From a virus: a stretch of DNA of 63,673 nucleotides. The first letter of the stretch is position 1, and every line of letters begins with the position of its first letter. The notes under the pieces were generated by a model, which saw only the letters and a list, made by a program, of their open reading frames with translations, had not been told where the DNA came from and searched no databases. The position numbers and the translations under genes were made by a program. Below are positions 1-63,673 of the stretch, piece by piece. The stretch spans positions 1 to 63,673 of IMG/VR virus record IMGVR_UViG_3300024320_000006. One strand, given 5' to 3'.

Positions 1-1573
1 TTTTCATTCTATCACTACCTGTTCCCCATAATACAGGTTCATACTTAGGTCTCATAGCATTAAACATTTTGTCAATTGCTGCGGTATCTATAACATACAC
101 TGTCTCAATAGGATATTCCTTCATCACCTGTTTTATCATATTTACCTGCATTGTTTCATCAAATGGTCTTTTAAAACTGTCTTCTTTCTTTTTCTTTTTA
201 GCTTTAACTAAAAATATAACAGTTGGAAGTCCATTTTGTTTATGCAAATGTTCAACGACTTTAACATGTCCTAATGTGAATGGCTGAAACCTACCAACAA
301 ACATATTAACTTCTTTAGCTCCTCTTTCAGGATGGTTTACTTTTAAACCTTCGTTAATTGGATTTGTTTGTCCCTTAAGTGTATCGTTAATTTTAAATGT
401 TTTAAAATCCATTACACTATCTTCCTCTACTTTTTCGTAAATTCTTGCTTCAATCTTTTCTATAATACCGTTTAAACTATTAAATGCATCTCCTGCTAAA
501 ACTCCATTTTCTTTCTGTCTCTTCTTTCTAAAAGTACCTAATGTTATTTTTAATAATTCTGCGACTTCTCTTGATTCATTAACAAGCCTAATAGTTTCTT
601 GATTTGTTATCATTTTTGGATTTAAATCAAATGCTTCATTGTTTGCAAACTCTGCGCTATCAAAATTCATGCCAATAAAGCTTGCTCCATTATCTTTTAT
701 AAATGAATTAAAACCTGCTGTCATTAATTCTAAATATCTCTCATCAACTTCTTTACTTTCAAGTTGTATTTCACTAAAATCAAACGCATTAAAATATTCA
801 ATAAGTTTTACTACGGTAATTTGATACGCATCCGAACTCTTTCTTTCTTCTTGTTCTTTAATTTCTTTTAATGGACTCTGTAGTTTAAAGTTCTTTAATG
901 ATTTGCCCTCTACAAAACTTACAACTAATCCATCAATGTCTTTATGAATATCATTGTTTAACATTGACTTATGAATTGACTCGTTAAATGTTGTAAATGC
1001 TCTATAAGAAAAACCAAAATCTTGTAATTCTATTTTTGCTTGCTCTCCTTGTAAGCTCAGTATATTAACTAACTTTTCCTTTTGGTGATCTGAAAGGATG
1101 CCTTCATAAACAACCTCAGGCGATTGAACTTCTAAAAGATTAGCCCATTTTTCTAAAATCTTAGGATCTCTAATTACTTTTTTAATCTGGGTTCTGTCTT
1201 CATTTAATACTTGAATATGTGTTAATATAAGACTATTTTTTGGAAGTGTATCATATTCAATGTCTACTGTCTTTTCACTAACCATATAATCAAATCCAAA
1301 TTTCCAATCACTTGGCATCTGTTGAATAGTCTCGTCTAATAATGCTTTAAAATGGCCTATACCTTTTTCATAGTAAGAAACAATTGTTCTATCTATTTTA
1401 TTAAGAGCCTGCTTATTACCTGATTTATAAAATTCTAAGAGTCTATCTTCTCTTCTTACATGAAGACTACTTGCTTGAATCTTTTCAGTAACTAAACATT
1501 TCTGTGCTAAGAGATTATTAAAATCCTCTTTTTCAACTGACTCATAATATGTTCTTAAATCCTGTAATGCCAT
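1..1573 (-). CDS. Ligase-fold plus HxGH nucleotidylyltransferase fusion, C-terminus cut by window edge
   Basis: The frame stays open through the left edge, so the C-terminus is missing. About residues 25-235 look like the covalent nucleotidyltransferase (RNA/DNA ligase) fold: EKIQASSLHVR around Lys31 at the place of motif I, FGFDYMVS near residue 90 at motif III, and DGLVVSF followed by FKLQSP near residues 212-233 at motifs IV and V. Motif I reads K-I-Q-A rather than K-x-D/N-G, so catalysis by this domain is uncertain. Near residue 425, NMFVGRFQPFTLGH is the signature of HxGH-class nucleotidylyltransferases such as NMN adenylyltransferase. The ATG at 1573 follows the upstream stop by 11 bases, making this the last visible gene of an operon of cargo candidates. 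A role in NAD or RNA-end metabolism is inference; the substrate cannot be read from the sequence. Confidence 0.7.
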   Translation of the reverse strand, partial: MALQDLRTYYESVEKEDFNNLLAQKCLVTEKIQASSLHVRREDRLLEFYKSGNKQALNKIDRTIVSYYEKGIGHFKALLDETIQQMPSDWKFGFDYMVSEKTVDIEYDTLPKNSLILTHIQVLNEDRTQIKKVIRDPKILEKWANLLEVQSPEVVYEGILSDHQKEKLVNILSLQGEQAKIELQDFGFSYRAFTTFNESIHKSMLNNDIHKDIDGLVVSFVEGKSLKNFKLQSPLKEIKEQEERKSSDAYQITVVKLIEYFNAFDFSEIQLESKEVDERYLELMTAGFNSFIKDNGASFIGMNFDSAEFANNEAFDLNPKMITNQETIRLVNESREVAELLKITLGTFRKKRQKENGVLAGDAFNSLNGIIEKIEARIYEKVEEDSVMDFKTFKINDTLKGQTNPINEGLKVNHPERGAKEVNMFVGRFQPFTLGHVKVVEHLHKQNGLPTVIFLVKAKKKKKEDSFKRPFDETMQVNMIKQVMKEYPIETVYVIDTAAIDKMFNAMRPKYEPVLWGTGSDRMK

Positions 1574-1584
1574 TTCTTATAATT

Positions 1585-3543
1585 TTATGATATTTTCTTT
1601 AACTCGTTAAATACTATATTGTGTTCTTGTAAATATGTATCGGTATTAACATAAAGTTCTCCTAACATTTTTTCATTATCAGGATCAGTTACATCAGTTA
1701 TTGTTAATAAAGTGATGTTTACCTTTTCACCTGCTCTACCTGCCCAACCTAATTGAGTATCGTTTAACCAATATTGTGAATTATGGAACTTATATGTTGG
1801 TAAATCTGGTTTATTACCATTTGGTTGAACTGTAAATGCTTGATAATGTACAAACATTTTATTACCCTTCCATGTTTGAATTCTACGATCAGCGTCTTTA
1901 ACCGTTTTAGCAGTTCTAGGCATTAAACTTTTAAAAAGCTTCATATCTACTTTATCTCTATTAGACAATACCTCGGGTTTAAAATTATTCATTGTTGATT
2001 CATTTAAGAATTCTTCAAATAGTTTAACCTTTTTCATAATATTTCTTTTATTTTCATTAGTTGGTTTTACTTTATTACCGACGTCTGGAGCCTCTCCGTG
2101 TTTTTTAATATATTTGGCCTTTGCTTCATCACTGTATTCTTCCCACCAATTTTCAGGCTCTGGTTTAGATTTATCATCTATATTTTTATTAGACTCTGCT
2201 TTTTTAAGAATGCTTTTCCAGTTTTTCATATTTTTACTTGCTGCCTTTTGGCTAGCTTTCCACATTTCAGGGTGTTTTCCTTCAGCTGCATATCCTGGGT
2301 AATTATGTTCTCTACCTGCTTCTCTATCTGCAAGTGTACCTCTTTTATACCAATCATCTTTGCCGTCTTTAGTAAGACCAAATTCTTTTGGATTTGATTT
2401 CATTTTTTCAAGCTGATCTTTCTGACCAGTCTTTGTATATAGTAATTCTAATGCGCTGTTTTTAGCAGTATCTGGATCTGTTTCTGTAATTCCTATTCCT
2501 GGTACTGCATTTCCTGTTCCTGTTCCTTCCCAATTTCCTTTAAATTCATAAGGAGGTCCAAATGGCTTACCATCTTTATCAGTTACTATCCTATCAGATT
2601 TTCCATAAGGCGTCGCTACTTCAATTTTTCCATCTTCTCTTGTAAAATATGCTACATGAAAATCTTTTGTAATTTCACGCATTTTGTCTTGAACTGTTTT
2701 ATCGTTTATTTTTCCATCCTTAATATATTTACTAGGATCTTTCATAACTGCTTCTCTACATTCTTTGGCTTTTTCTTTATCTACATAAAACTTTTCAAAT
2801 ACTTTCATTGATCTTTCTAACTTTTCATCAACTGATAATCCTTCAGCATTTGGATCTTCATCTGGCCAAGTTGATGCCATGTCGTCGGCAGTATGTGACG
2901 TTCTATTTGCTCCTCCTCCTGAATTAGAGCCAACGTGTGTAATGTTGTCTTTGCCAAAGTTTTTTATAGTGTCAGTTAAGAATTCACCTCCTGAAAATGT
3001 CCAATCACTTGTGGAAACCACTGTAGGTATATTTGTAAATTTATTCTTATCTTCTATTTTACTTTCTAAATAATTAGTCTTCGATTGATAACCTCTTTCT
3101 CTATCTTCATCTGTCCATTCATCAGTTGGCCAATAATTACTTTGTTGTTCTAATGGAATTTTTCTATTTCCATCTTCGTCTTTAGGTGTATCTACAAAAA
3201 AATCCAATATTGCCTTAGCTGGAGCCTGTTGTCCTCCATCATTTCTTCTAATATCCATGTGAATACCTTTTGGATTTTTTACCTTTGCTAAAATTTCTTC
3301 TCTATAATATTCTGCTAACACATCTCCTTGTGGGCCTGTATATCCTAAACCTACTGTCTTAATTTCATAAACATCTCCAGGTAATTTTTTAATAACTATT
3401 GGGAAATGTTTTTTACTTAATTCTTTATAACGTGCTCTCTCCTTATCGGTTAACTTTTTTGACATGTCACCTGCTTTCGCATCTAACTTCTCATATTCCT
3501 TATCTTCGTTTTCTAAAATAAATTGATTATAATTAATTATCAT
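1585..3543 (-). CDS. S41-type serine peptidase-like protein with capsid-targeting-like N-terminus
   Basis: 652 residues. The N-terminus MIINYNQFILE resembles the T4 internal-protein targeting sequence, with ILE as a possible prohead-protease cut site. Residues 92-104 (GIHMDIRRNDGG) and 180-212 (TFSGGEF with Ser184, then HVGSNSGGGANR) match the core of C-terminal-processing/tricorn (S41) peptidases, where the Ser of T-x-S-x-x-E is the nucleophile. The remainder, to about residue 500, is hydrophilic and lysine-rich. At residue 503 a second methionine (ATG at 2037) opens MKKVKLFEEFLNE, another targeting-like sequence, followed by a 150-residue unrecognised domain; this looks like a fusion of two cargo proteins or an internal start. 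It is 7 bases downstream of the nucleotidyltransferase gene. A protease delivered with the DNA is inference; the S41 assignment is by motif only. Confidence 0.7.
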   Translation of the reverse strand: MIINYNQFILENEDKEYEKLDAKAGDMSKKLTDKERARYKELSKKHFPIVIKKLPGDVYEIKTVGLGYTGPQGDVLAEYYREEILAKVKNPKGIHMDIRRNDGGQQAPAKAILDFFVDTPKDEDGNRKIPLEQQSNYWPTDEWTDEDRERGYQSKTNYLESKIEDKNKFTNIPTVVSTSDWTFSGGEFLTDTIKNFGKDNITHVGSNSGGGANRTSHTADDMASTWPDEDPNAEGLSVDEKLERSMKVFEKFYVDKEKAKECREAVMKDPSKYIKDGKINDKTVQDKMREITKDFHVAYFTREDGKIEVATPYGKSDRIVTDKDGKPFGPPYEFKGNWEGTGTGNAVPGIGITETDPDTAKNSALELLYTKTGQKDQLEKMKSNPKEFGLTKDGKDDWYKRGTLADREAGREHNYPGYAAEGKHPEMWKASQKAASKNMKNWKSILKKAESNKNIDDKSKPEPENWWEEYSDEAKAKYIKKHGEAPDVGNKVKPTNENKRNIMKKVKLFEEFLNESTMNNFKPEVLSNRDKVDMKLFKSLMPRTAKTVKDADRRIQTWKGNKMFVHYQAFTVQPNGNKPDLPTYKFHNSQYWLNDTQLGWAGRAGEKVNITLLTITDVTDPDNEKMLGELYVNTDTYLQEHNIVFNELKKIS

Positions 3544-3550
3544 AGTATAT

Positions 3551-4816
3551 TTATCTTCCGTATTTTATGATGCCCATAAGCTGATTAATTGCAGCAAATG
3601 TGCCGGTAAGTTTCATAATCTTACCTTTATATTTAAAGACTATTCCCTCAGTTGGTACAATACCTTCGATACCTCCAATACTTTCTAATCTTTCTAATTC
3701 AGCTTCGATTTTAGCAACTTGCTTTAAGTCACCGTTAAGTTTAACGTCAGCTGCTGCCTTTCTAATTTTAGCATGTAAGTTTTTCTTTTCTAAATCAGGA
3801 TTTGCAGCAACAAAATTACTTGCATTTAATAATACATCTTTTCCTAACTCTAAAAATAAGTTTTCAAATGGTAAAATATTCTGCTTATACTTTTTACCTT
3901 TTATCTTATCAAACTCTTTGATTTTTTTCATTTGTTCGGGAGTAGCAATCTTTTTCATAGCAACCATATTCATAGTTTGCTTGTCATTGTATGCCCATCT
4001 TAAAAATAAACCTTCTTTTAAATCACTTGAAATATCTGCAAAATCTTTTTCAATTTCTCTTCTCCACCATGCTTCATGATACATTTTAACTTCGTCACCG
4101 TCTGATAAATTAAACTCATCTCTTAAGTCATTTAATTTACTGTGATAATAACTTTGTCTCTTTTCAAAATCTATGTTTTTCTGAAGTTTAAGTATTTGTG
4201 GAGGAATAATTGTAAATGTCTTTTGTACATCTGCCTCTATACCTTTAAGAAGTCTTGCAAGTTTTGCACCTGTTTGCTGTGACATGTTAACTATATTACC
4301 TTTGCCATCAGTTTCTGCCATGCCGTGAAATTGAATAACATCTCTGTCATAATTAATCACATTAGGGTTCTTAGAATAAATTAACTCCATATTAAGAAAG
4401 TTTTGTCCATTGTTAAATTCTTGGTGATCGCTTAAACTTAATAATGCAGCTTCTAAATCTGTTGCAGCATAGATAAAAGTATCTTCTACTAGTTTTGATG
4501 CATGGCCCGTGAACATTTTAATAACTCCATCTAAAGATACAGGTGCCATTAGTTGCCCTTTGTTTCTTGAGAAAAGAACTTGACCATCCTTTACTGTAAC
4601 AAAGAAGTTTTGACCATCTGTTTTTTCAGTAGGTCCTTCTTCAAAATGTATTTCACCTTGTAATGAATTTGTAACAATGGTTTTAAAATCTTGGAAAGTT
4701 AAATCATTATAGTCAAAGGGATGAGGCATGTGGCCTGCAGCTCCTCCTTCTAAAATCAAATTACCCTCTACTATCTGAGCCTTTTCGACTAGAAATTGTT
4801 CGTAAGTTAATAACAT
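3551..4816 (-). CDS. Covalent nucleotidyltransferase (RNA/DNA ligase-like), KTDG motif, with targeting-like N-terminus
   Basis: 421 residues. Lys65 lies in EKTDGQNF, the K-x-D-G motif I of ATP-dependent RNA/DNA ligases and capping enzymes, in which the Lys carries AMP or GMP. A motif-III-like segment FLNMELIY follows, and EGIVFK (390-395) with KLTG (402-405) fit motifs IV and V near the very C-terminus. No OB-fold or other C-terminal domain follows, so it is a minimal catalytic domain as in Rnl2-like ligases or the uncharacterised ligase-like proteins of marine T4-like phages. The N-terminus MLLTYEQFLVE resembles the T4 capsid-targeting sequence with LVE as the possible cut site. It sits between a scaffold-like gene and the S41-like gene. 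Whether it joins RNA, DNA or modifies protein cannot be told. Confidence 0.72.
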   Translation of the reverse strand: MLLTYEQFLVEKAQIVEGNLILEGGAAGHMPHPFDYNDLTFQDFKTIVTNSLQGEIHFEEGPTEKTDGQNFFVTVKDGQVLFSRNKGQLMAPVSLDGVIKMFTGHASKLVEDTFIYAATDLEAALLSLSDHQEFNNGQNFLNMELIYSKNPNVINYDRDVIQFHGMAETDGKGNIVNMSQQTGAKLARLLKGIEADVQKTFTIIPPQILKLQKNIDFEKRQSYYHSKLNDLRDEFNLSDGDEVKMYHEAWWRREIEKDFADISSDLKEGLFLRWAYNDKQTMNMVAMKKIATPEQMKKIKEFDKIKGKKYKQNILPFENLFLELGKDVLLNASNFVAANPDLEKKNLHAKIRKAAADVKLNGDLKQVAKIEAELERLESIGGIEGIVPTEGIVFKYKGKIMKLTGTFAAINQLMGIIKYGR

Positions 4817-4831
4817 GTCTATATTTTATTT

Positions 4832-5566
4832 TTATCCTAAAGATGATTGTAACATTCCTACAGCAGCTCCATAGTCTCCATCAGCTTTCTTTAACATTCC
4901 TTCAGCAGCTTCTTTAGCTTTAGCCTCGTCAAAATCATCACCGAATGCTTCTTTATACATTGTCATAGCCATCTCCATAAAATCTTCATCAGACTTAACT
5001 TCAGCTTCTTCAACTTTAGATTCTTCTAGTACATCTGCCTTTACGATTAAGTAATAAGGACCTCTACTAGAACCTACTACTCTACCTTGATCGGAATTAA
5101 TAACCGTTGAATCAGGTACAGATATAACATTTGATTTATTTTCATCAATCCATTTAGCTCTAGTAGTGGAGCTATTAAAAGATATTAATGGATTACCATC
5201 TACTGTTTTTTGTGTATTTACATATTTAGCTCTAGCTTCGGTAACTGTTGATTCTTCTACTTTGTAAGTTTCTCCGCCTACTTTAAATTCTTCTTTATCT
5301 TCTTCTTTTGCTTTTTTAACAGCTGCTCCAAATGCATTACCTTCAGTTTCTACCTCATCAGTTTCTCCAACTAATTTAGCAAAAAATTCAGTTCTTTGTT
5401 CTTCAGCTATTTCAGCAACAGTGGTTACTTCATACTCAGCTAATAAGTCAGCAAATCTTTGAGCTTCAGTTGTTCTCTTTGTAGACGCTTCTTCTTTTAT
5501 CTTAGTGTCTATTGCTGCTTTTCTAGTTTCAGAAAATGTAGCAAATGATTGAATTTGTGTTTCCAT
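4832..5566 (-). CDS. Acidic, helical prohead-core-like or internal protein
   Basis: 244 residues, very rich in Glu, Lys and Ala and predicted to be mostly helical. The start METQIQSFATFSE has the aromatic spacing of the targeting-like sequences but is not a clean match. The middle contains a repeat-like GNAFGAAVKKAKEE and VGGETYKVEES, and the C-terminus (about 190-244) is an acidic helix pair, DFMEMAMTMYKEAFGDDF onward. The composition suits a scaffold or prohead core component, or an internal protein; no enzyme motif is visible. It is the first gene of the left operon, with a GATATATAA promoter-like motif 33 bases before its ATG. The function is inference. Confidence 0.6.
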   Translation of the reverse strand: METQIQSFATFSETRKAAIDTKIKEEASTKRTTEAQRFADLLAEYEVTTVAEIAEEQRTEFFAKLVGETDEVETEGNAFGAAVKKAKEEDKEEFKVGGETYKVEESTVTEARAKYVNTQKTVDGNPLISFNSSTTRAKWIDENKSNVISVPDSTVINSDQGRVVGSSRGPYYLIVKADVLEESKVEEAEVKSDEDFMEMAMTMYKEAFGDDFDEAKAKEAAEGMLKKADGDYGAAVGMLQSSLG

Positions 5567-5598
5567 TTTTATTATGTTTTTTTATTACTATATTATAA

Positions 5599-5607
5599 TT
5601 ATATATC
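5599..5607 (-). promoter_or_regulatory. GATATATAA late-promoter-like motif
   Basis: Minus-strand GATATATAA begins at 5607 and ends 33 bases before the ATG at 5566. The same 9-mer recurs before several other minus-strand operons and resembles the T4 late promoter TATAAATA. It would drive the left operon of four genes. Confidence 0.5.
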
Positions 5608-5617
5608 ACCTTAAATA

Positions 5618-7117
5618 TCACTCAAATTGAAATTTCTTTACACTGTACTCAAACTGTTGTTCTTTGTATATTGATTGTCTTGCTTTAGAGTGTTTCATTA
5701 AATAATTACTCCATTCTGTAGTGGCCAAATCATCTACAAAGTCTATAATAAGAACACTACTTTTAGAGTGATGTTGTCTTAATCCTCTACCAATTGATTG
5801 TCTAATAATAACCTCAGACTTAAAACTTTCTGTAAAAAAGATATTGTGAATTTTTTTAATTGATATACCTGTAGAGAATGTACCATAACTTGCAACGATT
5901 GCAACCTCATCTCCAGCTTCCATCTTTTTCTTATACTCTTCTCTAATATCCTTGTCTGTGCCGCCATCTACATAATAGACCGCTTTATTACTTTCTTGTC
6001 TAAGTTTTTCATAAACCTTTTTTCCATGTTCAATCCTATGAAAAAGTACAAGACTATTTCTTGGTATTTTACCAATAACCTTACATATAAAATTTAATCT
6101 TGGTTCTGAATTAATTATGTAGTTTTGTTCTAATTGAAATAAGTCCTTGTTTTCATATCTGTTTTGAGCCATTTCTGTAAAGGCATTCTTAGCACTTTCA
6201 GGTGCATAATCCATTTCAATTACTTTAACCTTACAATTTGCTATATACCCCTCTTGTTGTAAGAAACTAGCACTCACCTCACTGATTAGTGGACCTGTAT
6301 AAGCCATCAATGTTAAACGATCTAATGTGCCGTCTTTAGGAATTGTACCTGAAAGACCATATCTATATTCTGCGTTTACACATTTCTGTAAGATTGTTTT
6401 AATAGATTGGCTTTTCATTTTGTGACACTCATCAATTATAACAGCATCAAACTGATCAAAATATTCTTGCTTCTTTTTAACGAGAGATTGATATGTACCT
6501 ATCACTACATTTCTACCATCTCTAATCTTTTTACCACTAAATATTTGTTGAATTTTTATATTAACCCTATTTGCATAATTATAGTCTGAAAAATCTTCAG
6601 TTGCTTGAACAACCAATGAAACATTAGGTACAATGAATAAAATCTTCTTTGCCTTTTCTTGTTCTAATAAATAAGCAACTGTAAGGAAACTAATTAATGT
6701 CTTTCCTGCAGACGTAGCAAGTTCACTAAGACACTTTCTAAACTTAAGGATATTATACGCAGCTTCTATTTGATAGTCCCTAGGAGTTATCTCTGAACCT
6801 TCAAAGAAGGCCAAAGCCCACTTCTCAAAATAAGATGCTGTAACATTCTTATCAAACAGCTCTTTAACGCCATTAATATTAAGTTCAAATCTATATTCTT
6901 TACAAACATTATAAACATATCTCCATAAACCTGCCGGAATCCACTTATTATCTTTAAAATATGAAATGTACCCATCCCATATTCCTTTTTTTACTAGAGG
7001 ATTAAATCTCCAGCTGTCGATTCTTTTAGTTAGTGATATGTTTAGTTGTTCAAGTTCAAGCTCAGATGCTTCATCAACTCTTAAATATTGTTTATTCTCT
7101 GTGAGAGTAAGCTCCAT
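5618..7117 (-). CDS. uvsW: UvsW-type superfamily 2 helicase
   Basis: 499 residues, the length of T4 UvsW (about 503). About residues 1-105 form an N-terminal domain before the helicase core. TSAGKT with Lys139 is Walker A, DECHK at 229-233 is motif II, LSGTI is motif III, and the second RecA domain ends in QSIGRGLRQ (motif VI). In T4, UvsW unwinds R-loops and branched DNA, turning off origin replication in favour of recombination-dependent replication. The gene is immediately downstream of the UvsY-like gene, matching the T4 uvsW-uvsY neighbourhood, which supports the identification over a generic SF2 helicase. Confidence 0.93.
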   Translation of the reverse strand: MELTLTENKQYLRVDEASELELEQLNISLTKRIDSWRFNPLVKKGIWDGYISYFKDNKWIPAGLWRYVYNVCKEYRFELNINGVKELFDKNVTASYFEKWALAFFEGSEITPRDYQIEAAYNILKFRKCLSELATSAGKTLISFLTVAYLLEQEKAKKILFIVPNVSLVVQATEDFSDYNYANRVNIKIQQIFSGKKIRDGRNVVIGTYQSLVKKKQEYFDQFDAVIIDECHKMKSQSIKTILQKCVNAEYRYGLSGTIPKDGTLDRLTLMAYTGPLISEVSASFLQQEGYIANCKVKVIEMDYAPESAKNAFTEMAQNRYENKDLFQLEQNYIINSEPRLNFICKVIGKIPRNSLVLFHRIEHGKKVYEKLRQESNKAVYYVDGGTDKDIREEYKKKMEAGDEVAIVASYGTFSTGISIKKIHNIFFTESFKSEVIIRQSIGRGLRQHHSKSSVLIIDFVDDLATTEWSNYLMKHSKARQSIYKEQQFEYSVKKFQFE

Positions 7118-7133
7118 TCATTCAACATAATTT

Positions 7134-7577
7134 TTAAACGAGATCTTTAATTGCAAGTCTATTACGTACTGCAAATCCCATATTATCGAGAGTCTTTATT
7201 GATTCTCTATAAAATTCAACTTGATTTTCTAACTGAGATAAAATCATTTTATCATCTGCTAATTCAGCTTCTAAAAATTGTGCTTTTATTTTATCAGTTA
7301 ATTTATAATCATAGTTGTAATATCTTATCCAAGCCTCTTTCCATTTAATGTCGACTTGTTTTTTCTGCTCTTTTGTTTTAAGCTGTACATACATTAACTG
7401 TTCTACCATTAATTGTCTTGTATGTAAAATATCACCGATAACAATTTCCATTCCACTTAATGTCTTAATACCATGTGCAAGTGCAGTTATCTTTTTAGTC
7501 CATCTTTCTCTCTGTACTCCTAACTTTTCATCTAACTTTAATATCTTACTTGCCTTTGTGTCTTTTTGTTGTTCCAT
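7134..7577 (-). CDS. uvsY: UvsY-like recombination mediator
   Basis: 147 residues (T4 UvsY has 137), all-helical and charged. The C-terminal part runs KWKEAWIRYYNYDY, then a LADDKMIL segment, then MGFAVRNRLAIKDL, which parallels T4 UvsY (ARLDYYSG, LSADKDVL, RGFAIKHIQDMRAF) in order and spacing. UvsY loads the UvsX recombinase onto gp32-coated single strands. The position directly upstream of UvsW, as in T4, is the strongest support because the sequence similarity is low. Its stop is followed 17 bases later by the uvsW ATG. UvsX itself is not in the window. Confidence 0.75.
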   Translation of the reverse strand: MEQQKDTKASKILKLDEKLGVQRERWTKKITALAHGIKTLSGMEIVIGDILHTRQLMVEQLMYVQLKTKEQKKQVDIKWKEAWIRYYNYDYKLTDKIKAQFLEAELADDKMILSQLENQVEFYRESIKTLDNMGFAVRNRLAIKDLV

Positions 7578-7783
7578 TAAAATAGTCCTTTCTTATTACT
7601 TTTACTTTTTATAAACGTCGATGTAGTCAATTTCTTTTTAAATTTAGGTTGACTCATCTTAATACCTTTACCTTCAAAATCTTCTTTGTTAAATTTAAAA
7701 TCTAACATTTTCTTTAAATTTTTAAACCTGTTTTTATCTCTATAAAACTTGTCTAATTCCTCATCCATATCTATATCAAACAT
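7577..7783 (-). CDS. Small basic protein of unknown function
   Basis: 68 residues, with an acidic N-terminal start (MFDIDMDEELDKFY) and a strongly basic, lysine-rich remainder (KFKKKLTTSTFIKSKSNKK). It overlaps the primase stop region by 8 bases and its stop overlaps the uvsY start, so it is translationally coupled inside the replication operon. No family is recognised; its charge suggests nucleic-acid or protein contact in the replisome, which is inference. Confidence 0.6.
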   Translation of the reverse strand: MFDIDMDEELDKFYRDKNRFKNLKKMLDFKFNKEDFEGKGIKMSQPKFKKKLTTSTFIKSKSNKKGLF

Positions 7784-8858
7784 ATCTCATATCAAGTTTA
7801 TCGTTAGTAAAATAATCATCTAACTCTGACAGAGATAACTTTATTTTTTCATTATAACAAACCTTTACAAGGTCGTTTAAATCTTTTATAGTATATTTAT
7901 CCATTTTTTTATCCTTTAGATATTTAGTCCACATAAATACCTTTTTACCTGATTTAAGTTTTTCAATGGATTTTTTGAGGCCGGCTTCATCATTATCTAA
8001 CATATATCGACTACTATCAATATAGTCTAATTTAGTAGTATCTCTTCCAACTGTACATAATGCAATTGAGTTTCTCATAAACATTGCATCTAATGGGCCT
8101 TCGAATATTGTAACTGGATTTTGGAAATTAACCTTTAATGCTCCAAACAATGTAGACACGTTATTAAATTGTTGGCGAGTCATCTCGTCCATTTCAATAG
8201 GTTTATTGAGTATGGCTTCATGTATTTTACTTAGATCATATGTTAAGTATCTAGATCCATGCCCTTTCATTCTTCTACACTGTGCACCTATAATTTTATT
8301 ATTATTGGATTTATTTAAAATCCAAAGTCTTTGATCTCTTGGATTAAATAAAAAGCTATCTAGTTTTTTGTGTAAGAGCCTTTCCTTTAATTTAAACCAT
8401 ATCCAATCCCCGATTTGAATAGGCTTTGCTCCAGTTGCTTTTGAAAAGTCTTCTATTTCAATTGAAAGCTCTAATATTTTTTCATATACAAATGGTGTAA
8501 ATTTTTCAGAAGTGTCTTTAACCTGTGTATTTGTCTTAATATAATCTATTAGAGTAATAGCGTCCATTTTATCTGGCAGTTGAATACCGAAATCTTTTAA
8601 GAAAGAATAAAAGTTAGTGTGGTAGTCACAGTTAAAACAATAATAACCTAAGTTATTCCAAAAGACGTTGCCTCTTTTAGCATTTTCATCTTTGTGAGAA
8701 TCACCGCAATAGGGACATGCCAGGTTTAATCTACCTGACATGTCCTTTATCATTTGCTTATTGCGATTAGAGTGGGTTTTTACAACTACTTCTTTGACTA
8801 GTGTTTTTACCTTCTCTCTTAGTTCTAATGTTAATTCTATATTAGAGTTCGAGATCAT
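7776..8858 (-). CDS. 61: DNA primase, T4 gp61/DnaG type
   Basis: 360 residues (T4 gp61 has 342). The N-terminal zinc-binding domain has Cys48-x2-Cys51 and Cys74-x2-Cys77 (ACPYCGDS, YYCFNCDYH), the CHC2-type pattern of DnaG primases. A TOPRIM-like region follows with FEGPLDAMF and LDNDEAG carrying the expected acidic residues. Primases of this type make RNA primers for lagging-strand synthesis together with the replicative helicase (gp41 in T4), which is not in this window. The start overlaps the end of the gp32-like gene by 17 bases, as in tightly packed replication operons. Confidence 0.92.
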   Translation of the reverse strand: MISNSNIELTLELREKVKTLVKEVVVKTHSNRNKQMIKDMSGRLNLACPYCGDSHKDENAKRGNVFWNNLGYYCFNCDYHTNFYSFLKDFGIQLPDKMDAITLIDYIKTNTQVKDTSEKFTPFVYEKILELSIEIEDFSKATGAKPIQIGDWIWFKLKERLLHKKLDSFLFNPRDQRLWILNKSNNNKIIGAQCRRMKGHGSRYLTYDLSKIHEAILNKPIEMDEMTRQQFNNVSTLFGALKVNFQNPVTIFEGPLDAMFMRNSIALCTVGRDTTKLDYIDSSRYMLDNDEAGLKKSIEKLKSGKKVFMWTKYLKDKKMDKYTIKDLNDLVKVCYNEKIKLSLSELDDYFTNDKLDMRYV

Positions 8859-9768
8859 TCAGAAAAGATTCTAAATCATCGCCACCTGCTGGTGTTGCTT
8901 CCTTTTCAGCTTTAGGAGTTGAAGTAGCCTTTTCAGCTTTAGGAGTTGAAGTAGCCTTTTCAGCTTTAGGTACCGGAGTGCTTGTTTCAAACTGATTAGT
9001 TACAGCATCTATTGCTTCACCAGGGTTTAAATACATTTTAAGAACGCTATTTACGAAATTTCTTGTGTCTTCATCCCATGGTCTGTATTCAAACTGCTTC
9101 ATTGAAGGGGCTCCTTCTAATTCAGTTTTAATAGCATCCATATCTTCTTTAGTTCTTTCTGCTGCTTTACCTTTAACAGTGACCGCAGATGTTGAAGATG
9201 AGAATTTAGAAGTGTCGTAGTTATTATAATCGTTTTGTCTTGTAATTACTAATTCAAAGTTTTTACCTTCAAATAAATCAAATACTTGAGTTGGCTCACC
9301 AAAATTAGGCTTTAATTCCGCATCGATTTTTTCTTTGATTTTGTAACCGAATTTAAATATTTTATAAGTACCTTCTAATTCAGGTTGTTGAGGGTCTTTG
9401 ATAATTTTTACAAGAGCTACATAAGATTCTCTTCTTTTTAATTTATCAGACGCCTTTCTATCAACTGCGCTTTCTGATTTTCTTAATCTAAAAAATGCAT
9501 CAGAAACTGGACAGTGTTCACCAATTGTAGTTGGAGAATCAATCAACTTAGAATCGCCGTTTGGACCTGTTAGCCAGTTTACGTATTTTTTAATTAATGA
9601 ATTTCTTGGGTTTTCAATATTAGGAACGAATCTAATTAATGCTTTATACGTTCCGTCTTTGCCATCATCGGCAGAAGGCTTATACATCATGTTTCCAGTT
9701 GTATTTACCTCTTGTTCATGTGTGTTGATGTCTTCGACACCAATGCTAAAAATGTTAAAATCTTCCAT
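8842..9768 (-). CDS. 32: Single-stranded DNA-binding protein, gp32-like
   Basis: 308 residues (T4 gp32 has 301). The central domain shows CPVSDAFFRLRKSES followed by aromatic- and lysine-rich strands typical of the gp32 OB fold (RRESYVALVKII, TYKIFKFGYKIK). A three-fold 9-residue repeat, KAEKATSTP, forms a flexible linker before the acidic tail DDLESFLNDLEL, the part that recruits replication partners in T4. The T4 zinc site (one His, three Cys) is gone: only Cys86 and the adjacent His85 remain. It coats single strands during replication, recombination and repair, next to primase and UvsY/UvsW. The A/U-repeat leader suggests autogenous translational control. Confidence 0.9.
   Translation of the reverse strand: MEDFNIFSIGVEDINTHEQEVNTTGNMMYKPSADDGKDGTYKALIRFVPNIENPRNSLIKKYVNWLTGPNGDSKLIDSPTTIGEHCPVSDAFFRLRKSESAVDRKASDKLKRRESYVALVKIIKDPQQPELEGTYKIFKFGYKIKEKIDAELKPNFGEPTQVFDLFEGKNFELVITRQNDYNNYDTSKFSSSTSAVTVKGKAAERTKEDMDAIKTELEGAPSMKQFEYRPWDEDTRNFVNSVLKMYLNPGEAIDAVTNQFETSTPVPKAEKATSTPKAEKATSTPKAEKEATPAGGDDLESFLNDLEL
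8908..8988 (-). repeat. 27-bp coding repeat in the gp32-like linker
   Basis: Three head-to-tail copies of a 27-base unit, the last diverged, encode KAEKATSTP in the linker between the DNA-binding core and the acidic tail. Copy number probably varies between relatives by slippage. Confidence 0.75.
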
Positions 9769-9842
9769 AACTTTAATTTACTTTTAATCTTTAATTTACT
9801 TTAATTTACCGTTTATACTTTAAACTTATAATATTATATAGT
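9769..9842 (-). promoter_or_regulatory. A/U-rich gp32 leader with repeated GTAAATTAAA; likely translational operator and promoter
   Basis: On the minus strand this leader carries three copies of GTAAATTAAA (or AAGTAAATTAAAG) ending just before the ATG, preceded by GACTATATAATATTATAAG, which may be the promoter. T4 gp32 represses its own mRNA by cooperative binding to an unstructured leader containing UUAAA-type repeats; the arrangement here is comparable. No pseudoknot was identified by eye. Repression is inference from family knowledge. Confidence 0.5.
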
Positions 9843-9847
9843 CAACT

Positions 9848-9979
9848 TTAAAATAGTTTCATAATATGAACCTTGTTTGCGCGTCTAACCGACTTAGTTT
9901 GTGCTATTGCACCTATGTTTGCTTCAGACAGGGTCCGATAATTAGTGTTCAAATATGAACTTAGTTTATCGTTTTCCAT
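9848..9979 (-). CDS. Small 43-residue ORF between gp32-like and RuvC-like genes
   Basis: ATG at 9979 to TAA at 9848 encodes MENDKLSSYLNTNYRTLSEA, then NIGAIAQTKSVRRANKVHIM and KLF. It fills most of an otherwise gene-free 336-base gap. The sequence is polar and helical with a basic C-terminal third (KSVRRANK), and has no recognised family. A GATATATAA motif ends 8 bases before the ATG, so the mRNA would be nearly leaderless. Its composition is coding-like and its local GC is higher than the flanking non-coding sequence, but length alone cannot prove expression. Confidence 0.45.
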   Translation of the reverse strand: MENDKLSSYLNTNYRTLSEANIGAIAQTKSVRRANKVHIMKLF

Positions 9980-9987
9980 ATACAATA

Positions 9988-9996
9988 TTATATATC
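9988..9996 (-). promoter_or_regulatory. GATATATAA motif before the 43-residue ORF
   Basis: Minus-strand GATATATAA starting at 9996, 8 bases before the ATG at 9979. Further upstream (10005-10060) are A-tracts that could bend DNA; otherwise nothing recognisable lies between this motif and the RuvC-like stop at 10105. Confidence 0.4.
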
Positions 9997-10104
9997 TCTT
10001 TTTAGAATAGTTTCAACCAAATAGACTAAAAACTTTTTTTAATTTTTTTTTATATTTTCTGAAACAAAAGAGAGAACGGGCTATATAACTTAAGTATTTA
10101 AGCC

Positions 10105-10761
10105 TCAGGGAAGATTAGGTTCTAAGGTTCTCATTAAGGAGTTTAAGTAGAAAGCGTCTACAAGGTCATCAAAGGGCTTTGGGATAGATTTACCGAATTC
10201 AACGGTTTTAGCGAACTTCCAGAATTTTGTCTCCTCGAGAAATTTTTCACCAGTAGAATTATTTATAAAAACTTCCCATAAAGCTAGCTTATTCATATTA
10301 CCTTTACCTGCATGTTTTTTAATTGTTGAAGGAGCTATTGTTAAAATATCTTCAGGCTTAAAGTATTTGAGAAGTTTAATCTTAAGAATAGATGCAGCCG
10401 CTGCCATATCAATAATATTATTAGTCCCAGCAGAACTACCATAAGATACCCCTTCAAATGCTATCTTAAATGAGTCTTCTTTATCTATATGTTTTGTAAT
10501 TAGTTCGATAATATTATTTGACATAATATCATAACGTTTAATCTTAGCAAGTTCAATACTAGAATAATCAACATGAGTTTCCCAATCCGGCTGAAAAACA
10601 AGAGTAACACCCTCCATTAAAGCTAAGTCTTCCTGTGTCTTAATAGCCTTTTTTGTACCTGATCTTTTTAAATAAGAAATAAAATGATATTGATTAGTAT
10701 TGTCATTAAATAAACAAATACCAGGAGAGTTTAAAGAAAAATCAATTGTAATAAAATTCAT
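10105..10761 (-). CDS. RuvC-fold Holliday-junction resolvase-like nuclease
   Basis: 218 residues from the preferred ATG at 10761; a longer frame from 10803 would overlap the upstream gene by 41 bases and is less likely. FITIDFSLNSPG (Asp7) is the first RNase H-fold strand with catalytic Asp, IAFEGVSYGSSAG supplies the central Glu, IAPSTIKKHAGKGNMNK is a RuvC-like DNA-contact segment, and KPFDDLVDAFYL supplies the C-terminal acidic pair. This matches RuvC-like resolvases of phages and poxviruses. It would resolve branched DNA before packaging, the job done by endonuclease VII (gp49) in T4. It sits beside the recombination cluster. Confidence 0.82.
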   Translation of the reverse strand: MNFITIDFSLNSPGICLFNDNTNQYHFISYLKRSGTKKAIKTQEDLALMEGVTLVFQPDWETHVDYSSIELAKIKRYDIMSNNIIELITKHIDKEDSFKIAFEGVSYGSSAGTNNIIDMAAAASILKIKLLKYFKPEDILTIAPSTIKKHAGKGNMNKLALWEVFINNSTGEKFLEETKFWKFAKTVEFGKSIPKPFDDLVDAFYLNSLMRTLEPNLP

Positions 10762-10762
10762 A

Positions 10763-11131
10763 TTAAAACCTTTTACCGATTGAAGCTCCGATTGCAGTTC
10801 CAACGAGTCGTGAAGTTAATAAATCATATAGAATACCTTTTTGTACACCTAATACTTTAGCTACCATTTTTCCAATAGATTTTCCTAAAGCAAATCCAGC
10901 AAGACCACCTACAATGGAACCTAAAAGACCTTCATTAGTCATTTCATTATTAAATCTATCAACATCTAAGTCTCCATTTTTATCTCTGTATTCGTTTAAA
11001 AATTCATCAACTGCTTTATCTACTTTTTCTTCTAGTTCAGGAGTCCATTCTTGTTGAAGTCCTTCTGTTAAAAGTTGCATTTCCTTTTCAGTAACTCTGT
11101 TTTCTTCTAAATATTCTATAAATGTTTTCAT
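10763..11131 (-). CDS. Glycine-zipper membrane-active protein with targeting-like N-terminus
   Basis: 122 residues. MKTFIEYLEENRVTE begins like the T4 internal-protein targeting sequence MKTYQEFIAE, though the expected Phe is Tyr and its spacing is shifted by one. An acidic helical middle is followed by two small-residue-rich hydrophobic stretches at about 69-94 (GLLGSIVGGLAGFALGK) and 106-118 (GTAIGASIGK), typical glycine-zipper helices that oligomerise in membranes. The start lies 3 bases after a GATATATAA motif. A protein carried in the head and inserted in a host membrane during DNA entry would fit, but this is inference; a holin-like or structural role is possible. Confidence 0.6.
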   Translation of the reverse strand: MKTFIEYLEENRVTEKEMQLLTEGLQQEWTPELEEKVDKAVDEFLNEYRDKNGDLDVDRFNNEMTNEGLLGSIVGGLAGFALGKSIGKMVAKVLGVQKGILYDLLTSRLVGTAIGASIGKRF

Positions 11132-11134
11132 AAG

Positions 11135-11143
11135 TTATATATC
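11135..11143 (-). promoter_or_regulatory. GATATATAA motif 3 bases before an ATG
   Basis: Minus-strand GATATATAA-CTT-ATG, identical over 15 bases to the sequence before the ATP-grasp gene at 59976. If it is a promoter, the mRNA would be leaderless; if not, it is a translation-start element. Confidence 0.4.
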
Positions 11144-11145
11144 TT

Positions 11146-11697
11146 TTAATCTATGTCCATTTTAATTTCAAACTTATTATAATAAAAGTTTAAATCAAAT
11201 GTATTAAATTCTGAAACGTTTTCAGCCATGTTTAATGTTAACTCACTTATTTGATTTAATATAGGTTGTTCAAATGTAATACTTGCTATTCCTAATCCTT
11301 CTGCATCTAAGACTCTAAGTTTTAAATCATCTAAATGTTTTTGTTTAGTCGTAGGTGCATAATAATGTAATAAAATGTCATTCATCATCCAGTAGTTAAT
11401 ATAACCATCCATTAGCTGCATTGTAACTGTAAATTGTCTAGTAATAGTATTTTGTGTTGGAATTTTACCTCTAAAATAACGAGTAGTTCCATCATTATCT
11501 GATTGGCTTACAGGGTCGAAGGTAACTCCTGGTAAATTAATACCTTGAATACCATAATTAATAAAATCAATAGGCTCTTCAAAAAGATTTCCAGGTATTT
11601 TATTTAAATAAGGTTTATACTTTTTTACGATTTCTTTAGGTATAAAATTCTTATTAAATCTAAAATCAAATAAATTATTTCTACTATTTAAAATCAT
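11146..11697 (-). CDS. Tail-tube-fold structural protein (gp19/gp54-like)
   Basis: 183 residues. After an N-terminal segment FDFRFNKNFIPKEIVKKY come beta-rich stretches PGVTFDP, NTITRQFTVTMQLMDGYINYW and a C-terminal strand set ITFEQPILNQISELTLNM, NTFDLNFYYNKFEIKM. This pattern (loop-strand, two aromatic residues in the middle helix, terminal F-D-L-x-F-Y-Y strand) is typical of contractile-tail tube or tube-initiator proteins. It overlaps the next gene by 4 bases. It could also be a baseplate or neck component; the assignment is from pattern only. Confidence 0.5.
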   Translation of the reverse strand: MILNSRNNLFDFRFNKNFIPKEIVKKYKPYLNKIPGNLFEEPIDFINYGIQGINLPGVTFDPVSQSDNDGTTRYFRGKIPTQNTITRQFTVTMQLMDGYINYWMMNDILLHYYAPTTKQKHLDDLKLRVLDAEGLGIASITFEQPILNQISELTLNMAENVSEFNTFDLNFYYNKFEIKMDID

Positions 11698-13694
11698 ACT
11701 ATTGTATATTTACCTTTAAACACCATAGTTTCAGTACTTCCGTTATCGATTGAAATATAATATTTTTTATCTTTTAGACCACCTTTACCTTGTAATTTAC
11801 TAGCATTTGCTTTATCTATCTTAAATAGGACTTCTCCATTGCTTAAATCAACATCTTTAAAACTTGTAACATTGTTAAAATAAATGCCATCTGAAAAATT
11901 AAGTTTTATATTTTTTAAATTAGTAAAAGATATTGCCTTTCTTTCACCATTGTCGATTTTAGAAATACTAAATTTAACATACATATCAAATGGTGATATT
12001 TCTAAACCACTTTGATTATTAATAGAAGTAATTTGACCATCATCTATTGTTACATTTCCTACATTAACTACAACATTTAATCTCTCAATAAATGCAGGTG
12101 CATACTTTACTTGAGCTTTAGGTAAACTAGAATTAATCACCTGTGCAACATTCCTTGAAGCTTGTAAATCCGGAAGAGTATTATATACTCTAGTTAAGTT
12201 AGCACTTGATGCTATATTTACTTGCATCATTCTCTTACCATATTTAGGCGCGTTGTTACCGATTAAACTTCCTCTCTTTACAATTTGAGTATTGTCTGTT
12301 TGATTGTAAATTCTCATAGTCACATCAATCATAAAACTTGCAGCGTTATTTGCATTTTGTATAATTGGTCTAAATTGAATTGGCTCTTCAAAATCTTGAG
12401 TTTGCGTAATTGAAGTTGAATATGTTTCAATATAACTTGTGCCTATTTGTTCATTTACTATAATATCATAAATAACGCTAATGTCATCTGAGCTTGTCGA
12501 TATTCTATTTATTATATAGGACTCAAAGTCTGCTGCACTATTATCTTTCTCTCCATATATTTTAAAGTAGTCTCCATCAGTTGCCTCTTCTACAACTACT
12601 GTAAAATCTTGGAATTCATCTTCTTTAGCAATTGTGAAATTAGTTTCGTCTCCTGTGTAAATGTAGTCAGTCCCATTAGTATCTTCTAAAACATCAACTA
12701 ATTTTAAAGAAACTTCATAATTTGAAGTAGGGTCTAAGTCACTAGAGCCAGAACCATTGTCATAAAATAAATTGTTAAAATCTACAAACTGATCTTTTAA
12801 TGTTGGTAGTTTAACTTCTATAAAATTACTATAAAGAGTTTCACTTAATATAAAGGGTCTTGGATTTTTAATTTCAAAACTTGAAGTATTTAAATAAACT
12901 ATTTGAGTTAAAAAGTTTTGAACTCCTGATGTTCTATTAGTTTTTACTTCGAATAAAAAACCCTCATAACCTCTTGCTGCAAAACTAAAACCACTTCTTA
13001 AATGAAGTCTAACTTTATCATATTTTATTTTAGTAATATTATTTGTAGCGTTTGTTTGACTTGCTAATAATTCAGTAGAATCAGTACCGGTCCATTCTAC
13101 ACTATCTATAAATCCTTCAGTACTATCTAAAAGAGCATATTTATTTTCATTAACATTTACAGCATGGTATCTTTCGATACTTCCCGAGCCAGTTATGATA
13201 CTATTACCAGTTTCTTCATCCGGTGTAGCAAATAATGGGTTTGCAACATTTCCAACTGTAACTTTGCCACCTATGAAATTAGTTAAAGAATATTCAAAAT
13301 TTCCTGTATTTGCTGGAATGTATGTGAATATGTTTCCACTTAATCCACTAGCATTATTCGTTCCAGTAATTGCAAAGTTAGCAGCAATAGTAAGAGCACT
13401 TAAATTAAACTTATATGTTTTTCCAACTTCTAATAACAGAGTTCTTGCAGCAAATCCTTCAATTGATATATAAGCTCCATCTTCAGTAACATCGAAATTC
13501 ACAACATCGCTGCCTAGTTCATTTATAAGATGTCTAGTTAATGCAGGATTTGATTCATCGGTACTTAGTATTTTCATCTCACTACCATTATCATCAACGT
13601 CTATCTCATAAGGAGTGGTATCTGCTTGATCGTGATAGATAAACTCTAAAAGTATATCATTATCTATTTTGTAATATCTTGAACTTTCTGCCAT
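11694..13694 (-). CDS. Large beta-rich virion structural protein
   Basis: 666 residues, beta-rich, low in Cys, with many Asn/Thr/Ser turns as in tail fibre or baseplate proteins. The N-terminus SRYYKIDNDILLEFIYHDQ and repeated D/N-rich loops fit a virion protein that attaches to the tail. No enzymatic motif or clear repeat was found. Its ATG follows a spanin-like gene by 3 bases in the fibre operon. It may be an upper-baseplate protein comparable to T4 gp8 or gp10, but I cannot assign it. Confidence 0.55.
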   Translation of the reverse strand: MAESSRYYKIDNDILLEFIYHDQADTTPYEIDVDDNGSEMKILSTDESNPALTRHLINELGSDVVNFDVTEDGAYISIEGFAARTLLLEVGKTYKFNLSALTIAANFAITGTNNASGLSGNIFTYIPANTGNFEYSLTNFIGGKVTVGNVANPLFATPDEETGNSIITGSGSIERYHAVNVNENKYALLDSTEGFIDSVEWTGTDSTELLASQTNATNNITKIKYDKVRLHLRSGFSFAARGYEGFLFEVKTNRTSGVQNFLTQIVYLNTSSFEIKNPRPFILSETLYSNFIEVKLPTLKDQFVDFNNLFYDNGSGSSDLDPTSNYEVSLKLVDVLEDTNGTDYIYTGDETNFTIAKEDEFQDFTVVVEEATDGDYFKIYGEKDNSAADFESYIINRISTSSDDISVIYDIIVNEQIGTSYIETYSTSITQTQDFEEPIQFRPIIQNANNAASFMIDVTMRIYNQTDNTQIVKRGSLIGNNAPKYGKRMMQVNIASSANLTRVYNTLPDLQASRNVAQVINSSLPKAQVKYAPAFIERLNVVVNVGNVTIDDGQITSINNQSGLEISPFDMYVKFSISKIDNGERKAISFTNLKNIKLNFSDGIYFNNVTSFKDVDLSNGEVLFKIDKANASKLQGKGGLKDKKYYISIDNGSTETMVFKGKYTIV

Positions 13695-13697
13695 AAT

Positions 13698-14495
13698 TTA
13701 TTTATCTCTTTTAAAATTGAACAACTTTGGAGTATATGTTAAAAATAAACCAAGTTGAGGTCCATGATAAACTCTATTGTCTTTTGTAAAAGTTAAGCCA
13801 TAGCCAACTCCTAGACCTAATTTAACTCTACTTTTATATTCTTCCTTTGCTTTATTTATCTCATCTTCAATGAGACTAATTCCTTCAATACTATTAAATG
13901 TTAAGCCCGGATATTTTGTAGCAATATTAATTTTTTTAATGCCATCAATTTCCTCAACACTTGAGTATAGTTTAATTCCTTGTTCATAACTAAAACTATT
14001 CAATGCACCTGTTAATTTATTATCTTTTTCGAACAGACTAATCTTACTATTCCATTTTCTCCAATTGCCATCTCCATAAACTGTAGAATCATTAAAATAT
14101 AAAACTGAATCACTTTCTATAAAAGCGTAAACTGTATCAACTTCTTTAATATTAATTTCTGCACTTAACAATTGATTTACCTTTTTAAGTTTTTTAATAT
14201 CTCCTAGTGCATTTTCGTATTTTGCATATAAGTCATTCGCGTCATTTGTTAATTCTTCTGCAGTAAACTCATATGCTGTAATTTCGCTAACTAAGAAGTC
14301 ATTTTCATTTTTATAATATTTTATACTATCTTGACTAGCGATAATATTTTGACCCGCTCTTTCTACTTTAACCTCTAAGCCTTTATTAATAGCCTTTATT
14401 TTAGAAGTCCTATTACATTGATGCATTAGTAAAATAATAAGCAATAAAATAGTTGCTATAAAATGAATTGGCTTTATTTCTAAACTTTTAAACAT
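13698..14495 (-). CDS. Membrane-anchored coiled-coil protein, candidate spanin
   Basis: 265 residues. A short cytoplasmic N-terminus, one transmembrane helix (about 10-27, HFIATILLLIILLMH) followed by Gln-Cys, then a periplasmic-type coiled coil (about 35-115), and a C-terminal beta region LGLGVGYGLTF...GPQLGLFLTY resembling an outer-membrane-facing beta hairpin. An anchor, coiled coil and distal beta tip is the plan expected of a spanin that fuses inner and outer membranes at lysis; Bacteroidota phages commonly carry related proteins near tail genes. Cys28 could be a lipidation site, but an inner-membrane anchor seems likelier. Not verified. Confidence 0.5.
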   Translation of the reverse strand: MFKSLEIKPIHFIATILLLIILLMHQCNRTSKIKAINKGLEVKVERAGQNIIASQDSIKYYKNENDFLVSEITAYEFTAEELTNDANDLYAKYENALGDIKKLKKVNQLLSAEINIKEVDTVYAFIESDSVLYFNDSTVYGDGNWRKWNSKISLFEKDNKLTGALNSFSYEQGIKLYSSVEEIDGIKKINIATKYPGLTFNSIEGISLIEDEINKAKEEYKSRVKLGLGVGYGLTFTKDNRVYHGPQLGLFLTYTPKLFNFKRDK

Positions 14496-14511
14496 TTATT
14501 TTTTTATTTTA

Positions 14512-16503
14512 TTAACCACCTAATTTACCATCACCATCATTGATACTAGTACCGCTTGTATATTCTCTATTGTATGAATTCCAAATAGTAGGCATGGTAA
14601 ATGAAAATGAAATGTCAATACTTTGATCCGATGTCGTTGAAGCATTTCTACTTAAATCTTTAGGAGACAATGGTATAGGAGTTATAGGATTTTGACCATT
14701 TACTGTTCTTACACCATTTTTATAAAAATGAATAGTATTAGAATTAGGATAAATTACTCCTACAAATCCAAAATAAACATCAACAGATGTACCTGGGCCT
14801 ATCGCTAGGTTTAGATCACTACCGAATTGTGTAGAGATAGCAATATTTGCATATACAGGAGAAGTTCCACTATTTAAATATGGAAAAGTCTCATCAAATC
14901 TTAATACAAAATAATTATTATTAAAGCTACCATCAATATCATATAGTGACCATAAGGTATGAGATCTACACGTAAACCTTCCATTTACACTAATTGAATT
15001 TCCAATTTTTACATACGATACAACGCTACTACTTCCACCAGAACCTGTAGGCAATGAGTCAAATGTGCTACCAGTGGGTTCACTGCTTAGAGTTCCACTT
15101 GCTGCATCTGATCTTTTATTTGCAGTAATAGGATCTACTAAATTATCTTCAAAGAAATAATCGCTAAGAGTTCTTTTATCGTCAGTTGATCCATTATTCG
15201 GAGCAGGATAAAAGCCTGCAGTTGTAGAGCCTATAGCAGGCCCACCGGTTGCTGCTGCACCTCCTTTAAATCTAATACCATCACCTGAACTTACTTCAGT
15301 AGGATCAATAGCCCCATCAGTATCGCCATCATGGTCTCCATCACTATCACTAAAAAATAATGATTTGTCAGCTGTAATTAATTCCTTTTCTATTTTAAGT
15401 TTAGATGCAGATTCTACTTGTAGATCATTAAAACCAGAAGCACTAGATACGTTAATTACGTTAGTATTCGCAGTTGTAATATTAGTCGCATTTGAAACAT
15501 CAATATCTAATACAGGTGAATTAATATCAACATTAGTTGTCGCATTTATTCGAAAAATAGGAGTATTTAATCTTATTAAGCTTTTCGCCGCCAAATAAAT
15601 AGAATCCGTACCGGCAGCATTTCCAATTAAAACATCATTATCATTTAAAGCCTTAATATTAACTTCTCCATCATTTGCTGTAATAGCAATATCTAAATTG
15701 TCTCCACCTCCATTTGCTATTATATTAACCGCAGAAGCATCTAAGTTTAAATCCTCATTAGAATTTATATCAATGTTGCTGTCTCCTGACGTGTTGTCAA
15801 TTAATATGTCTCCATCCTGACCATCGATCGTCACTCCTTGATTTCCTTCTATCTGTATTGCAGATCCATTAGACAATATTTCAATAAGTCCACTTCCTTC
15901 AAAATTTAAAGTAGAACCTAATAATGTAATATTATTTCCAGGGTTTATTGTCATATTAACAGTTTCCCCTTGAACAGCAGCAGCGCTTCCTACTATTTTT
16001 AAAGTAGTACCATTACCGTTAGAATATTCACTTCTAATATTGTAAATTGCAGCATTGCTATTATCTACCTTTAGCTCAATATGGTTTGGAGCATCATCTG
16101 CCTTTAACAACATACTTAATAATGCGGTTGGAGAATATGAAGGAGCAGTAGAGACACTTGTGTCGTCTCCTAATATAATTCTAGAAGTTAATGCTTGATT
16201 AGGTATAGTTCCAGACTGATTAAAAGGTCTTAGTATATTAAACAATGGAGCTACGGATGAATTAACATCACTGTCCCATATATTTAAAGAAACACCTTGT
16301 TCTCCTTTTTGTCCACCGTCACCTTTATCACCTTTATCACCTCCGTCTCCTTTTTGTCCTACGTTTCCGGTAGTTCCTTGAACTCCTTTAGGACCAATTG
16401 GCCCTCCACCATTTGCTAAAACTTGATCAAAGTTGTAATTTGTCTTTTCAACCTTGATATTATCTGAGTCAGCATCGAATAATTCTTTTATATTTATTGC
16501 CAT
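14512..16503 (-). CDS. Collagen-like tail fibre protein
   Basis: 663 residues. Residues 35-70 are a G-x-y repeat (GPIGPKGVQGTTGNVGQKGD and on), a collagen-type triple helix common in trimeric phage fibres. It is followed by a long beta-helix-like stretch rich in Asn, Asp, Ile and Val (about 140-350), with regular hydrophobic spacing (DNTSGDSNIDINSNEDLNLD), a Ser/Gly-rich linker near 485, and a C-terminal globular domain likely to be the receptor-binding tip. It is next to the 1900-residue adhesin-like protein and would form part of the host-recognition apparatus. Confidence 0.75.
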   Translation of the reverse strand: MAINIKELFDADSDNIKVEKTNYNFDQVLANGGGPIGPKGVQGTTGNVGQKGDGGDKGDKGDGGQKGEQGVSLNIWDSDVNSSVAPLFNILRPFNQSGTIPNQALTSRIILGDDTSVSTAPSYSPTALLSMLLKADDAPNHIELKVDNSNAAIYNIRSEYSNGNGTTLKIVGSAAAVQGETVNMTINPGNNITLLGSTLNFEGSGLIEILSNGSAIQIEGNQGVTIDGQDGDILIDNTSGDSNIDINSNEDLNLDASAVNIIANGGGDNLDIAITANDGEVNIKALNDNDVLIGNAAGTDSIYLAAKSLIRLNTPIFRINATTNVDINSPVLDIDVSNATNITTANTNVINVSSASGFNDLQVESASKLKIEKELITADKSLFFSDSDGDHDGDTDGAIDPTEVSSGDGIRFKGGAAATGGPAIGSTTAGFYPAPNNGSTDDKRTLSDYFFEDNLVDPITANKRSDAASGTLSSEPTGSTFDSLPTGSGGSSSVVSYVKIGNSISVNGRFTCRSHTLWSLYDIDGSFNNNYFVLRFDETFPYLNSGTSPVYANIAISTQFGSDLNLAIGPGTSVDVYFGFVGVIYPNSNTIHFYKNGVRTVNGQNPITPIPLSPKDLSRNASTTSDQSIDISFSFTMPTIWNSYNREYTSGTSINDGDGKLGG

Positions 16504-16504
16504 T

Positions 16505-19500
16505 TTATGACTTTATTTTTATTAAAGGTCTAATCTTATAAGAGTAGCCTATTCTTTTATTATATATTAATCTAAAATTGAGAGGGTTTACAGGGTCTAA
16601 TTTATAAGTAAAATTACCATCTGAGATATATCCATTTACATTTAAATTAGAGGGATCAGAAATAATATCAATTGTAGTTATTTGTTTTTTCCCTTCATAT
16701 ACCGCTAATCTAATAGAATCTATTGAAAATGCAGGTATTATATTTTCAGCAACATATCCATTAATATCATCACTTAACGTGTCAATTCTACCAAAACTAT
16801 TTTCAACCTCTACCAATCTGTTCATTGTATAACTTAAACCTAAACTGCTTAGTTTTTTAACAACGGCCTCCCTCATATAAAAATCCATTATTACTTCTCT
16901 TTCAGTTTCTATATAATTAATATCATTTTGAGATTCACCTAATAATTTAATATTGTTTAACTCCTCAATAGCCTCATATCTTCCATGTGTAAAGTTAAAT
17001 ACTTCATATTCTTTATTTAACTTTATAGCGCTTGAACTCATATAACTTTTTTCTTCAACTATATTTTTAGTTCCTGGAATATATTGAATACCTCCTCCAC
17101 TGGTTGATCTAATGTAGTAAGTATCTTCCCATCTTGACATGAAAACATTTTTGTTTTTCTTTTCAATAGCAATTTCATTTATTAAATTATATTTAGGTAA
17201 TAAATCATCTGATTCTGAAAGTTTTATAACTCCACTAGTATCTATGTCGTTTACTTTATGGAAAAAATGATTTTTAATACTTCCCCATTGGCTGTCATGT
17301 AAAGGTGATTTAACTTCACCTATGTTAAATAATACACCACACCCATTTAGTTTTTTATATAATTCTATTGCAAGTTTATTTTCATCAGCATTACCAATGT
17401 TATAATTATAGACATATCCAATTGGAGTTCTATATACATCGCTCCAATCATATCCGTCACCTGGTTCAATTTTATGCATAGAAAAAGGTTCACTAAATGT
17501 AATAATAGGTTTAGTATTTATGGTATATTTTCCATTTTGTCTAGTTAAAAGAGCAAAATATTCGTTTCTAGATTTTATACTATATCCAATAGATTCATTT
17601 GTTAATCCAAATGCTTTAGGTTTATTAATGTCTATTTCAGGATATAAGTTAGAAGTTTTAACTATTTCAACACCGTCTTGCATTTCTAAAGAAAATGTAT
17701 TTTCAATAATACTTCCATCAACATTAACTGTTAAATATTCAGCATTGTTAGTAGTATTTAAAACATTTGCAACATTTCCAGCAGATAATAAATTTAATAA
17801 AGATGAATGTGCAAAAATACCTCCACCTCTATATGAATAGCTTGCAGACTTATATTGATTTAATGTATAAAATTGAGTAGGTTGAGGAACACCATTTATT
17901 GTCATTTCCCCAGTAACTGAAATTTTATTATCATTTATTACATTGTCTATGTTTAGTTCATATGTTATTCCAGCAACTTCAACTTCTAAAATACCATAAG
18001 AACCAGTTATAGGATCTTTAAGTATTTGTGAAGTAAATGAAGGAACACTACTACTGTTGTGAGTAATTCCATCTATTACAGTGCTTTGACCTTGACTTAA
18101 ATTAACTGAACTTAAATCTAATGCACCCGAAACTATGCTATTTGAATAGTTATAAAGATCTTGTAACTTATGATCTAGTTCATATAATAATTTTCTATTT
18201 AAACATCTAAAGTTATCATCTGATAAATTTAAATCTAAAATTAAAACAACAAATTTAAATTTTTTATTTTGAATTATTCTAAGTTTTAATTCATTTGGAG
18301 AATTTACATCAAAGGATGTTTTTAAAACGGTTGAAAATCTATAACCATTAAATTCACTATTTTTAATAAATTCTTTAGTTATGTTATTTTCAATTTTTTT
18401 TCTAGTTTTAGGTATAAATCTAATACCTTTAAATATTGTTGAGGCAAACGATTCACCTCCTCCATCTTCTATTATTGTATACTTTTTAAAAGTTCTAGAT
18501 TTTCCAAATGAAGTTTGAGCAAATGTTTCATCAGAACCAACCATTGCCCCAGTCCCTACAAAATATGTTTTAAAATAATCAAAATTTATATCTTTAAAAT
18601 GATCTAAACTAAATTCAATATTGGGTGAAGGTTTTAAATAACTAAAAGTATTATCGACATCAAAATACTCTAAGTATGTAGGGTATTCGTCTATATAGAA
18701 CCATTCGTGTGTCATTTTAGTTTCGTCTCTATCTAAACTTTCTAGAGAAGCAGCAAAATTAGTTTCACCAAATGCTTCATTTAAATTTAGAAAGTATGGG
18801 TTTTCTCTAACGTTTAAGCTATCCTTTAGAGACCATTTATTAATATATGGAACTACTCTGGAGATTGTAGCAAATTCCGTTGTATTATTTTCTTGTAGTC
18901 TTTCAAATTCACTAGATATTCTAGTCATTGTGTTTCCTTCAGGTAAACTGTTTTCATCTTCTAATATGTTTATTAAATTAGAAAAATAAGTATTAGAATC
19001 TTCCTTTAACCTTTCAACATCAGCATATGCATCTAAAGGCATTTCTCCATTAGGCCCAGTAGGTTCATCAATTGCATTTGAAAATGGGTAAAGTATGTCA
19101 TCTTCTAAATCTAATTCTTTTAAATCAGAATTAGATTCATCATAAAAATCAAAATCCATATCATGAATATCATATGCACTAAACATTCCCCATTCAATTT
19201 TAAAGTCTTTATAAACATTAACAATATTTTCTATACCATTGTTTTTATCTTTAAGAATTACTCTTTTAAAATTAGAATTTATCTCTCTTGGATCATCTAC
19301 TATGTCTAATACCTCATTAAATCTATTTTCAATATCTAATAAATATTCACCTATACTGATTTCATCTTCATCATCTTCATTAATATAAATTGAAGAATTT
19401 ACATTACTTCCTCCTTTTAAATACCAAACTTCATTATTTAATAAAAAGTTAGAAGTTATGTTTTTATTAGAGGATTCCTCATTTATTTCTATGAAATTAG

Positions 19501-22207
19501 AAGAAGATAAATTTTTAACAAAAATTCCTAATTCTCTATTATAACCGTCAACGTCTGAATAAATTATAATTTCATTTTCTAAAACAATAGAACTAAATAA
19601 AGTATAATTATTAATTAGTGAACTTATTGAATCTGCAACATTCTTTAAAGTACCTTGATTTGAGAATCTATTATTTTCAAATCTACCTTTATCAACGTTG
19701 TTATCGGCTATAAATGTATTTTCTACAACATTAATATGAGTGTATGTTTTTTTAACATCTAATATTGTTAAGTTGTTATTTAAACAAAAAATACTATGGT
19801 TTTCTTCAAAATTATATTGCTTTTCTACAAGTTCTATAAAGTATTTATTGCCACGTTGAATTAAAGAAGGTTCATACTTTTCAAAAGTATTACCTACACT
19901 GATAGGCCAATTGTTTACTAAATCTAGAAGAGTGTCATATTCAGTTGCGCCTGAAGGTCTTGTATAACCAAATCCAGTATTATCATTTAATGTTACTGAC
20001 CCTGTATTTTCATTAACTACAATCTTTATTGTGAATCTTTGTTTTTTTAATTTTAAAAGTCTAAACTCATCTCCATTTAATGGGTTATCTATTATTTTAA
20101 TTTTAATAAAATCAGAAGCTGCACTTGTATTAACAATAATCTCTATGTTTTTATTAGTCTTTTTAATTCCTGTAAATAAACTATAATCAGTATTATTAGT
20201 ATCTGCTCTTAATTCATAATTTTTACGATTCCAATATACTCCATTTTTAATATTATGATAATTTGAAAAACTTTTAATCCAACCTAACATTGGCATATTT
20301 TGATAAAACACATTATGAGGTAACATATAAGTTCCGGAACCAACATCGCTTAAATCCATTTCACTGATTAGTGTGTCTTTTTTAAATGTAAATAAATCGT
20401 TTTTAATATTATCAACGGATCCTCCTCCTAATTTATGTTCATCTACATAAATTCCAAAATACCTATTTATAGAAAACTCTTCAGCTTCTTCATCATCAAA
20501 TAAAAATTCTAAATTAACTAAGTTTGCACATGCTAAATTATTTCTAGAAAAACCTTCAGTTATAAAATCATTATATTCTATAATAGGTTTATCTGTTTTA
20601 ATAGTATCTTTATAGTGAAATTCTCCTTTACTAGTGAAGCCACCTTTTTCTAAATCTATACCATTATAAAAAGTTTGTTCATCTTTATTAAATGAAACAG
20701 TTAATGGAGAGTCTGGAAAACTATCATCATTTACATAATTTCTAATATATTTACCTATAGCAGAGTCATTAGAAAGATCAATTGTCTTTATTAATGTTGC
20801 ATTTTTAAGCATTTCATTAATTCTATCTAAATTTTCAGAATTAGAATAATTCTTTGTGTTTATCGGATCTTTAACCCTATAGATTAAAAACTTAGAAGGT
20901 ACTTTTTTATCTAGCCAAATTGGAGCTAACATTGCAAATTCACTATCATATAGTTTATTATAATTTATAGAAGTACCATAATTATAAGTTTCTTCTAATT
21001 GTTTTTCATAACTATCTAATACTGAAAAATCTGAATTATCTCTTTTTACTTTATAAACTAAATCATTTGGTGTAGAATCTTTATTCCAAAATTTAGCAAC
21101 ATCATATGAATATGATCCAGTTTCTTTAACTAAATATTTTTTATAATTAGAAGCAGCAAGTTGATCAGTCGCATTAAAACTTTCTAAATACATTTGATCA
21201 TTTTCAACTATTAACTTTATATTAGTGCTTATTTTAGGATTTGTTCTAAGTAATGGTTTTGAAATGTTGTCATATCTTCCATTATTTTCTATATCTGTTC
21301 TAATTTTAAAAGGAGTTAAACTACTATAAGGATCGCTTCCATCAGACGTTCCATTTAAGTTTTCTAAAGATTCAGCTACCTGTTGTATTAAATTAGGATT
21401 AATTTGTGCTACTTGTTGATTAGGATCTGTTGGAAAATCATCTGCATTATCACCTACACCATCTCCATCAGAATCTAAAGTTTCAGTTGAATCATTTGGA
21501 AATGCATCAGCGTTATTACCTACGCCGTCTCCATCAGAATCTAAAGTTTCAGTTGAATCATTTGGAAATGCATCAGTGTTATCTCCTACACCGTCTCCAT
21601 CTGAATCTAAAGTTTCAGTTGAATTATTTGGAAATGCATCAGCGTTATCTCCTACACCATCTCCATCTGAATCAGTGTCTTCGTTAGGATCTGTTGGAAA
21701 TGAATCAGTGTTATCTCCTACACCATCTCCATCAGAATCTAAAGTTTCAGTTGAATCATTTGGAAATGCATCGGTGTTATCTCCTACACCGTCCCCGTCA
21801 GTATCAGTATCTTCGTTAGGATCTGTTGGAAAGTCATCAGCGTTATCACCTACACCGTCCCCATCAGTATCAGTATCTTCGTTAGGATCTGTTGGAAAGT
21901 CATCGGCGTTATCACCTACACCATCTTCATCTGAATCTGTGTCTTCGTTAGGATCTGTTGGAAAGTCATCAGCGTTATCACCTACACCATCCCCATCTGT
22001 ATCAGCAGTTTCAGTTGGATCGTTTGGAAAAGCATCTTTATTATCAGCTACTCCATCCCCATCAGCGTCTCCACCGCTATCTCCACCATCTCCTATTGGG
22101 GTTCCACCGGCACCCGAATCAGTGTCGTTAAAATCAGTTGGGCCGTCTCCAGAACCTGAGTCAGTGTCATCTCCACCTAATATTGGGTCATCTCCACCTT
22201 CAAACAT
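16505..22207 (-). CDS. Giant fibre/adhesin-like structural protein with thrombospondin type 3-like calcium repeats
   Basis: 1900 residues, the largest gene here. An acidic, Gly/Asp-rich head (1-45) is followed by ten copies of DxDGDGVGDN separated by DAFPNDSTET-like linkers (about 46-265), a thrombospondin type 3-like repeat whose Asp ladder binds Ca2+. Such repeats are frequent in Bacteroidota and other marine surface proteins. The rest is a long, Asn/Ile-rich beta protein without recognised catalytic motifs. Position between a collagen-like fibre and baseplate-linked proteins suggests a tail spike or long fibre. A GATATATAA motif lies 38 bases upstream of the ATG. The repeats may stiffen or cap the protein in seawater calcium; this is inference. 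Confidence 0.7.
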   Translation of the reverse strand: MFEGGDDPILGGDDTDSGSGDGPTDFNDTDSGAGGTPIGDGGDSGGDADGDGVADNKDAFPNDPTETADTDGDGVGDNADDFPTDPNEDTDSDEDGVGDNADDFPTDPNEDTDTDGDGVGDNADDFPTDPNEDTDTDGDGVGDNTDAFPNDSTETLDSDGDGVGDNTDSFPTDPNEDTDSDGDGVGDNADAFPNNSTETLDSDGDGVGDNTDAFPNDSTETLDSDGDGVGNNADAFPNDSTETLDSDGDGVGDNADDFPTDPNQQVAQINPNLIQQVAESLENLNGTSDGSDPYSSLTPFKIRTDIENNGRYDNISKPLLRTNPKISTNIKLIVENDQMYLESFNATDQLAASNYKKYLVKETGSYSYDVAKFWNKDSTPNDLVYKVKRDNSDFSVLDSYEKQLEETYNYGTSINYNKLYDSEFAMLAPIWLDKKVPSKFLIYRVKDPINTKNYSNSENLDRINEMLKNATLIKTIDLSNDSAIGKYIRNYVNDDSFPDSPLTVSFNKDEQTFYNGIDLEKGGFTSKGEFHYKDTIKTDKPIIEYNDFITEGFSRNNLACANLVNLEFLFDDEEAEEFSINRYFGIYVDEHKLGGGSVDNIKNDLFTFKKDTLISEMDLSDVGSGTYMLPHNVFYQNMPMLGWIKSFSNYHNIKNGVYWNRKNYELRADTNNTDYSLFTGIKKTNKNIEIIVNTSAASDFIKIKIIDNPLNGDEFRLLKLKKQRFTIKIVVNENTGSVTLNDNTGFGYTRPSGATEYDTLLDLVNNWPISVGNTFEKYEPSLIQRGNKYFIELVEKQYNFEENHSIFCLNNNLTILDVKKTYTHINVVENTFIADNNVDKGRFENNRFSNQGTLKNVADSISSLINNYTLFSSIVLENEIIIYSDVDGYNRELGIFVKNLSSSNFIEINEESSNKNITSNFLLNNEVWYLKGGSNVNSSIYINEDDEDEISIGEYLLDIENRFNEVLDIVDDPREINSNFKRVILKDKNNGIENIVNVYKDFKIEWGMFSAYDIHDMDFDFYDESNSDLKELDLEDDILYPFSNAIDEPTGPNGEMPLDAYADVERLKEDSNTYFSNLINILEDENSLPEGNTMTRISSEFERLQENNTTEFATISRVVPYINKWSLKDSLNVRENPYFLNLNEAFGETNFAASLESLDRDETKMTHEWFYIDEYPTYLEYFDVDNTFSYLKPSPNIEFSLDHFKDINFDYFKTYFVGTGAMVGSDETFAQTSFGKSRTFKKYTIIEDGGGESFASTIFKGIRFIPKTRKKIENNITKEFIKNSEFNGYRFSTVLKTSFDVNSPNELKLRIIQNKKFKFVVLILDLNLSDDNFRCLNRKLLYELDHKLQDLYNYSNSIVSGALDLSSVNLSQGQSTVIDGITHNSSSVPSFTSQILKDPITGSYGILEVEVAGITYELNIDNVINDNKISVTGEMTINGVPQPTQFYTLNQYKSASYSYRGGGIFAHSSLLNLLSAGNVANVLNTTNNAEYLTVNVDGSIIENTFSLEMQDGVEIVKTSNLYPEIDINKPKAFGLTNESIGYSIKSRNEYFALLTRQNGKYTINTKPIITFSEPFSMHKIEPGDGYDWSDVYRTPIGYVYNYNIGNADENKLAIELYKKLNGCGVLFNIGEVKSPLHDSQWGSIKNHFFHKVNDIDTSGVIKLSESDDLLPKYNLINEIAIEKKNKNVFMSRWEDTYYIRSTSGGGIQYIPGTKNIVEEKSYMSSSAIKLNKEYEVFNFTHGRYEAIEELNNIKLLGESQNDINYIETEREVIMDFYMREAVVKKLSSLGLSYTMNRLVEVENSFGRIDTLSDDINGYVAENIIPAFSIDSIRLAVYEGKKQITTIDIISDPSNLNVNGYISDGNFTYKLDPVNPLNFRLIYNKRIGYSYKIRPLIKIKS
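21417..22072 (-). repeat. 66-bp tandem coding repeats (thrombospondin type 3-like)
   Basis: Ten copies of a 66-base unit encoding 22 residues with the core DxDGDGVGDN. Two alternating linker variants occur (FPNDSTETL and FPTDPNEDT), showing duplication in blocks. A long plus-strand ORF across it is only a shadow of the repeat. Confidence 0.9.
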
Positions 22208-22244
22208 ATTTGTGTTTTTATTTTTAGTTTAATATTACTTAAGA

Positions 22245-22253
22245 TTATATATC
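22245..22253 (-). promoter_or_regulatory. GATATATAA late-promoter-like motif
   Basis: Minus-strand GATATATAA starting at 22253, 38 bases before the ATG of the 1900-residue gene, in a 59-base gap after the preceding stop. It would start the fibre operon running to 10105. Confidence 0.5.
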
Positions 22254-22266
22254 TCTATTAGTTTTA

Positions 22267-25200
22267 TTAACTAACTGCTTTAGTAAGAGTAACTGTTTTA
22301 GTATTGTTTAAGTTATATCCTTGTGGCTTATATTTAGCAAACACTTCTAAATCAAAAGAAAATTGATTTTCATTAGAATCAAATATATCTAAACCAATTG
22401 TTTTAGAATATGTTAAATTAGAAACAGGATTTGTATTCTTACCTGCAACCCTACCAGTTGAAGTATCAACTCCTCCACTTGCAGTAACTCCAAAATAATC
22501 AGTCATTCTATATTGGAAAACAAGATCAACTGTAATATTAGGGGATTTTGCAACTTGGGAATTAACCTGCTTACTATCTACTTTACCTATTGTCTTTTTT
22601 CCAAATTTATTATCTCCATCAACTACTAAACTTCCGATTCTAGCAGGTGACATAAATAAATATGCTCCACAAGATTTACCTCCTAATAAAAATTGATCAT
22701 TATCACTAAACGACATTTTCATAGTTCTCTGATAAAATTGACTGTTATCGTACCTGTAAGGTGTCTGTAGATTAGAATAATTATCATCAGTTGATAATGT
22801 TGCAAATTGAGAGATGTTGTTCCAGGTAGCCTGATAGGTTGTACCTGTAAATACAGTAGGGTGATCAACATGTACATAAATAGAGTCATCATAATCTCCA
22901 CTTGTTAAACTTGATAATTGAATTACCTCAGCGTTTACACCTTTCCATATGAAGTCATTTGTTGAAGTACCGTCAGTACCTGTAGCAGCCTTTCCAAAAT
23001 ATTCAAATCTATTAGTACCGTTTGTCAAACTAGTATCATCTCCTGTTAAATAATCTAGAGGCAATGTTGAATATAATGGATTTTCACCAGTAACATCCAT
23101 ATATCTACCATATATAAATTGACCTTTACGCTGCGCAGATTGCATAGCAGCTTTATTGTTAAATATTTCAGCGTTAGCTTCTATAGTAGTCATATTCTGA
23201 TATTGAATAGGAACTAAATCATATTTTCCTTCAACTGTGTAATATGTATCGTTTTCAATTCTTGAAGCAAGAGCAGGTGTACCTGTGCTATAATCATGCG
23301 TACCCATTTCAAAAGTAACTTCGTCTCCCGAAGAAGAAGATGGATAAACTGCATCATTTCTATTTCCTATTATTCTTGCAGTTAATTCTAAGTCAGTTGC
23401 TTTACTATTTTCTAATAATAATTTAAAAGTCTTAGTTACAATTGTTCCTTTCTTAATATTTAAGTCAGCTACCTCATCTACATAATATCCTGCAAATAAT
23501 TTAGTAGTAGTGTTTGCCTCAACCTGGGTTGTTCTACCTTCCTCATCTACTATAGTTGCCAATAACTCACCTTCGGCATTTTCTAATTGTTCCTTAAGAC
23601 TATCTATTTCCTTTTGAAGATCTATTAATTTATCTAATAAACTAATTGGAGTTTGTTCAGAAGATAAAAAACCTGAAGCGATATTACCGGCTCCATGTGT
23701 AAAATATTTTTCATTTGCAATAAAACTATCAGCAATATGTGTGTAAACTCCTTTAGAATCTAATTCATCAACAAGTTTTACATAAGTAGTTTCTTTGCTA
23801 TTTTCCTCAACAAGGTTAATTACATCAGAAGTATCTAACATACCTTGTGGAAATTCTATTAATATAGGTTCACTCCAATCTGAAGTTACAGGAGTTGATG
23901 GAAAACCAGCTTCTGAATATGCCTTTATTCTAATTTCAATATTTTCACCTAAATTAATAGGAAGATCTAGTTGATTAAAATTAACTTCTTGTCCATCTTC
24001 TATACTTTCAGTTGTCCAAATATATTTACCCGTAGTCACATCCTTTAATCTCTTTCTAGTTGGAGTATCTAGTTGATTCCAGTTTGAAAAACTTGCAGTT
24101 GTAGTTTTATTATCTTGTGTAAATGGTATTTGTTCAATGTTACTTGTTTTACCACTTGCAGAAACATATCTATATTGAATACTAAATTTAACAATTTCTT
24201 GTGGAAGCGTATCCGCATTTGTTTTTGCTTCAGGCACTTTCCAAAAACCTCTAACTCTAAATTTAGGCTTAATATCTTTTACATTCTGATCTGTGCTAAT
24301 GCTTTGGATTTGATTAACAACTGAAGAATATAATTTAGCTTCACTACTTCTTTTTTCAATAAGAGTGTTTAGAGTATTTTTATCTTTATTTTTTTGTATT
24401 TGTGAACTATATTTCTTAGTAGCAATTTCACTTCTCTTACTAGAAATAGTGTCATCTAATTTCTTTAAATTTTCACTAACTGTTATTTTATCAGTGTTTA
24501 ATTTTTTAATATTATCTAATGCGTCATTTTCAGTTAAGTGTGTATTAATCTGTACAACTTGAAAATTATCTACATTTAATTCAACTGGATCTGGTACAAT
24601 ACCAACATTTGCTGGTGGAATAAAGTCTTCTTTTAAGGCTTTAATAAATTGACCAAAGTCAGAAACGCTATCTCTATAGAAAGCAGATAATGTTTGAGTT
24701 CCTCCAGCTTCGTTCTCAATTGTTAAATCATTAGAATAAAAACCAACACCGGGTGACCAGTTTTCTGCAATGATTTTAGAATCAGGATCAATTGCTTTAA
24801 AGAATACAACTTGTCTCTCATCAAATCCCACATTAATGCTTAGATCTACTTTGTTTTCTAAAGATTTATAAATTCTAAGTTGACTAGTTCCAATTTTAAT
24901 ACTGTCAAAACCTTCAATTAATCTTAGTTCAAGTTGACTAGTACCGTTATATACATTTTCAATTCTATACCTCGTATTGTTGTTGCCGCTATTTACAAGT
25001 AGCTCATCACCAACTGATAAAAATTCAGTATCATTTAAAGATTTATCTCCATCAGTATAAGTTAATTTATTTAAAGTATATAGTTTAACTGTTTTTATAA
25101 CTGGAGTTCCGTCTACTACAAATTCTCTTTCTGCATTTTCAACTGCTAATACATCAAAATCACCATAGTATTGAGTTGATTTAAAAGGAAGGTCTCTAAC

Positions 25201-25815
25201 CTGTTCATCAATAGTTGCATTTGCCCCACTACTTATTAAGTCTTCTACAAATGTTTGATAATTAATCTCATCAACATTATTATAAGTGTCATCAAAATAA
25301 GCTGCAGCAAATTCATCGTTTGCTTGAAAAATATATCTTTTTACTAAAACTCTTTCAGTATCTACTACAATTTGATTACTAACATCAAATTTAACAGTTA
25401 ATAATGGATTTAAATAATCTTCAAAAAAGTCATTATCTGTAGTTACGAATTGTGTAGGTAATGCAATTGAAGTTAAATCACTTGCAGGAGTTTTAAGTTT
25501 TCTTGCAATAATCTTTTTAAAGCTACCGTCAGGCATCTGTACAGTTGCATCTGCAGTTCCAACACCACTCAATGCTTTAATATTATTTTCTAATCTTTTT
25601 ATTTCTCTATCAATAAACCCAAACGAAGGTATTTGATAAGTTTTAATTGTAGTTACGCCGTCATCATCTGGCGTACCGAATAAGTCTACTGAAACTGTAA
25701 TAGCATCCTTTTCACTAGTCATTGCCTCATTAATACGCTCAAAAGTTTCTAACGCATTGGCATTCATCTGTGTGAATTGCTTGATTATTCCTGAAAATGA
25801 GTTTTGTGTGTCCAT
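22267..25815 (-). CDS. Large virion structural protein with coiled coil and FN3-like region
   Basis: 1182 residues. The N-terminal 60 residues are helical (FSGIIKQFTQMNANALETFE) and would dock to the tail. A coiled coil at about 435-500 (LKKLDDTISSKRSEIATKK) is followed by a fibronectin type III-like segment around 520-660 (VKFSIQYRYVSASG, NIEIRIKAYSEAGF) and then a second short helix (SLLDKLIDLQKEIDSLKEQLENAEGE, given here in parts: LIDLQKEIDSLKEQ) before a beta-rich C-terminus. No enzyme motif is seen. Being adjacent to other large structural genes, it is likely a baseplate-attached fibre or fibre-network protein. Confidence 0.6.
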   Translation of the reverse strand: MDTQNSFSGIIKQFTQMNANALETFERINEAMTSEKDAITVSVDLFGTPDDDGVTTIKTYQIPSFGFIDREIKRLENNIKALSGVGTADATVQMPDGSFKKIIARKLKTPASDLTSIALPTQFVTTDNDFFEDYLNPLLTVKFDVSNQIVVDTERVLVKRYIFQANDEFAAAYFDDTYNNVDEINYQTFVEDLISSGANATIDEQVRDLPFKSTQYYGDFDVLAVENAEREFVVDGTPVIKTVKLYTLNKLTYTDGDKSLNDTEFLSVGDELLVNSGNNNTRYRIENVYNGTSQLELRLIEGFDSIKIGTSQLRIYKSLENKVDLSINVGFDERQVVFFKAIDPDSKIIAENWSPGVGFYSNDLTIENEAGGTQTLSAFYRDSVSDFGQFIKALKEDFIPPANVGIVPDPVELNVDNFQVVQINTHLTENDALDNIKKLNTDKITVSENLKKLDDTISSKRSEIATKKYSSQIQKNKDKNTLNTLIEKRSSEAKLYSSVVNQIQSISTDQNVKDIKPKFRVRGFWKVPEAKTNADTLPQEIVKFSIQYRYVSASGKTSNIEQIPFTQDNKTTTASFSNWNQLDTPTRKRLKDVTTGKYIWTTESIEDGQEVNFNQLDLPINLGENIEIRIKAYSEAGFPSTPVTSDWSEPILIEFPQGMLDTSDVINLVEENSKETTYVKLVDELDSKGVYTHIADSFIANEKYFTHGAGNIASGFLSSEQTPISLLDKLIDLQKEIDSLKEQLENAEGELLATIVDEEGRTTQVEANTTTKLFAGYYVDEVADLNIKKGTIVTKTFKLLLENSKATDLELTARIIGNRNDAVYPSSSSGDEVTFEMGTHDYSTGTPALASRIENDTYYTVEGKYDLVPIQYQNMTTIEANAEIFNNKAAMQSAQRKGQFIYGRYMDVTGENPLYSTLPLDYLTGDDTSLTNGTNRFEYFGKAATGTDGTSTNDFIWKGVNAEVIQLSSLTSGDYDDSIYVHVDHPTVFTGTTYQATWNNISQFATLSTDDNYSNLQTPYRYDNSQFYQRTMKMSFSDNDQFLLGGKSCGAYLFMSPARIGSLVVDGDNKFGKKTIGKVDSKQVNSQVAKSPNITVDLVFQYRMTDYFGVTASGGVDTSTGRVAGKNTNPVSNLTYSKTIGLDIFDSNENQFSFDLEVFAKYKPQGYNLNNTKTVTLTKAVS

Positions 25816-25818
25816 CTA

Positions 25819-27747
25819 TTATCTTATAACATCTATTTCAAATTCAAACATCGCAGCGTTTATACAAACTATTTCGAAATATGGATTGTTTCCAACTTGT
25901 GTGTTTGATATACTTCCAATTAGTTTATCATATCCAGCTTTCCAATTAGTATAAACGTTAATGTTATTCCCGCTTAAATTTAAGTTTTCAAAAACAATCT
26001 TATAACTTTGGCCATCTTTCCAATTTATAAGTTTGTCATCTATGTATATATTAATATTATTATCTGCGCCTTGATCCATTGTTTTACCAACTAACCTAAG
26101 TTGATTTGAAAATTCTTTTAGTCTAGCCCATATTCCAAAACCTGTTGCATTTGATGGGTTAAACTGATTAGTATCTTTAATTTCATTATAAACACTTAAT
26201 GTATTTTCATTCCATAAGAATGGCTTTCCAAATACATATGTTTTTAAATCGTTTTTAATTTTAATTTTATTAGGAACTGTTTTGTCAACTAATATGCCAG
26301 GACCATTAAATAAAATATCAGTATTATATTGTACTTCAGATGGAATTGTACCATCAATAAGTTGATTAATTCTTCCATTGGCACTTGTAATTAATTCTAA
26401 TAAACTGTTGCTATCTGCAAGGTTTGCACTTGCATTTTGAAAATCTGTTTCTAATGAACTTATTCTGCTTAGCATTTCAGCACTTGAGTCCATCGACATT
26501 ACTAAGTTTTCTAAGTCATCAACTCTGCCTTTAATTCTAGTATATCTTGCATTCGCATCTGATAATAATTTGGCAGCATTCTCTAGGGCACTTGTCGTAT
26601 CCATAAATAAATCCATTGAGAATGTTGTAAAGTCATTAATGTTAACTTCAACACCAACATTATCAAGAGATGAATTAAATTTAATATTTAATTTAAGACC
26701 GAATGCATTTCCATTTAAGCCAGTAATTTCATTTGGCTTATATTTAATAAGTTCAGGAATATAAGAACTGTTTGCTGCACCAGGATTATCTTGAGGATTA
26801 TCCAATATTAATACACCATAGAGATTAGTTTCTCTATTTGCAGATACTGAATCACTATATAAATCATAATAAACAAGAACTGCGTTAAACCTAAAGTCTC
26901 CTCCTTGCTTAGCATAATCTTGTAAACTATTTATGTCTGAATTATTAGCAACTGCATTATAATTAGCAATGTTCCAATCAATTTCAAAATTAGAAGTAGT
27001 ATTAGAATCAACATCATAATAAGGAGTTACGCCTGCAACATCCACTAAAGTTTCTAAATCCATATTAGGATCAGGGTGTGTTTGACTTGCTCTACCGCTA
27101 ATTTCAGCTTCTGTGTAAGTCTTGTTACCAGAGGCATTATAAAGAGAATTGTTAAATAATACTGCTGGAGTATATCCTACGCTTGAGGGAACATTAATAT
27201 ATACCTCGTGGTATGCATTACCTTTATATTGTATATCATTACCTACATCGATACTGCCTAAATATTTAACTACTCTATCATAGTCAGTTCCAGTGCCTGA
27301 CGCATTTTGTTCTTCAGTATAAAAGCCAGGATTTACAGACTCATTAGAATCAGCGGTTCTAAATCTAATAGCACCTATAGTGTTTAACCATTTAAAAAAT
27401 ATTTTTTCTGCATCTGAACCATATAAAGTACTGTCAAAATCATCATCTTGTAAAAGCTCTTCTTCTAAGTTAAGTGCATAGTTTTGAAAGGTGTTAGCAA
27501 AATCATGACCTGCATCTCCTTTTAAAACGTATGATAGACCAGAATAATCTAACATATTCGTAAAATCCATTGTATTTTTACCGGAAACTGCAGTTTCAAA
27601 ATTAGGAATATCTAAAAGAGCATATTTACTAAACTCAAATTTAATATCTGGGTTATTAAAAGCTCTTGTCAAATCTCTAGTCCCACTTGCAAAAGCGTAC
27701 ATTGTTCCTCCTTGGATTTGAGGTATTCTAACTAATGATGTAGCCAT
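25819..27747 (-). CDS. Virion structural protein with central coiled coil
   Basis: 642 residues, beta-rich N-terminal half, a helical coiled-coil region near 385-465 (RIKGRVDDLENLVM, LSRISSLETDFQNAS), then a conserved-looking fibre-type segment (GPGILVDKTVPNKIKIKN) and a compact C-terminal beta domain. It is separated by only 3 bases from the 1182-residue gene and is presumably assembled with it as part of the baseplate or fibre set. No homologue could be named. Confidence 0.55.
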   Translation of the reverse strand: MATSLVRIPQIQGGTMYAFASGTRDLTRAFNNPDIKFEFSKYALLDIPNFETAVSGKNTMDFTNMLDYSGLSYVLKGDAGHDFANTFQNYALNLEEELLQDDDFDSTLYGSDAEKIFFKWLNTIGAIRFRTADSNESVNPGFYTEEQNASGTGTDYDRVVKYLGSIDVGNDIQYKGNAYHEVYINVPSSVGYTPAVLFNNSLYNASGNKTYTEAEISGRASQTHPDPNMDLETLVDVAGVTPYYDVDSNTTSNFEIDWNIANYNAVANNSDINSLQDYAKQGGDFRFNAVLVYYDLYSDSVSANRETNLYGVLILDNPQDNPGAANSSYIPELIKYKPNEITGLNGNAFGLKLNIKFNSSLDNVGVEVNINDFTTFSMDLFMDTTSALENAAKLLSDANARYTRIKGRVDDLENLVMSMDSSAEMLSRISSLETDFQNASANLADSNSLLELITSANGRINQLIDGTIPSEVQYNTDILFNGPGILVDKTVPNKIKIKNDLKTYVFGKPFLWNENTLSVYNEIKDTNQFNPSNATGFGIWARLKEFSNQLRLVGKTMDQGADNNINIYIDDKLINWKDGQSYKIVFENLNLSGNNINVYTNWKAGYDKLIGSISNTQVGNNPYFEIVCINAAMFEFEIDVIR

Positions 27748-27764
27748 TTATTCTTATAATTTTT

Positions 27765-28313
27765 TTACGCAATCGTTGCACCAAAAGAACCAATAACGTA
27801 CCATGAAGTACCATCTGATCTTAAAGTAAGTGTTCCATTTTGCACTATTGCAATACTTGCTGCACCTGCAACATTAGTAGCTTCAATATCACCAGTTGAT
27901 GTTGCAATTAATGTAATTTCTTTACCTGCTATTGTACTTGTTGGTAACGCTAGTGGAATTGATCCATCCGCTACATCTACAAAATAACTAGAATGTTGAA
28001 GATTAACAGGCATTGATGTAAGCCCGTCTGAAGAACTTTTCCTAATACTACTCTTTGTAATACCTGCATCGATATTAATTTCATTATTAAACGTACTAGC
28101 AACTCCAAAGGTAGCTGAACTAGCATTTACTGCTGTTCCTCCATCAATTGCAATTTGACTAGTCGAAATAGTAACCCCTGAAAGAGTTAAAGCTGTTGGA
28201 TCTAAATATCCCTTTAAGCTTGTTATTTCATCTTCAATTGAAGTAAAGTTATCATTAAGTGTAATTCTCGATGATGAAAGCGAATCTGTTCCTAAAATTT
28301 CTGTAACCGCCAT
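27765..28313 (-). CDS. Small fibre-like structural protein
   Basis: 182 residues. A short N-terminal helix NDNFTSIEDEITSLKGYL is followed by Ser/Thr/Ala-rich beta segments and a C-terminal domain LPTSTIAGKEITLIAT...TLRSDGTSWYVIG, a recurrent fold in phage fibre tips and head-decoration fibres (a sequence ending in dGtsWyvig). It lies between the gp7-like wedge gene and the coiled-coil structural gene. Likely trimeric and bound to the tail; the partner is unknown. Confidence 0.55.
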   Translation of the reverse strand: MAVTEILGTDSLSSSRITLNDNFTSIEDEITSLKGYLDPTALTLSGVTISTSQIAIDGGTAVNASSATFGVASTFNNEINIDAGITKSSIRKSSSDGLTSMPVNLQHSSYFVDVADGSIPLALPTSTIAGKEITLIATSTGDIEATNVAGAASIAIVQNGTLTLRSDGTSWYVIGSFGATIA

Positions 28314-28327
28314 TTTATTTTATTTTT

Positions 28328-31075
28328 TTATTTTACTATTATCATGTTTCTAATGGTTTTATTTCTATTACCATTTGTATCTTCTATTTCAGCTGAAATT
28401 TTATAGTTTCCAGCGTCCTTAAAGATATATGTCATCCACATATTATCATAATATATATCATGTTCTTCTTGACTACTATCTTTATATATTCTCCAAACTG
28501 GCTTTTTAATACCAGGCATTTGTGTTTTATCTAAAGCAAATGTAACATGGGTTGATCTTTCCACCTCTGCACTTCCGTTAATAATTCTTACAGTATCAAA
28601 TGTAGGATTGTACCTAACATATTTTGTTTTACCATAAATTGTTCCATTAGTTAATGTCACCTCTTCAAAATCATATTTAAAAGAATAATCTTTTCCTACA
28701 CATATTAAGAATTTAAATATGTCATTGGTATCATCATTATCAGTATCTTCAAATACTGGGTTATAATTAAACTTACTAATAATAGAATCTGTAGATGCAT
28801 TTAATTCATCAGCAATTGCTTGCCAACCTGAAAGATCTGAGTTATTAGTAGGAGTTGTAGTAACTAGTGTGTGAATTCCTGTTTCAATTAAATGTGTGGT
28901 AGGGTTTTTATGTGTAATAGTTAAAACACTGCCTTGTTGAATTGTATTTATTTTAAAACTTGCCGTCAAATCAGCACCAATTCTAGTAGCGTCCCACCAA
29001 TTATATTTTCCATCTACCCATCTGACTGGATCCATTTCATTCCAAACATAAGGTCCAGTAGTTTCACTATAACCCGTTAAATTAACAGGATCTGTATCTA
29101 CATATCTTTCAACCGTACTAAAAACTTTACCTTGACTTTCATTGTGTACATAATTAGCCCTATCCATTGTTAAGTATAAAGACTGGAAACTATCTTCAAC
29201 CTTTTGTAAATTTTCAGTTGGCAATTCCCAATAACCTCCTGTTTTATTCCAATCAGTTTTCCAATCTTTCCATCTATTATCTTCTTTCCATTGATAAATT
29301 CCATATATTTCAAGTGGCTTTACCTTAACGTTAAAGAAGTCTGACTCTTTTCTAAAACTCATAATTCCTTGAAGGTCATACATTCTTAGCTCTACGCTGT
29401 AGTCTCCTTCAAAGGGTACAATTATTGGAAACCTTAAATATCCAGGATGAAACGTGCCATCTGTTTCATAATAACCAATACTGCCTCTAAAACTTTGCGA
29501 ATAATTATTAGGTCCAGTAACTACCCATTCTAATTCATAAACATGCTGCTTCCACCAGTTATCCCAAGTAACTGTTGAATCTAACGCATCAAACCATGTA
29601 AAGTTTGCAAATTCCCATTCTTGTGGAAGTGAAGTACATTCTAAAATTATTGGACAGCCTACAGGAATTGAGTGCTCTCCATCTGTGTCATTGTTAAAAG
29701 TTTCCTTTTTATTTATATAGTAGTTATTGTAAAATGTTTCAAAATCTGATAATAAAGTTTCATATTCAGTTTCGTTAAGATTTCCAAAACCATCTAGTGA
29801 AATAGGTTCAAAATTTACATTGTCTATTAAAATATCATTATTTGAAACAAGTGCATAATCTTCAACGTAAAGTTGTTTATCTTCTGGATAAACCTTAAAT
29901 TCAACATCTTTACCTTCATTGAATGAAACAATAGGTTGTTGATTATTCCAAACGTTTAAATTCTTTTGATCAAAATAACTTCCTTCTCCTACAATATCTA
30001 CAATCTTTGCTTGAAGTGGAAGGTATTCTTTTTGTAGTTTATTCTTAAGACCGTATAATTTTATTAAAATCTCTTCCGGTGTAAAATCAAATACCTCATC
30101 GACATTAGGAATGTCCCAATAATCAAATGATCCATTAGGCTCGTTTAATTTATAAACCAATGAAAATCTGCTTGTTTTTTTCATTGTAGTAGAAGGCAAA
30201 TTAAATTGCTTTCTTTTCTTATAACTAAATCCAGCATTTTTATCTGGAACTGAAACTGCTTTTAGTTTTCCAAAGCTATCGCTATCTTGATTTATATTTA
30301 GCCAATATTCTTTAAGTGTAATATTATTATAACCGAAAAAATCAATTGCATTTAATACAGCTTTATAAGTTCCAATAAATGGTTTAATATTGTGTAATTC
30401 TAAAAGTAGCTCTCTTCTTTTTTGATTCATGAGTCTCCAGTCGATTCCCATTTCATTAATATCATGCTCTTTAAAAATTATAAAATCACCATCATCAAGA
30501 GTAGCACCCATGTTTTGTAATAGGTCCTGCATTCTTTCATCCTCTCCAACAGTTTCACCATATATTATTATTTCAGCAACTTCATGTCCATCACTATCAT
30601 CTGTAATTAATAAAGTTCTTTGATGTCTTTGTTCAGCCTTAGATGAAAGTGCAATGTTAGCCTGTATTGCATCATTTGTAAAATTATTTACAGTTTTTAA
30701 ACCTGCAATTACTGAAACAACATCCGTATGATCTAATACTTGAATATTTAGTCCATCTAGGTTTTGTATTTTTACAGCATTGTTTTCTAAACTTGTACCA
30801 TATATAAAAATATCTTTACTAATATACCTATCGTCTTTCCAACTAAATTTAAAATTACTACCATTACTATCTACAGAAACAGGTCTACCATATACTATTT
30901 GGCCATTAGCATCTACAAGCTCTTCTAATATAAATAAGTTTAAAGTTTCATAAAGGCCTACTGAAACCTCAGGTAAATATACAACACCACTCCACTTTTC
31001 ATTTGTAGAATCATAGTCAAGGTTTAATTCATTCTCAACTCCATTAAAAAATCTTAAATATGAATACTTTGACAT
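28328..31075 (-). CDS. Baseplate wedge-like protein in gp7 position
   Basis: 915 residues (T4 gp7 has 1032). It follows the gp25-gp6-like genes in the T4 order. The segment LLLELHNIKPFIGTYKAVLNAI with FFGYNNITLKEYW resembles tail proteins that pack on gp6/gpI-type wedges. A PKD/Ig-like C-terminal domain (about 850-915, KDAGNYKISAEIEDTNGN) adds an exposed beta sandwich, and another Ig-like segment near 560 contains GDYSVELRMYD. The gp7 equivalence is by position and size, not by clear sequence match. Confidence 0.55.
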   Translation of the reverse strand: MSKYSYLRFFNGVENELNLDYDSTNEKWSGVVYLPEVSVGLYETLNLFILEELVDANGQIVYGRPVSVDSNGSNFKFSWKDDRYISKDIFIYGTSLENNAVKIQNLDGLNIQVLDHTDVVSVIAGLKTVNNFTNDAIQANIALSSKAEQRHQRTLLITDDSDGHEVAEIIIYGETVGEDERMQDLLQNMGATLDDGDFIIFKEHDINEMGIDWRLMNQKRRELLLELHNIKPFIGTYKAVLNAIDFFGYNNITLKEYWLNINQDSDSFGKLKAVSVPDKNAGFSYKKRKQFNLPSTTMKKTSRFSLVYKLNEPNGSFDYWDIPNVDEVFDFTPEEILIKLYGLKNKLQKEYLPLQAKIVDIVGEGSYFDQKNLNVWNNQQPIVSFNEGKDVEFKVYPEDKQLYVEDYALVSNNDILIDNVNFEPISLDGFGNLNETEYETLLSDFETFYNNYYINKKETFNNDTDGEHSIPVGCPIILECTSLPQEWEFANFTWFDALDSTVTWDNWWKQHVYELEWVVTGPNNYSQSFRGSIGYYETDGTFHPGYLRFPIIVPFEGDYSVELRMYDLQGIMSFRKESDFFNVKVKPLEIYGIYQWKEDNRWKDWKTDWNKTGGYWELPTENLQKVEDSFQSLYLTMDRANYVHNESQGKVFSTVERYVDTDPVNLTGYSETTGPYVWNEMDPVRWVDGKYNWWDATRIGADLTASFKINTIQQGSVLTITHKNPTTHLIETGIHTLVTTTPTNNSDLSGWQAIADELNASTDSIISKFNYNPVFEDTDNDDTNDIFKFLICVGKDYSFKYDFEEVTLTNGTIYGKTKYVRYNPTFDTVRIINGSAEVERSTHVTFALDKTQMPGIKKPVWRIYKDSSQEEHDIYYDNMWMTYIFKDAGNYKISAEIEDTNGNRNKTIRNMIIVK

Positions 31076-31344
31076 TATCTTATATTTTTATCATCTTTGT
31101 TTGCTGTGTAATTTTTCCAATTTTTCATTACACGAATTTGTTTAATAGTATTGTAATAATAGTCAGTACAGAATTGTAAAAAATCAAGAATGGTTTGATT
31201 TCTAACAATGTGCCTAGAAACTCTATTAGTTATTAAGTCATTTTTATAATCATAGCCTAAATACTTTTTATTATCTTTGGCAGACTTTTTAATGTCATAA
31301 ATCTTTTCTCTTTTATATCTGTATAAATCGTCGTATAGTCCCAT
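31075..31344 (-). CDS. Small protein between gp6-like and gp7-like genes, unknown
   Basis: 89 residues, basic, Tyr- and Lys-rich helical protein (LYRYKREKIYDIKKSAKDN, FCTDYYYNTIKQIRVMKNW). Start and stop each share one base with the neighbouring genes, so it is coupled to baseplate expression. It is likely a small wedge component or assembly factor; no family is recognised. Confidence 0.6.
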   Translation of the reverse strand: MGLYDDLYRYKREKIYDIKKSAKDNKKYLGYDYKNDLITNRVSRHIVRNQTILDFLQFCTDYYYNTIKQIRVMKNWKNYTANKDDKNIR

Positions 31345-33197
31345 TATAATGCGCTTCTATTTCCAGCCTGTACTCTACTATAAATAGTTCTTGGCACAGG
31401 TGGGTTATCAAAGTATAAAGACATTGAAGCCATTTCTCCAATTGATGGCTCATCTTTTACTAGTTCTCCATCTCTATCTTCCCAGCCTCCTCTAAATATT
31501 GCAACTTCTTGCTTGTCTAAAATAATATCACCATATCTGTCAAGTCCTATTTTATTATACCAGTCTTCTATTTGCTTATCTCCAGTAACTGGTATTAATA
31601 AGTCAGGATTTTCTAATACTATCTTCTTAATTTCTTCAGTTCTCTTAAAAAATACAAGTCTTTTTTGATCTCCATCTGCTCCTTCTAATTCAGGAGTTGA
31701 TGGCGTTACAGTAACTTCAGTATAATTATAAAATCCATCCTTTCTTGCTTGCTCCTCAATACTTGATACAAATTGTACATTTACCGCATCTACACCTTCG
31801 ATACCTTCTATGATTGCAATAATATCACTCTTAGGTAGTTTATCTCTTCGTACAATTTTTATTAGATAATTTGAGATAGCCGCTCTAATGTCATTGAAAA
31901 TATCTTGTTGCTTAAATCCTTCAAACCATCTAATAGAAATATCCATTCTATATTTAACAGCTTCCGGCTCTACAAATATTGCTTCACTTGTAACCATTTG
32001 CTGCCCACTATCTTCAATTACACCAAGCATTCTATCGGTTTCGTCTTTTCCAAAGAAAAACTCGCTTTCGTCAACTGAAAAATAATCTGTCCCTTTTAAT
32101 AATCTTTTCTCTAAATCTGGAATTGCAAAAATATAAATAACATTGTCATCATCTAAATAACCATCGTTCGTAGTATTATATGCATCTAAATAACTAAACT
32201 GCGCATATCTACTTAAGAAATATTCATATGCATCTGGATTTGCAAGTACAAAACTCTTGCTTGCAAGTGGTGCCATTAACTTCGTAAATTCAGTACTTTC
32301 AGGATCTGCTCCCATAAAAGGAGAAGTTGAAGTCTCCATTTCTAATAATTCGTTTAGGTCATGTGTATCTCCAGTTGAGTCCTTACCTTCACCTAACCAT
32401 TTAAATGTAAGATCTCCTGCTTGGTTAAGATTTCCAGCTGCACCATCACATTTAATATATTCTATTTCGATAGTAGCTCCACTTGGTGGAATTATACCAA
32501 AGTTACCAGTTCCGAAATAAACATCCATTCCTCCACTAATTCCAGTCTTTACTAAACAACCTTTATCAGTGGCTAACATTTCGTATAATGAATTAAACTT
32601 TGTCCATTGTTCTCCATTAACACTTACCTTTACTAAAGCATGGTCAGTCGTTCCTTTAGATTGAATATTAAAGCTTTGCATACTTTCACCTGTACTTGTT
32701 AAGGTTTGAGACTCTAATTTACCTTGTATAATATTTGCTCTAACCCAATCGTTACTACTCTTTGGTAATAAGAACTCATCTTTATCAGTTCTTAAAAAAT
32801 AAATTAAACCATTGTTATCATATTGAATTTCAGTATTTGGCTCAATTATTAAATTACTTCCAGCAACATCTTCTGTTACACCAGGCTTCCATCTAAATCT
32901 TATTTCTCCAGTTGCCGCGAAACCTCTAGTAGCATCATGCCCTGCAAGTCTTGCAAGTCCGTGAATAGATTCAGGCTGTTGAGCTGTATAAATATTCTGC
33001 TCTACAGTAGAGTCCTCTATATAGAACATAAGCATCTCATTCATTTCAGCCATTACCTCAAGTATTTGAGAAAACGGTGAAGCTGTTGTAAAATAATTAC
33101 CAGCCTTTTTATAGACTCTACTTAAATATGATCTAGAGTCTTCTACTATGTTTCCAGCAGTTACTCTAGCCTTATCTAAAAATTTAAAATCTGCCAT
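31344..33197 (-). CDS. 6: Baseplate wedge protein, gp6/gpJ-like
   Basis: 617 residues (T4 gp6 has 660). The N-terminal region (SPFSQILEVMAEMNEMLMFY, then IYTAQQPESIHGLARLAGH) is the typical opening of gp6/gpJ wedge proteins, followed by ATGEIRFRW and a conserved middle (YFGTGNFGIIPPSGATIEIEY). The C-terminal IEGIEGVDAVNVQFVSS also fits the family. In T4 two gp6 copies per wedge form the iris ring around the hub. It directly follows the gp25-like gene, as in T4. Confidence 0.85.
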   Translation of the reverse strand: MADFKFLDKARVTAGNIVEDSRSYLSRVYKKAGNYFTTASPFSQILEVMAEMNEMLMFYIEDSTVEQNIYTAQQPESIHGLARLAGHDATRGFAATGEIRFRWKPGVTEDVAGSNLIIEPNTEIQYDNNGLIYFLRTDKDEFLLPKSSNDWVRANIIQGKLESQTLTSTGESMQSFNIQSKGTTDHALVKVSVNGEQWTKFNSLYEMLATDKGCLVKTGISGGMDVYFGTGNFGIIPPSGATIEIEYIKCDGAAGNLNQAGDLTFKWLGEGKDSTGDTHDLNELLEMETSTSPFMGADPESTEFTKLMAPLASKSFVLANPDAYEYFLSRYAQFSYLDAYNTTNDGYLDDDNVIYIFAIPDLEKRLLKGTDYFSVDESEFFFGKDETDRMLGVIEDSGQQMVTSEAIFVEPEAVKYRMDISIRWFEGFKQQDIFNDIRAAISNYLIKIVRRDKLPKSDIIAIIEGIEGVDAVNVQFVSSIEEQARKDGFYNYTEVTVTPSTPELEGADGDQKRLVFFKRTEEIKKIVLENPDLLIPVTGDKQIEDWYNKIGLDRYGDIILDKQEVAIFRGGWEDRDGELVKDEPSIGEMASMSLYFDNPPVPRTIYSRVQAGNRSAL

Positions 33198-33208
33198 TCT
33201 TTAATCTT

Positions 33209-33565
33209 TTAATTTACATAAACTCCAATCAAATACTTAGAGTCTACTGTTATATTTATTTGAGCAATATCTCTTACTTCACCTCTTGTAAAATTAATAT
33301 CTACCTTAGTCTTATATTTACCAGAATTTGGACAATACTCCTCTATCTGATCTTCTATTACTCTTTTTATTTCAAATTCATTAAATTGAAAATCATATAT
33401 CATTTGTTCTAAATCAACACCGAATCTAGTATTTCCTAATACATCTCCACTACTTGTAAAAAGAAGTGTTTCGATTTGAATTAAAAGTTGACTTAATTCA
33501 TTCTCTACATCTACTCTTTTTGGATCATAGTTAGGGTCGCCTAATGTTTTGATATACAGTTCCAT
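33209..33565 (-). CDS. 25: Baseplate wedge protein, gp25-like
   Basis: 118 residues (T4 gp25 has 132). The body QLLIQIETLLFTSSGDVLGN and FGVDLEQMIYDF followed by IEDQIEEYCP and a final strand pair matches the gp25/lysozyme-related (gpW/GP25) wedge family that anchors the sheath to the baseplate in contractile tails and type VI secretion. Located 11 bases before the gp6-like gene. Confidence 0.88.
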   Translation of the reverse strand: MELYIKTLGDPNYDPKRVDVENELSQLLIQIETLLFTSSGDVLGNTRFGVDLEQMIYDFQFNEFEIKRVIEDQIEEYCPNSGKYKTKVDINFTRGEVRDIAQINITVDSKYLIGVYVN

Positions 33566-33584
33566 TAATTATTTATCCGTTTTT

Positions 33585-34430
33585 TTATGAGTGAAACATC
33601 CAGTCAACACCTTCATCTCCTTTAATTTCCTCAAGCACTCTATCCATTTCTTCGTCACCCATGCCTTTAATGCCATCATAATCAATTTCAACACCACCTG
33701 GTAAAGAGAATTTAAAGACTCCTAATTTAGCACCAACGGCTTGTTTTACTTTAGCTGCAACATATCTAAAAAATATTTCATCATTATATAATGCACAGTT
33801 TTCAATACTTTCATAACACTCAATTATTACATCACCTTTAGGAGTATCTCCCATAAATTTAAGCTGACCTGTTAGTTGTGAATAGTGAAAACTCAAAGGG
33901 TTTTCTAGGATTTGACGAGCCATATCAAAATAACTTTGGTTAATTACATAATATTGAAGTTCTTCTGCAGATTCAGCTGCTCCTGTTCCTGCAAATGAAT
34001 TACTAAAAAACATTTTTTCAATATTAAAATCAGCACCGCCTGCAAATCTTAAATCTAATCCACTTCCACCTGTATTCCAACCAGATGCAAGGTCATACAC
34101 TCCATATATTGAAAAGACTTCACCAGCACCTGATGTTGCATTTTCCTTTGGAAAGTTTAAAGTTCTAGTTGTCTTAAAACTTTGACTACTAAAAACTCCA
34201 TTAGGTACATGAAAATAGTTTTCTCTAAGACTATATTCATAATTTTTCCGGAACCATTTTACTGCTCTTTTTATAATGTTTATTATTTCAGCTTGTGGCA
34301 AATTAAGAGGTACCATACATGCTCCTGTTATTTCTGAACCAATTTCATTTAAGAATTCAGTTAAACAATCAGTCCCATAATCTCTACCTTGACTTAAATC
34401 TATATTATCGCCGCTTCTAATATCACTCAT
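33585..34430 (-). CDS. Structural protein, possibly neck or connector
   Basis: 281 residues. An N-terminal helical part (CLTEFLNEIGSEITG, IIKRAVKWFRKNYEYSLREN) is followed by beta segments (NFHVP-like, YVINQSYFDMARQIL) and a C-terminal helix-rich part (FRYVAAKVKQAVGAKLG, LPGGVEIDYDGIKGMGDEE). Comparable proteins in marine T4-like phages are annotated as neck or baseplate-adjacent structural proteins. It sits between the amidoligase and the gp25-like gene. I can support structural, but not a specific T4 counterpart. Confidence 0.5.
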   Translation of the reverse strand: MSDIRSGDNIDLSQGRDYGTDCLTEFLNEIGSEITGACMVPLNLPQAEIINIIKRAVKWFRKNYEYSLRENYFHVPNGVFSSQSFKTTRTLNFPKENATSGAGEVFSIYGVYDLASGWNTGGSGLDLRFAGGADFNIEKMFFSNSFAGTGAAESAEELQYYVINQSYFDMARQILENPLSFHYSQLTGQLKFMGDTPKGDVIIECYESIENCALYNDEIFFRYVAAKVKQAVGAKLGVFKFSLPGGVEIDYDGIKGMGDEEMDRVLEEIKGDEGVDWMFHS

Positions 34431-34432
34431 TT

Positions 34433-35746
34433 TTAATTAATTTTTTTACTAGTTATTATTTCAGTACCGTCAAATTCAGCTTCTTTACCTATTTGACCGT
34501 GTCTAAATATTCCACCAATCATTTTACCTTTAAATACAGAATCCCACTGAAACACATAACTATTTTTAACTTCACATGTTTGATTAACATAACATGATTC
34601 TACTTTACTACCTTCAACAGACGTGCCTTGGTATAAATTACATCTTAATAGAGTAGCATTACTAATTTGACTTCTAAAAATATCACAAAAACTTATAGAA
34701 CCCGCGATTTCACAGTCTACAAAATCATAATTACTTAAATCAAAACAAAATGGCAATTTACCTCCACTTACTTGCACTCTACTAATATCACTATCATAAT
34801 TAATATCTCCTTTTTCTAATCCGCCATGGCTAATTAATTGTACAACTTCCATCAATATCTTAGGCCAATACATGTCAATTATTTTTTCATTATCTTTTAA
34901 ATCTACGTATAAATTAATATCAGGATAATAATCTTTTAACTTTCTCCAATCTTTTAATATCTCAGTAAATTTATAGTTTTTATTAAGAATTTTTTTAAGT
35001 TCAATATAATTTAAATCAGTATATTTAGTTTGATTAGCAATTGACCAAAGTTGCAGTAAAAACCGGTCTAATAGGTATAAAATATTAGTAGTTTTATTTT
35101 CATAATCTTTACCACCGATGTATCTAAATTCTAAATAACCTTGTTGTAATTTTTCAAAATTAACTCCATAATATTTTTCAGTTGCAAAATGAAAAACATG
35201 TGAATTAATGTTTTGTCCTTCAAAGTAATTATAATCAATTTTAGGAGTTATCCATTTCACAGACTTAGCATATACACTATCTTTTCTATTTGGAAATAAT
35301 TTGTAAACTTCATTTTCATTAAATCCTAAAATAAATTTAAGAGTGTCCATTTTAGATATTAAACTAGGTTTATTAGTTTTTTTAGGATCAAAGCTTAAAT
35401 TTAGGTGAATTGAACTTTTTTCAGTAGTGTAGCCGTTTTCTTGAATCCAGCCAAGTGTTTTAAGTATTATATTTCTTGCAACAGAATATGGGGTTGGACC
35501 TGTAACAAGTTCCATTAGACCTTTACCTCCACTCATATCTGGCTCAATTTTAAATTCTTTATCAGTTGGTACAAAGTCACTATGTGCTTTATCCTCTAGT
35601 CTAATCTTTTTACCTAATAATTGAGCAAGCTCCTTTTGAGTATTTTCAAGACTCTTATCGGAATAAAATTCAAACTCTATTCCGACAAGAGAATCTTGTA
35701 AAATATATTCTTTACTTTTATGTTTTGTAATTTGATACGTTAGCAT
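34433..35746 (-). CDS. Amidoligase-family enzyme fused to a pentapeptide-like beta helix
   Basis: 437 residues. VGIEFEF (Glu24, Glu26), ELVTGPTPYS near 78 and SSIHLNLSF near 111 are the signature blocks of the putative amidoligase family of the glutamine-synthetase/gamma-glutamylcysteine-ligase fold, which makes amide bonds between carboxylates and amines using ATP. Residues about 335-430 are a beta-helix of pentapeptide-like repeats (FDLSNYDFVDCEIAGS, ATLLRCNLYQGTSVEG). The gene lies inside the tail module behind a GATATATAA motif 24 bases upstream. Amidoligases in phages have been proposed to modify proteins or peptides; the substrate here is unknown and the link to the ATP-grasp gene at 58.9 kb is inference. 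Confidence 0.72.
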   Translation of the reverse strand: MLTYQITKHKSKEYILQDSLVGIEFEFYSDKSLENTQKELAQLLGKKIRLEDKAHSDFVPTDKEFKIEPDMSGGKGLMELVTGPTPYSVARNIILKTLGWIQENGYTTEKSSIHLNLSFDPKKTNKPSLISKMDTLKFILGFNENEVYKLFPNRKDSVYAKSVKWITPKIDYNYFEGQNINSHVFHFATEKYYGVNFEKLQQGYLEFRYIGGKDYENKTTNILYLLDRFLLQLWSIANQTKYTDLNYIELKKILNKNYKFTEILKDWRKLKDYYPDINLYVDLKDNEKIIDMYWPKILMEVVQLISHGGLEKGDINYDSDISRVQVSGGKLPFCFDLSNYDFVDCEIAGSISFCDIFRSQISNATLLRCNLYQGTSVEGSKVESCYVNQTCEVKNSYVFQWDSVFKGKMIGGIFRHGQIGKEAEFDGTEIITSKKIN

Positions 35747-35769
35747 GCAATATAAAATAAATTATTTAT

Positions 35770-35778
35770 TTATATATC
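35770..35778 (-). promoter_or_regulatory. GATATATAA late-promoter-like motif
   Basis: Minus-strand GATATATAA starting at 35778, 24 bases before the amidoligase ATG, in the 52-base gap after the S1-domain gene. Confidence 0.5.
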
Positions 35779-35798
35779 ACATTTATTTATTACCTAAA

Positions 35799-36998
35799 TT
35801 ATTCCTTAGGTAATTTTAAGAATATCTTCTTAGTATCTTCTTCTATTTTAGTAATTAAAACGTTGATAGTTTGTTTTGGCCGGTATTTTTTAATATTGTC
35901 TTCTCCAATTTCACTAACATGTAATAGTCCAACAATGCCTTCTTCTAACTCCACGAATAAACCATAATCTTTACAAGTTTTTACAGTAGCCTCAACCTCA
36001 GAAGGTACTTTAAATTTCTTATTAATTTCTAACCATGGATTTAATTCGACATCGTCTCTTTGAGTCAAGGTTATTTTAGTATCAGATACAATATCTTTTA
36101 CTTTAAACTTAATCTCTTCACCCGGTTCTATTTCTCTATTTTTATGTCTAGCCAATGTATCTCCATCTAAATCATTAACATGAATCATACCAGTTAAACA
36201 TTGTGAGAATTCACAGAAAACTCCATATTTAGCAGAACCTGTAACACTTCCAGTAATATATTCACCTGCCGTTTCTTTTAATTTTTCAATAGCATCTGGA
36301 ATTAATGTTTTAAGATATGCTCTATGAGATACAACCATTATTTTTCTTTCTTTAGAAAAACTAACAGGTACAACATAGATTTCTTGTCCTACTATGCTTT
36401 CAAAATCATGTAATTTATTAATGCCTGCAAGACTACCTGGCATAAAACACTCTATACCCTTAACATTAACCATATAACCAGCAGCAGATAGCATTCTAGT
36501 AACTGTACCGACCCATGCAGTATCTTGTTCTTCAATAGCACCTAACATTTCTTGGAAAGTAGCCTGTTTAGTTCCTTCACTAACACTGCCCATTATAGGT
36601 TGTCTATCATCTTCCATCAATGATGTAATAATAACACTAACCTCATCTCCAGTTTGCATGCCTTTGAATTCATCATCCTCTTTTTCTAAATTAACATAAA
36701 CAAGCTGTCTGTAGCCAATGTCAATACTTGCAGTCATGTCTGTAACTGCAAAAACTTTACCATTATAAGCAGATCCATATTTAATATGAGTAATAATGTC
36801 ATTTTCTTCAATGTGACCTATAAGCTTATTATACATTTCTTGAGCATATGGCTCTCTACTATATACTTTATGCTTATCGTTTACTACTTTTATGTGTGGG
36901 TTTGGGGTTCTTAAAATTTTTGGACACGTTGATTCATATCCATCCCAGTCGAAATTGCCATCTTTATCAAAAAAGTCAGCATTCTGTTTTTCTATCAT
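35799..36998 (-). CDS. Ribosomal protein S1-like protein with four S1 domains
   Basis: 399 residues with four S1 OB-fold repeats at about 55-125, 155-228, 242-315 and 330-397; the last two are the clearest (SAKYGVFCEFSQCLTGMIHV; KDYGLFVELEEGIVGLLHVS). Bacterial S1 has six in most phyla and brings mRNA to the 30S subunit; a shorter version could bind mRNA or the ribosome. S1-like proteins are known from some marine phages. With the bS21 gene at 54.6 kb it suggests tuning of host ribosomes to viral mRNA. Monocistronic-looking, with its own GATATATAA motif 27 bases upstream. Confidence 0.85.
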   Translation of the reverse strand: MIEKQNADFFDKDGNFDWDGYESTCPKILRTPNPHIKVVNDKHKVYSREPYAQEMYNKLIGHIEENDIITHIKYGSAYNGKVFAVTDMTASIDIGYRQLVYVNLEKEDDEFKGMQTGDEVSVIITSLMEDDRQPIMGSVSEGTKQATFQEMLGAIEEQDTAWVGTVTRMLSAAGYMVNVKGIECFMPGSLAGINKLHDFESIVGQEIYVVPVSFSKERKIMVVSHRAYLKTLIPDAIEKLKETAGEYITGSVTGSAKYGVFCEFSQCLTGMIHVNDLDGDTLARHKNREIEPGEEIKFKVKDIVSDTKITLTQRDDVELNPWLEINKKFKVPSEVEATVKTCKDYGLFVELEEGIVGLLHVSEIGEDNIKKYRPKQTINVLITKIEEDTKKIFLKLPKE

Positions 36999-37024
36999 TT
37001 TTATTTTTTTAAAGTGTTAGTAAA

Positions 37025-37033
37025 TTATATATC
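37025..37033 (-). promoter_or_regulatory. GATATATAA late-promoter-like motif
   Basis: Minus-strand GATATATAA starting at 37033, 27 bases before the ATG of the S1-domain gene, within a 61-base gap. Confidence 0.5.
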
Positions 37034-37059
37034 ATAATATTATTATAATATATCGTAAA

Positions 37060-37584
37060 TTAAATTATTTCAGTTTTAATCTCCAATGTAGTAGTCAAAG
37101 GATCAGAAGTTTGGACTCCACTTAAGGTGATAGGTGTTGTATTATTTTGAGCAGCTGCGGTGCCTACAACATTTATTTCTCCTATAGGAATAGTCAAATC
37201 AAACTCTAAATCTAAAATTTGATTATTAATAGTAACAGCTAAATTAGGAATTACATCTTTGTTTAACCAATCTACTATATTTTTTGAAATTTCTTTAGAC
37301 ATTTCTTTTGAAAACTGTCTCCACATTTTCTTTTTAATTTTATCTTGGTCTTCTCCGGGCGCAGGTCTATTTGCATTCATCCACTCTTCTAATTCCTTTT
37401 GAGCATTATAAATTCCACCTGGAGGAGTTACTAATTCCTCACCTTTATAATCAGATGTTAAAAAATCATCAAGTCTTACATTATTTAAATCACCTCCTTC
37501 TAACCTTAGTTTTAGGTTTTCTTCTTGTTCTTTTACATCTGCTCTTAATAAACCTTCAAATATTAAAGTATCTTTACTTGCCAT
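37060..37584 (-). CDS. Tail-module protein of unknown function
   Basis: 174 residues. A charged helical N-terminal two thirds (AQKELEEWMNAN, KKKMWRQFSKEMSKEISKN) and a beta-type C-terminus (VTINNQILDLEFDLTIPIGE). It begins 2 bases after the spike-like gene, so it is probably a tail-tip or hub-associated protein, perhaps a spike chaperone. No family recognised. Confidence 0.5.
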   Translation of the reverse strand: MASKDTLIFEGLLRADVKEQEENLKLRLEGGDLNNVRLDDFLTSDYKGEELVTPPGGIYNAQKELEEWMNANRPAPGEDQDKIKKKMWRQFSKEMSKEISKNIVDWLNKDVIPNLAVTINNQILDLEFDLTIPIGEINVVGTAAAQNNTTPITLSGVQTSDPLTTTLEIKTEII

Positions 37585-37586
37585 TT

Positions 37587-38309
37587 TTATTCCGTTTTAG
37601 TTATTTTACTTAATTCTGTTCCTGTTAATGGTACCATAGGAGGAGTTGTAGGTAGTCCTAAATTTCCAGTGTGAGTATGTGTGTTAAATAAAGCTTGAAA
37701 AGTATTTCCTTTAATTACTTGTTCAAGTGCAAGTTCACCAAGCTCAACTGCTGGGCTATTAACATGTACCTTTTTACCTTTGACCTCAACGTCTCCATCT
37801 GTAAACACTTCAACCTTACCTTCTTGATCAGTATGAATGTGTATTTCACCCGTTTGTTTTACATTTATAAAAGGCTCTGTTTTAATTCCATCACCCATTG
37901 AAACTATTAAACCTTCATTTGGTTCATAATAGATTCTAAATTTATTATCAACATCATATACAATTGATTGTGCTTTAACAGCTTCCTCAGCTCCTAGCGC
38001 TTCTAATATTTCTGTTTTAAATGTATTTCTATCTTTGCTGTTAATTGTATAAGTATATTCAGGATGGTAAATATCTCCATTATCAAAGTTAACAGAAACA
38101 ATATCTCCTAATTTTGGAGTAGAATAACTACCTATCATATTACTATTAGAAGATGTTGCCCATGGAATTGATTCAGTTGGTATTTTATCAAACTTACCAT
38201 ATACCATCACTCGACATCTACCTTCAATTAAAGGATCAGCTGTATCAACAACCTTTCCCAACCAATGAGTATCCCTTAAATTATCTTTATATAATTCTTC
38301 AGCCTTCAT
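37587..38309 (-). CDS. Baseplate central spike, gp5-like without lysozyme
   Basis: 240 residues. An N-terminal OB-fold (LGKVVDTADPLIEGRCRVMV, then PKLGDIVSVNFDNGDIYHPEY) matches gp5/VgrG-type spike proteins. The C-terminal half is a short beta-helix-like run (GEIHIHTDQEGKVEVFTDGD, VEVKGKKVHVNSP) and ends in a conserved-looking His-rich THTHTG tip motif common to tail spikes. T4 gp5 carries a lysozyme between these parts, which is absent here, so peptidoglycan digestion must come from elsewhere. It is in the hub cluster. Confidence 0.75.
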   Translation of the reverse strand: MKAEELYKDNLRDTHWLGKVVDTADPLIEGRCRVMVYGKFDKIPTESIPWATSSNSNMIGSYSTPKLGDIVSVNFDNGDIYHPEYTYTINSKDRNTFKTEILEALGAEEAVKAQSIVYDVDNKFRIYYEPNEGLIVSMGDGIKTEPFINVKQTGEIHIHTDQEGKVEVFTDGDVEVKGKKVHVNSPAVELGELALEQVIKGNTFQALFNTHTHTGNLGLPTTPPMVPLTGTELSKITKTE

Positions 38310-38312
38310 ATA

Positions 38313-38322
38313 TTATATATTC
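38313..38322 (-). promoter_or_regulatory. GAATATATAA motif 3 bases before an ATG
   Basis: Minus-strand GAATATATAA-TAT-ATG immediately before the spike-like gene start at 38309; one of four genes where this motif ends exactly 3 bases before the start codon. Confidence 0.35.
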
Positions 38323-38324
38323 TG

Positions 38325-38480
38325 TTAATCTTCTGACCAATTTCTTAGAGTTTCTTCGATTTCTACTCTATAGTTTAAATAAAATTGAATATCTTCTGGT
38401 GAATCCATTACCTTTCCACACACTATGTTTCTTGCAAATTCTAAAATTCTTAATTGAGTTTTATTACCACGTTTACTCAT
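38325..38480 (-). CDS. Small 51-residue protein in the hub operon
   Basis: ATG at 38480 overlaps the end of the upstream gene (ATGAGTAA), giving MSKRGNKTQLRILEFARN and on to NWSED before the TAA at 38325. It is helical, with VMDSPEDIQFYLNYRVEIEE in its C-terminal half. The translational coupling, full use of the gap and coding-like composition make it a real gene. Function unknown; possibly a tail assembly factor. Confidence 0.65.
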   Translation of the reverse strand: MSKRGNKTQLRILEFARNIVCGKVMDSPEDIQFYLNYRVEIEETLRNWSED

Positions 38481-39855
38481 AAACATTGCTATTTTCTAAT
38501 GGACTTTCAGGTGGAGCATCATCATAAATTCTAGTACTATTCAATGTGCCTTCTTCCGGAGCATCATCATAAATTCTAGTAGATTCTAATGGCACTTCCG
38601 GGCTTGCGATTGGCATTGTATTAGTACTTGTTAATGGCTGTTCTTCTGGAGTATCTTCGTAAATTTTAGTAGATTCTAATGCAACTTCGTCAGCTGGAAG
38701 TACAGGGTGAACATTGTCACCTATAGGTCTTCCAACGTTTTCGGGCTCTCCTTTTGGATCTTCTCCTTTTACTAAAGGTACTATAGCATTTATAGAACCT
38801 GAATTAAAAACATCTTGTATTTTAGAAAGAGCATTAGCACCGTATACGTTTCCTAATAATAGTTTATTTTTAAAGTCTTCAAGTTTTCCTTTAGCAAATG
38901 CAGTTCCTTTAGTAACTAATTGATTTACAGCATCATTTGCTAAATCATTTAATATGTCATTATTAAATGGACTAAGAGGATCAGGATCTACATGATTAAA
39001 ACCTGTTAAATATTCAAATTCATGAACTTTACTTGTATGAAATTTAAATTTTAATTTGTGTTGCACAGGGCTTCCTAATTCAGCATTACTTATCTCACTA
39101 AACATATCCATTCCATTATTATAACTAAACTTACATTTTCCTAATTTAGTTATAAATCTAGGTCCTAATCCCTTTGACTTCCAATCAAGTTGGTCAGAAT
39201 TAAGTCTGTCTTGTATTTTGCCTAAAACACCATCCTTGTTATCTTCTATTAATTTTTTTCTGTCTGCTGCGTCTCCAGCTTTAAACGCTGCTAAGGAACT
39301 TGCAGCTCCTTTTGCCTTTTCAATACCTGCCATTGCTCTTTCTACAGCACTTCCACTTCCAATAAATGGCACAAAATTTCTTATTTCTTGCACATGTACG
39401 TAAACATTAAAATAACATAAATTATCTGGTAAAACTTGTACATACCTTTCAGTGTCTAATACAATTGATTGATACATATTAAAAATACCAGCCATTGTAA
39501 AGTCTAAAGTTTCTAAACAACCTATTTCAATTTCTGCGCCTTCTTTAAATACTAGAGCGTCATCCATTTTACCATAGTCATATGCTGCATTTAAACCAGT
39601 AATTGATTGCCAAAACCATGGCATTTCTTGATTTATTCTCTTTAAATACTTTTTAAATTTTTCAAGTTGATCTGCTCTATTGTTATCTCCTATAACATTT
39701 CTTAAAAAATTAGTTGCATCACCATTAAACAAAGGTGATTTTGGGCTATACCAATCGAACATTAAAAAGAAACTAAGAAATGTAGGATCACCATAAGGAT
39801 GAGCACTTCTACCTTTAGCTTTTGCAAATTTGTTTTTATTTCCTAATAGACCCAT
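38473..39855 (-). CDS. Tail tube/baseplate structural protein with C-terminal STRIYDD repeats
   Basis: 460 residues. The N-terminal part (GDPTFLSFFLMFDWYSPKSP) and the middle (EIGCLETLDFTMAGIFNMY, VQVLPDNLCYFNVYVHVQEI) have strand patterns of tube or baseplate-cap proteins. The last 80 residues carry repeats: STKIYEDTPEE, STRIYDDAPEE, STRIYDDAPPE and a shortened NSNVYE. The repeats may be flexible binding peptides for another tail protein. It is flanked by hub-like genes; a gp48/gp54 type role is plausible but unproven. Confidence 0.55.
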   Translation of the reverse strand: MGLLGNKNKFAKAKGRSAHPYGDPTFLSFFLMFDWYSPKSPLFNGDATNFLRNVIGDNNRADQLEKFKKYLKRINQEMPWFWQSITGLNAAYDYGKMDDALVFKEGAEIEIGCLETLDFTMAGIFNMYQSIVLDTERYVQVLPDNLCYFNVYVHVQEIRNFVPFIGSGSAVERAMAGIEKAKGAASSLAAFKAGDAADRKKLIEDNKDGVLGKIQDRLNSDQLDWKSKGLGPRFITKLGKCKFSYNNGMDMFSEISNAELGSPVQHKLKFKFHTSKVHEFEYLTGFNHVDPDPLSPFNNDILNDLANDAVNQLVTKGTAFAKGKLEDFKNKLLLGNVYGANALSKIQDVFNSGSINAIVPLVKGEDPKGEPENVGRPIGDNVHPVLPADEVALESTKIYEDTPEEQPLTSTNTMPIASPEVPLESTRIYDDAPEEGTLNSTRIYDDAPPESPLENSNVYE

Positions 39856-39858
39856 TTC

Positions 39859-41382
39859 TTATAAATTATTTGCTCTTGTTGGCCATTCCCTCCTTAAAAG
39901 AGTTAATCGCTGAGTTAAGGCTTGATCGCCGTCTGAGTATATATATTCTATTCCGCCGATAACATAATGACCAGATGTAAAATCATCTTGTCTTACTGGA
40001 GCTTCTGTAGCCTCAACTTCTTCAGTTTTACTAGGAAAAGCTTTATCATCTGTTTTTACACCTTTATCTTTTAAACCTGTTTGGGTTTTGGTAGCAGCTG
40101 CAGATTGTATCTCATCATAAGTGTACATCATTACTGGTATTTTTTGACATACATATAAGCTTGGGTTAAAAGAATCTAATTCTACGACTAGTTTTATTTT
40201 TTCAAGTTCCTGTAAATTTTGCCAATTATTTAATATAGAATACTTATGATTAAGGTGTACATTTCCTTCTAAAGAATAATCTTGCATTCTACCTACCCAT
40301 TTATATTTAGAATGATTATCATATTCTGTCTCACCTCTCCTACCTTTTAAAGGTTCTTCAACGTCTCTAATATTTTTACTAGTATACGCCTCAACATCAA
40401 ACTCAACTAAACGCTCAGTATCCCATGCAGTAGGTTCACTATCTTCTAATTCATCCCACATTTGAAGTACTCTTCTATAACCATTCAATAATGATATTTT
40501 ACTTGAATTATTTTTTAATGCAAATTGAGATATTTTAACATTGCTTTTATCAAATTGCGTGTTATTAGTTAACATTAATTTATTCTCTATATTGTCTGTA
40601 TTATCTTCTACTCCTGCCTCTTGACTAAAACTTTTTGCTAAAGAAGCAAAATTACTTTGCATGCTCTCAAGACTTACATTTTCAGAATTAAAAATTCTAT
40701 TCATCTCTACAAAGTTTAAATTGTAGTATTGATCAATGTAAAATGTTTGAAAACTTTCTTCATCTATATAAGAGGAATTAACAGTTTCTTTAATATAATC
40801 TAATGTAGTTGTATAAGCCTGTAGCCTATTTTGAGTATCATCTGTAGAGTCAATGTTTGATGCTAAACCTAGTTCTAAATTAGTAGCAATTTCTTCTAAG
40901 TGACCTAAACTTGTGTTTTCAGTATATGCAACACAATCTTCACTAAATAAACCTGGTACTTTACATGTGCCCTGAAAACTATATTGTTTAAGACTATTTG
41001 GTAAACCTTTAGGAGGTGAAGATATTGATGTAATATTAAAATCCATGTGAATACTTTTAAAAGTATCTGTGTTTTTAGAATTAATATAAACTGTAATTAC
41101 ATCTCCGTCTCTAGGAAATTGATCAATGTCAAATGTTCCACCTGTATCAATAACAGTAACATTAACGGTTGGATATTTTTTAGTAATTCCAGTATTAAGT
41201 TTAAAAGATATTAAATCTCCTTCTTCAAATAAGTAATTATTAATTGTTATTCTAGGTAAATCTGTACCAAATGACTTAGAAGTTTTATCACCTTCGCCGG
41301 ATTCAGTTCCTCCCTTTAACTCAACATCAGTTGGTCTAATTTTAGGCTCTATTAGTGATAGTATATTATTATTTAACTCCAT
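39859..41382 (-). CDS. Baseplate hub protein, gp27-like
   Basis: 507 residues. Strand-rich domains separated by a helical middle, with ITINNYLFEEGDLISFKLNT, an internal repeat of the type HMDFNITSI, and a C-terminal segment GHYVIGGIEYIYSDGDQALT RQRLTLLRREW (in two parts) that is typical for the end of gp27/late-control-D hub proteins (a last strand ending in a turn, then L-T-L-x-R). It is next to the LysM protein and two genes from the spike, as expected for a hub. Assigned by context and pattern. Confidence 0.55.
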   Translation of the reverse strand: MELNNNILSLIEPKIRPTDVELKGGTESGEGDKTSKSFGTDLPRITINNYLFEEGDLISFKLNTGITKKYPTVNVTVIDTGGTFDIDQFPRDGDVITVYINSKNTDTFKSIHMDFNITSISSPPKGLPNSLKQYSFQGTCKVPGLFSEDCVAYTENTSLGHLEEIATNLELGLASNIDSTDDTQNRLQAYTTTLDYIKETVNSSYIDEESFQTFYIDQYYNLNFVEMNRIFNSENVSLESMQSNFASLAKSFSQEAGVEDNTDNIENKLMLTNNTQFDKSNVKISQFALKNNSSKISLLNGYRRVLQMWDELEDSEPTAWDTERLVEFDVEAYTSKNIRDVEEPLKGRRGETEYDNHSKYKWVGRMQDYSLEGNVHLNHKYSILNNWQNLQELEKIKLVVELDSFNPSLYVCQKIPVMMYTYDEIQSAAATKTQTGLKDKGVKTDDKAFPSKTEEVEATEAPVRQDDFTSGHYVIGGIEYIYSDGDQALTQRLTLLRREWPTRANNL

Positions 41383-41399
41383 TATATTATTTATCTAAA

Positions 41400-42320
41400 T
41401 TATTTAGATTCGTATTTAGAAAAAGTAACAGTTTGAGTAGTTTCAGAAGAGCCATCTGGTTTTACAATAGTTTTTGTGACAGTTTTTGTAACTTTATCAC
41501 CTTCAATTTGTTCAGATTGAGTTACTGATTGGTTTCCTACCTTGTTACCGTCATCGTCTAATGCATCTGACGTATTGGCTGTGAAATTAGAAGAAGTATT
41601 TCCTCGGTTTCCTATTTCTTTTCCATCAAATGTAGTAGCTAACTTAGACGCCTTTTTAGAAATATTAGAAGATTTAATTCCACTATTTTCTAATTTTGCA
41701 ATTTCAGCATCTGTTAATTCTTCATTAGCACCGCTTTTAATTTTTTTAGAAATTGAATCAGCTTCAGACTCATTAACTGAAACTTTCTTGGCTTTCTTCT
41801 TAGGTGCAGAAAATGAAGATTCTGGAGTAGATACACCCATTCCCATCTTAATGACATCTTCACCTTCTTCTTTCCTTAATTCAAAGTTTTTAAATCCAGA
41901 CTTTAACATATTAGGTGGGAGTACTTCTTTAAGATTATATTTCTTTTTAAGAAAATCAATTCTTCTTTTATCTTTTTTAGTTAATTTCTTACCATCTATA
42001 AATTCTTGTCTAACTATATTACTTATTGCAATGCTAGGCCTTTCTAATTTTTTAATAACAGCATCATCTATTGGCATTTTTAAAACATCACCTTCGTTAA
42101 TTGAAAACGGATCAGATATTCCATTAAATTTTAAAATACTTTCTAAATCAACAGCACTTCCATAATATTCCTCAGCTATTAAATCAATTCTACCAGCATC
42201 TGTATTTTTGACAACATATTCACTAAATGGAACCTCATCATCTTTAAATATAAATGTAGGTTGAGCTAAAATAAGTTTTCCACCCTCTATTAATTTATCT
42301 AATATTGTTTTAAAATTCAT
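41400..42320 (-). CDS. LysM-containing baseplate protein, gp53-like
   Basis: 306 residues. Residues 36-84 form a LysM-type domain (VVKNTDAGRIDLIAEEYYGS followed by LKFNGISDPFSINEGDVLKMP). T4 gp53, a baseplate wedge glue protein, also contains a LysM-like fold. The remainder is lysine-, serine- and threonine-rich, with a likely unstructured tail (about 160-300). Start overlaps the previous gene by one base. It probably holds wedges or binds peptidoglycan. Confidence 0.65.
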   Translation of the reverse strand: MNFKTILDKLIEGGKLILAQPTFIFKDDEVPFSEYVVKNTDAGRIDLIAEEYYGSAVDLESILKFNGISDPFSINEGDVLKMPIDDAVIKKLERPSIAISNIVRQEFIDGKKLTKKDKRRIDFLKKKYNLKEVLPPNMLKSGFKNFELRKEEGEDVIKMGMGVSTPESSFSAPKKKAKKVSVNESEADSISKKIKSGANEELTDAEIAKLENSGIKSSNISKKASKLATTFDGKEIGNRGNTSSNFTANTSDALDDDGNKVGNQSVTQSEQIEGDKVTKTVTKTIVKPDGSSETTQTVTFSKYESK

Positions 42321-44050
42321 TATCCGTTTGCAGTTTTTGCGGCCTTCTTAATAAATGCCTCTTTACTTCTTCCTTTAAATTCTTTATTACCATAAGCACT
42401 AACATCATATGTATCATTACTAGGGTCTAATACTCCTTGTTCTGGTAAATATAATCTACCTTTACCAGCATTAAACATTGATTCAATATCTGCTTTATCT
42501 CTTGGCCTATTAGGTTGCAATTCAATTACAACTTTTAGTTTAGTAGGAAAGTCTTCATAACCTAATGGTCCATCAAATTGAAAATCAGCTTTCTTACATC
42601 CTAAATTTCCAATTACAGCAATTGGATTTAATGGATTTCCAACCGTTAAATGCCATTGACCTGTAGATTCTCCTGTTAAGAATGCAGCTGCAACTTGTCC
42701 ACCTTGTGGTCCACCAAATAAATCCATCAATCCTCCACCGATTACGTTATTTAATATTTTACTATCTCCACTGAGTGCACCTTTAAGATCTTCTGCAACA
42801 TTTTTTATAGTTCCTCCTATATCTTTCATTACACTTCCCATAAAACCTTTAATATCTCCCTTTTTTAATTTTTCAAGATCACCTAATGAATTACCAACAA
42901 CTCCACCTCCTGTGTATCTAATTGCTCCTCCCCAAAAAGGAGCATTGTTATATGTCAATACTAATAAATTAGCTAAAACATCTAAAAAAGCCATTTTAGG
43001 AGAAGTATTTGGAATTCCTTTTAAATCATAATTAAATGTCAAACTAAAACTTTGATCAAAGGTTAAACCACTATCTCTAACTTGCATACTTTTTATAACG
43101 TTAAGTGGAGCGAATGTGTGATTAGGATATGTTTGTTTTAAAGGATCCCAGCCACCTCCTTGTTGCTTTCTTCTATGAGTAGTTGCTGCACTCTCTCCTG
43201 CTAAACCACCTTGTGCATTTTGAGAATATGGAATACTATCAATCATTCCTCCAACCATGCCTCTATCTCTAGGTTTACTTTCAATAGTTTGAAGCTCAGC
43301 TTCGGTTTCTTTCCATTTAAAACCAACTCCAAATTTTAATATCTCATTTAAACTATTTCCAATAGTTGGACTCATCCACGTTACGGCCTGTGCAAGAGCA
43401 GGTTGAATATTATCAACAACCTTTTTTTCTTGCATGCTATATTTTTTAGGATCTAATATATTATCTTCAACTGGGAATGGAAACCTTCTTAAAGTTAACA
43501 TATGATTATTTGTAACTTTACCATAATGTTCACAAAATATAAAGTCTTTTTGAAAATATCTAAAACTAGCAGATCCTTTAGTAAAAGTTCTTTGAATAAT
43601 GTTATTTGCAGTAGGGTTTATTGCTAAACCAGAATCTCCTGCACCTGATCCAACCATTGCTTTATTATAATCTGGATTTTCTCCTTGCCCTTTATATTTT
43701 AATAAAGTCCAATTATTAACTCTACTAGTAGGTGCATCTGACTCTGCGTCTGATTCTACTCCTTTTTTAACAGAATATGTAGTAGGCTGTTTAAAGTTTG
43801 ATTTAGGATAAAGTCCTTCCTCTTTAACGAGTGCGGGGTCAAAATCTGGATTTGAAGCTTTAAATAATGCCTTTTGTACTTCTTCAGGAGTTGGATTATT
43901 TTTAGCACCTTCTATTATACCACTATATGCCTTAGATGTTAAGCCATCTACAAGATTAGTATACATGACTTCCCCAGCATCTGTTATTTCATCGAATACA
44001 AAATCTGCAGCGCTTAGGCCTTCTTCCAAAATATGGGTAAATGTGCTCAT
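42320..44050 (-). CDS. Tail/baseplate structural protein, first gene of the hub operon
   Basis: 576 residues. Contains beta-rich stretches (ASFRYFQKDFIFCEHYGKVT, LTFDQSFSLTFNYDLKG) and Gly-rich helical linkers (about 370-450), ending with QFDGPLGYEDFPTKLKVVIELQPNRP, which resembles the tube-domain strands of tail proteins. No enzymatic motif. It is preceded by a GATATATAA motif 20 bases upstream and overlaps the LysM gene by one base. Probably part of the hub or tube initiation complex. Confidence 0.55.
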   Translation of the reverse strand: MSTFTHILEEGLSAADFVFDEITDAGEVMYTNLVDGLTSKAYSGIIEGAKNNPTPEEVQKALFKASNPDFDPALVKEEGLYPKSNFKQPTTYSVKKGVESDAESDAPTSRVNNWTLLKYKGQGENPDYNKAMVGSGAGDSGLAINPTANNIIQRTFTKGSASFRYFQKDFIFCEHYGKVTNNHMLTLRRFPFPVEDNILDPKKYSMQEKKVVDNIQPALAQAVTWMSPTIGNSLNEILKFGVGFKWKETEAELQTIESKPRDRGMVGGMIDSIPYSQNAQGGLAGESAATTHRRKQQGGGWDPLKQTYPNHTFAPLNVIKSMQVRDSGLTFDQSFSLTFNYDLKGIPNTSPKMAFLDVLANLLVLTYNNAPFWGGAIRYTGGGVVGNSLGDLEKLKKGDIKGFMGSVMKDIGGTIKNVAEDLKGALSGDSKILNNVIGGGLMDLFGGPQGGQVAAAFLTGESTGQWHLTVGNPLNPIAVIGNLGCKKADFQFDGPLGYEDFPTKLKVVIELQPNRPRDKADIESMFNAGKGRLYLPEQGVLDPSNDTYDVSAYGNKEFKGRSKEAFIKKAAKTANG

Positions 44051-44069
44051 TAAAAAGTATTATTTTTAT

Positions 44070-44078
44070 TTATATATC
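44070..44078 (-). promoter_or_regulatory. GATATATAA late-promoter-like motif
   Basis: Minus-strand GATATATAA starting at 44078, 20 bases before the ATG of the hub operon's first gene (44050), in a 37-base gap. Confidence 0.5.
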
Positions 44079-44087
44079 ACTTAAAGT

Positions 44088-44681
44088 TTAGACGTGTTTG
44101 TCTAAATCTCTAATATCAGTGGATGCAAGAAAATCATTCCACCATTTATCTGATTGAGGTGATCGTTCTCCAAAGAACTTTTTAAGTGCTCTCTTAAACA
44201 TATCTTTAGTATGATAATAAAATCTACCATATCTGTATTCTTTCCTTCTAGTCATCTCGTATAGCTCTCTCAGATTCTTTTGTATCATAAATGTTTGTAT
44301 CTTATTAAAGAAGCCAACCTGTTCTTTTCTTGTTCTACAGCAATAAACGCTATCAACTACAATTAAGTAGCCTTCCCAATTATCACCATTAAAAACTTTT
44401 TGTACAAACTCATCGGTTGTTTTATAACTTGTTCTTGTAAATTTCCATCTACTATCTTTACCATCAAAGTTTCGGATAGTTCGGCCTTTAAATAAATATC
44501 GCTTTAAGAACGCAATATCATCATACATTTTATCTACTTTAATTTGATATTGAGGATTGTACTCATCAAATTTAGTATCGTAAATCATGCCTCTAACTGG
44601 AAATAAAATATTTGGATTTGTTGTTGAATGTATTAGAGCATGGATTCTTTCACCTTTTGAAAATATCTTATGTCTTATCAT
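44088..44681 (-). CDS. Unknown basic protein, 197 residues
   Basis: 197 residues, basic and aromatic-rich (FGERSPQSDKWWNDFLAS, RRKEYRYGRFYYHTKDMF). Two adjacent cysteines (VYCCRTRKEQ). No family recognised. It overlaps the preceding gene by 14 bases at its start, so it belongs to the small-gene run at 44-46.6 kb that leads toward the hub operon. A regulatory, nucleic-acid-binding or assembly role would fit its charge; this is speculation. Confidence 0.6.
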   Translation of the reverse strand: MIRHKIFSKGERIHALIHSTTNPNILFPVRGMIYDTKFDEYNPQYQIKVDKMYDDIAFLKRYLFKGRTIRNFDGKDSRWKFTRTSYKTTDEFVQKVFNGDNWEGYLIVVDSVYCCRTRKEQVGFFNKIQTFMIQKNLRELYEMTRRKEYRYGRFYYHTKDMFKRALKKFFGERSPQSDKWWNDFLASTDIRDLDKHV

Positions 44682-45117
44682 TGTCTACAATTCTAACGTT
44701 ATCGAATTTACTCAATACTTTAGGATCTAATTTATCTTCTCTATTAATAACTACTAATTCAAACTCTACTCCATCAGCTATTTCATTAATAAAGTTTTTA
44801 AAATTTAGTACATTTTCTTGATTTAAGTTTTTAAGAAGATATGTAACCTTTGCAGTTTGATCTTCTTCAACTTCTTCTTCTACTCTCCTATTTTTATTAA
44901 CAAGATTTCGTATTAATTTTTGTATATGTAAAGCAACTAAAGTTTCAGATGGAGTATTTCCATAAGGATCACTCTTAGAAAGTCTATCTCCAATTTCATT
45001 ATAAGAAATTATTTGGTTTTTAAACTTGTCATATTCTTCTGACTTTTTAGTTTCTCTTGCAAATCTATTAAAATCAGTTTTAGTTTTACACCATATACAT
45101 TCTACCTTAAGATTCAT
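44668..45117 (-). CDS. Unknown protein, 149 residues, with CxxC start
   Basis: From the preferred ATG at 45117 the protein is 149 residues; a longer start at 45150 overlaps the upstream gene by 44 bases. It begins MNLKVECIWCKTKTDFNRF, with a C-x-x-C pair like half a zinc site, followed by helices with KKSEEYDKFKNQII and an acidic segment RRVEEEVEEDQTAK. No family recognised. Start and stop overlap neighbours, showing translational coupling. Confidence 0.6.
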   Translation of the reverse strand: MNLKVECIWCKTKTDFNRFARETKKSEEYDKFKNQIISYNEIGDRLSKSDPYGNTPSETLVALHIQKLIRNLVNKNRRVEEEVEEDQTAKVTYLLKNLNQENVLNFKNFINEIADGVEFELVVINREDKLDPKVLSKFDNVRIVDNDKT

Positions 45118-45445
45118 ATTTTTTAAGTTCTTTTTTATACTTCTCCACAAGTCTACCTGCTGCCATAATACTCGTCTCTAATTCCTTTTTAGTCATTAGT
45201 GACATGTCTTTTGACTTCTTGTGAAGATTTATATTAAGTCTTTTCTGAGCATCTTTATTACCTATACTTAACCCAATATCTAAACAAAGATCTTTTAAAA
45301 ATTTAATTCTATTTTCATAATCAGGATCTCCATCAAAGACATAAAGAGTTTTAGTGACATTAACTTCACCATTTCCATTGTAGTTGTCATCTTCTATAAT
45401 TTTGACTACACCATTGTCTCCTATGTCTAATACTACTGTAACCAT
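45107..45445 (-). CDS. Unknown small protein, 112 residues
   Basis: 112 residues, an N-terminal beta region (MVTVVLDIGDNGVVKIIEDD, then TLYVFDGDPDYENRI) and a C-terminal charged helix (LVEKYKKELKKYES). Shares its start base with the stop of the next upstream gene. No family recognised; the arrangement suggests a small regulatory protein. Confidence 0.55.
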   Translation of the reverse strand: MVTVVLDIGDNGVVKIIEDDNYNGNGEVNVTKTLYVFDGDPDYENRIKFLKDLCLDIGLSIGNKDAQKRLNINLHKKSKDMSLMTKKELETSIMAAGRLVEKYKKELKKYES

Positions 45446-45810
45446 TACTTAGTTCTCTTAGCTTTTAAAGCTTCTGCTTCTTTAGTTAATCTTTTAGCAT
45501 CTTTTTTATCTTGTTGATAATTCTCTTTATCTTTAACTGCCTTAAGCATCCAAGCCTCTGCTAATTTTTCAATTTCTTTACCTTCCCATCCCGTAACTTC
45601 GAGAGTCTTTTTATATTCAGCAAGCTTATGTTCCATATCCTCATGATATTGCCTTTCATTAGCTTCAACCATTGCTCTATGTTTTTCTTTACCTTCTCTA
45701 CTAAGCTGTTCTGTAATTTGATTTCTTACTGGATCATTAAATTGTCTAGAGCTCTTGTTTTTAAGAATTCCCATAGACTTATATGCATTTCTTCTTTGTT
45801 GCCTATTCAT
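45445..45810 (-). CDS. Unknown charged coiled-coil protein, 121 residues
   Basis: 121 residues, with MNRQQRRNAYKSMG at the start and a long charged helical remainder (HEDMEHKLAEYKKTLEV, QQDKKDAKRLTKEAEALKAK). It is likely a coiled coil. Overlaps the previous gene by 8 bases. No family recognised; could be an assembly chaperone for the tail module downstream. Confidence 0.55.
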   Translation of the reverse strand: MNRQQRRNAYKSMGILKNKSSRQFNDPVRNQITEQLSREGKEKHRAMVEANERQYHEDMEHKLAEYKKTLEVTGWEGKEIEKLAEAWMLKAVKDKENYQQDKKDAKRLTKEAEALKAKRTK

Positions 45811-46426
45811 AGTATTGATTTTGAATAAAAGTTTCTACTTCTTTGTTTAATTGTTGTTCTAGATTATTTATCTGTTTTTTTACAAGCTCCACTAGGCCTT
45901 CTTTTAATTCTTCTTCTTCCATGTCCATTTGTAAAGCTTTAAAAATAGTCTTTCCAGGTATATTAACACCTACACTAATATCAAAATTAGTTTTATTCTT
46001 TTTACTAAGTTTTTCTAAAATACCAACTACTATACTATCTTCTGGATCTTTAATATTACTGTCCACCTTTTTAGTTTCTGTAATTATTTCTATTGGTTTT
46101 TTAGGTTTATTTTCATGCACCATAACACCCGGTCCTCTTTCTGTACCCGCTTGTGCAACTCCAGCAACTGGACTTAATATTTTTGCAATACCTTCTGCAT
46201 CTTCCATAGACGTTGTTTGACTTAAAAATTCACCTACTAATTTTGGATTAATTCTACTTCCGTCTGTGAAGTATAACCATCCATCCTTAGTTTCTTTCTC
46301 AACTACTATTTTACCTATTCTTTCAGATTTTTGCCATACATAAATATTGGCAGTCTTTTCTTCTGACATATTCTTATTTTTAATATTATACTCCCTTTTA
46401 CGAAAAAGTTTACGTAACAACGACAT
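45803..46426 (-). CDS. Unknown protein, 207 residues
   Basis: 207 residues. A basic start (MSLLRKLFRKREY) precedes a second methionine (MSEEKTANIYVWQ, residue 20) that may be the real start at 46369. A compact beta part (KIVVEKETKDGWLYFTDGS) precedes a helical C-terminal half with acidic/Lys repeats (MDMEEEELKEGLVELVKKQI). No family recognised; the position before tail genes could suit a baseplate assembly catalyst, but there is no sequence support. Confidence 0.55.
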   Translation of the reverse strand: MSLLRKLFRKREYNIKNKNMSEEKTANIYVWQKSERIGKIVVEKETKDGWLYFTDGSRINPKLVGEFLSQTTSMEDAEGIAKILSPVAGVAQAGTERGPGVMVHENKPKKPIEIITETKKVDSNIKDPEDSIVVGILEKLSKKNKTNFDISVGVNIPGKTIFKALQMDMEEEELKEGLVELVKKQINNLEQQLNKEVETFIQNQYYE

Positions 46427-46446
46427 GTGTGTTTAAATTTAACGAC

Positions 46447-46635
46447 CTATTGTTTTATAGGTTTCTTTTTATTGTAATGTTTGTATAGTATTTCATTAAT
46501 GATTTTAGTACTTTCAGCTGAACCCTGTAGAGTGTCATATTTTTTATATCTTTTAAAAATAGTAACTTCTCCTTGTTCTGCTATCATTTTTCTTAATACA
46601 TCTGGTTCTGGTAGGATTGTTCTTATATACGTCAT
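46447..46635 (-). CDS. Unknown small basic protein, 62 residues
   Basis: 62 residues, MTYIRTILPEPDVLRKMIAE and a basic C-terminus (YKHYNKKKPIKQ). ATG overlaps the helicase stop by 4 bases, so it is translated with the helicase. No family recognised. Confidence 0.55.
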   Translation of the reverse strand: MTYIRTILPEPDVLRKMIAEQGEVTIFKRYKKYDTLQGSAESTKIINEILYKHYNKKKPIKQ

Positions 46636-48452
46636 TTTATTGTCTTAATTCTTTGTTTAAAATTATCTGGAAAGTATTCTAGTTTATTTATCAGATTTCC
46701 AAAGCAGGCATCTAAGATATATGTAACTGCCCAATCTTCTTTGTTTCTAATACTTCTACCTGCACCTTGTTGGATTGTTATTCCAGTTTTCCAATCATAC
46801 CAACCTGGTGATTTCTTTATTTTAGCACTTGTTAATGGATCTCCTAATGAAGGATAGGGTACTTTAAAAAATATTTGAAACCTACAAGTGTCATCTTTAA
46901 AATCTAAACCTTCAAGAATTGATGGACCCATAATAACTCCATTCATTGTATTCTTAAATTTAACCAATGCTTCTTTCTTTTCGCTACTCTTATTATACTC
47001 AATAATCCTTCTAATGTTCGAGGTGTGTCCTTTAATATATTGACTAAATTCATAACTTCCTGTGTGAATAAGTCCTCTGTGCCCTTTATGTTTCTCTAAA
47101 ATTTGATCTAACATCTTAATAGCTTCCGGTAAACTTTTATGTTTATGTTGCATTGACATCTTCCATCTATCAACAAATACAATTGGAGACTTCTCATATG
47201 TAAATCCATTAGATAGTCTGATAAATTTAGCATTGTCTATTCCCATTACTTTCATATAAGTTTTAGGTTCTCCGATAGTTGCTGACATAAATACTTTAAA
47301 GCCTGCTCTTTTGTGTAAATGCTTTTTAATTAGATGTGCCTCACTCAAACACATTAATTTAATTTCACCATCATGTAGGTTTTGATTAAAAACCATAGAC
47401 TCAATGCCTGTAGTTTCTATAATTTCTAAATAGTCTTCAATTTTACAATGAGTATCTTTAAGCCCGTCAAGCTGTGAAAATGCCCGTTGCCATTTCTTTG
47501 GAAGACTTGAATTTACATCAATTCCAAACTTTTGTTTTGCTCGCTGATTTAATTCTGCTCTACCTTTTAAAATGCTCCATAAAAACCCCTTTACTTTTGC
47601 TAGTTTAATGAGAAGTTTTTCCTTATTTTCTTCTATTAGAATTTCATCCATTAGATCTCCTATAAAACTTTTAGAAACTGCTGGGACTCTAACTCCTTCA
47701 GCCATCATGAAGTCAATCAAAGCGCCCGTTTTAAATAGGGAAAATTTTTTCAAAGAAGGAGAAAAATGTTGTTGAACAATTTCATCTATCTTGTGCGCCT
47801 CATCAAAGAAAACAAAGTCCCGTTTCTTAAAAGGAAAAAAATTATCATATGACTCTAGTATTTCATCATATCGTTCCGAGGACATATCATTAATAAGGGT
47901 ATTATGTCCTTCTTTCTCCATTTGTCTTACAGCCATTCTATAATTAACATAATTTTGTTGTATTAACCAGAAACTATAATTTACAAGGGTAACTGGCGCA
48001 TCGATCGCCTTTTTACGAGTGTTTAAATAGTCGCACATTCTGGCGCATTGTAGTCTTTCGGCTTGGCCATAAGAGTAGCCTCTCATCTTACATTCACCTA
48101 GGCTAAACGGCAGGCCATTCACTTCACAGTTGTAGTTGTCAATGCCTTGAATTGAGGGCCATCCTGTATTATACTGTGAGAAGTCATATTCGTATTGTTC
48201 TTGTAGTGTTTTATCCGATGTTACTATGTAGCCTTGATTGCCAAGTTCTTTAAGGATGTATGAGGACCACATTGCAATAATTGATTTACCAGTACCTGTT
48301 GGAGCATCTATAACAATTGTAGACTCAGGGTCTTCTATATATTGATTAACGATTGCTGTGATTGTTTCACGTTGATATTGTCTAAACTTAAAGTCTTTAC
48401 CAAAAGTTTTTTCTTGTAAGGCTTGTTCTATAATCTTATTTACTTGATCCAT
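46632..48452 (-). CDS. XPD/DinG-type Fe-S helicase
   Basis: 606 residues. PTGTGKS with Lys56 is Walker A, FFDEAHKIDE is the DEAH-box motif II, and QQGAGRSIRNKED is motif VI. Between them lie four cysteines, Cys109, Cys121, Cys136 and Cys140 (NCEVNGLP, GECKMRG, QCARMC), at the place where XPD and DinG bind a 4Fe-4S cluster. This makes it a 5'-3' helicase of the Rad3/DinG family. T4 Dda is unrelated. It may act on R-loops or forked DNA in replication or repair. Its start overlaps the dCMP deaminase gene by 17 bases. Confidence 0.88.
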   Translation of the reverse strand: MDQVNKIIEQALQEKTFGKDFKFRQYQRETITAIVNQYIEDPESTIVIDAPTGTGKSIIAMWSSYILKELGNQGYIVTSDKTLQEQYEYDFSQYNTGWPSIQGIDNYNCEVNGLPFSLGECKMRGYSYGQAERLQCARMCDYLNTRKKAIDAPVTLVNYSFWLIQQNYVNYRMAVRQMEKEGHNTLINDMSSERYDEILESYDNFFPFKKRDFVFFDEAHKIDEIVQQHFSPSLKKFSLFKTGALIDFMMAEGVRVPAVSKSFIGDLMDEILIEENKEKLLIKLAKVKGFLWSILKGRAELNQRAKQKFGIDVNSSLPKKWQRAFSQLDGLKDTHCKIEDYLEIIETTGIESMVFNQNLHDGEIKLMCLSEAHLIKKHLHKRAGFKVFMSATIGEPKTYMKVMGIDNAKFIRLSNGFTYEKSPIVFVDRWKMSMQHKHKSLPEAIKMLDQILEKHKGHRGLIHTGSYEFSQYIKGHTSNIRRIIEYNKSSEKKEALVKFKNTMNGVIMGPSILEGLDFKDDTCRFQIFFKVPYPSLGDPLTSAKIKKSPGWYDWKTGITIQQGAGRSIRNKEDWAVTYILDACFGNLINKLEYFPDNFKQRIKTIK

Positions 48453-48870
48453 TCATGTGTATTGGTTCTATTCTTATTACTTCTATATTGGCTTGTTCTA
48501 ATAGTTCTATACCTGACATATCCCTATATGTTTCTGAATAATATACTCTTGATATACCAGATTGAATAATTATTTTTGAACAACTAAAACAGGGGGCTGT
48601 TGTAGTGTAGAGTTCCGCCCCGCCACTCCCCATCGTAGATTGGGCAACTTTAGTAATAGCATTAGATTCTGCATGTAACACTTCAGGTTTAGTAGTGTTA
48701 TCTAATTCACAAGTGTTATTAAATCCTCTTGGCGTTCCATTATAGCCAAAACTTATTACTTGTTCATTCTTAACGAGAATACATCCAACTTGCCTTCTTT
48801 CAGCATAGCTTAATTTAGCAAATTGATAAGCAACTTGCATATATGTATATTCTATTGGTGTCTTTGGCAT
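48436..48870 (-). CDS. cd: dCMP deaminase
   Basis: 144 residues. HAESNA (His66, Glu68) and PCFSCSK (Cys94, Cys97) are the zinc site of cytidine/deoxycytidylate deaminases. dCMP deaminase makes dUMP for thymidylate synthesis and is a common T4-type gene; the length is shorter than T4 Cd (193), closer to the bacterial ComEB-type enzymes. It supplies TTP for this AT-rich genome. It overlaps the helicase gene by 17 bases. The upstream region carries a terminator for the previous operon. Confidence 0.9.
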   Translation of the reverse strand: MPKTPIEYTYMQVAYQFAKLSYAERRQVGCILVKNEQVISFGYNGTPRGFNNTCELDNTTKPEVLHAESNAITKVAQSTMGSGGAELYTTTAPCFSCSKIIIQSGISRVYYSETYRDMSGIELLEQANIEVIRIEPIHMNGSSK

Positions 48871-48886
48871 GTCTGTTTAGTTTGTA

Positions 48887-48922
48887 TTAAAAAAGCCATC
48901 TTTATTATTATATAGATGGCTT
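48887..48922 (-). terminator. Rho-independent-like terminator
   Basis: On the minus strand AAGCCATCT pairs with AGATGGCTT around a 12-base A/U loop, followed by a run of U. It lies after the small membrane protein stop (48954) and before the deaminase start (48870). Confidence 0.75.
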
Positions 48923-48953
48923 GATTAAAGTTTTTAAATTGTTAATAAATTTA

Positions 48954-49136
48954 TTAAGAATTAAGTTGTTGAGTCCCGCCTTCAACTTTAAGTCCTAATA
49001 AGAATTCTCTAATGGCAATACCGTAAGCAATGCCAGCGTAGAATTTATCTCCTTGGAATAGTAATAGGGTTGCTATTCCTCCTGCAATTGCGGCTTTAAA
49101 CCAAGACGCATTAACGATTTCTTTTATCTTATTCAT
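48954..49136 (-). CDS. Small hydrophobic membrane protein
   Basis: 60 residues. A charged N-terminus MNKIKEIVNASWFK precedes two hydrophobic segments (AAIAGGIATLLLF and YAGIAYGIAIREFLLGL). It shares its start base with the upstream gene's stop. Possible holin, antiholin or membrane anchor; nothing specific can be claimed. Confidence 0.5.
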   Translation of the reverse strand: MNKIKEIVNASWFKAAIAGGIATLLLFQGDKFYAGIAYGIAIREFLLGLKVEGGTQQLNS

Positions 49137-49759
49137 TAAGCTTCTGTTTTAGTAATGATTGAATTTTCTGGACCTTGAACTGGTTCGTTCTCAGATTCAG
49201 GTCTTTCATTCTCAGAAGTACCATATGCTTCACATGCTTCGTTACATTTTTTAGCATAAGCTTCTTTTATAGAATTACATGCAGCTTCATATTGTTCTTT
49301 TGTACAATCTTCTTTTTCATACATTTCTTGAATAACATTACATGCAGTTTCAGCAGCAAGTGTAGCCATTTCAGTCATGTATGTGTCTTTTGTATGTTCT
49401 GCATAATCATCAGCTTCATATGCCATTGCTTCATTTTTACAAGCTTCTTTAATATTCTTGTACATTTCAGCAACTGTTGTCGTATGTGTTTCTTCTTCTT
49501 CATTTACTTGAACAGATTCAGCAGCTGAGTGAGTGTGTGTGTGAACTGGCTCTTCTTCTGTTTCTTCAGTATCAGTAGTTTCTTCTTCTGTTTCTTCAGA
49601 GTCAGTTGTTTCTTCAGAGTCAGTGTCTGTTGTTTCAGTATCTGTAACAGTAGTATCAGTATCTACAGTGGCAGTATCTGTTGTTGGAGCTTCAGCAGTG
49701 GCAGTATCTGTACCTCTTGTTGAAAACTCTTCGAATGATAATATTTGATTAGTATTCAT
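49136..49759 (-). CDS. Acidic Thr/Asp/Glu-rich protein, internal or core-like
   Basis: 207 residues. It begins MNTNQILSFEEFSTRG, in which ILSFEEFS resembles the targeting-like sequences. Residues 17-70 are a very acidic Thr/Asp/Glu repeat (TDTATVDTDTTVTDTETTDT), then a HTHTH patch and a helical, cysteine-bearing C-terminal domain (four Cys in CKNEAM, ACNVIQ, DCTKEQYEAAC). Composition suits a disordered virion-internal or scaffold protein. A GATATATAA motif lies 25 bases upstream. Function unknown. Confidence 0.5.
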   Translation of the reverse strand: MNTNQILSFEEFSTRGTDTATAEAPTTDTATVDTDTTVTDTETTDTDSEETTDSEETEEETTDTEETEEEPVHTHTHSAAESVQVNEEEETHTTTVAEMYKNIKEACKNEAMAYEADDYAEHTKDTYMTEMATLAAETACNVIQEMYEKEDCTKEQYEAACNSIKEAYAKKCNEACEAYGTSENERPESENEPVQGPENSIITKTEA

Positions 49760-49783
49760 TTTAAAGTATTTTTTTGTTATTAG

Positions 49784-49792
49784 TTATATATC
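49784..49792 (-). promoter_or_regulatory. GATATATAA late-promoter-like motif
   Basis: Minus-strand GATATATAA starting at 49792, 25 bases before the ATG at 49759. Confidence 0.5.
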
Positions 49793-49820
49793 ATTATAAT
49801 ATATTAATATTTTTGAAAAT

Positions 49821-49848
49821 AAAAAAGGCAGCCTAGGCCACCTTTTTT
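49821..49848 (-). terminator. Rho-independent-like terminator after the T9SS-like gene
   Basis: On the minus strand GGUGGC pairs with GCUGCC around a CUAG loop, followed by six or more U. It lies 20 bases downstream of the secreted protein's stop and, with the upstream promoter-like repeat, isolates that gene as an independent unit. Confidence 0.75.
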
Positions 49849-49868
49849 GTTTAAATATTTAAATATAT

Positions 49869-50510
49869 CTAGAACATTGTTTGTTTGTACTTCTTTTCAA
49901 TACTTCTATCATCATATAGATATATTAAAACTTGATTGTTAACCTCATCAGGATTTACAATTTGTCCCATTAAATTATACACTGCAACTAATTTTTTATT
50001 AGTATTAGTATAATCTTCAATTCCAGTAGTATTGCCATTTGGATTCCCAGTACTAGGTGGAGTAACTACTGTAGTATTAAATGAAGGTATTTGATTCATA
50101 TGCCAAGTAATTGGACTATTAGTTCTACTCATTGTAAATGGAATAACACATGTATCTCCATCTCTTAAAAAAGAAAATAAAAATACTCCATATTTTTTTC
50201 TATGATTAGTATTATGGTAAAGAAAATGTATAAAAGGCACAGAATCCCCACTCTCCCAGCTCATATTAGTACTATCTAACCATGTTTTAAAATTATAATT
50301 AGCAGTATCTAATTGTGCGAATACACTATCAGGAAATGCTTTCCATCTAAATGAAGTAGCCCCCGACATGTTAACACTATCTAGATTTGAATATAATCTA
50401 AAAGAGTTTGTCCCAAATTGGGTGTAAGTTATGTTTAGTGCATTACAAATATCCTGTGCAGTTGTTGATAGTGTAAATAATGTAAATATTGTTATTGCTA
50501 TTTTTTTCAT
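49869..50510 (-). CDS. Secreted protein with T9SS-like C-terminal sorting domain (phage moron)
   Basis: 213 residues. MKKIAITIFTLFTLSTTAQ is a Sec signal peptide with cleavage likely after Ala18. The body contains aromatic-rich beta segments (SFRLYSNLDSVNMSG, HFLYHNTNHRKKYGVFLFSF) and a flexible Pro/Asn-rich linker (about 147-165). The end, KKLVAVYNLMGQIV, NQVLIYLYDDRSIEKKYKQ, looks like the sorting domain that directs Bacteroidota cargo through the type IX secretion system to the outer surface. The gene is isolated by a promoter-like repeat and a terminator. Surface display to alter host behaviour, for example superinfection exclusion, is inference. Confidence 0.72.
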   Translation of the reverse strand: MKKIAITIFTLFTLSTTAQDICNALNITYTQFGTNSFRLYSNLDSVNMSGATSFRWKAFPDSVFAQLDTANYNFKTWLDSTNMSWESGDSVPFIHFLYHNTNHRKKYGVFLFSFLRDGDTCVIPFTMSRTNSPITWHMNQIPSFNTTVVTPPSTGNPNGNTTGIEDYTNTNKKLVAVYNLMGQIVNPDEVNNQVLIYLYDDRSIEKKYKQTMF

Positions 50511-50511
50511 G

Positions 50512-50604
50512 TTTTTTTAAGTTTTAATTATAATACTAATATAACTATAATCTTTGACCCGTGAAAACTTTTTAACACTTTTTTTCAAAAGTTATTAACA
50601 ATTT
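50512..50604 (-). promoter_or_regulatory. 93-bp conserved promoter/leader element, copy A
   Basis: A 93-base element whose other copy is at 57631-57723: 78 of 93 positions agree, in three invariant blocks of 33, 12 (GACCCGTGAAAA) and 27 bases. On the minus strand TTG (50615-50613), 18 bases and TAACTTTTG (50594-50586) fit the Bacteroidota promoter pattern TTG-N18/19-TAnnTTTG. The element ends 2 bases before the ATG of the T9SS-like gene. Confidence 0.6.
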
Positions 50605-50607
50605 TAA

Positions 50608-51558
50608 TTAAACAACCATGGTTTGACCAGTATTAGTCTCATAAAATTTTTTATGGGCTAAATCTTCTAAGTATTTAATTAATGCAAGTTCTTTAGCCTT
50701 AGCTTCTAATTCCACGTCTACATCATAACCAAATGTTGGAATAGTTTCATAAATATAATCAGCATGTGCTCTATTCATAACTGAACTATCTTCATGTATT
50801 TGTTTACATGAACTGTAGTGTGTACATTGTTTAGTTCCTACTGGCCATGTTGATCTTGCAAGTTCAAATGCTTCTTTGACTGGCATTGGATCTTCATAAC
50901 ACCAATGATGGTGATAATCAAACATAACTGGACATCCAATCACATCTGAAATTCCTTCTTTCAAATCTTTTACACTGTATTGTGCTTTCTTGTCATCATT
51001 TTCTACAACAAGTCTACATCTTACGCTTTCATCTAGTGTTTTAAATATTTTACAGAACCTTTCCATACTTTCTTTCTTGCCACCCATTGTTGTATTGACA
51101 TGTATATTGATAGGTGCGTTAGGATTTCTTGGGAGACCCATGAGGTCCATGATTTCGCCATGTTGATTTAATTCATGTATCGCAGAAGATACTACCCTAG
51201 GAGTCATGCTAGCCAATACACAAAAATGACCAGGATGGAATGTAAGTCTTTGACCACCTTCAATAGCCATGTGACCTGCGCCTTGTAATAATACTTTAAT
51301 TCTATTATATGTAGGAAGATCTTTTAAATCATATTCAGTGGACCATGGAAACATACTTGAAGACATACGATAAAGTTTAATGCCATTTTCATTATTCCAT
51401 TTAATAATCTTACACATATCACTTACATTTAAGAGTGCAAGTTGACCTGCATATTCAATACCTCTTTCAGTAAAGGTTTTTTTAATCATTTTTCTGCCGA
51501 CTTTAATATCTTGTTCGGCAAGTGTTTTGTTGATACAACAATATCCGTAATTTGTCAT
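50608..51558 (-). CDS. uvdE: UV-damage endonuclease (UVDE/UvsE family)
   Basis: 316 residues. A TIM-barrel enzyme with conserved metal-binding patterns: NYGYCCIN at the start, YRMSSSMFPW, LTFHPGHF, INIHVNTTMGGK, LVVENDDKK and VMFDYHHHW. Members cut 5' of UV photoproducts in an alternative excision repair pathway. T4 uses the unrelated DenV. It lies directly upstream of the T9SS-like gene, separated by the 93-base element. Useful to a phage in sunlit water, which is inference. Confidence 0.9.
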   Translation of the reverse strand: MTNYGYCCINKTLAEQDIKVGRKMIKKTFTERGIEYAGQLALLNVSDMCKIIKWNNENGIKLYRMSSSMFPWSTEYDLKDLPTYNRIKVLLQGAGHMAIEGGQRLTFHPGHFCVLASMTPRVVSSAIHELNQHGEIMDLMGLPRNPNAPINIHVNTTMGGKKESMERFCKIFKTLDESVRCRLVVENDDKKAQYSVKDLKEGISDVIGCPVMFDYHHHWCYEDPMPVKEAFELARSTWPVGTKQCTHYSSCKQIHEDSSVMNRAHADYIYETIPTFGYDVDVELEAKAKELALIKYLEDLAHKKFYETNTGQTMVV

Positions 51559-51779
51559 TTTGTATATTCGTTAAAAATTTGAATTATCACATAAACAATA
51601 CATATTGGCCATAATAAAGTAACTACTACCTTTGTAAAGTTATCCCATTTTTCATTACTCATGTTAGTGTCTATTAATTTAGTGTCAATGTTACTCCTAC
51701 CAATCCAATCATACATTAAATCTACTAATAAGTTAATTAAGATTCCGATTAGTAAATATATTGAGATTGCTTGTAACAT
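51555..51779 (-). CDS. Small membrane protein, two transmembrane segments
   Basis: 74 residues. An N-terminal segment (ISIYLLIGILINLLVDLMY) and a C-terminal one (FTKVVVTLLWPICIVYVIIQ), with a polar loop between. Overlaps the UVDE gene by 4 bases. No family recognised. Confidence 0.55.
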   Translation of the reverse strand: MLQAISIYLLIGILINLLVDLMYDWIGRSNIDTKLIDTNMSNEKWDNFTKVVVTLLWPICIVYVIIQIFNEYTK

Positions 51780-51795
51780 TTAATTTTATATGAAA

Positions 51796-52029
51796 TTATT
51801 GCAAATTGTTTATTTCTTTAAAGAATTCAATACTTTCAAACTCTTTTAATAAATATGGCATCCTTTTAGATTCGATCCATTTTTTACGACTATGTTTCCA
51901 GCGATTCATCCAATCAATCGCAATTTCTAATTGGTGCCCTGTTTTACAACTTTGAATTACTCTTCTTACGAACTGTAACTCATTTAAAAGGTCATTAAGA
52001 ATTACTTTCTCCTTCAATCGTTCTCTCAT
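51796..52029 (-). CDS. Unknown small basic protein, 77 residues
   Basis: 77 residues, basic and Trp-rich helices (WMNRWKHSRKKWIESKRMPY). Its start overlaps the previous gene's end by 35 bases; a later in-frame start is possible. No family recognised. Confidence 0.5.
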   Translation of the reverse strand: MRERLKEKVILNDLLNELQFVRRVIQSCKTGHQLEIAIDWMNRWKHSRKKWIESKRMPYLLKEFESIEFFKEINNLQ

Positions 52030-52315
52030 TACAGAATTTTTCCAGTTTTTCTTTTCTAATATCTAATTGCTTAATAACATGATGTAAAGTAGAATCCATT
52101 GATTTGAGTTTTTTCATTTCCAATCCCTTTGGATTTCTATCGAGATGATCTTTTAATCTACGTTGTGCTTCTTCTAAAGAACAGTTTTTTCTAAATCTTA
52201 CTTCAAGATTCTTTACATATTTCTTTTTATCTTCTTTTAGTTCATTTACTCTAATTTCCATTTCATCAATGTGTCTAGTTTCATGACTAACGTAATTTAA
52301 ATCTATTGGATGCAT
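51995..52315 (-). CDS. Unknown charged helical protein, 106 residues
   Basis: 106 residues, very charged and coiled-coil-like (IDEMEIRVNELKEDKKKY, LEEAQRRLKDHLDRN, IKQLDIRKEKLEKF). No family recognised. Lies in a run of small genes between RNase HII and UVDE. Confidence 0.55.
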   Translation of the reverse strand: MHPIDLNYVSHETRHIDEMEIRVNELKEDKKKYVKNLEVRFRKNCSLEEAQRRLKDHLDRNPKGLEMKKLKSMDSTLHHVIKQLDIRKEKLEKFCNERTIEGESNS

Positions 52316-52321
52316 ATTAAT

Positions 52322-52552
52322 TTATTTTTTTACTGTATTATATTTATTAATTTTATATTTATGTTGCCAAGTATCTATAAATGAACTGCCAACTCCAACC
52401 TCATCCATTACATAGCTATTATCTAATAAAGGTTTTCTTTTTTCTTCTAAGACATCATCTACTTTAACGTCTTTAAAAATTGTCATATATCTTTTTGCTG
52501 ATCTATCGCTTTTTCTCCAAACGACTACGACGTCGGGTTTTGTTTCTCTCAT
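52322..52552 (-). CDS. Unknown protein, 76 residues
   Basis: The start at 52552 is preferred because ATG overlaps the upstream stop (ATGA); a longer frame from 52702 runs inside the membrane protein gene and is rejected. The protein begins MRETKPDVVVVWRKSDRSAK and continues VDDVLEEKRKPLLD. No family recognised. Confidence 0.6.
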   Translation of the reverse strand: MRETKPDVVVVWRKSDRSAKRYMTIFKDVKVDDVLEEKRKPLLDNSYVMDEVGVGSSFIDTWQHKYKINKYNTVKK

Positions 52553-52893
52553 ATTTTCCAAAATAATTGTATTAATAATATACAAAGTGCTAACATTAAA
52601 CAAATTGTTGTCTTTAAATTCATTCCTTCTCCCATGATAAAATATGTAAATATTGAATAAGTTACCATACCTATTGAAAATCCTATAAATCTTCCTGGCC
52701 AAATTTGCCCATCGTAATGTGCTGCTATATAACCAGTTCCTTTAATAAACATATATGCAATACCACTTCCTAGTAAGGCAATAAGCCAAGTATTTTTCTT
52801 AAAGAATGGCCATATAAATTGACCATTTGATTGAAACCAAACAAGTGACTGTGATAAAGTATAAAGCCCTATGCCTATTAATAAGTTTTTCAA
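52549..52893 (-). CDS. Membrane protein with about four transmembrane helices
   Basis: 114 residues, with hydrophobic segments near 3-18, 34-52, 70-85 and 94-112 (LIALLGSGIAYMFI, LMLALCILLIQLF). Similar short four-helix proteins occur in Flavobacteriia and marine phages but without known role. Overlaps the RNase HII gene by 4 bases and the next gene by 4. Confidence 0.55.
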   Translation of the reverse strand: MKNLLIGIGLYTLSQSLVWFQSNGQFIWPFFKKNTWLIALLGSGIAYMFIKGTGYIAAHYDGQIWPGRFIGFSIGMVTYSIFTYFIMGEGMNLKTTICLMLALCILLIQLFWKI

Positions 52894-53522
52894 AACAAAC
52901 TCGAGGTTGAGGTTAGCATGTGACTTATAAAACTCATTCTATGATGTTCAGTTGCTCCATCCTGTTTAATTGCATTTCGATGTGCACTTGTTCCATAACC
53001 TTTATTGGAATTCCAACCATATTGTTCATGGCCTTCGTTTAATTTTTTCATAATTAAATCTCTACTTGTTTTTGCAAGTATAGAAGCTGCAGCAATTGAT
53101 GTGTATTTATTATCACCGCCGACTACTGTTTCGAATGGAAGCCCGTTCCATCCATGAAATTGATCTCCATCTACAAGAATAAAATCAAATTGATCTCCTT
53201 TTATTTTAATTCCATCTAAACATTCTTTCATTCCAAATAATGTAGCTTTTAAAATATTTGTTTTTTCAATATAATCTACATCAACTGCTTTAATTGAATA
53301 TGAAATTGCATTATCTAACACCAATGCCCTTGCCTCTCGTCTTTGACCTTCGTTTAATAATTTAGAATCTTTAATTAATGGATGTGTAAATCCTTTTGGC
53401 ATTATAACACCTGCAACCACAACTGGTCCAGCCAATGCTCCTCTTCCCGCTTCATCTAATCCTACCTCAACAAGTTCTTTGTTCATGTAAGATTTTAAAA
53501 TAATGTGTTTTGCTTTATTCAT
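52890..53522 (-). CDS. rnhB: Ribonuclease HII
   Basis: 210 residues. VEVGLDEAGRGALAGPVV (Asp23, Glu24) is the characteristic RNase HII opening, KDSKLLN (KxSKxL) and ILVDGDQF (third Asp) follow, and a GYGTSAHRNAI segment near 170 is typical of RnhB. It cuts RNA in DNA hybrids, useful for primer removal. T4 RNase H is a FEN1-like enzyme instead, so this is an unrelated solution. The ATG at 53522 opens MNKAKHIILK; a second Met13 is possible. Confidence 0.92.
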   Translation of the reverse strand: MNKAKHIILKSYMNKELVEVGLDEAGRGALAGPVVVAGVIMPKGFTHPLIKDSKLLNEGQRREARALVLDNAISYSIKAVDVDYIEKTNILKATLFGMKECLDGIKIKGDQFDFILVDGDQFHGWNGLPFETVVGGDNKYTSIAAASILAKTSRDLIMKKLNEGHEQYGWNSNKGYGTSAHRNAIKQDGATEHHRMSFISHMLTSTSSLF

Positions 53523-53552
53523 ATGTTATTATATGAAGAAAATGAAAAATGT

Positions 53553-54245
53553 TTATCTGCCTTCGTTATCTCGCCATGCATCATACTTCTTAACAATATC
53601 AATAAGAATCTTGGCTCTAACAATATCTTTTTCTGTGAAGACATGTTCATTGACACCTTTAGTAGTTTTAATTATTTCATAAAACTTTGGCATACTAACT
53701 TTATTTTTTTGAATGTCATATTGGTTAATATCACCAGCTACAATTGATTTACTAGATTTACCCATTCTTGTTATAAATAGCATTAAGCTTTTCATTTCAG
53801 CATTTTGCGCCTCATCAAGAATCATTAATGCATCATCATAGGTATCTCCTCTCATATATGCAAGTGGTTCAAATGTAATAAAATTCTTTTCAAACATAAG
53901 TTCAGTCATTTCAGAACCTATGATTTTTTCAATATTAGATTTATAAGATTTTAAATATGGTGAGATCTTTTCTTCTAATACACCTGGTAAGAATCCAAGT
54001 TTCTCGCTACTTTCAACCATTGGTCTACAAAGTACAAGTCTCTTAATTTGTTTTTCACTAAACATTTTAAGTCCAATATAACATGCTGTAAAGGTTTTTG
54101 AGGTTCCGGCAGGGCCGTGACAAAATATAATTTGATTTTCATTAACTGTTCTTACATATTCTTGTTGTGATTGTCTAAGCTGTACTCGCTTTAGCGACTC
54201 TTGAATGTGTTTTTTTAACGAGTTTCCATTTTGTCTTTTTTGCAT
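53553..54245 (-). CDS. phoH: PhoH-like ATPase
   Basis: 230 residues. GPAGTSKTF (Lys50) is Walker A, LVLCRPMVESSEKLGFLPG and LAYMRGDTYDDALMILDEAQN (in parts YMRGDTYDD, MILDEAQN) include Walker B, and IVAGDINQYDI follows. PhoH proteins are widespread in marine phages; a role in RNA metabolism is suggested by its kinship to RNA-helicase-like ATPases and to neighbours like YbeY in bacteria. The function in phage is unknown. The gene sits 16 bases after a small protein. Confidence 0.9.
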   Translation of the reverse strand: MQKRQNGNSLKKHIQESLKRVQLRQSQQEYVRTVNENQIIFCHGPAGTSKTFTACYIGLKMFSEKQIKRLVLCRPMVESSEKLGFLPGVLEEKISPYLKSYKSNIEKIIGSEMTELMFEKNFITFEPLAYMRGDTYDDALMILDEAQNAEMKSLMLFITRMGKSSKSIVAGDINQYDIQKNKVSMPKFYEIIKTTKGVNEHVFTEKDIVRAKILIDIVKKYDAWRDNEGR

Positions 54246-54260
54246 CTATTGTGGTATTTT

Positions 54261-54527
54261 TTAGTCACCTGCCATAATAACAAGCTCTTTAAGTTCTTGT
54301 AGATTTGTACACTTCTCATATTCCTCTTTTTCTTCAAAGTGTTTAATAAGCAAGTCAATGTATTTAGAACGTTGACCAATACCATGTGGTACCTCAACAC
54401 TCTGGCTTCCTTCTTTATATACAATGAATCTATTAACTGATTTAGTATGGTTTTTACTTAACAGTTCATATGACTCTTCCATTAATTTGTCGTGATCCTC
54501 ACTGGATAAATATCCTTCCATCGCCAT
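54261..54527 (-). CDS. Small protein of the EYEKC family, paralogue 1
   Basis: 88 residues. Ends with DLLIKHFEEKEEYEKCTNLQ and ELKELVIMAGD. The same C-terminal pattern (hydrophobic-x-x-F-E-x-x-E-x-Y/F-E-K-C then a helix) occurs at 54786-55049 and 56674-57027. A motif GAATATATAA lies upstream. Function unknown; the invariant Cys suggests metal or thiol chemistry or structural pairing. Confidence 0.6.
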   Translation of the reverse strand: MAMEGYLSSEDHDKLMEESYELLSKNHTKSVNRFIVYKEGSQSVEVPHGIGQRSKYIDLLIKHFEEKEEYEKCTNLQELKELVIMAGD

Positions 54528-54542
54528 TTTACTTACTTTTAT

Positions 54543-54552
54543 TTATATATTC
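54543..54552 (-). promoter_or_regulatory. GAATATATAA promoter-like motif
   Basis: Minus-strand GAATATATAA starting at 54552, 15 bases before the ATG at 54527; one base different from the GATATATAA family. Confidence 0.35.
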
Positions 54553-54603
54553 CAACCACCTTTTATTGGCAGCCTTGTTTAATAAAAAAAATAGATTATA
54601 TTA

Positions 54604-54795
54604 TTAGTCATTATTTTTATTCCCATACATTCTTTCAACGTATTGGGCATGTTTGACTTCCTCTCTACGGAGTACTGATTTTTTAGTATGGTGTCTTCTT
54701 GCACTAACTTTCTTAGATTGTTTAGTTTTAAACACTTTTCTTTTATATTGCTTTAACGCCTTTTCTATATCTTTCTTTACATTTACTATGAGCAT
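54604..54795 (-). CDS. rpsU: Ribosomal protein bS21
   Basis: 63 residues, the length of bS21. [20 protein letters not shown] is the typical start and the rest is very basic (RRHHTKKSVLRREEVKHAQ, then YVERMYGNK), as in Bacteroidota bS21. bS21 sits near the anti-Shine-Dalgarno region of 16S rRNA. A phage copy could replace the host protein and favour viral mRNAs; viral bS21 genes have been reported in marine and Bacteroidota-associated phages. Overlaps the neighbouring gene by 10 bases. Confidence 0.9.
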   Translation of the reverse strand: MLIVNVKKDIEKALKQYKRKVFKTKQSKKVSARRHHTKKSVLRREEVKHAQYVERMYGNKNND

Positions 54796-55049
54796 ATCTT
54801 GTCTTTTATAGTTTTTACTTCTTTACACTTTTCAAATTCTTCAGTTAATTCAAACCAATTAATTAAAGAATCTAAGGCTTTTAATTTTAAATCCTTTGGA
54901 TAACCTCCATATATTGCATATGAAGTATCTTTTATTAAAGCATCATAAATCATTTCATAGACGTGACCAGGATTAATTGGTTTAGTTACTAACATATTTA
55001 GAAACATTTCAAAATCATTAAATTCACCAAGTGGACTTTCGCCTATCAT
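54786..55049 (-). CDS. Small protein of the EYEKC family, paralogue 2
   Basis: 87 residues; ends [26 protein letters not shown] (two pieces: [24 protein letters not shown]). The 54261-54527 and 56674-57027 genes share this pattern. It is between bS21 and the DnaJ-like gene, overlapping both, so it is coupled to translation/chaperone genes. Function unknown. Confidence 0.6.
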
Positions 55050-55861
55050 TTTACTTTTATTTTTTTAACATGTTCAAGTTGTTCCTCTGTAAGTTTTGGC
55101 CATTTACCATTAATTCTACAAAGCAAACTTCCTCTGTTTGTTGTATTATATATCGGGAAACCTTTGTCAACTATCCTCAGTACCCTGCCAGGATATGTGT
55201 TTTCTGGAATTTTAAGTAAGACTTTGCCATCAGGTGTTTCAACTTCTCTTTTACAACCTAACATTATGTCCCACCAGTTGAGAGTTAATTCAGTCCAGAT
55301 ATCACTTCCTTGTAACACAAATCTAGAATCTTGTATAACAGATACATTTATGATAACATCCCCTCTAGGACCATCAGGGTTATAGGGGTTAGTGCCTCCT
55401 TTGTCATTAATTCTAAATGTTTGACCAGTAAACATACCAGGTTTAAAATTCATAGCAAGCCTTTGTCCATTTACTGAAAATTCTTTACGACAACCATGAA
55501 AGGCTTCATTAAAACTAATAGTCATATTAACTCTAAAGTCTTGGCCTTTAGCCTGTCTTCTATTTCCAAATATGTCATTAAACATATCTGCAAAGTCTCC
55601 ACTGCCACCAAAGGGATTTCCACCATTACCTCCAAAGGGATTCCTTCCACTAAATGGACTTCCCTTAGGATCTCCAAATTGATCATAGTTTTGCTTCTTA
55701 GTTTTATCTCCTAAAACATCATAAGCTTCACTAACTTCCTTAAACTTTTCTGAGTCGCCGTTTTTATCAGGATGATACTCCTTTGCTTTTTTACGATATG
55801 CTTTCTTTATTTCAGAATCAGATGCCCCTTTATCTACGCCTAATACGTTGTAGTAGTTCAT
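55046..55861 (-). CDS. DnaJ/CbpA-like co-chaperone
   Basis: 271 residues. An N-terminal J domain ([20 protein letters not shown] at 30-32), a Gly/Phe-rich linker (residues about 62-90), and the C-terminal substrate-binding domain ([32 protein letters not shown]). No zinc-finger cysteine cluster, so it is a CbpA-type, class B protein. It could direct host DnaK to phage folding or replication complexes. It is near Hsp20 and a second J-domain protein. Rare in phages. Confidence 0.92.
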
Positions 55862-55864
55862 CTC

Positions 55865-56086
55865 CTATGATTGATCAAGTTTCTTATTAATAATCTCAGT
55901 AACTTGGCCTACTTTTCTTTTTTCTTGAATATCTTTTAATTCTAAAGTTGCCTTCTTTTCTTGCACCTTATTAAACTTTTCAGATTTTTTATTTTGTGCT
56001 TCGGTTAATACGTTCCCTTTTTCAAGAGCATCTGCAATTCTCTTTAATTGTTTTAAAAGATCTTGTGTAAGTCTATTATTTTCCAT
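55865..56086 (-). CDS. Small coiled-coil protein, 73 residues
   Basis: 73 residues, helical with heptad patterning (DLLKQLKRIADALEKGNV, EKFNKVQEKKATLELKDI). Start overlaps the upstream gene by 11 bases. Function unknown; possible oligomerisation or adaptor peptide. Confidence 0.55.
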   Translation of the reverse strand: MENNRLTQDLLKQLKRIADALEKGNVLTEAQNKKSEKFNKVQEKKATLELKDIQEKRKVGQVTEIINKKLDQS

Positions 56087-56360
56087 ATCTGTTTTTTACT
56101 AGGTCTGACTTTCCATTTTGAAAATCTTGGTAAGGCAAACTATTATCCTTTTCTCCTTCATGTGGACTATCTATTTGTGGCCCTTCTACTTTTATATTAT
56201 CTTTATATGGATTTGTTTCACCCATCTTTGATTTAAAATATGCATCAAAGTCCTTTATAGTACCTCTAAAATTCCTAATGTTATATAAGTTAGAATCTTC
56301 ACCTGTAGAATCACCAGTTCCTTGATGTTCAAACACGTTATATGTTTTTACATATTTCAT
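56076..56360 (-). CDS. Small protein with looser targeting-like start, 94 residues
   Basis: 94 residues, begins MKYVKTYNVFEHQGTGDS. KTYNVFEH resembles the targeting consensus but lacks the I/L-x-E end. The rest is polar, with PHEGEKDNSLPYQDFQNG. Start overlaps the basic internal-like gene by 4 bases. May be an internal virion protein; uncertain. Confidence 0.5.
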   Translation of the reverse strand: MKYVKTYNVFEHQGTGDSTGEDSNLYNIRNFRGTIKDFDAYFKSKMGETNPYKDNIKVEGPQIDSPHEGEKDNSLPYQDFQNGKSDLVKNRYGK

Positions 56361-56677
56361 TCGTCTTCTTTCTTTTTAGATTTTCTAATAGTATCTAATT
56401 TAGATCTAACTTCTAATTCTTTCTTTTTTAAATCAGTCTTTTGCACATCAACCTTCGCGCCCTTAGCCTGTAATTTAAATAACATACTTCTCATTTTATC
56501 AGAACTATCTGCTTTACCATCTTTAACGTCGCTGGTTATTTTTTTATCTTTCTTTAAAAACTTCTTAACTTTTTTAACTGCTTTTTTCTGTTTTTTAGTT
56601 ACAGCTTTTATTTTAGTAGTAGTGTTATTCTTTTTCTTTTCAGAAATAAAACTTTCAAATGTTTTTATTGTTTTCAA
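56357..56677 (-). CDS. Lysine-rich basic protein with capsid-targeting-like N-terminus
   Basis: 106 residues. MKTIKTFESFISEKKKN closely matches the T4 internal-protein leader, with ISE as the possible cut site. The rest is about one third Lys (KAVTKKQKKAVKKVKKFLKK) and resembles small DNA-condensing internal proteins or histone-like tails. After cleavage it would be a basic peptide packed with the genome. This is the best candidate internal protein by composition; function inferred. Confidence 0.6.
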   Translation of the reverse strand: MKTIKTFESFISEKKKNNTTTKIKAVTKKQKKAVKKVKKFLKKDKKITSDVKDGKADSSDKMRSMLFKLQAKGAKVDVQKTDLKKKELEVRSKLDTIRKSKKKEDE

Positions 56678-57027
56678 AATTCAATTTCTTTTATTTGATC
56701 TGAAAATAATTTAACATCATGGCATTTTTCATAATCTTCTCTATCTTCAAAAAACTCAATCATAATATCAAGAGTCTGTTTTAGTCTATTTAAATTATCT
56801 TCACCATATTCGGCAATACCTTCAACGTCTACTCCTTGTTTTACAATGTTGTTATAGTTTTCCATAATTAATTGTTCTTCTCTAACCCTTTTTAATTTTT
56901 CAATTAAATCTTTAAAATCAGCTTCGTTAAAATCATCTAAACTATTAAATGATTCACTTCCTCTACGATTATTGTTTTCATCATCAAACAAATCATCATA
57001 ATCCTCGTTGTCAAAATAATCTTTCAT
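56674..57027 (-). CDS. Protein of the EYEKC family, paralogue 3
   Basis: 117 residues. An acidic N-terminus (DYFDNEDYDDLFDDENNNRR) precedes helices ending LDIMIEFFEDREDYEKCHDV and KLFSDQI, the same C-terminal pattern as the genes at 54261 and 54786. Function unknown. Confidence 0.6.
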   Translation of the reverse strand: MKDYFDNEDYDDLFDDENNNRRGSESFNSLDDFNEADFKDLIEKLKRVREEQLIMENYNNIVKQGVDVEGIAEYGEDNLNRLKQTLDIMIEFFEDREDYEKCHDVKLFSDQIKEIEF

Positions 57028-57041
57028 AATATTATATTTAT

Positions 57042-57275
57042 CTATTTAATTATGTAGTGATATAGCCAACCAGTATCTTCATCATCATATTCTATTTCTT
57101 CAACAACATATCTGTCTCCGATTGCCTTTTGTAAAGAATCTAAAGGAACTCTTCCCCAATATCCAAATCTAAGTGTAATGCTACCAAACATTCCTTCAGT
57201 AGATGGGCCTACTTGAAAATCATCAGACCCGTATTCTTTTTCTATCTTTTTTAATATTTTATAATCTATTCTCAT
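57042..57275 (-). CDS. Unknown small protein, 77 residues
   Basis: 77 residues, beta-rich (GSITLRFGYWGRVPLDSL, RYVVEEIEYDDEDTGWLYHY). No family recognised. It is part of the 52-58 kb small-gene run. Confidence 0.5.
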   Translation of the reverse strand: MRIDYKILKKIEKEYGSDDFQVGPSTEGMFGSITLRFGYWGRVPLDSLQKAIGDRYVVEEIEYDDEDTGWLYHYIIK

Positions 57276-57285
57276 ATTTTATTTA

Positions 57286-57450
57286 TTATCCTACCATCCA
57301 TTCTATTTCAGCATCGCATAATGAAACGTTGTCTTTGCCGTGTTTATTTGTTAACTCTCTTTCTATTGCATGGGCTAAATCCCAATTATCTGTATTTAAA
57401 TAGTCTATAATCTCACCATTTATAAATAAGCGTACTGTATATCTTGTCAT
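57286..57450 (-). CDS. Unknown small protein, 54 residues
   Basis: ATG at 57450 to TAA at 57286. MTRYTVRLFINGEIIDYLNT starts a beta-hairpin-like sequence, then DNWDLAHAIERELTNK and CDAEIEWMVG. The tight packing between neighbours and coding-like composition support it. No family recognised. Confidence 0.6.
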   Translation of the reverse strand: MTRYTVRLFINGEIIDYLNTDNWDLAHAIERELTNKHGKDNVSLCDAEIEWMVG

Positions 57451-57451
57451 C

Positions 57452-57631
57452 TTATACAAATTTATAACCTAAATTCTCACAACCCATCTCAAATTCAACA
57501 TGTAATTTATTTAGTTCATAATATTCTCCCCATGTAATTAATGGATTTTTTGAGTTAATTGTGCAACATAATTCCCAATCTAAATCGGATTTGTTTTTCC
57601 AGCTTTTTTGTACTTGTTTTTCTATTGTCAT
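57452..57631 (-). CDS. Unknown small protein, 59 residues, after the 93-bp element
   Basis: ATG at 57631 to TAA at 57452. MTIEKQVQKSWKNKSDLDWE begins a polar Trp-bearing helix and the end contains HVEFEMGCENLGYKFV with three Cys in all. Its start codon touches the 93-base promoter/leader element, as the T9SS-like gene does (2-base gap). No family recognised. Confidence 0.6.
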   Translation of the reverse strand: MTIEKQVQKSWKNKSDLDWELCCTINSKNPLITWGEYYELNKLHVEFEMGCENLGYKFV

Positions 57632-57723
57632 TTTTTTAAGTTTTAATTATAATACTAATATAAACAAAAAAAGCGACCCGTGAAAATCCTGGACCGCTTT
57701 TTTTCAAAAGTTATTAACAATTT
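57631..57723 (-). promoter_or_regulatory. 93-bp conserved promoter/leader element, copy B
   Basis: Same element as 50512-50604: 33, 12 and 27 bases identical, total 78 of 93. Here the variable arms create a hairpin with the invariant GGGTC block (see the terminator entry), placed right after TAACTTTTG (57713-57705). A -33 TTG at the expected distance is not visible. The element lies between the Hsp20 stop and the 59-residue gene. Confidence 0.55.
57666..57705 (-). terminator. Terminator or attenuator within copy B of the 93-bp element
   Basis: On the minus strand GCGGUCC pairs with GGGUCGC (including two G-U pairs) around an 11-base loop, followed by a U run (57672-57666). It ends the Hsp20 transcript and would also stop short transcripts started at the TAACTTTTG just upstream. 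Confidence 0.65.
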
Positions 57724-58072
57724 ACTTAATTGTAATAGATTTAGATTCAGTTTTGCCGCCAAAGTCGATAATTAATAAACCATTTGTCATTTTTGCAGAA
57801 ATGTTTTCTACATTAGTATTGGTTGGTAAAACATAAGACTTTGAAAAAGATTTATAATATCTAGTTGATTTATCTTCATCAACCTCTGCTGAGACAGTTA
57901 ATGCTAATCCATCTATTTCTATATTAATATCTTTTTTAGAAAATCCTGGTAAAGCTAGTTCTAAGTTTTTTAAATCACCAGTACTAGCAAAGTTAGATCC
58001 ATAAAAATCCGCTTTATGGAATACATCAAATACATTGTCAAATGTATCAAAAAATTTGTTTGTTAAAATCAT
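57722..58072 (-). CDS. Small heat-shock protein (Hsp20/alpha-crystallin)
   Basis: 116 residues. The alpha-crystallin fold is seen in LELALPGFSKKDINIEIDG, LALTVSAEVDED, YYKSFSKSYVLP and ISAKMTNGLLIIDFGG. A short N-terminus and C-terminal ITIK replace longer bacterial extensions. Hsp20 is frequent in T4-like marine phages and may protect virion assembly. A host-like promoter (TTTG-N19-TAATTTTTG) precedes it, and the 93-base element with a terminator follows. The stop overlaps the element by 2 bases. Confidence 0.92.
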   Translation of the reverse strand: MILTNKFFDTFDNVFDVFHKADFYGSNFASTGDLKNLELALPGFSKKDINIEIDGLALTVSAEVDEDKSTRYYKSFSKSYVLPTNTNVENISAKMTNGLLIIDFGGKTESKSITIK

Positions 58073-58124
58073 TTTTATTATTTAATTAATTTAGTGCAAC
58101 ATTAGCGTTACATATATAATACTG

Positions 58125-58156
58125 CAAAAATTATGCCAGAGTTGCTTTTTTGCAAA
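58125..58156 (-). promoter_or_regulatory. Bacteroidota-type promoter for Hsp20
   Basis: Minus-strand TTTG (58156-58153), a 19-base spacer and TAATTTTTG (58133-58125) match the primary sigma-factor pattern of Bacteroidota (TTTG or TTG at -33, TAnnTTTG at -7) with one extra T. The leader to the ATG at 58072 would be about 45 bases. It differs clearly from the GATATATAA motif, so Hsp20 is probably transcribed by the unmodified host polymerase. The 120-base gap otherwise holds only a short hairpin TGACA-CTC-TGTCA overlapping the exonuclease stop. Confidence 0.55.
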
Positions 58157-58192
58157 TATTGTCATAAATATAAAAATAGAAGTGACAGAGTG

Positions 58193-58930
58193 TCATATTG
58201 TTTGTTGATGGCTAAATTTTAATAAAACGTTTATAGTGGCTCTAATATCCTCTTCACAATAATCTTTTAACTCTTCCATCATTCCATTCCAATAGGCTCT
58301 GGCAATTCCACCATAATCTTCATTCGAAGATACGTCAGCTTCTTTAGGATTTGAAATACCTAGCATAAATGTTAAATGTTCTAGTGATACACCAGCACCC
58401 CAACTTCCACATTTCCATATTTCAATAGTATCTAATAGGCAGTTTTCCCACGGCTTCATATCATGTAGATGAAATTTACTTGGAACTTTAATACCCATGA
58501 CCATACATTTTTTAAGAATGTAAGGCATATCAAATCTTTTAATATCATGACCTAGGATTTTAACATCTGGTATTTTATTAAATACAGCTCTCATAAATTC
58601 TATAAAATCCTCAACGTTCTTTCTTTCATCTGCACCATAGAATGATTTCTTTAAAAAGGTTGGATTGTCATCATCGTCAAATTTAACTTGACCTATTGAA
58701 ATACAAACTATTCTACCAAATTCAGGATATACTGCTGCATATTGCTTATAGATTTCACCATCTGATTTATCTGCTAATTCAGCAAAATCTTTTCTACATA
58801 CTGCTGCCTTTCTAGCCCAGAATTTCATTTCACCTGGGTGGTTAGCACAAAAATCTTCGTAATTTTCATAATGACTAGTCGTTTCAATATCTAAAACGAG
58901 AGTCTTCTTAAGTTCTGATATACTATACAT
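58193..58930 (-). CDS. DEDD-family 3'-5' exonuclease (PolB-exonuclease-like)
   Basis: 245 residues. LVLDIETTSH (Asp14, Glu16) is ExoI, LGHDIKRFDMPYI is ExoII and DYCEEDIRAT is ExoIII, with Y-C before the acidic residue fitting the DEDDy class of predicted PolB-type 3'-5' exonucleases. It lacks polymerase domains. Likely in repair, proofreading or nucleotide recycling. Located 17 bases downstream of the ATP-grasp gene. Confidence 0.82.
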   Translation of the reverse strand: MYSISELKKTLVLDIETTSHYENYEDFCANHPGEMKFWARKAAVCRKDFAELADKSDGEIYKQYAAVYPEFGRIVCISIGQVKFDDDDNPTFLKKSFYGADERKNVEDFIEFMRAVFNKIPDVKILGHDIKRFDMPYILKKCMVMGIKVPSKFHLHDMKPWENCLLDTIEIWKCGSWGAGVSLEHLTFMLGISNPKEADVSSNEDYGGIARAYWNGMMEELKDYCEEDIRATINVLLKFSHQQTI

Positions 58931-58947
58931 ATAGATTATATGTAAAA

Positions 58948-59976
58948 CTAAAGGATTGTTTCTTTACCGTCTATTATGTTTTGATAATTAATACAGCATT
59001 TAGATTTTTTAATTTGATCTGCATTTTCTTTAAGATTAATTTTATAAATAGGCTTAATATATTCTTCGTTTAAATGAGTCTTAAATTCTTGCGGTAATTG
59101 TTCGCTATAAAAATCTTCATATACCATAACATAAACTCTAGCCATTTTATCAGCTGCCATGCCAGATGCTGCATTTATTTCAGCAACCCAACAATCTCCA
59201 CCTTTATCTACCATTAAATCAATTGACCAAAGTCCAAGTTTTAATTTTTCTCTAACTGTTTTACAAATTTCAGCTACTCTATCCATAAAATCTAATTTAC
59301 TTACGTCTTGATCGACGTATGTAAATTCAGTTTGTTCAGCTGAATCTTTATCTTTAATTTCATTTTTACCCATTGAAACTCTTTCATGGACTAGAACTGT
59401 TTTTTCATTCATTAATAAAACTCTAAATTCTCTGTCAAGATCTTTTGCTTCTGAATAATTTTCAAACTCTCCTTTACTTTTTTCTAAGTCTTCATAATTA
59501 TCAAAGATTTCAATGCCTACTCCTGAATGGCCATCATCTGGCTTTGCAATTACTGGAAATTGTAAGTCTTTTGCATCTTCTCTTTTATAAACTGCCTTTG
59601 GAATAAAATCACAATCTTTAAACATTTTATAAAAATCACTTTTATTACCACTTATTTTCATCGGCTCAGGTAAATTATACATAACATCCTCACTAATCCC
59701 GTATTTTTCTAGAAAATTTAAAGCTTCTTTTGAATTACCTCCATAATATATAAGTGGAAGTTTTGGATCTACGTTTAAATCTTTTCCATAATCTCCTTGT
59801 GCGTAGAATGAATTAAATAGTTCATCTAAACATATATCATTTATTTCACCATAAATTCTTTTATTGTTTTTACCAGTAAGACCTTCTATCCTTTTACCTG
59901 CCAGTATAAAATTAACCTTTTTAAGATAGTCTTTATTGGACTTTTCAACTATAAATTGTTCAAATGTTTTAAGCAT
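58948..59976 (-). CDS. ATP-grasp ligase with capsid-targeting-like N-terminus
   Basis: 342 residues. MLKTFEQFIVEKSNKD gives the best match to the T4 leader, with IVE as possible cut site. The ATP-grasp part: FPVIAKPDDGHSGVGIEIF (140-158), FRVLLMNEKTVLVHERVS (about 184-201), and WSIDLMVDKGG...WVAEINAASGM (Asp253, Glu267, Asn269) for Mg-ATP. This fold joins carboxylates to amines or thiols. The motif before ATG is GATATATAACTTATG, identical to the motif before the glycine-zipper gene. Substrate unknown; together with the amidoligase it may make a peptide or modify a protein. Confidence 0.78.
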   Translation of the reverse strand: MLKTFEQFIVEKSNKDYLKKVNFILAGKRIEGLTGKNNKRIYGEINDICLDELFNSFYAQGDYGKDLNVDPKLPLIYYGGNSKEALNFLEKYGISEDVMYNLPEPMKISGNKSDFYKMFKDCDFIPKAVYKREDAKDLQFPVIAKPDDGHSGVGIEIFDNYEDLEKSKGEFENYSEAKDLDREFRVLLMNEKTVLVHERVSMGKNEIKDKDSAEQTEFTYVDQDVSKLDFMDRVAEICKTVREKLKLGLWSIDLMVDKGGDCWVAEINAASGMAADKMARVYVMVYEDFYSEQLPQEFKTHLNEEYIKPIYKINLKENADQIKKSKCCINYQNIIDGKETIL

Positions 59977-59979
59977 AAG

Positions 59980-59988
59980 TTATATATC
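59980..59988 (-). promoter_or_regulatory. GATATATAA motif 3 bases before the ATP-grasp ATG
   Basis: Minus-strand GATATATAA-CTT-ATG. The motif overlaps the last codons of the upstream glycosyltransferase gene and is one of four with a 3-base distance to the start. Confidence 0.4.
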
Positions 59989-61008
59989 TAAATCATTTAT
60001 TAATTCTTTCCAATTAAATGATTTTATTAACCATGTTTGTTTTTTAGCAAAAGCTTTACATTGATTAATTGCCTTTTCCTTGAGAGGCTTATTTAAATTT
60101 TTTATTATTTTATAAAAACTATTCCACTTGTTTTCTTTATTTAATATAACACCGCTATTTACAGTTTCATTTAACGCAGCAACATTTGTTGTTATTGGAA
60201 AAACACCTGCCATTTGCATTTCTAAAGCTGTAATACAATATGTCTCTTCATAGTCTGTTAAATATAACCAATACTCTGCACTTAACATTTCATTATGTAA
60301 TTCAGTTGGATTTACATTACCTCTAAAATGTACACCTTTTAAATCTAGATTTATATTATTAAACTCTTCTATTGAATACGAGGGTGTGAACACGTGTAAT
60401 TCAGCATGTTCTAATAAACCCTTTATATGTTTCCAATTATTTAATAATTCATATAAGCCTCTCTCAGGTGCACTGCTCCATATAAATTTACCAGTTTGTT
60501 TTTTAATATGTTTTTTAAAATTACCAGTTTCTATTCCATTACCAATAACTTTTATTTTATCATGGCTTATATTATATTTGCTTGCCCATTGATTTTTATG
60601 CCAATTTGTAAGGCAAACTATTTTATTTAAATCTTGACTATGTAAAAGTTCTTTATGATTATTTAATTCCTCTCCATTCCACCATGAAAAATAATCAGTA
60701 TTATGTACCCAGAATATTTTTTTACAATTATACTTTTCAAACTCTTTTAAAAAATGAATATAACTAACTCCAATAATAACATCAAATTTATTAAACATTG
60801 TTTTATGAATTGTTTGAGTTGTAAGCCATTGGATACCATTAACAGTATCCTCAACAACTGTGCCTCCTACTGTTACATTCCAACCAAAGTTTTTAAGATA
60901 TTTTGCAAGATAAACACAACACTGTTCAGTGCCTCCTAATCCTTTTTCTTTTAAAGTGTTTGAGTTGTATGGTTCTTTTTGATAGCCTGTATAAATTAAT
61001 ACATTCAT
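59980..61008 (-). CDS. Glycosyltransferase, GT-B fold
   Basis: 342 residues. GLGGTEQC near 23-30 and a C-terminal E-x7-E pattern (Glu255, Glu263 in ETYCITALEMQMAG) are typical of GT-B, GT4-type enzymes that use nucleotide sugars. VIGNGIETGNF and FIWSSAPERGLYELLNNW belong to the donor domain. It may glycosylate DNA, a virion protein or a host envelope sugar. It shares one base with the fibre-like gene upstream. Substrate unknown. Confidence 0.85.
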   Translation of the reverse strand: MNVLIYTGYQKEPYNSNTLKEKGLGGTEQCCVYLAKYLKNFGWNVTVGGTVVEDTVNGIQWLTTQTIHKTMFNKFDVIIGVSYIHFLKEFEKYNCKKIFWVHNTDYFSWWNGEELNNHKELLHSQDLNKIVCLTNWHKNQWASKYNISHDKIKVIGNGIETGNFKKHIKKQTGKFIWSSAPERGLYELLNNWKHIKGLLEHAELHVFTPSYSIEEFNNINLDLKGVHFRGNVNPTELHNEMLSAEYWLYLTDYEETYCITALEMQMAGVFPITTNVAALNETVNSGVILNKENKWNSFYKIIKNLNKPLKEKAINQCKAFAKKQTWLIKSFNWKELINDLDI

Positions 61009-61727
61009 TAGCCCATTATTATTACCTTATAAGTATCTAAATCATCTACGGTAATTCTAACAGTATTATTAGTATAGTTATCAATCCCTGCACTGTATAA
61101 TGCTCCATTACTATCTAATAACTGTACCATAACATCCACATTATCGAAGTTATGAAAAACTATTTTAACAGGATTATTAAAAACTACAGATTCTACATGT
61201 TTTTTTGGTAAACTTAAATTAACACTTTGTTGAAATGCTAAATTTCTACCTAGGTTTACGGCATCAGTTGCTTGTATTTTTGCATTTTGATTATCAATTA
61301 AATCAATAATACTAGCTGAAGTAACTCCTCTAAAATAATAAACTAATTCACCGAATGCGAATGTATTACTATAACCGAAAGAATGTTGAACTGTTAGAAT
61401 AAAGTAACCTTCGAAAGAAGAGTTAACTTCACTAGTTATTGATTGAATGGAATATATTGCTATATCTCCAGTTTCTTGATTTCTTATTACTAAATCGTTT
61501 AATTCTGTAATGTCTTCTAATTGAGAATAAGAATTACCTATTAATGAGTCTTTTACATTAACTTTAATTGTAGTTATGTTAGTAGCCGTTTGATTGTCTA
61601 GAGTGGCTTCCCCTTCACCTGGATTCCCACTAAAAGACGTTGTTCTTTTTAAGAGAATCGAGCTAAATTGTAAAGATCCTAAATCATGGTCTAAGCCAAG
61701 GACTTGCTTTTTCTTTATCCAACCCAT
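61008..61727 (-). CDS. Beta-rich fibre or virion protein, 239 residues
   Basis: 239 residues, beta-rich, low Cys, with repeated strand-turn patterns (NITTIKVNVKDSLIGNS, GYFILTVQHSFGYSNTF) and FHNFDNVDVMVQLLDSNG at the C-terminus, a frequent fibre-tip motif. Begins 62 bases downstream of the plus-strand gene's start region, facing away from it. Probably tail fibre part or attachment cap. Confidence 0.5.
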   Translation of the reverse strand: MGWIKKKQVLGLDHDLGSLQFSSILLKRTTSFSGNPGEGEATLDNQTATNITTIKVNVKDSLIGNSYSQLEDITELNDLVIRNQETGDIAIYSIQSITSEVNSSFEGYFILTVQHSFGYSNTFAFGELVYYFRGVTSASIIDLIDNQNAKIQATDAVNLGRNLAFQQSVNLSLPKKHVESVVFNNPVKIVFHNFDNVDVMVQLLDSNGALYSAGIDNYTNNTVRITVDDLDTYKVIIMG

Positions 61728-61762
61728 TATTTTTTATACGTAATTACTTTATTCTAGTTTAT

Positions 61763-61771
61763 GTATATATC
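61763..61771 (-). promoter_or_regulatory. GATATATAC variant motif in the divergent gap
   Basis: Minus-strand GATATATAC starting at 61771, 35 bases before the ATG at 61727, one base off the main motif. It lies opposite the plus-strand motif at 61778. Confidence 0.35.
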
Positions 61772-61777
61772 TTAATA

Positions 61778-61786
61778 AATATATAA
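61778..61786 (+). promoter_or_regulatory. AATATATAA motif 3 bases before the plus-strand ATG
   Basis: Plus-strand AATATATAA-CAG-ATG. It is the same core motif and spacing as three minus-strand genes and would serve the only plus-strand gene. Confidence 0.4.
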
Positions 61787-61789
61787 CAG

Positions 61790-62371
61790 ATGGAAGTAAA
61801 TAATATTAGATTTAGTAGAATACTCCGAAAATATGATTTCTTAATACAGGAATTAGAAGATGTAAATGAAATGCATAGCGAAGCTAGTAGAGAATTCATG
61901 AGAGAAGTAATGATGGAAAAGAATGGTGGAGAGGAGCCTGAACCTATTATTAGCGAGCCGGAAGAAGAGGAAACTCCTGAAAAGGTGGAAATGTCAAAAG
62001 AATATAAAAAACTATTTAGAAAAATAGTAATTCAAACACATCCTGATAAACAAGTAGAGGGCTTGCCTGACACTGAAAGGCTAAAACTTAAAGAAATATA
62101 TGATTCAACAATTGAAGCATGGGATAAAGGAGATCAACCTACATTAATATCTAATGCTGTAAAACTAGACATAGATGTTAGTGAATTTGAAGAAGACTTT
62201 AAAGAAATAGAAGAAGCATGTGTAACCATAGAAGAAAGACTAGGTGAGATTCAAGCAACAAGCGCATGGTATTATAAGTATATTTTAAAAACAGAAGACG
62301 AAAAGAAGATCTTTATAAAAAAGTTTGTAGGGGTAATGGGTGATAACGAAAGCCCTAATTTAAGTGAATAA
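61790..62371 (+). CDS. J-domain-like protein, only plus-strand gene
   Basis: 193 residues. After an N-terminal helix and an acidic stretch (GGEEPEPIISEPEEEETPE), residues about 70-108 contain YKKLFRKIVIQTHPDKQVE (HPD at 84-86), the J-domain helix II/HPD core. Helix I and the Gly/Phe region of DnaJ are missing, so it is a minimal or divergent J protein. The C-terminal helices (YYKYILKTEDEKKIFI) are unrecognised. A bidirectional terminator separates it from the fibre gene on the other strand. Confidence 0.65.
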   Translation: MEVNNIRFSRILRKYDFLIQELEDVNEMHSEASREFMREVMMEKNGGEEPEPIISEPEEEETPEKVEMSKEYKKLFRKIVIQTHPDKQVEGLPDTERLKLKEIYDSTIEAWDKGDQPTLISNAVKLDIDVSEFEEDFKEIEEACVTIEERLGEIQATSAWYYKYILKTEDEKKIFIKKFVGVMGDNESPNLSE

Positions 62372-62400
62372 AAAAAGGGGACCGAAGTCCCCTTAATTTC
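62371..62400. terminator. Bidirectional terminator between convergent genes
   Basis: GGGGAC pairs with GTCCCC at 62377-62392. On the minus strand the loop is the very stable UUCG and is followed by six U (62376-62371); on the plus strand it is followed by TTAATTT. It ends both the plus-strand J gene and the fibre gene. Confidence 0.85.
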
Positions 62401-62414
62401 ATTTATAAAAATGA

Positions 62415-63673
62415 TTATTTCTTGATATATTTAACAGAAATTGTATCACTTGCCTCTAAATCAAATGGTAAACTAATAGCATTTTCATAATCTGACTCAG
62501 CGTCAAATACTTCAATACCATTAATAAATACACTCATTGTTCCAGCGACTAAAGTTTCACTAGTTGGTAATTCAAAAGAAAATACATTCGTACCTACGAA
62601 TACACTCATATCGTTACGACTATCTCCTAATAATGCAACCTGATTAAAATCAGTAGATTCAGCCACAAAATCAGTATCTGATACATAGTCTAAATCTAAT
62701 GTATCAATTTGACTTTGTAAATATTCATCAGCAGCAATTCTAGCAACCTCTTCAGCAGAAATTGCAGAATCAATACTAATAACATCTGCGTTAGTATCTG
62801 CTATCTCTTGAGAAATATCAACTGAAAGTACCTCATCAGCAGAAGTTCTAATAGATGCCTCAACATTAATTCTATTAGATAATACAACATCTACAGAACT
62901 TAAAACACTATCCTGTGACTGTCTAACAGCAGCTTCAGCTATAATAGCACCGTTTAAGGTTGCCTCAACTGCAGTAGCTCTAGCTTCTTCATCTGTTATT
63001 AAATCTTTAACTTCTTCTATCTCAATAGATAAATCAAGTGAAAAATCAGCTTCAAGAGAAGCTAAGTCATTAACAACAACATCTATATTCGATTGTAATA
63101 CATCGTCAACAGATAATCTAGCAGCTCTTTCGATTGAAACTTCTAATATTCTAGCAGCTTCTTCAGCACTGATATTCGCTTGTAATGCTTCATCTCCTGC
63201 AATTCTAGCAACTCTTTCGATTGAAACTTCTAATATTCTAGCAGCTTCTTCAGCACTGATATTCGCTTGTAATGCTTCATCTCCTGCAATTCTAGCAACT
63301 CTTTCGATTGAAACTTCTAATACTCTAGCAGCTTCTTCAGCACTGATATTCGCTTGTAATGCATCGTCAGCAGCAATTCTAGCAACTCTTTCGATTGAAA
63401 CTTCTAATAATCTAGCAGCTTCTTCAGCACTGATATTCGCTTGTAATAAAACATCAGCAGCAGCTCTAATAGATGCTTCTTCACTAATAGCGTCTTCGAA
63501 GTTATCTTCAATAGCATCTATATTCGATTGTAATACATCGTCAGCAGCAATTCTTGCAACTCTTTCGATTGAAACTTCTAATACTCTAGCAGCTTCTTCA
63601 GCACTGATATTCGCTTGTAATACAGTATCAGCAGATAATCTAGTTGAAGATTCAGTAGCTATATCAGAGTTAA
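62415..63673 (-). CDS. Repeat-rich fibre protein, N-terminus outside the window
   Basis: The frame is open from the right edge (419 residues shown), so the start is unseen; an internal Met-containing C-terminal fragment is not an independent gene. Most of the sequence repeats LQANISAEEAARILEVSIER, VARIAGDEA units of 29 residues, a coiled-coil-forming alpha-helical pattern common in long trimeric phage fibres. The C-terminal 80 residues (about 62415-62660) form a beta domain (VGTNVFSFELPTSETL, GTMSVFINGIEVFDAES) likely to be the tip or attachment domain. Its function in host binding is inferred. Confidence 0.72.
   Translation of the reverse strand, partial: NSDIATESSTRLSADTVLQANISAEEAARVLEVSIERVARIAADDVLQSNIDAIEDNFEDAISEEASIRAAADVLLQANISAEEAARLLEVSIERVARIAADDALQANISAEEAARVLEVSIERVARIAGDEALQANISAEEAARILEVSIERVARIAGDEALQANISAEEAARILEVSIERAARLSVDDVLQSNIDVVVNDLASLEADFSLDLSIEIEEVKDLITDEEARATAVEATLNGAIIAEAAVRQSQDSVLSSVDVVLSNRINVEASIRTSADEVLSVDISQEIADTNADVISIDSAISAEEVARIAADEYLQSQIDTLDLDYVSDTDFVAESTDFNQVALLGDSRNDMSVFVGTNVFSFELPTSETLVAGTMSVFINGIEVFDAESDYENAISLPFDLEASDTISVKYIKK
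63120..63460 (-). repeat. 87-bp tandem coding repeats in the fibre gene
   Basis: Near-identical units of 87 bases, about four in tandem and another at 63540-63620, encode 29 residues of alpha-helical fibre. Unit starts at 63187 and 63274 illustrate the exact period. Nucleotide identity suggests recent duplication or gene conversion. Confidence 0.85.

Follow-up and report, generated by a model that had tools for sequence, protein, structure and literature searches.

Our data suggest that a short N-terminal peptide, shared by otherwise unrelated proteins of a group of giant phages, serves as a T4-kind capsid targeting sequence, and we assign this reading as a whole a probability of about 0.82. 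Mechanistically, the N-terminal stretch (hereafter, the tag), with two aromatic residues three positions apart, would dock a protein on the prohead core during head assembly, a maturation protease of the gp21 family would cut after [ILVM]-x-E, and the body would stay within the head after the cut, to be ejected with the DNA and to act at once in the new host cell. The proteins bearing the tag in this clade would form a large and exchangeable set, including several enzymes. We infer docking, cleavage, packaging, ejection, and the activity of each cargo protein from sequence; a head-targeting role is highly probable, cleavage of the tag is also very probable, and ejection of the cargo into the host is rather likely.

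The DNA analysed here (the window) spans 63.7 kb and is the record of a virus. An earlier examination of its letters (the sequence-only reading) had proposed that six similar peptides begin unrelated proteins, and all six were found on the minus strand of the window at the starts given in Table 1. The pattern as it was then written, opening with (K/T/N)-(T/Y/L), fits only the peptides at 56677, 59976, and 2037 (three in-frame places), whereas the shorter core [YF]xx[FY][ILVM]xE, which was fixed before the T4 mutant data were consulted, fits all six. The start at 2037 proved to be an internal methionine of the longer open reading frame (ORF) at 1585-3543, and it opens a tagged ORF of its own in loci L019 and L020. 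As for the proposed bodies, the ATP-grasp assignment holds, and the S41 peptidase assignment is weak (22.6 bits against a Pfam cut-off of 24). Among the 70 genes called in the window, 4 of the 11 core matches inside genes fall in the first 9 residues, a count that is one too low because the caller (longest non-overlapping ORFs) replaced the gene at 56677 by a longer opposite ORF.

Table 1. Tags, tagged genes, and half tags in the window
Feature	Position	Strand	Remark
Tagged candidate cargo gene: an S41-like unit and, in frame behind it, a second cargo unit	1585..3543	-	652 aa ORF; identical in G001
Tag MIINYNQFILE	3511..3543	-	N-terminus of 1585..3543
Second candidate cargo unit	1585..2037	-	Stands alone as a 156-residue gene in L019 and L020
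Internal tag MKKVKLFEEFLNE at the junction	1999..2037	-	Aligns with N-terminal tags of other cargo
Tagged KTDG nucleotidyltransferase (NTase), ligase-like	3551..4816	-	No Pfam match; weak RNA-ligase fold matches
Tag MLLTYEQFLVE	4784..4816	-	Start of NTase
Tagged glycine-zipper protein	10763..11131	-	PF13488 23.3 bits, below cut-off 25
Tag MKTFIEYLEE	11102..11131	-	Start of glycine-zipper protein
Tagged Lys-rich protein, TTG start	56357..56677	-	4 relatives, 99% identity each
Tag MKTIKTFESFISE	56639..56677	-	Start of Lys-rich protein
Tagged ATP-grasp protein	58948..59976	-	PF07478 28.6 bits, above cut-off 24
Tag MLKTFEQFIVE	59944..59976	-	Start of ATP-grasp protein
Acidic protein, half tag SFEEF without LxE	49136..49759	-	Full core in G002, G007, and G010 homologues
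Possible half tag MKYVKTYNVFE	56076..56360	-	G007 homologue begins MKHVKLFEEF, without LxE
Possible half tag SFATF	4832..5566	-	Homologues SFKSF or SFEDY, without [ILVM]xE there
Cytidylyltransferase-like gene without tag, the conserved border on the right of the cargo-exchange locus	2..1573	-	PF01467 31.7 bits

When the motif was searched over the genome and its relatives, as the sequence-only reading had suggested, it recurred at N-termini genome-wide. Taking a core match as N-terminal if it starts in the first 11 positions, such matches made up 13 of 36 in G001 (IMGVR_UViG_3300028131_000823, a longer, 205 kb contig of the phage of the window, carrying window genes at 99-100%; 266 genes; binomial p 3e-9, about 1 expected), 21 of 38 in G002 (351 genes; p 5e-18), 22 of 53 in LR756500.1 (687 genes; p 2e-14), 9 of 24 in G007 (154 genes; p 3e-7), and 8 of 29 in G010 (221 genes; p 2e-5), so that the core is enriched at N-termini in all five genomes (p 2e-5 to 5e-18). 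From the density of matches elsewhere in these proteins, only 0.6-1.7 per genome would be expected. LR756500.1 has 693 genes if called stretch by stretch and 687 when joined, and 21 of its 22 N-terminal matches share a common offset. A few single core matches resemble chance (e.g., G001 116425). Across 129 partly overlapping sources, whose loci lie partly on shared contigs, 277 of 2958 distinct proteins were tagged, with identical proteins counted once. Their bodies fell into 77 clusters, 57 of them singletons. Among the 77, clusters 21 and 62 were judged to be chance, a stretch border runs through cluster 38, and cluster 0 is over-merged by chaining.

Matches to the window gene at 42320-44050 were found in 31 phage records, including Prevotella Lak phages, Tenacibaculum phages PTm1, PTm5, and pT24, phage PAU, Chryseobacterium phage MA9V, Flavobacterium phage MaF61, and uncultured giant phages, and the phage of the window therefore likely infects a Bacteroidota host; the PAU record gives Sphingomonas as host. 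The best match was to LR756500.1 (462 kb), which also matches most genes in the first 46 kb of the window in conserved order. Neither MaF61 (168 kb) nor PTm1 (225 kb) had a tag set within its first 50 kb by the two patterns used (weak single matches set aside), which argues against a tag general to the giant phages of Bacteroidota. The literature searched, short of most subscription journals, held no paper describing the tag for these phages, and the terms internal protein, capsid targeting, and CTS were all absent from PMC2993671.

Several lines of evidence liken the tag to that of T4. Both IPII and IPIII of T4 begin MKTYQEFIAEA, the first ten residues of which the sequence-only reading had given for T4 internal proteins. 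According to a review of T4 head work (PMC9026906), mutants showed that residues 4 and 7 of the IPIII tag govern targeting and residues 8 and 10 govern processing, and the four positions of our core are those same determinants, with aromatics at the targeting positions and a hydrophobic residue and Glu at the processing positions, the core being so defined. As a control, the core was applied to the 60-110 kb region of T4, where its two N-terminal matches were IPII and IPIII, and IPI was missed. Each of the 13 records searched (11 IMG/VR contigs picked for length, with G001 among them, plus LR756500.1 and PAU) has a prohead protease (PF03420, above cut-off); the gp21-like protease that the sequence-only reading proposed to look for elsewhere in the genome is thus present on G001, and the 63.7 kb window itself has no PF03420 protease. 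Homologues of the PAU capsid protein (PF07068) and of the portal occur in all five genomes, and candidate cleavage sites in the capsid protein are largely kept: all five have LYE|[DN], four have IIE (G007 has VIE instead), and four have LINE|A (G010 has LINS instead).

The tags differ from the capsid targeting sequences of T4 IPI, IPII, and IPIII in several ways, although both are short N-terminal peptides with the same four determinant positions in genomes with a gp21-family protease and a gp23-family capsid protein. The consensus here is another one (MKHIKLFEQFINE, MKYIKEYEEFLNE), there are 8-22 tagged genes per genome, the genomes being partly incomplete, and the bodies are non-basic, with enzyme domains in several and tandem fusions. 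Basic cargo was not supported: 29 of 76 tagged bodies are net positive, and 481 of 1377 untagged proteins are, so that the charge of tagged bodies is like that of other genes, and small basic carried proteins are a trait that belongs to the internal proteins of T4 and not to the signal. In the giant phages SPN3US and phiKZ, the prohead protease cuts N-terminal propeptides from internal head proteins, and these were proposed to act like the T4 sequence (PMC5694885); several of these propeptides exceed 100 residues, whereas the tag here has 10-14 residues and a clear consensus.

Phage PAU appears to use a second dialect. The core is N-terminal in 0 of its 14 matches (300 genes), whereas 21 of the 300 called genes fit M..L[YF]E at the N-terminus, 18 of which read MKx(L/I)xxL(Y/F)E and only 7 of which continue with (K/R)LNE. 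The pattern is carried by 4 of the 5 proteins labelled internal capsid protein in NC_019521.1 and by 17 of the 295 others (Fisher p 9e-5, a value that is not blind, since the pattern was chosen after the PAU N-termini had been seen); the source of these labels was not found in the literature searched. PAU thus resembles the phages studied here in having an N-terminal pattern on unrelated proteins and a gp21-family protease, and differs in its dialect, MKTLxxLYE. The PAU capsid protein, of 585 residues, is shortened to 520 according to Table 1 of PMC5646251, which includes N-terminal sequencing data. A cut at its nearest LxE (ALME), at residues 62-64, would leave 521 residues, an agreement within one residue with that table for this one protein.

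The tagged bodies are diverse. Pfam was run on 74 of the 77 cluster representatives (72, plus clusters 0 and 20), and most had no match; matches above cut-off, where displayed, were to a DUF2201 metallopeptidase with VWA, leucine-rich repeats, DUF5661, an AAA_33/zeta-toxin kinase, a cytidylyltransferase-like protein, GNAT, and a 2H protein matching Acb1. A PNK3P 3'-phosphatase (E 2e-21) was tagged as well, and S41, AAA_16, and the G010 ATP-grasp fell below the cut-off. At 193196-200292 in G002, 13 of 15 consecutive genes are tagged. In this stretch, the gene at 198662-199201 matches Acb1 (PF23474, 28.3 bits, cut-off 27) and also the general family PF13563, and has two HxT motifs (HCT and HMT), presumably the Acb1 pair, as expected of an Acb1 member; no PDB sequence matched it. 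The first ten PDB matches of the NTase of the window were RNA or tRNA ligases, none of them significant (E 0.065 or worse), which is suggestive of an RNA ligase fold, with KTDG as the putative ligase motif; its significant viral matches were to proteins named cytidyltransferase-like or unnamed.

This diversity bears on the strongest alternative, namely that the tagged proteins are parts of the prohead core or scaffold, degraded and leaving the head, rather than injected cargo. A small tagged protein does lie between portal and protease, the place of gp67/gp68 in T4, in three of the five genomes (G001, G002, and G007; G010 and LR756500.1 show no tagged gene there), and the annotated PAU scaffold also carries the PAU pattern, both as a scaffold role would have it and as head targeting would too. 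We nevertheless regard such a role as unlikely for the set, since its bodies fall into 77 unrelated clusters, some of them with enzyme domains, which suits cargo better.

An exchange of bodies behind a similar tag was seen at the cargo-exchange locus of the window, which is bordered on the left by the NTase and on the right by the cytidylyltransferase-like gene. Strains whose NTase DNA is 93-100% identical carry different genes between these borders: the S41-like and 156-residue fusion in the window and L018, the 156-residue gene alone in L019 and L020, a 139-residue gene in L021 and L022, three genes in a row in L026, and a 199-residue gene in L027. Similarly, 6 of the 10 ATP-grasp homologues have another domain between tag and ATP-grasp, and G001 encodes this inserted domain on its own as a tagged protein (150704-151006). 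The junction is LLKE|S in L201, GFNE|S in L197 (the two ATP-grasp fusions read), and FLNE|S in the window fusion, and such tandem fusions could be split by the maturation protease. The putative polyproteins that would be split in the head are the window ORF at 1585-3543 and the ATP-grasp fusions of L197 and L201.

Retention of the tag in homologues, along with the protease and the N-terminal recurrence, supports the proposal of the sequence-only reading that a T4-like targeting tag is borne by unrelated proteins. Relatives of the cargo mostly retain the motif: among distinct NTase homologues, which go down to 54% identity, 30 of 32 have it (of the two exceptions, L042 starts only behind the tag and L038 reads LKDFISE), as do 10 of 10 IMG/VR ATP-grasp homologues. 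It fails in the ATP-grasp of LR756500.1, which starts MKFIKPYEEF (the aromatic half only, without LxE), before the NTase part in Microcystis phage Mel-JY01, where there is no tag, and in some glycine-zipper variants. Among the 24 distinct homologues of the latter, 15 have the full core and 9 do not; F..[FYH] stands at the start in 23, [LI]xE[GSA] slightly downstream in 23, and both in 22. A faster turnover of tagged genes was not supported (Fisher p 0.13 to 1), with homologues in the other four genomes for 5/12, 9/23, 5/8, 8/9, and 1/21 tagged and 132/214, 157/276, 140/180, 107/127, and 111/580 untagged genes. In a structural model of the NTase, residues 1-20 have a mean pLDDT of 51-55, with a low-confidence helix at 5-13 and a linker at 17-29 below 50.

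A signal of another kind, for some other place or step (e.g., the membrane, protein stability, or an assembly compartment), in which the LxE ending is incidental, would accommodate the half tags without LxE, and also the frequent Lys after the Glu (65 of 277; the commonest residues there are K, A, S, N, G, and Q). The representative alignment of tags reads MKxIKLFExFxNE, and the stretch directly after it varies in sequence and length. Such a signal is quite unlikely in view of the match of the core to the four T4 determinants, the selection of IPII and IPIII in the T4 control, the protease in every record searched, and the PAU internal capsid labels.

Copied DNA would explain the shared stretch as an element (a recombination seam or a translation start element) that travels with the genes. 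At the NTase locus, 40-51 tag-coding bases are indeed shared between otherwise different genes at six loci, and the piece shared with L021, L022, and L027 consists of 44 bases that encode the tag. We compared the codons of identical tag residues between tagged genes with different bodies within one genome, and the same-codon rates in five genomes (observed/expected 0.66/0.67, 0.67/0.65, 0.57/0.60, 0.60/0.53, and 0.75/0.78) show that tag codons differ about as codon usage predicts; the peptide is therefore kept, not copied DNA. Together with homologues that keep the pattern after diverging to 54%, this largely refutes a copied module as the general cause and makes it very improbable; the tag-coding seam was seen at one locus, where it may act in addition to selection on the peptide. 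Chance likeness of N-termini in AT-rich genomes, which probably does account for clusters 21 and 62, is refuted by the positional control and by 300 shuffles of residues 2-25 of every gene, which gave means of 0.2-1.5 and maxima of 2-6 against the 8-22 seen.

We therefore favor a T4-kind capsid targeting sequence. The T4-type system appears to be broad, and what is new appears to be its dialects and its exchangeable cargo, including enzymes. More tentatively, these phages may possess a general virion effector platform, in which fixed loci would hold exchangeable bodies joined to a cleavable address peptide, and each strain would pre-load its own set of proteins to act before phage gene expression, with some cargo made as tandem polyproteins split in the head. 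The roles of such proteins would be host takeover, nucleic-acid repair, and anti-defence, with the Acb1-like phosphodiesterase, the ligase-like NTase, and the 3'-phosphatase as examples. If the targeting reading is true, candidate injected proteins of these phages could be read straight from sequence, the T4 targeting principle would extend from a few small internal proteins to a large enzyme-bearing cargo, and what giant phages inject would become a directly testable question, with the tags as a natural means of loading chosen proteins into phage heads.

The prohead protease ORF was 604-686 residues long in the 205 kb contig of the window's phage (G001) and its relatives G002, G007, G010, and LR756500.1, versus 246 residues in the related phage PAU, and the non-protease remainder of the long ORFs may represent a scaffold joined to the protease by fusion. 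LR756500.1 additionally has a short ORF resembling the protease, which scored below the PF03420 cut-off.

Among the cargo proteins bearing the N-terminal capsid-targeting-type tag, five in the single genome of LR756500.1 were leucine-rich-repeat proteins by Pfam (cluster 5). Members of cluster 0, a grouping over-merged by chaining, varied widely in length, and many shared a KRRYTENHP start behind the tag; a Pfam search with the longest of them returned no significant match. By eye, two proteins in the window were repetitive, one long with numerous Asp-rich DSDGDGVGDN-type repeats close to its N-terminus, and the other an open-ended ORF containing repeated ISAEEAARVLEVSIERVARIA-like units. In T4, the N-terminus of gene 57B, which we take to be Acb1, reads MMEFKDFST and faintly resembles the MKTFKEFTS of the adjoining IPI, a likeness that may be coincidence.

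Coordinates of the features discussed
Feature	Sequence	Position	Remark
Long protease ORF	G001	85645-87543	homologues in G002, G007, G010, LR756500.1
Short protease-like ORF	LR756500.1 (L006)	154840-155244	
Tagged leucine-rich-repeat protein	LR756500.1 (L001)	13446-14282	four paralogues in LR756500.1
Cluster 0 tagged protein	G001	59139-61592	
Asp-rich repeat protein	window	16505-22207	
Open-ended repeat ORF	window	62415-63671	
Gene 57B	T4 (L195)	13952-14410	
NTase fusion	Mel-JY01 (L192)	2311-4230	

In Microcystis phage Mel-JY01, the KTDG nucleotidyltransferase (NTase), whose counterpart in the window is tagged, was found without a tag and as part of a fusion with a cytidylyltransferase-like domain. 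Because the two are fused there and their genes stand close together in the window, a joint function of the NTase and the cytidylyltransferase-like protein is suggested.
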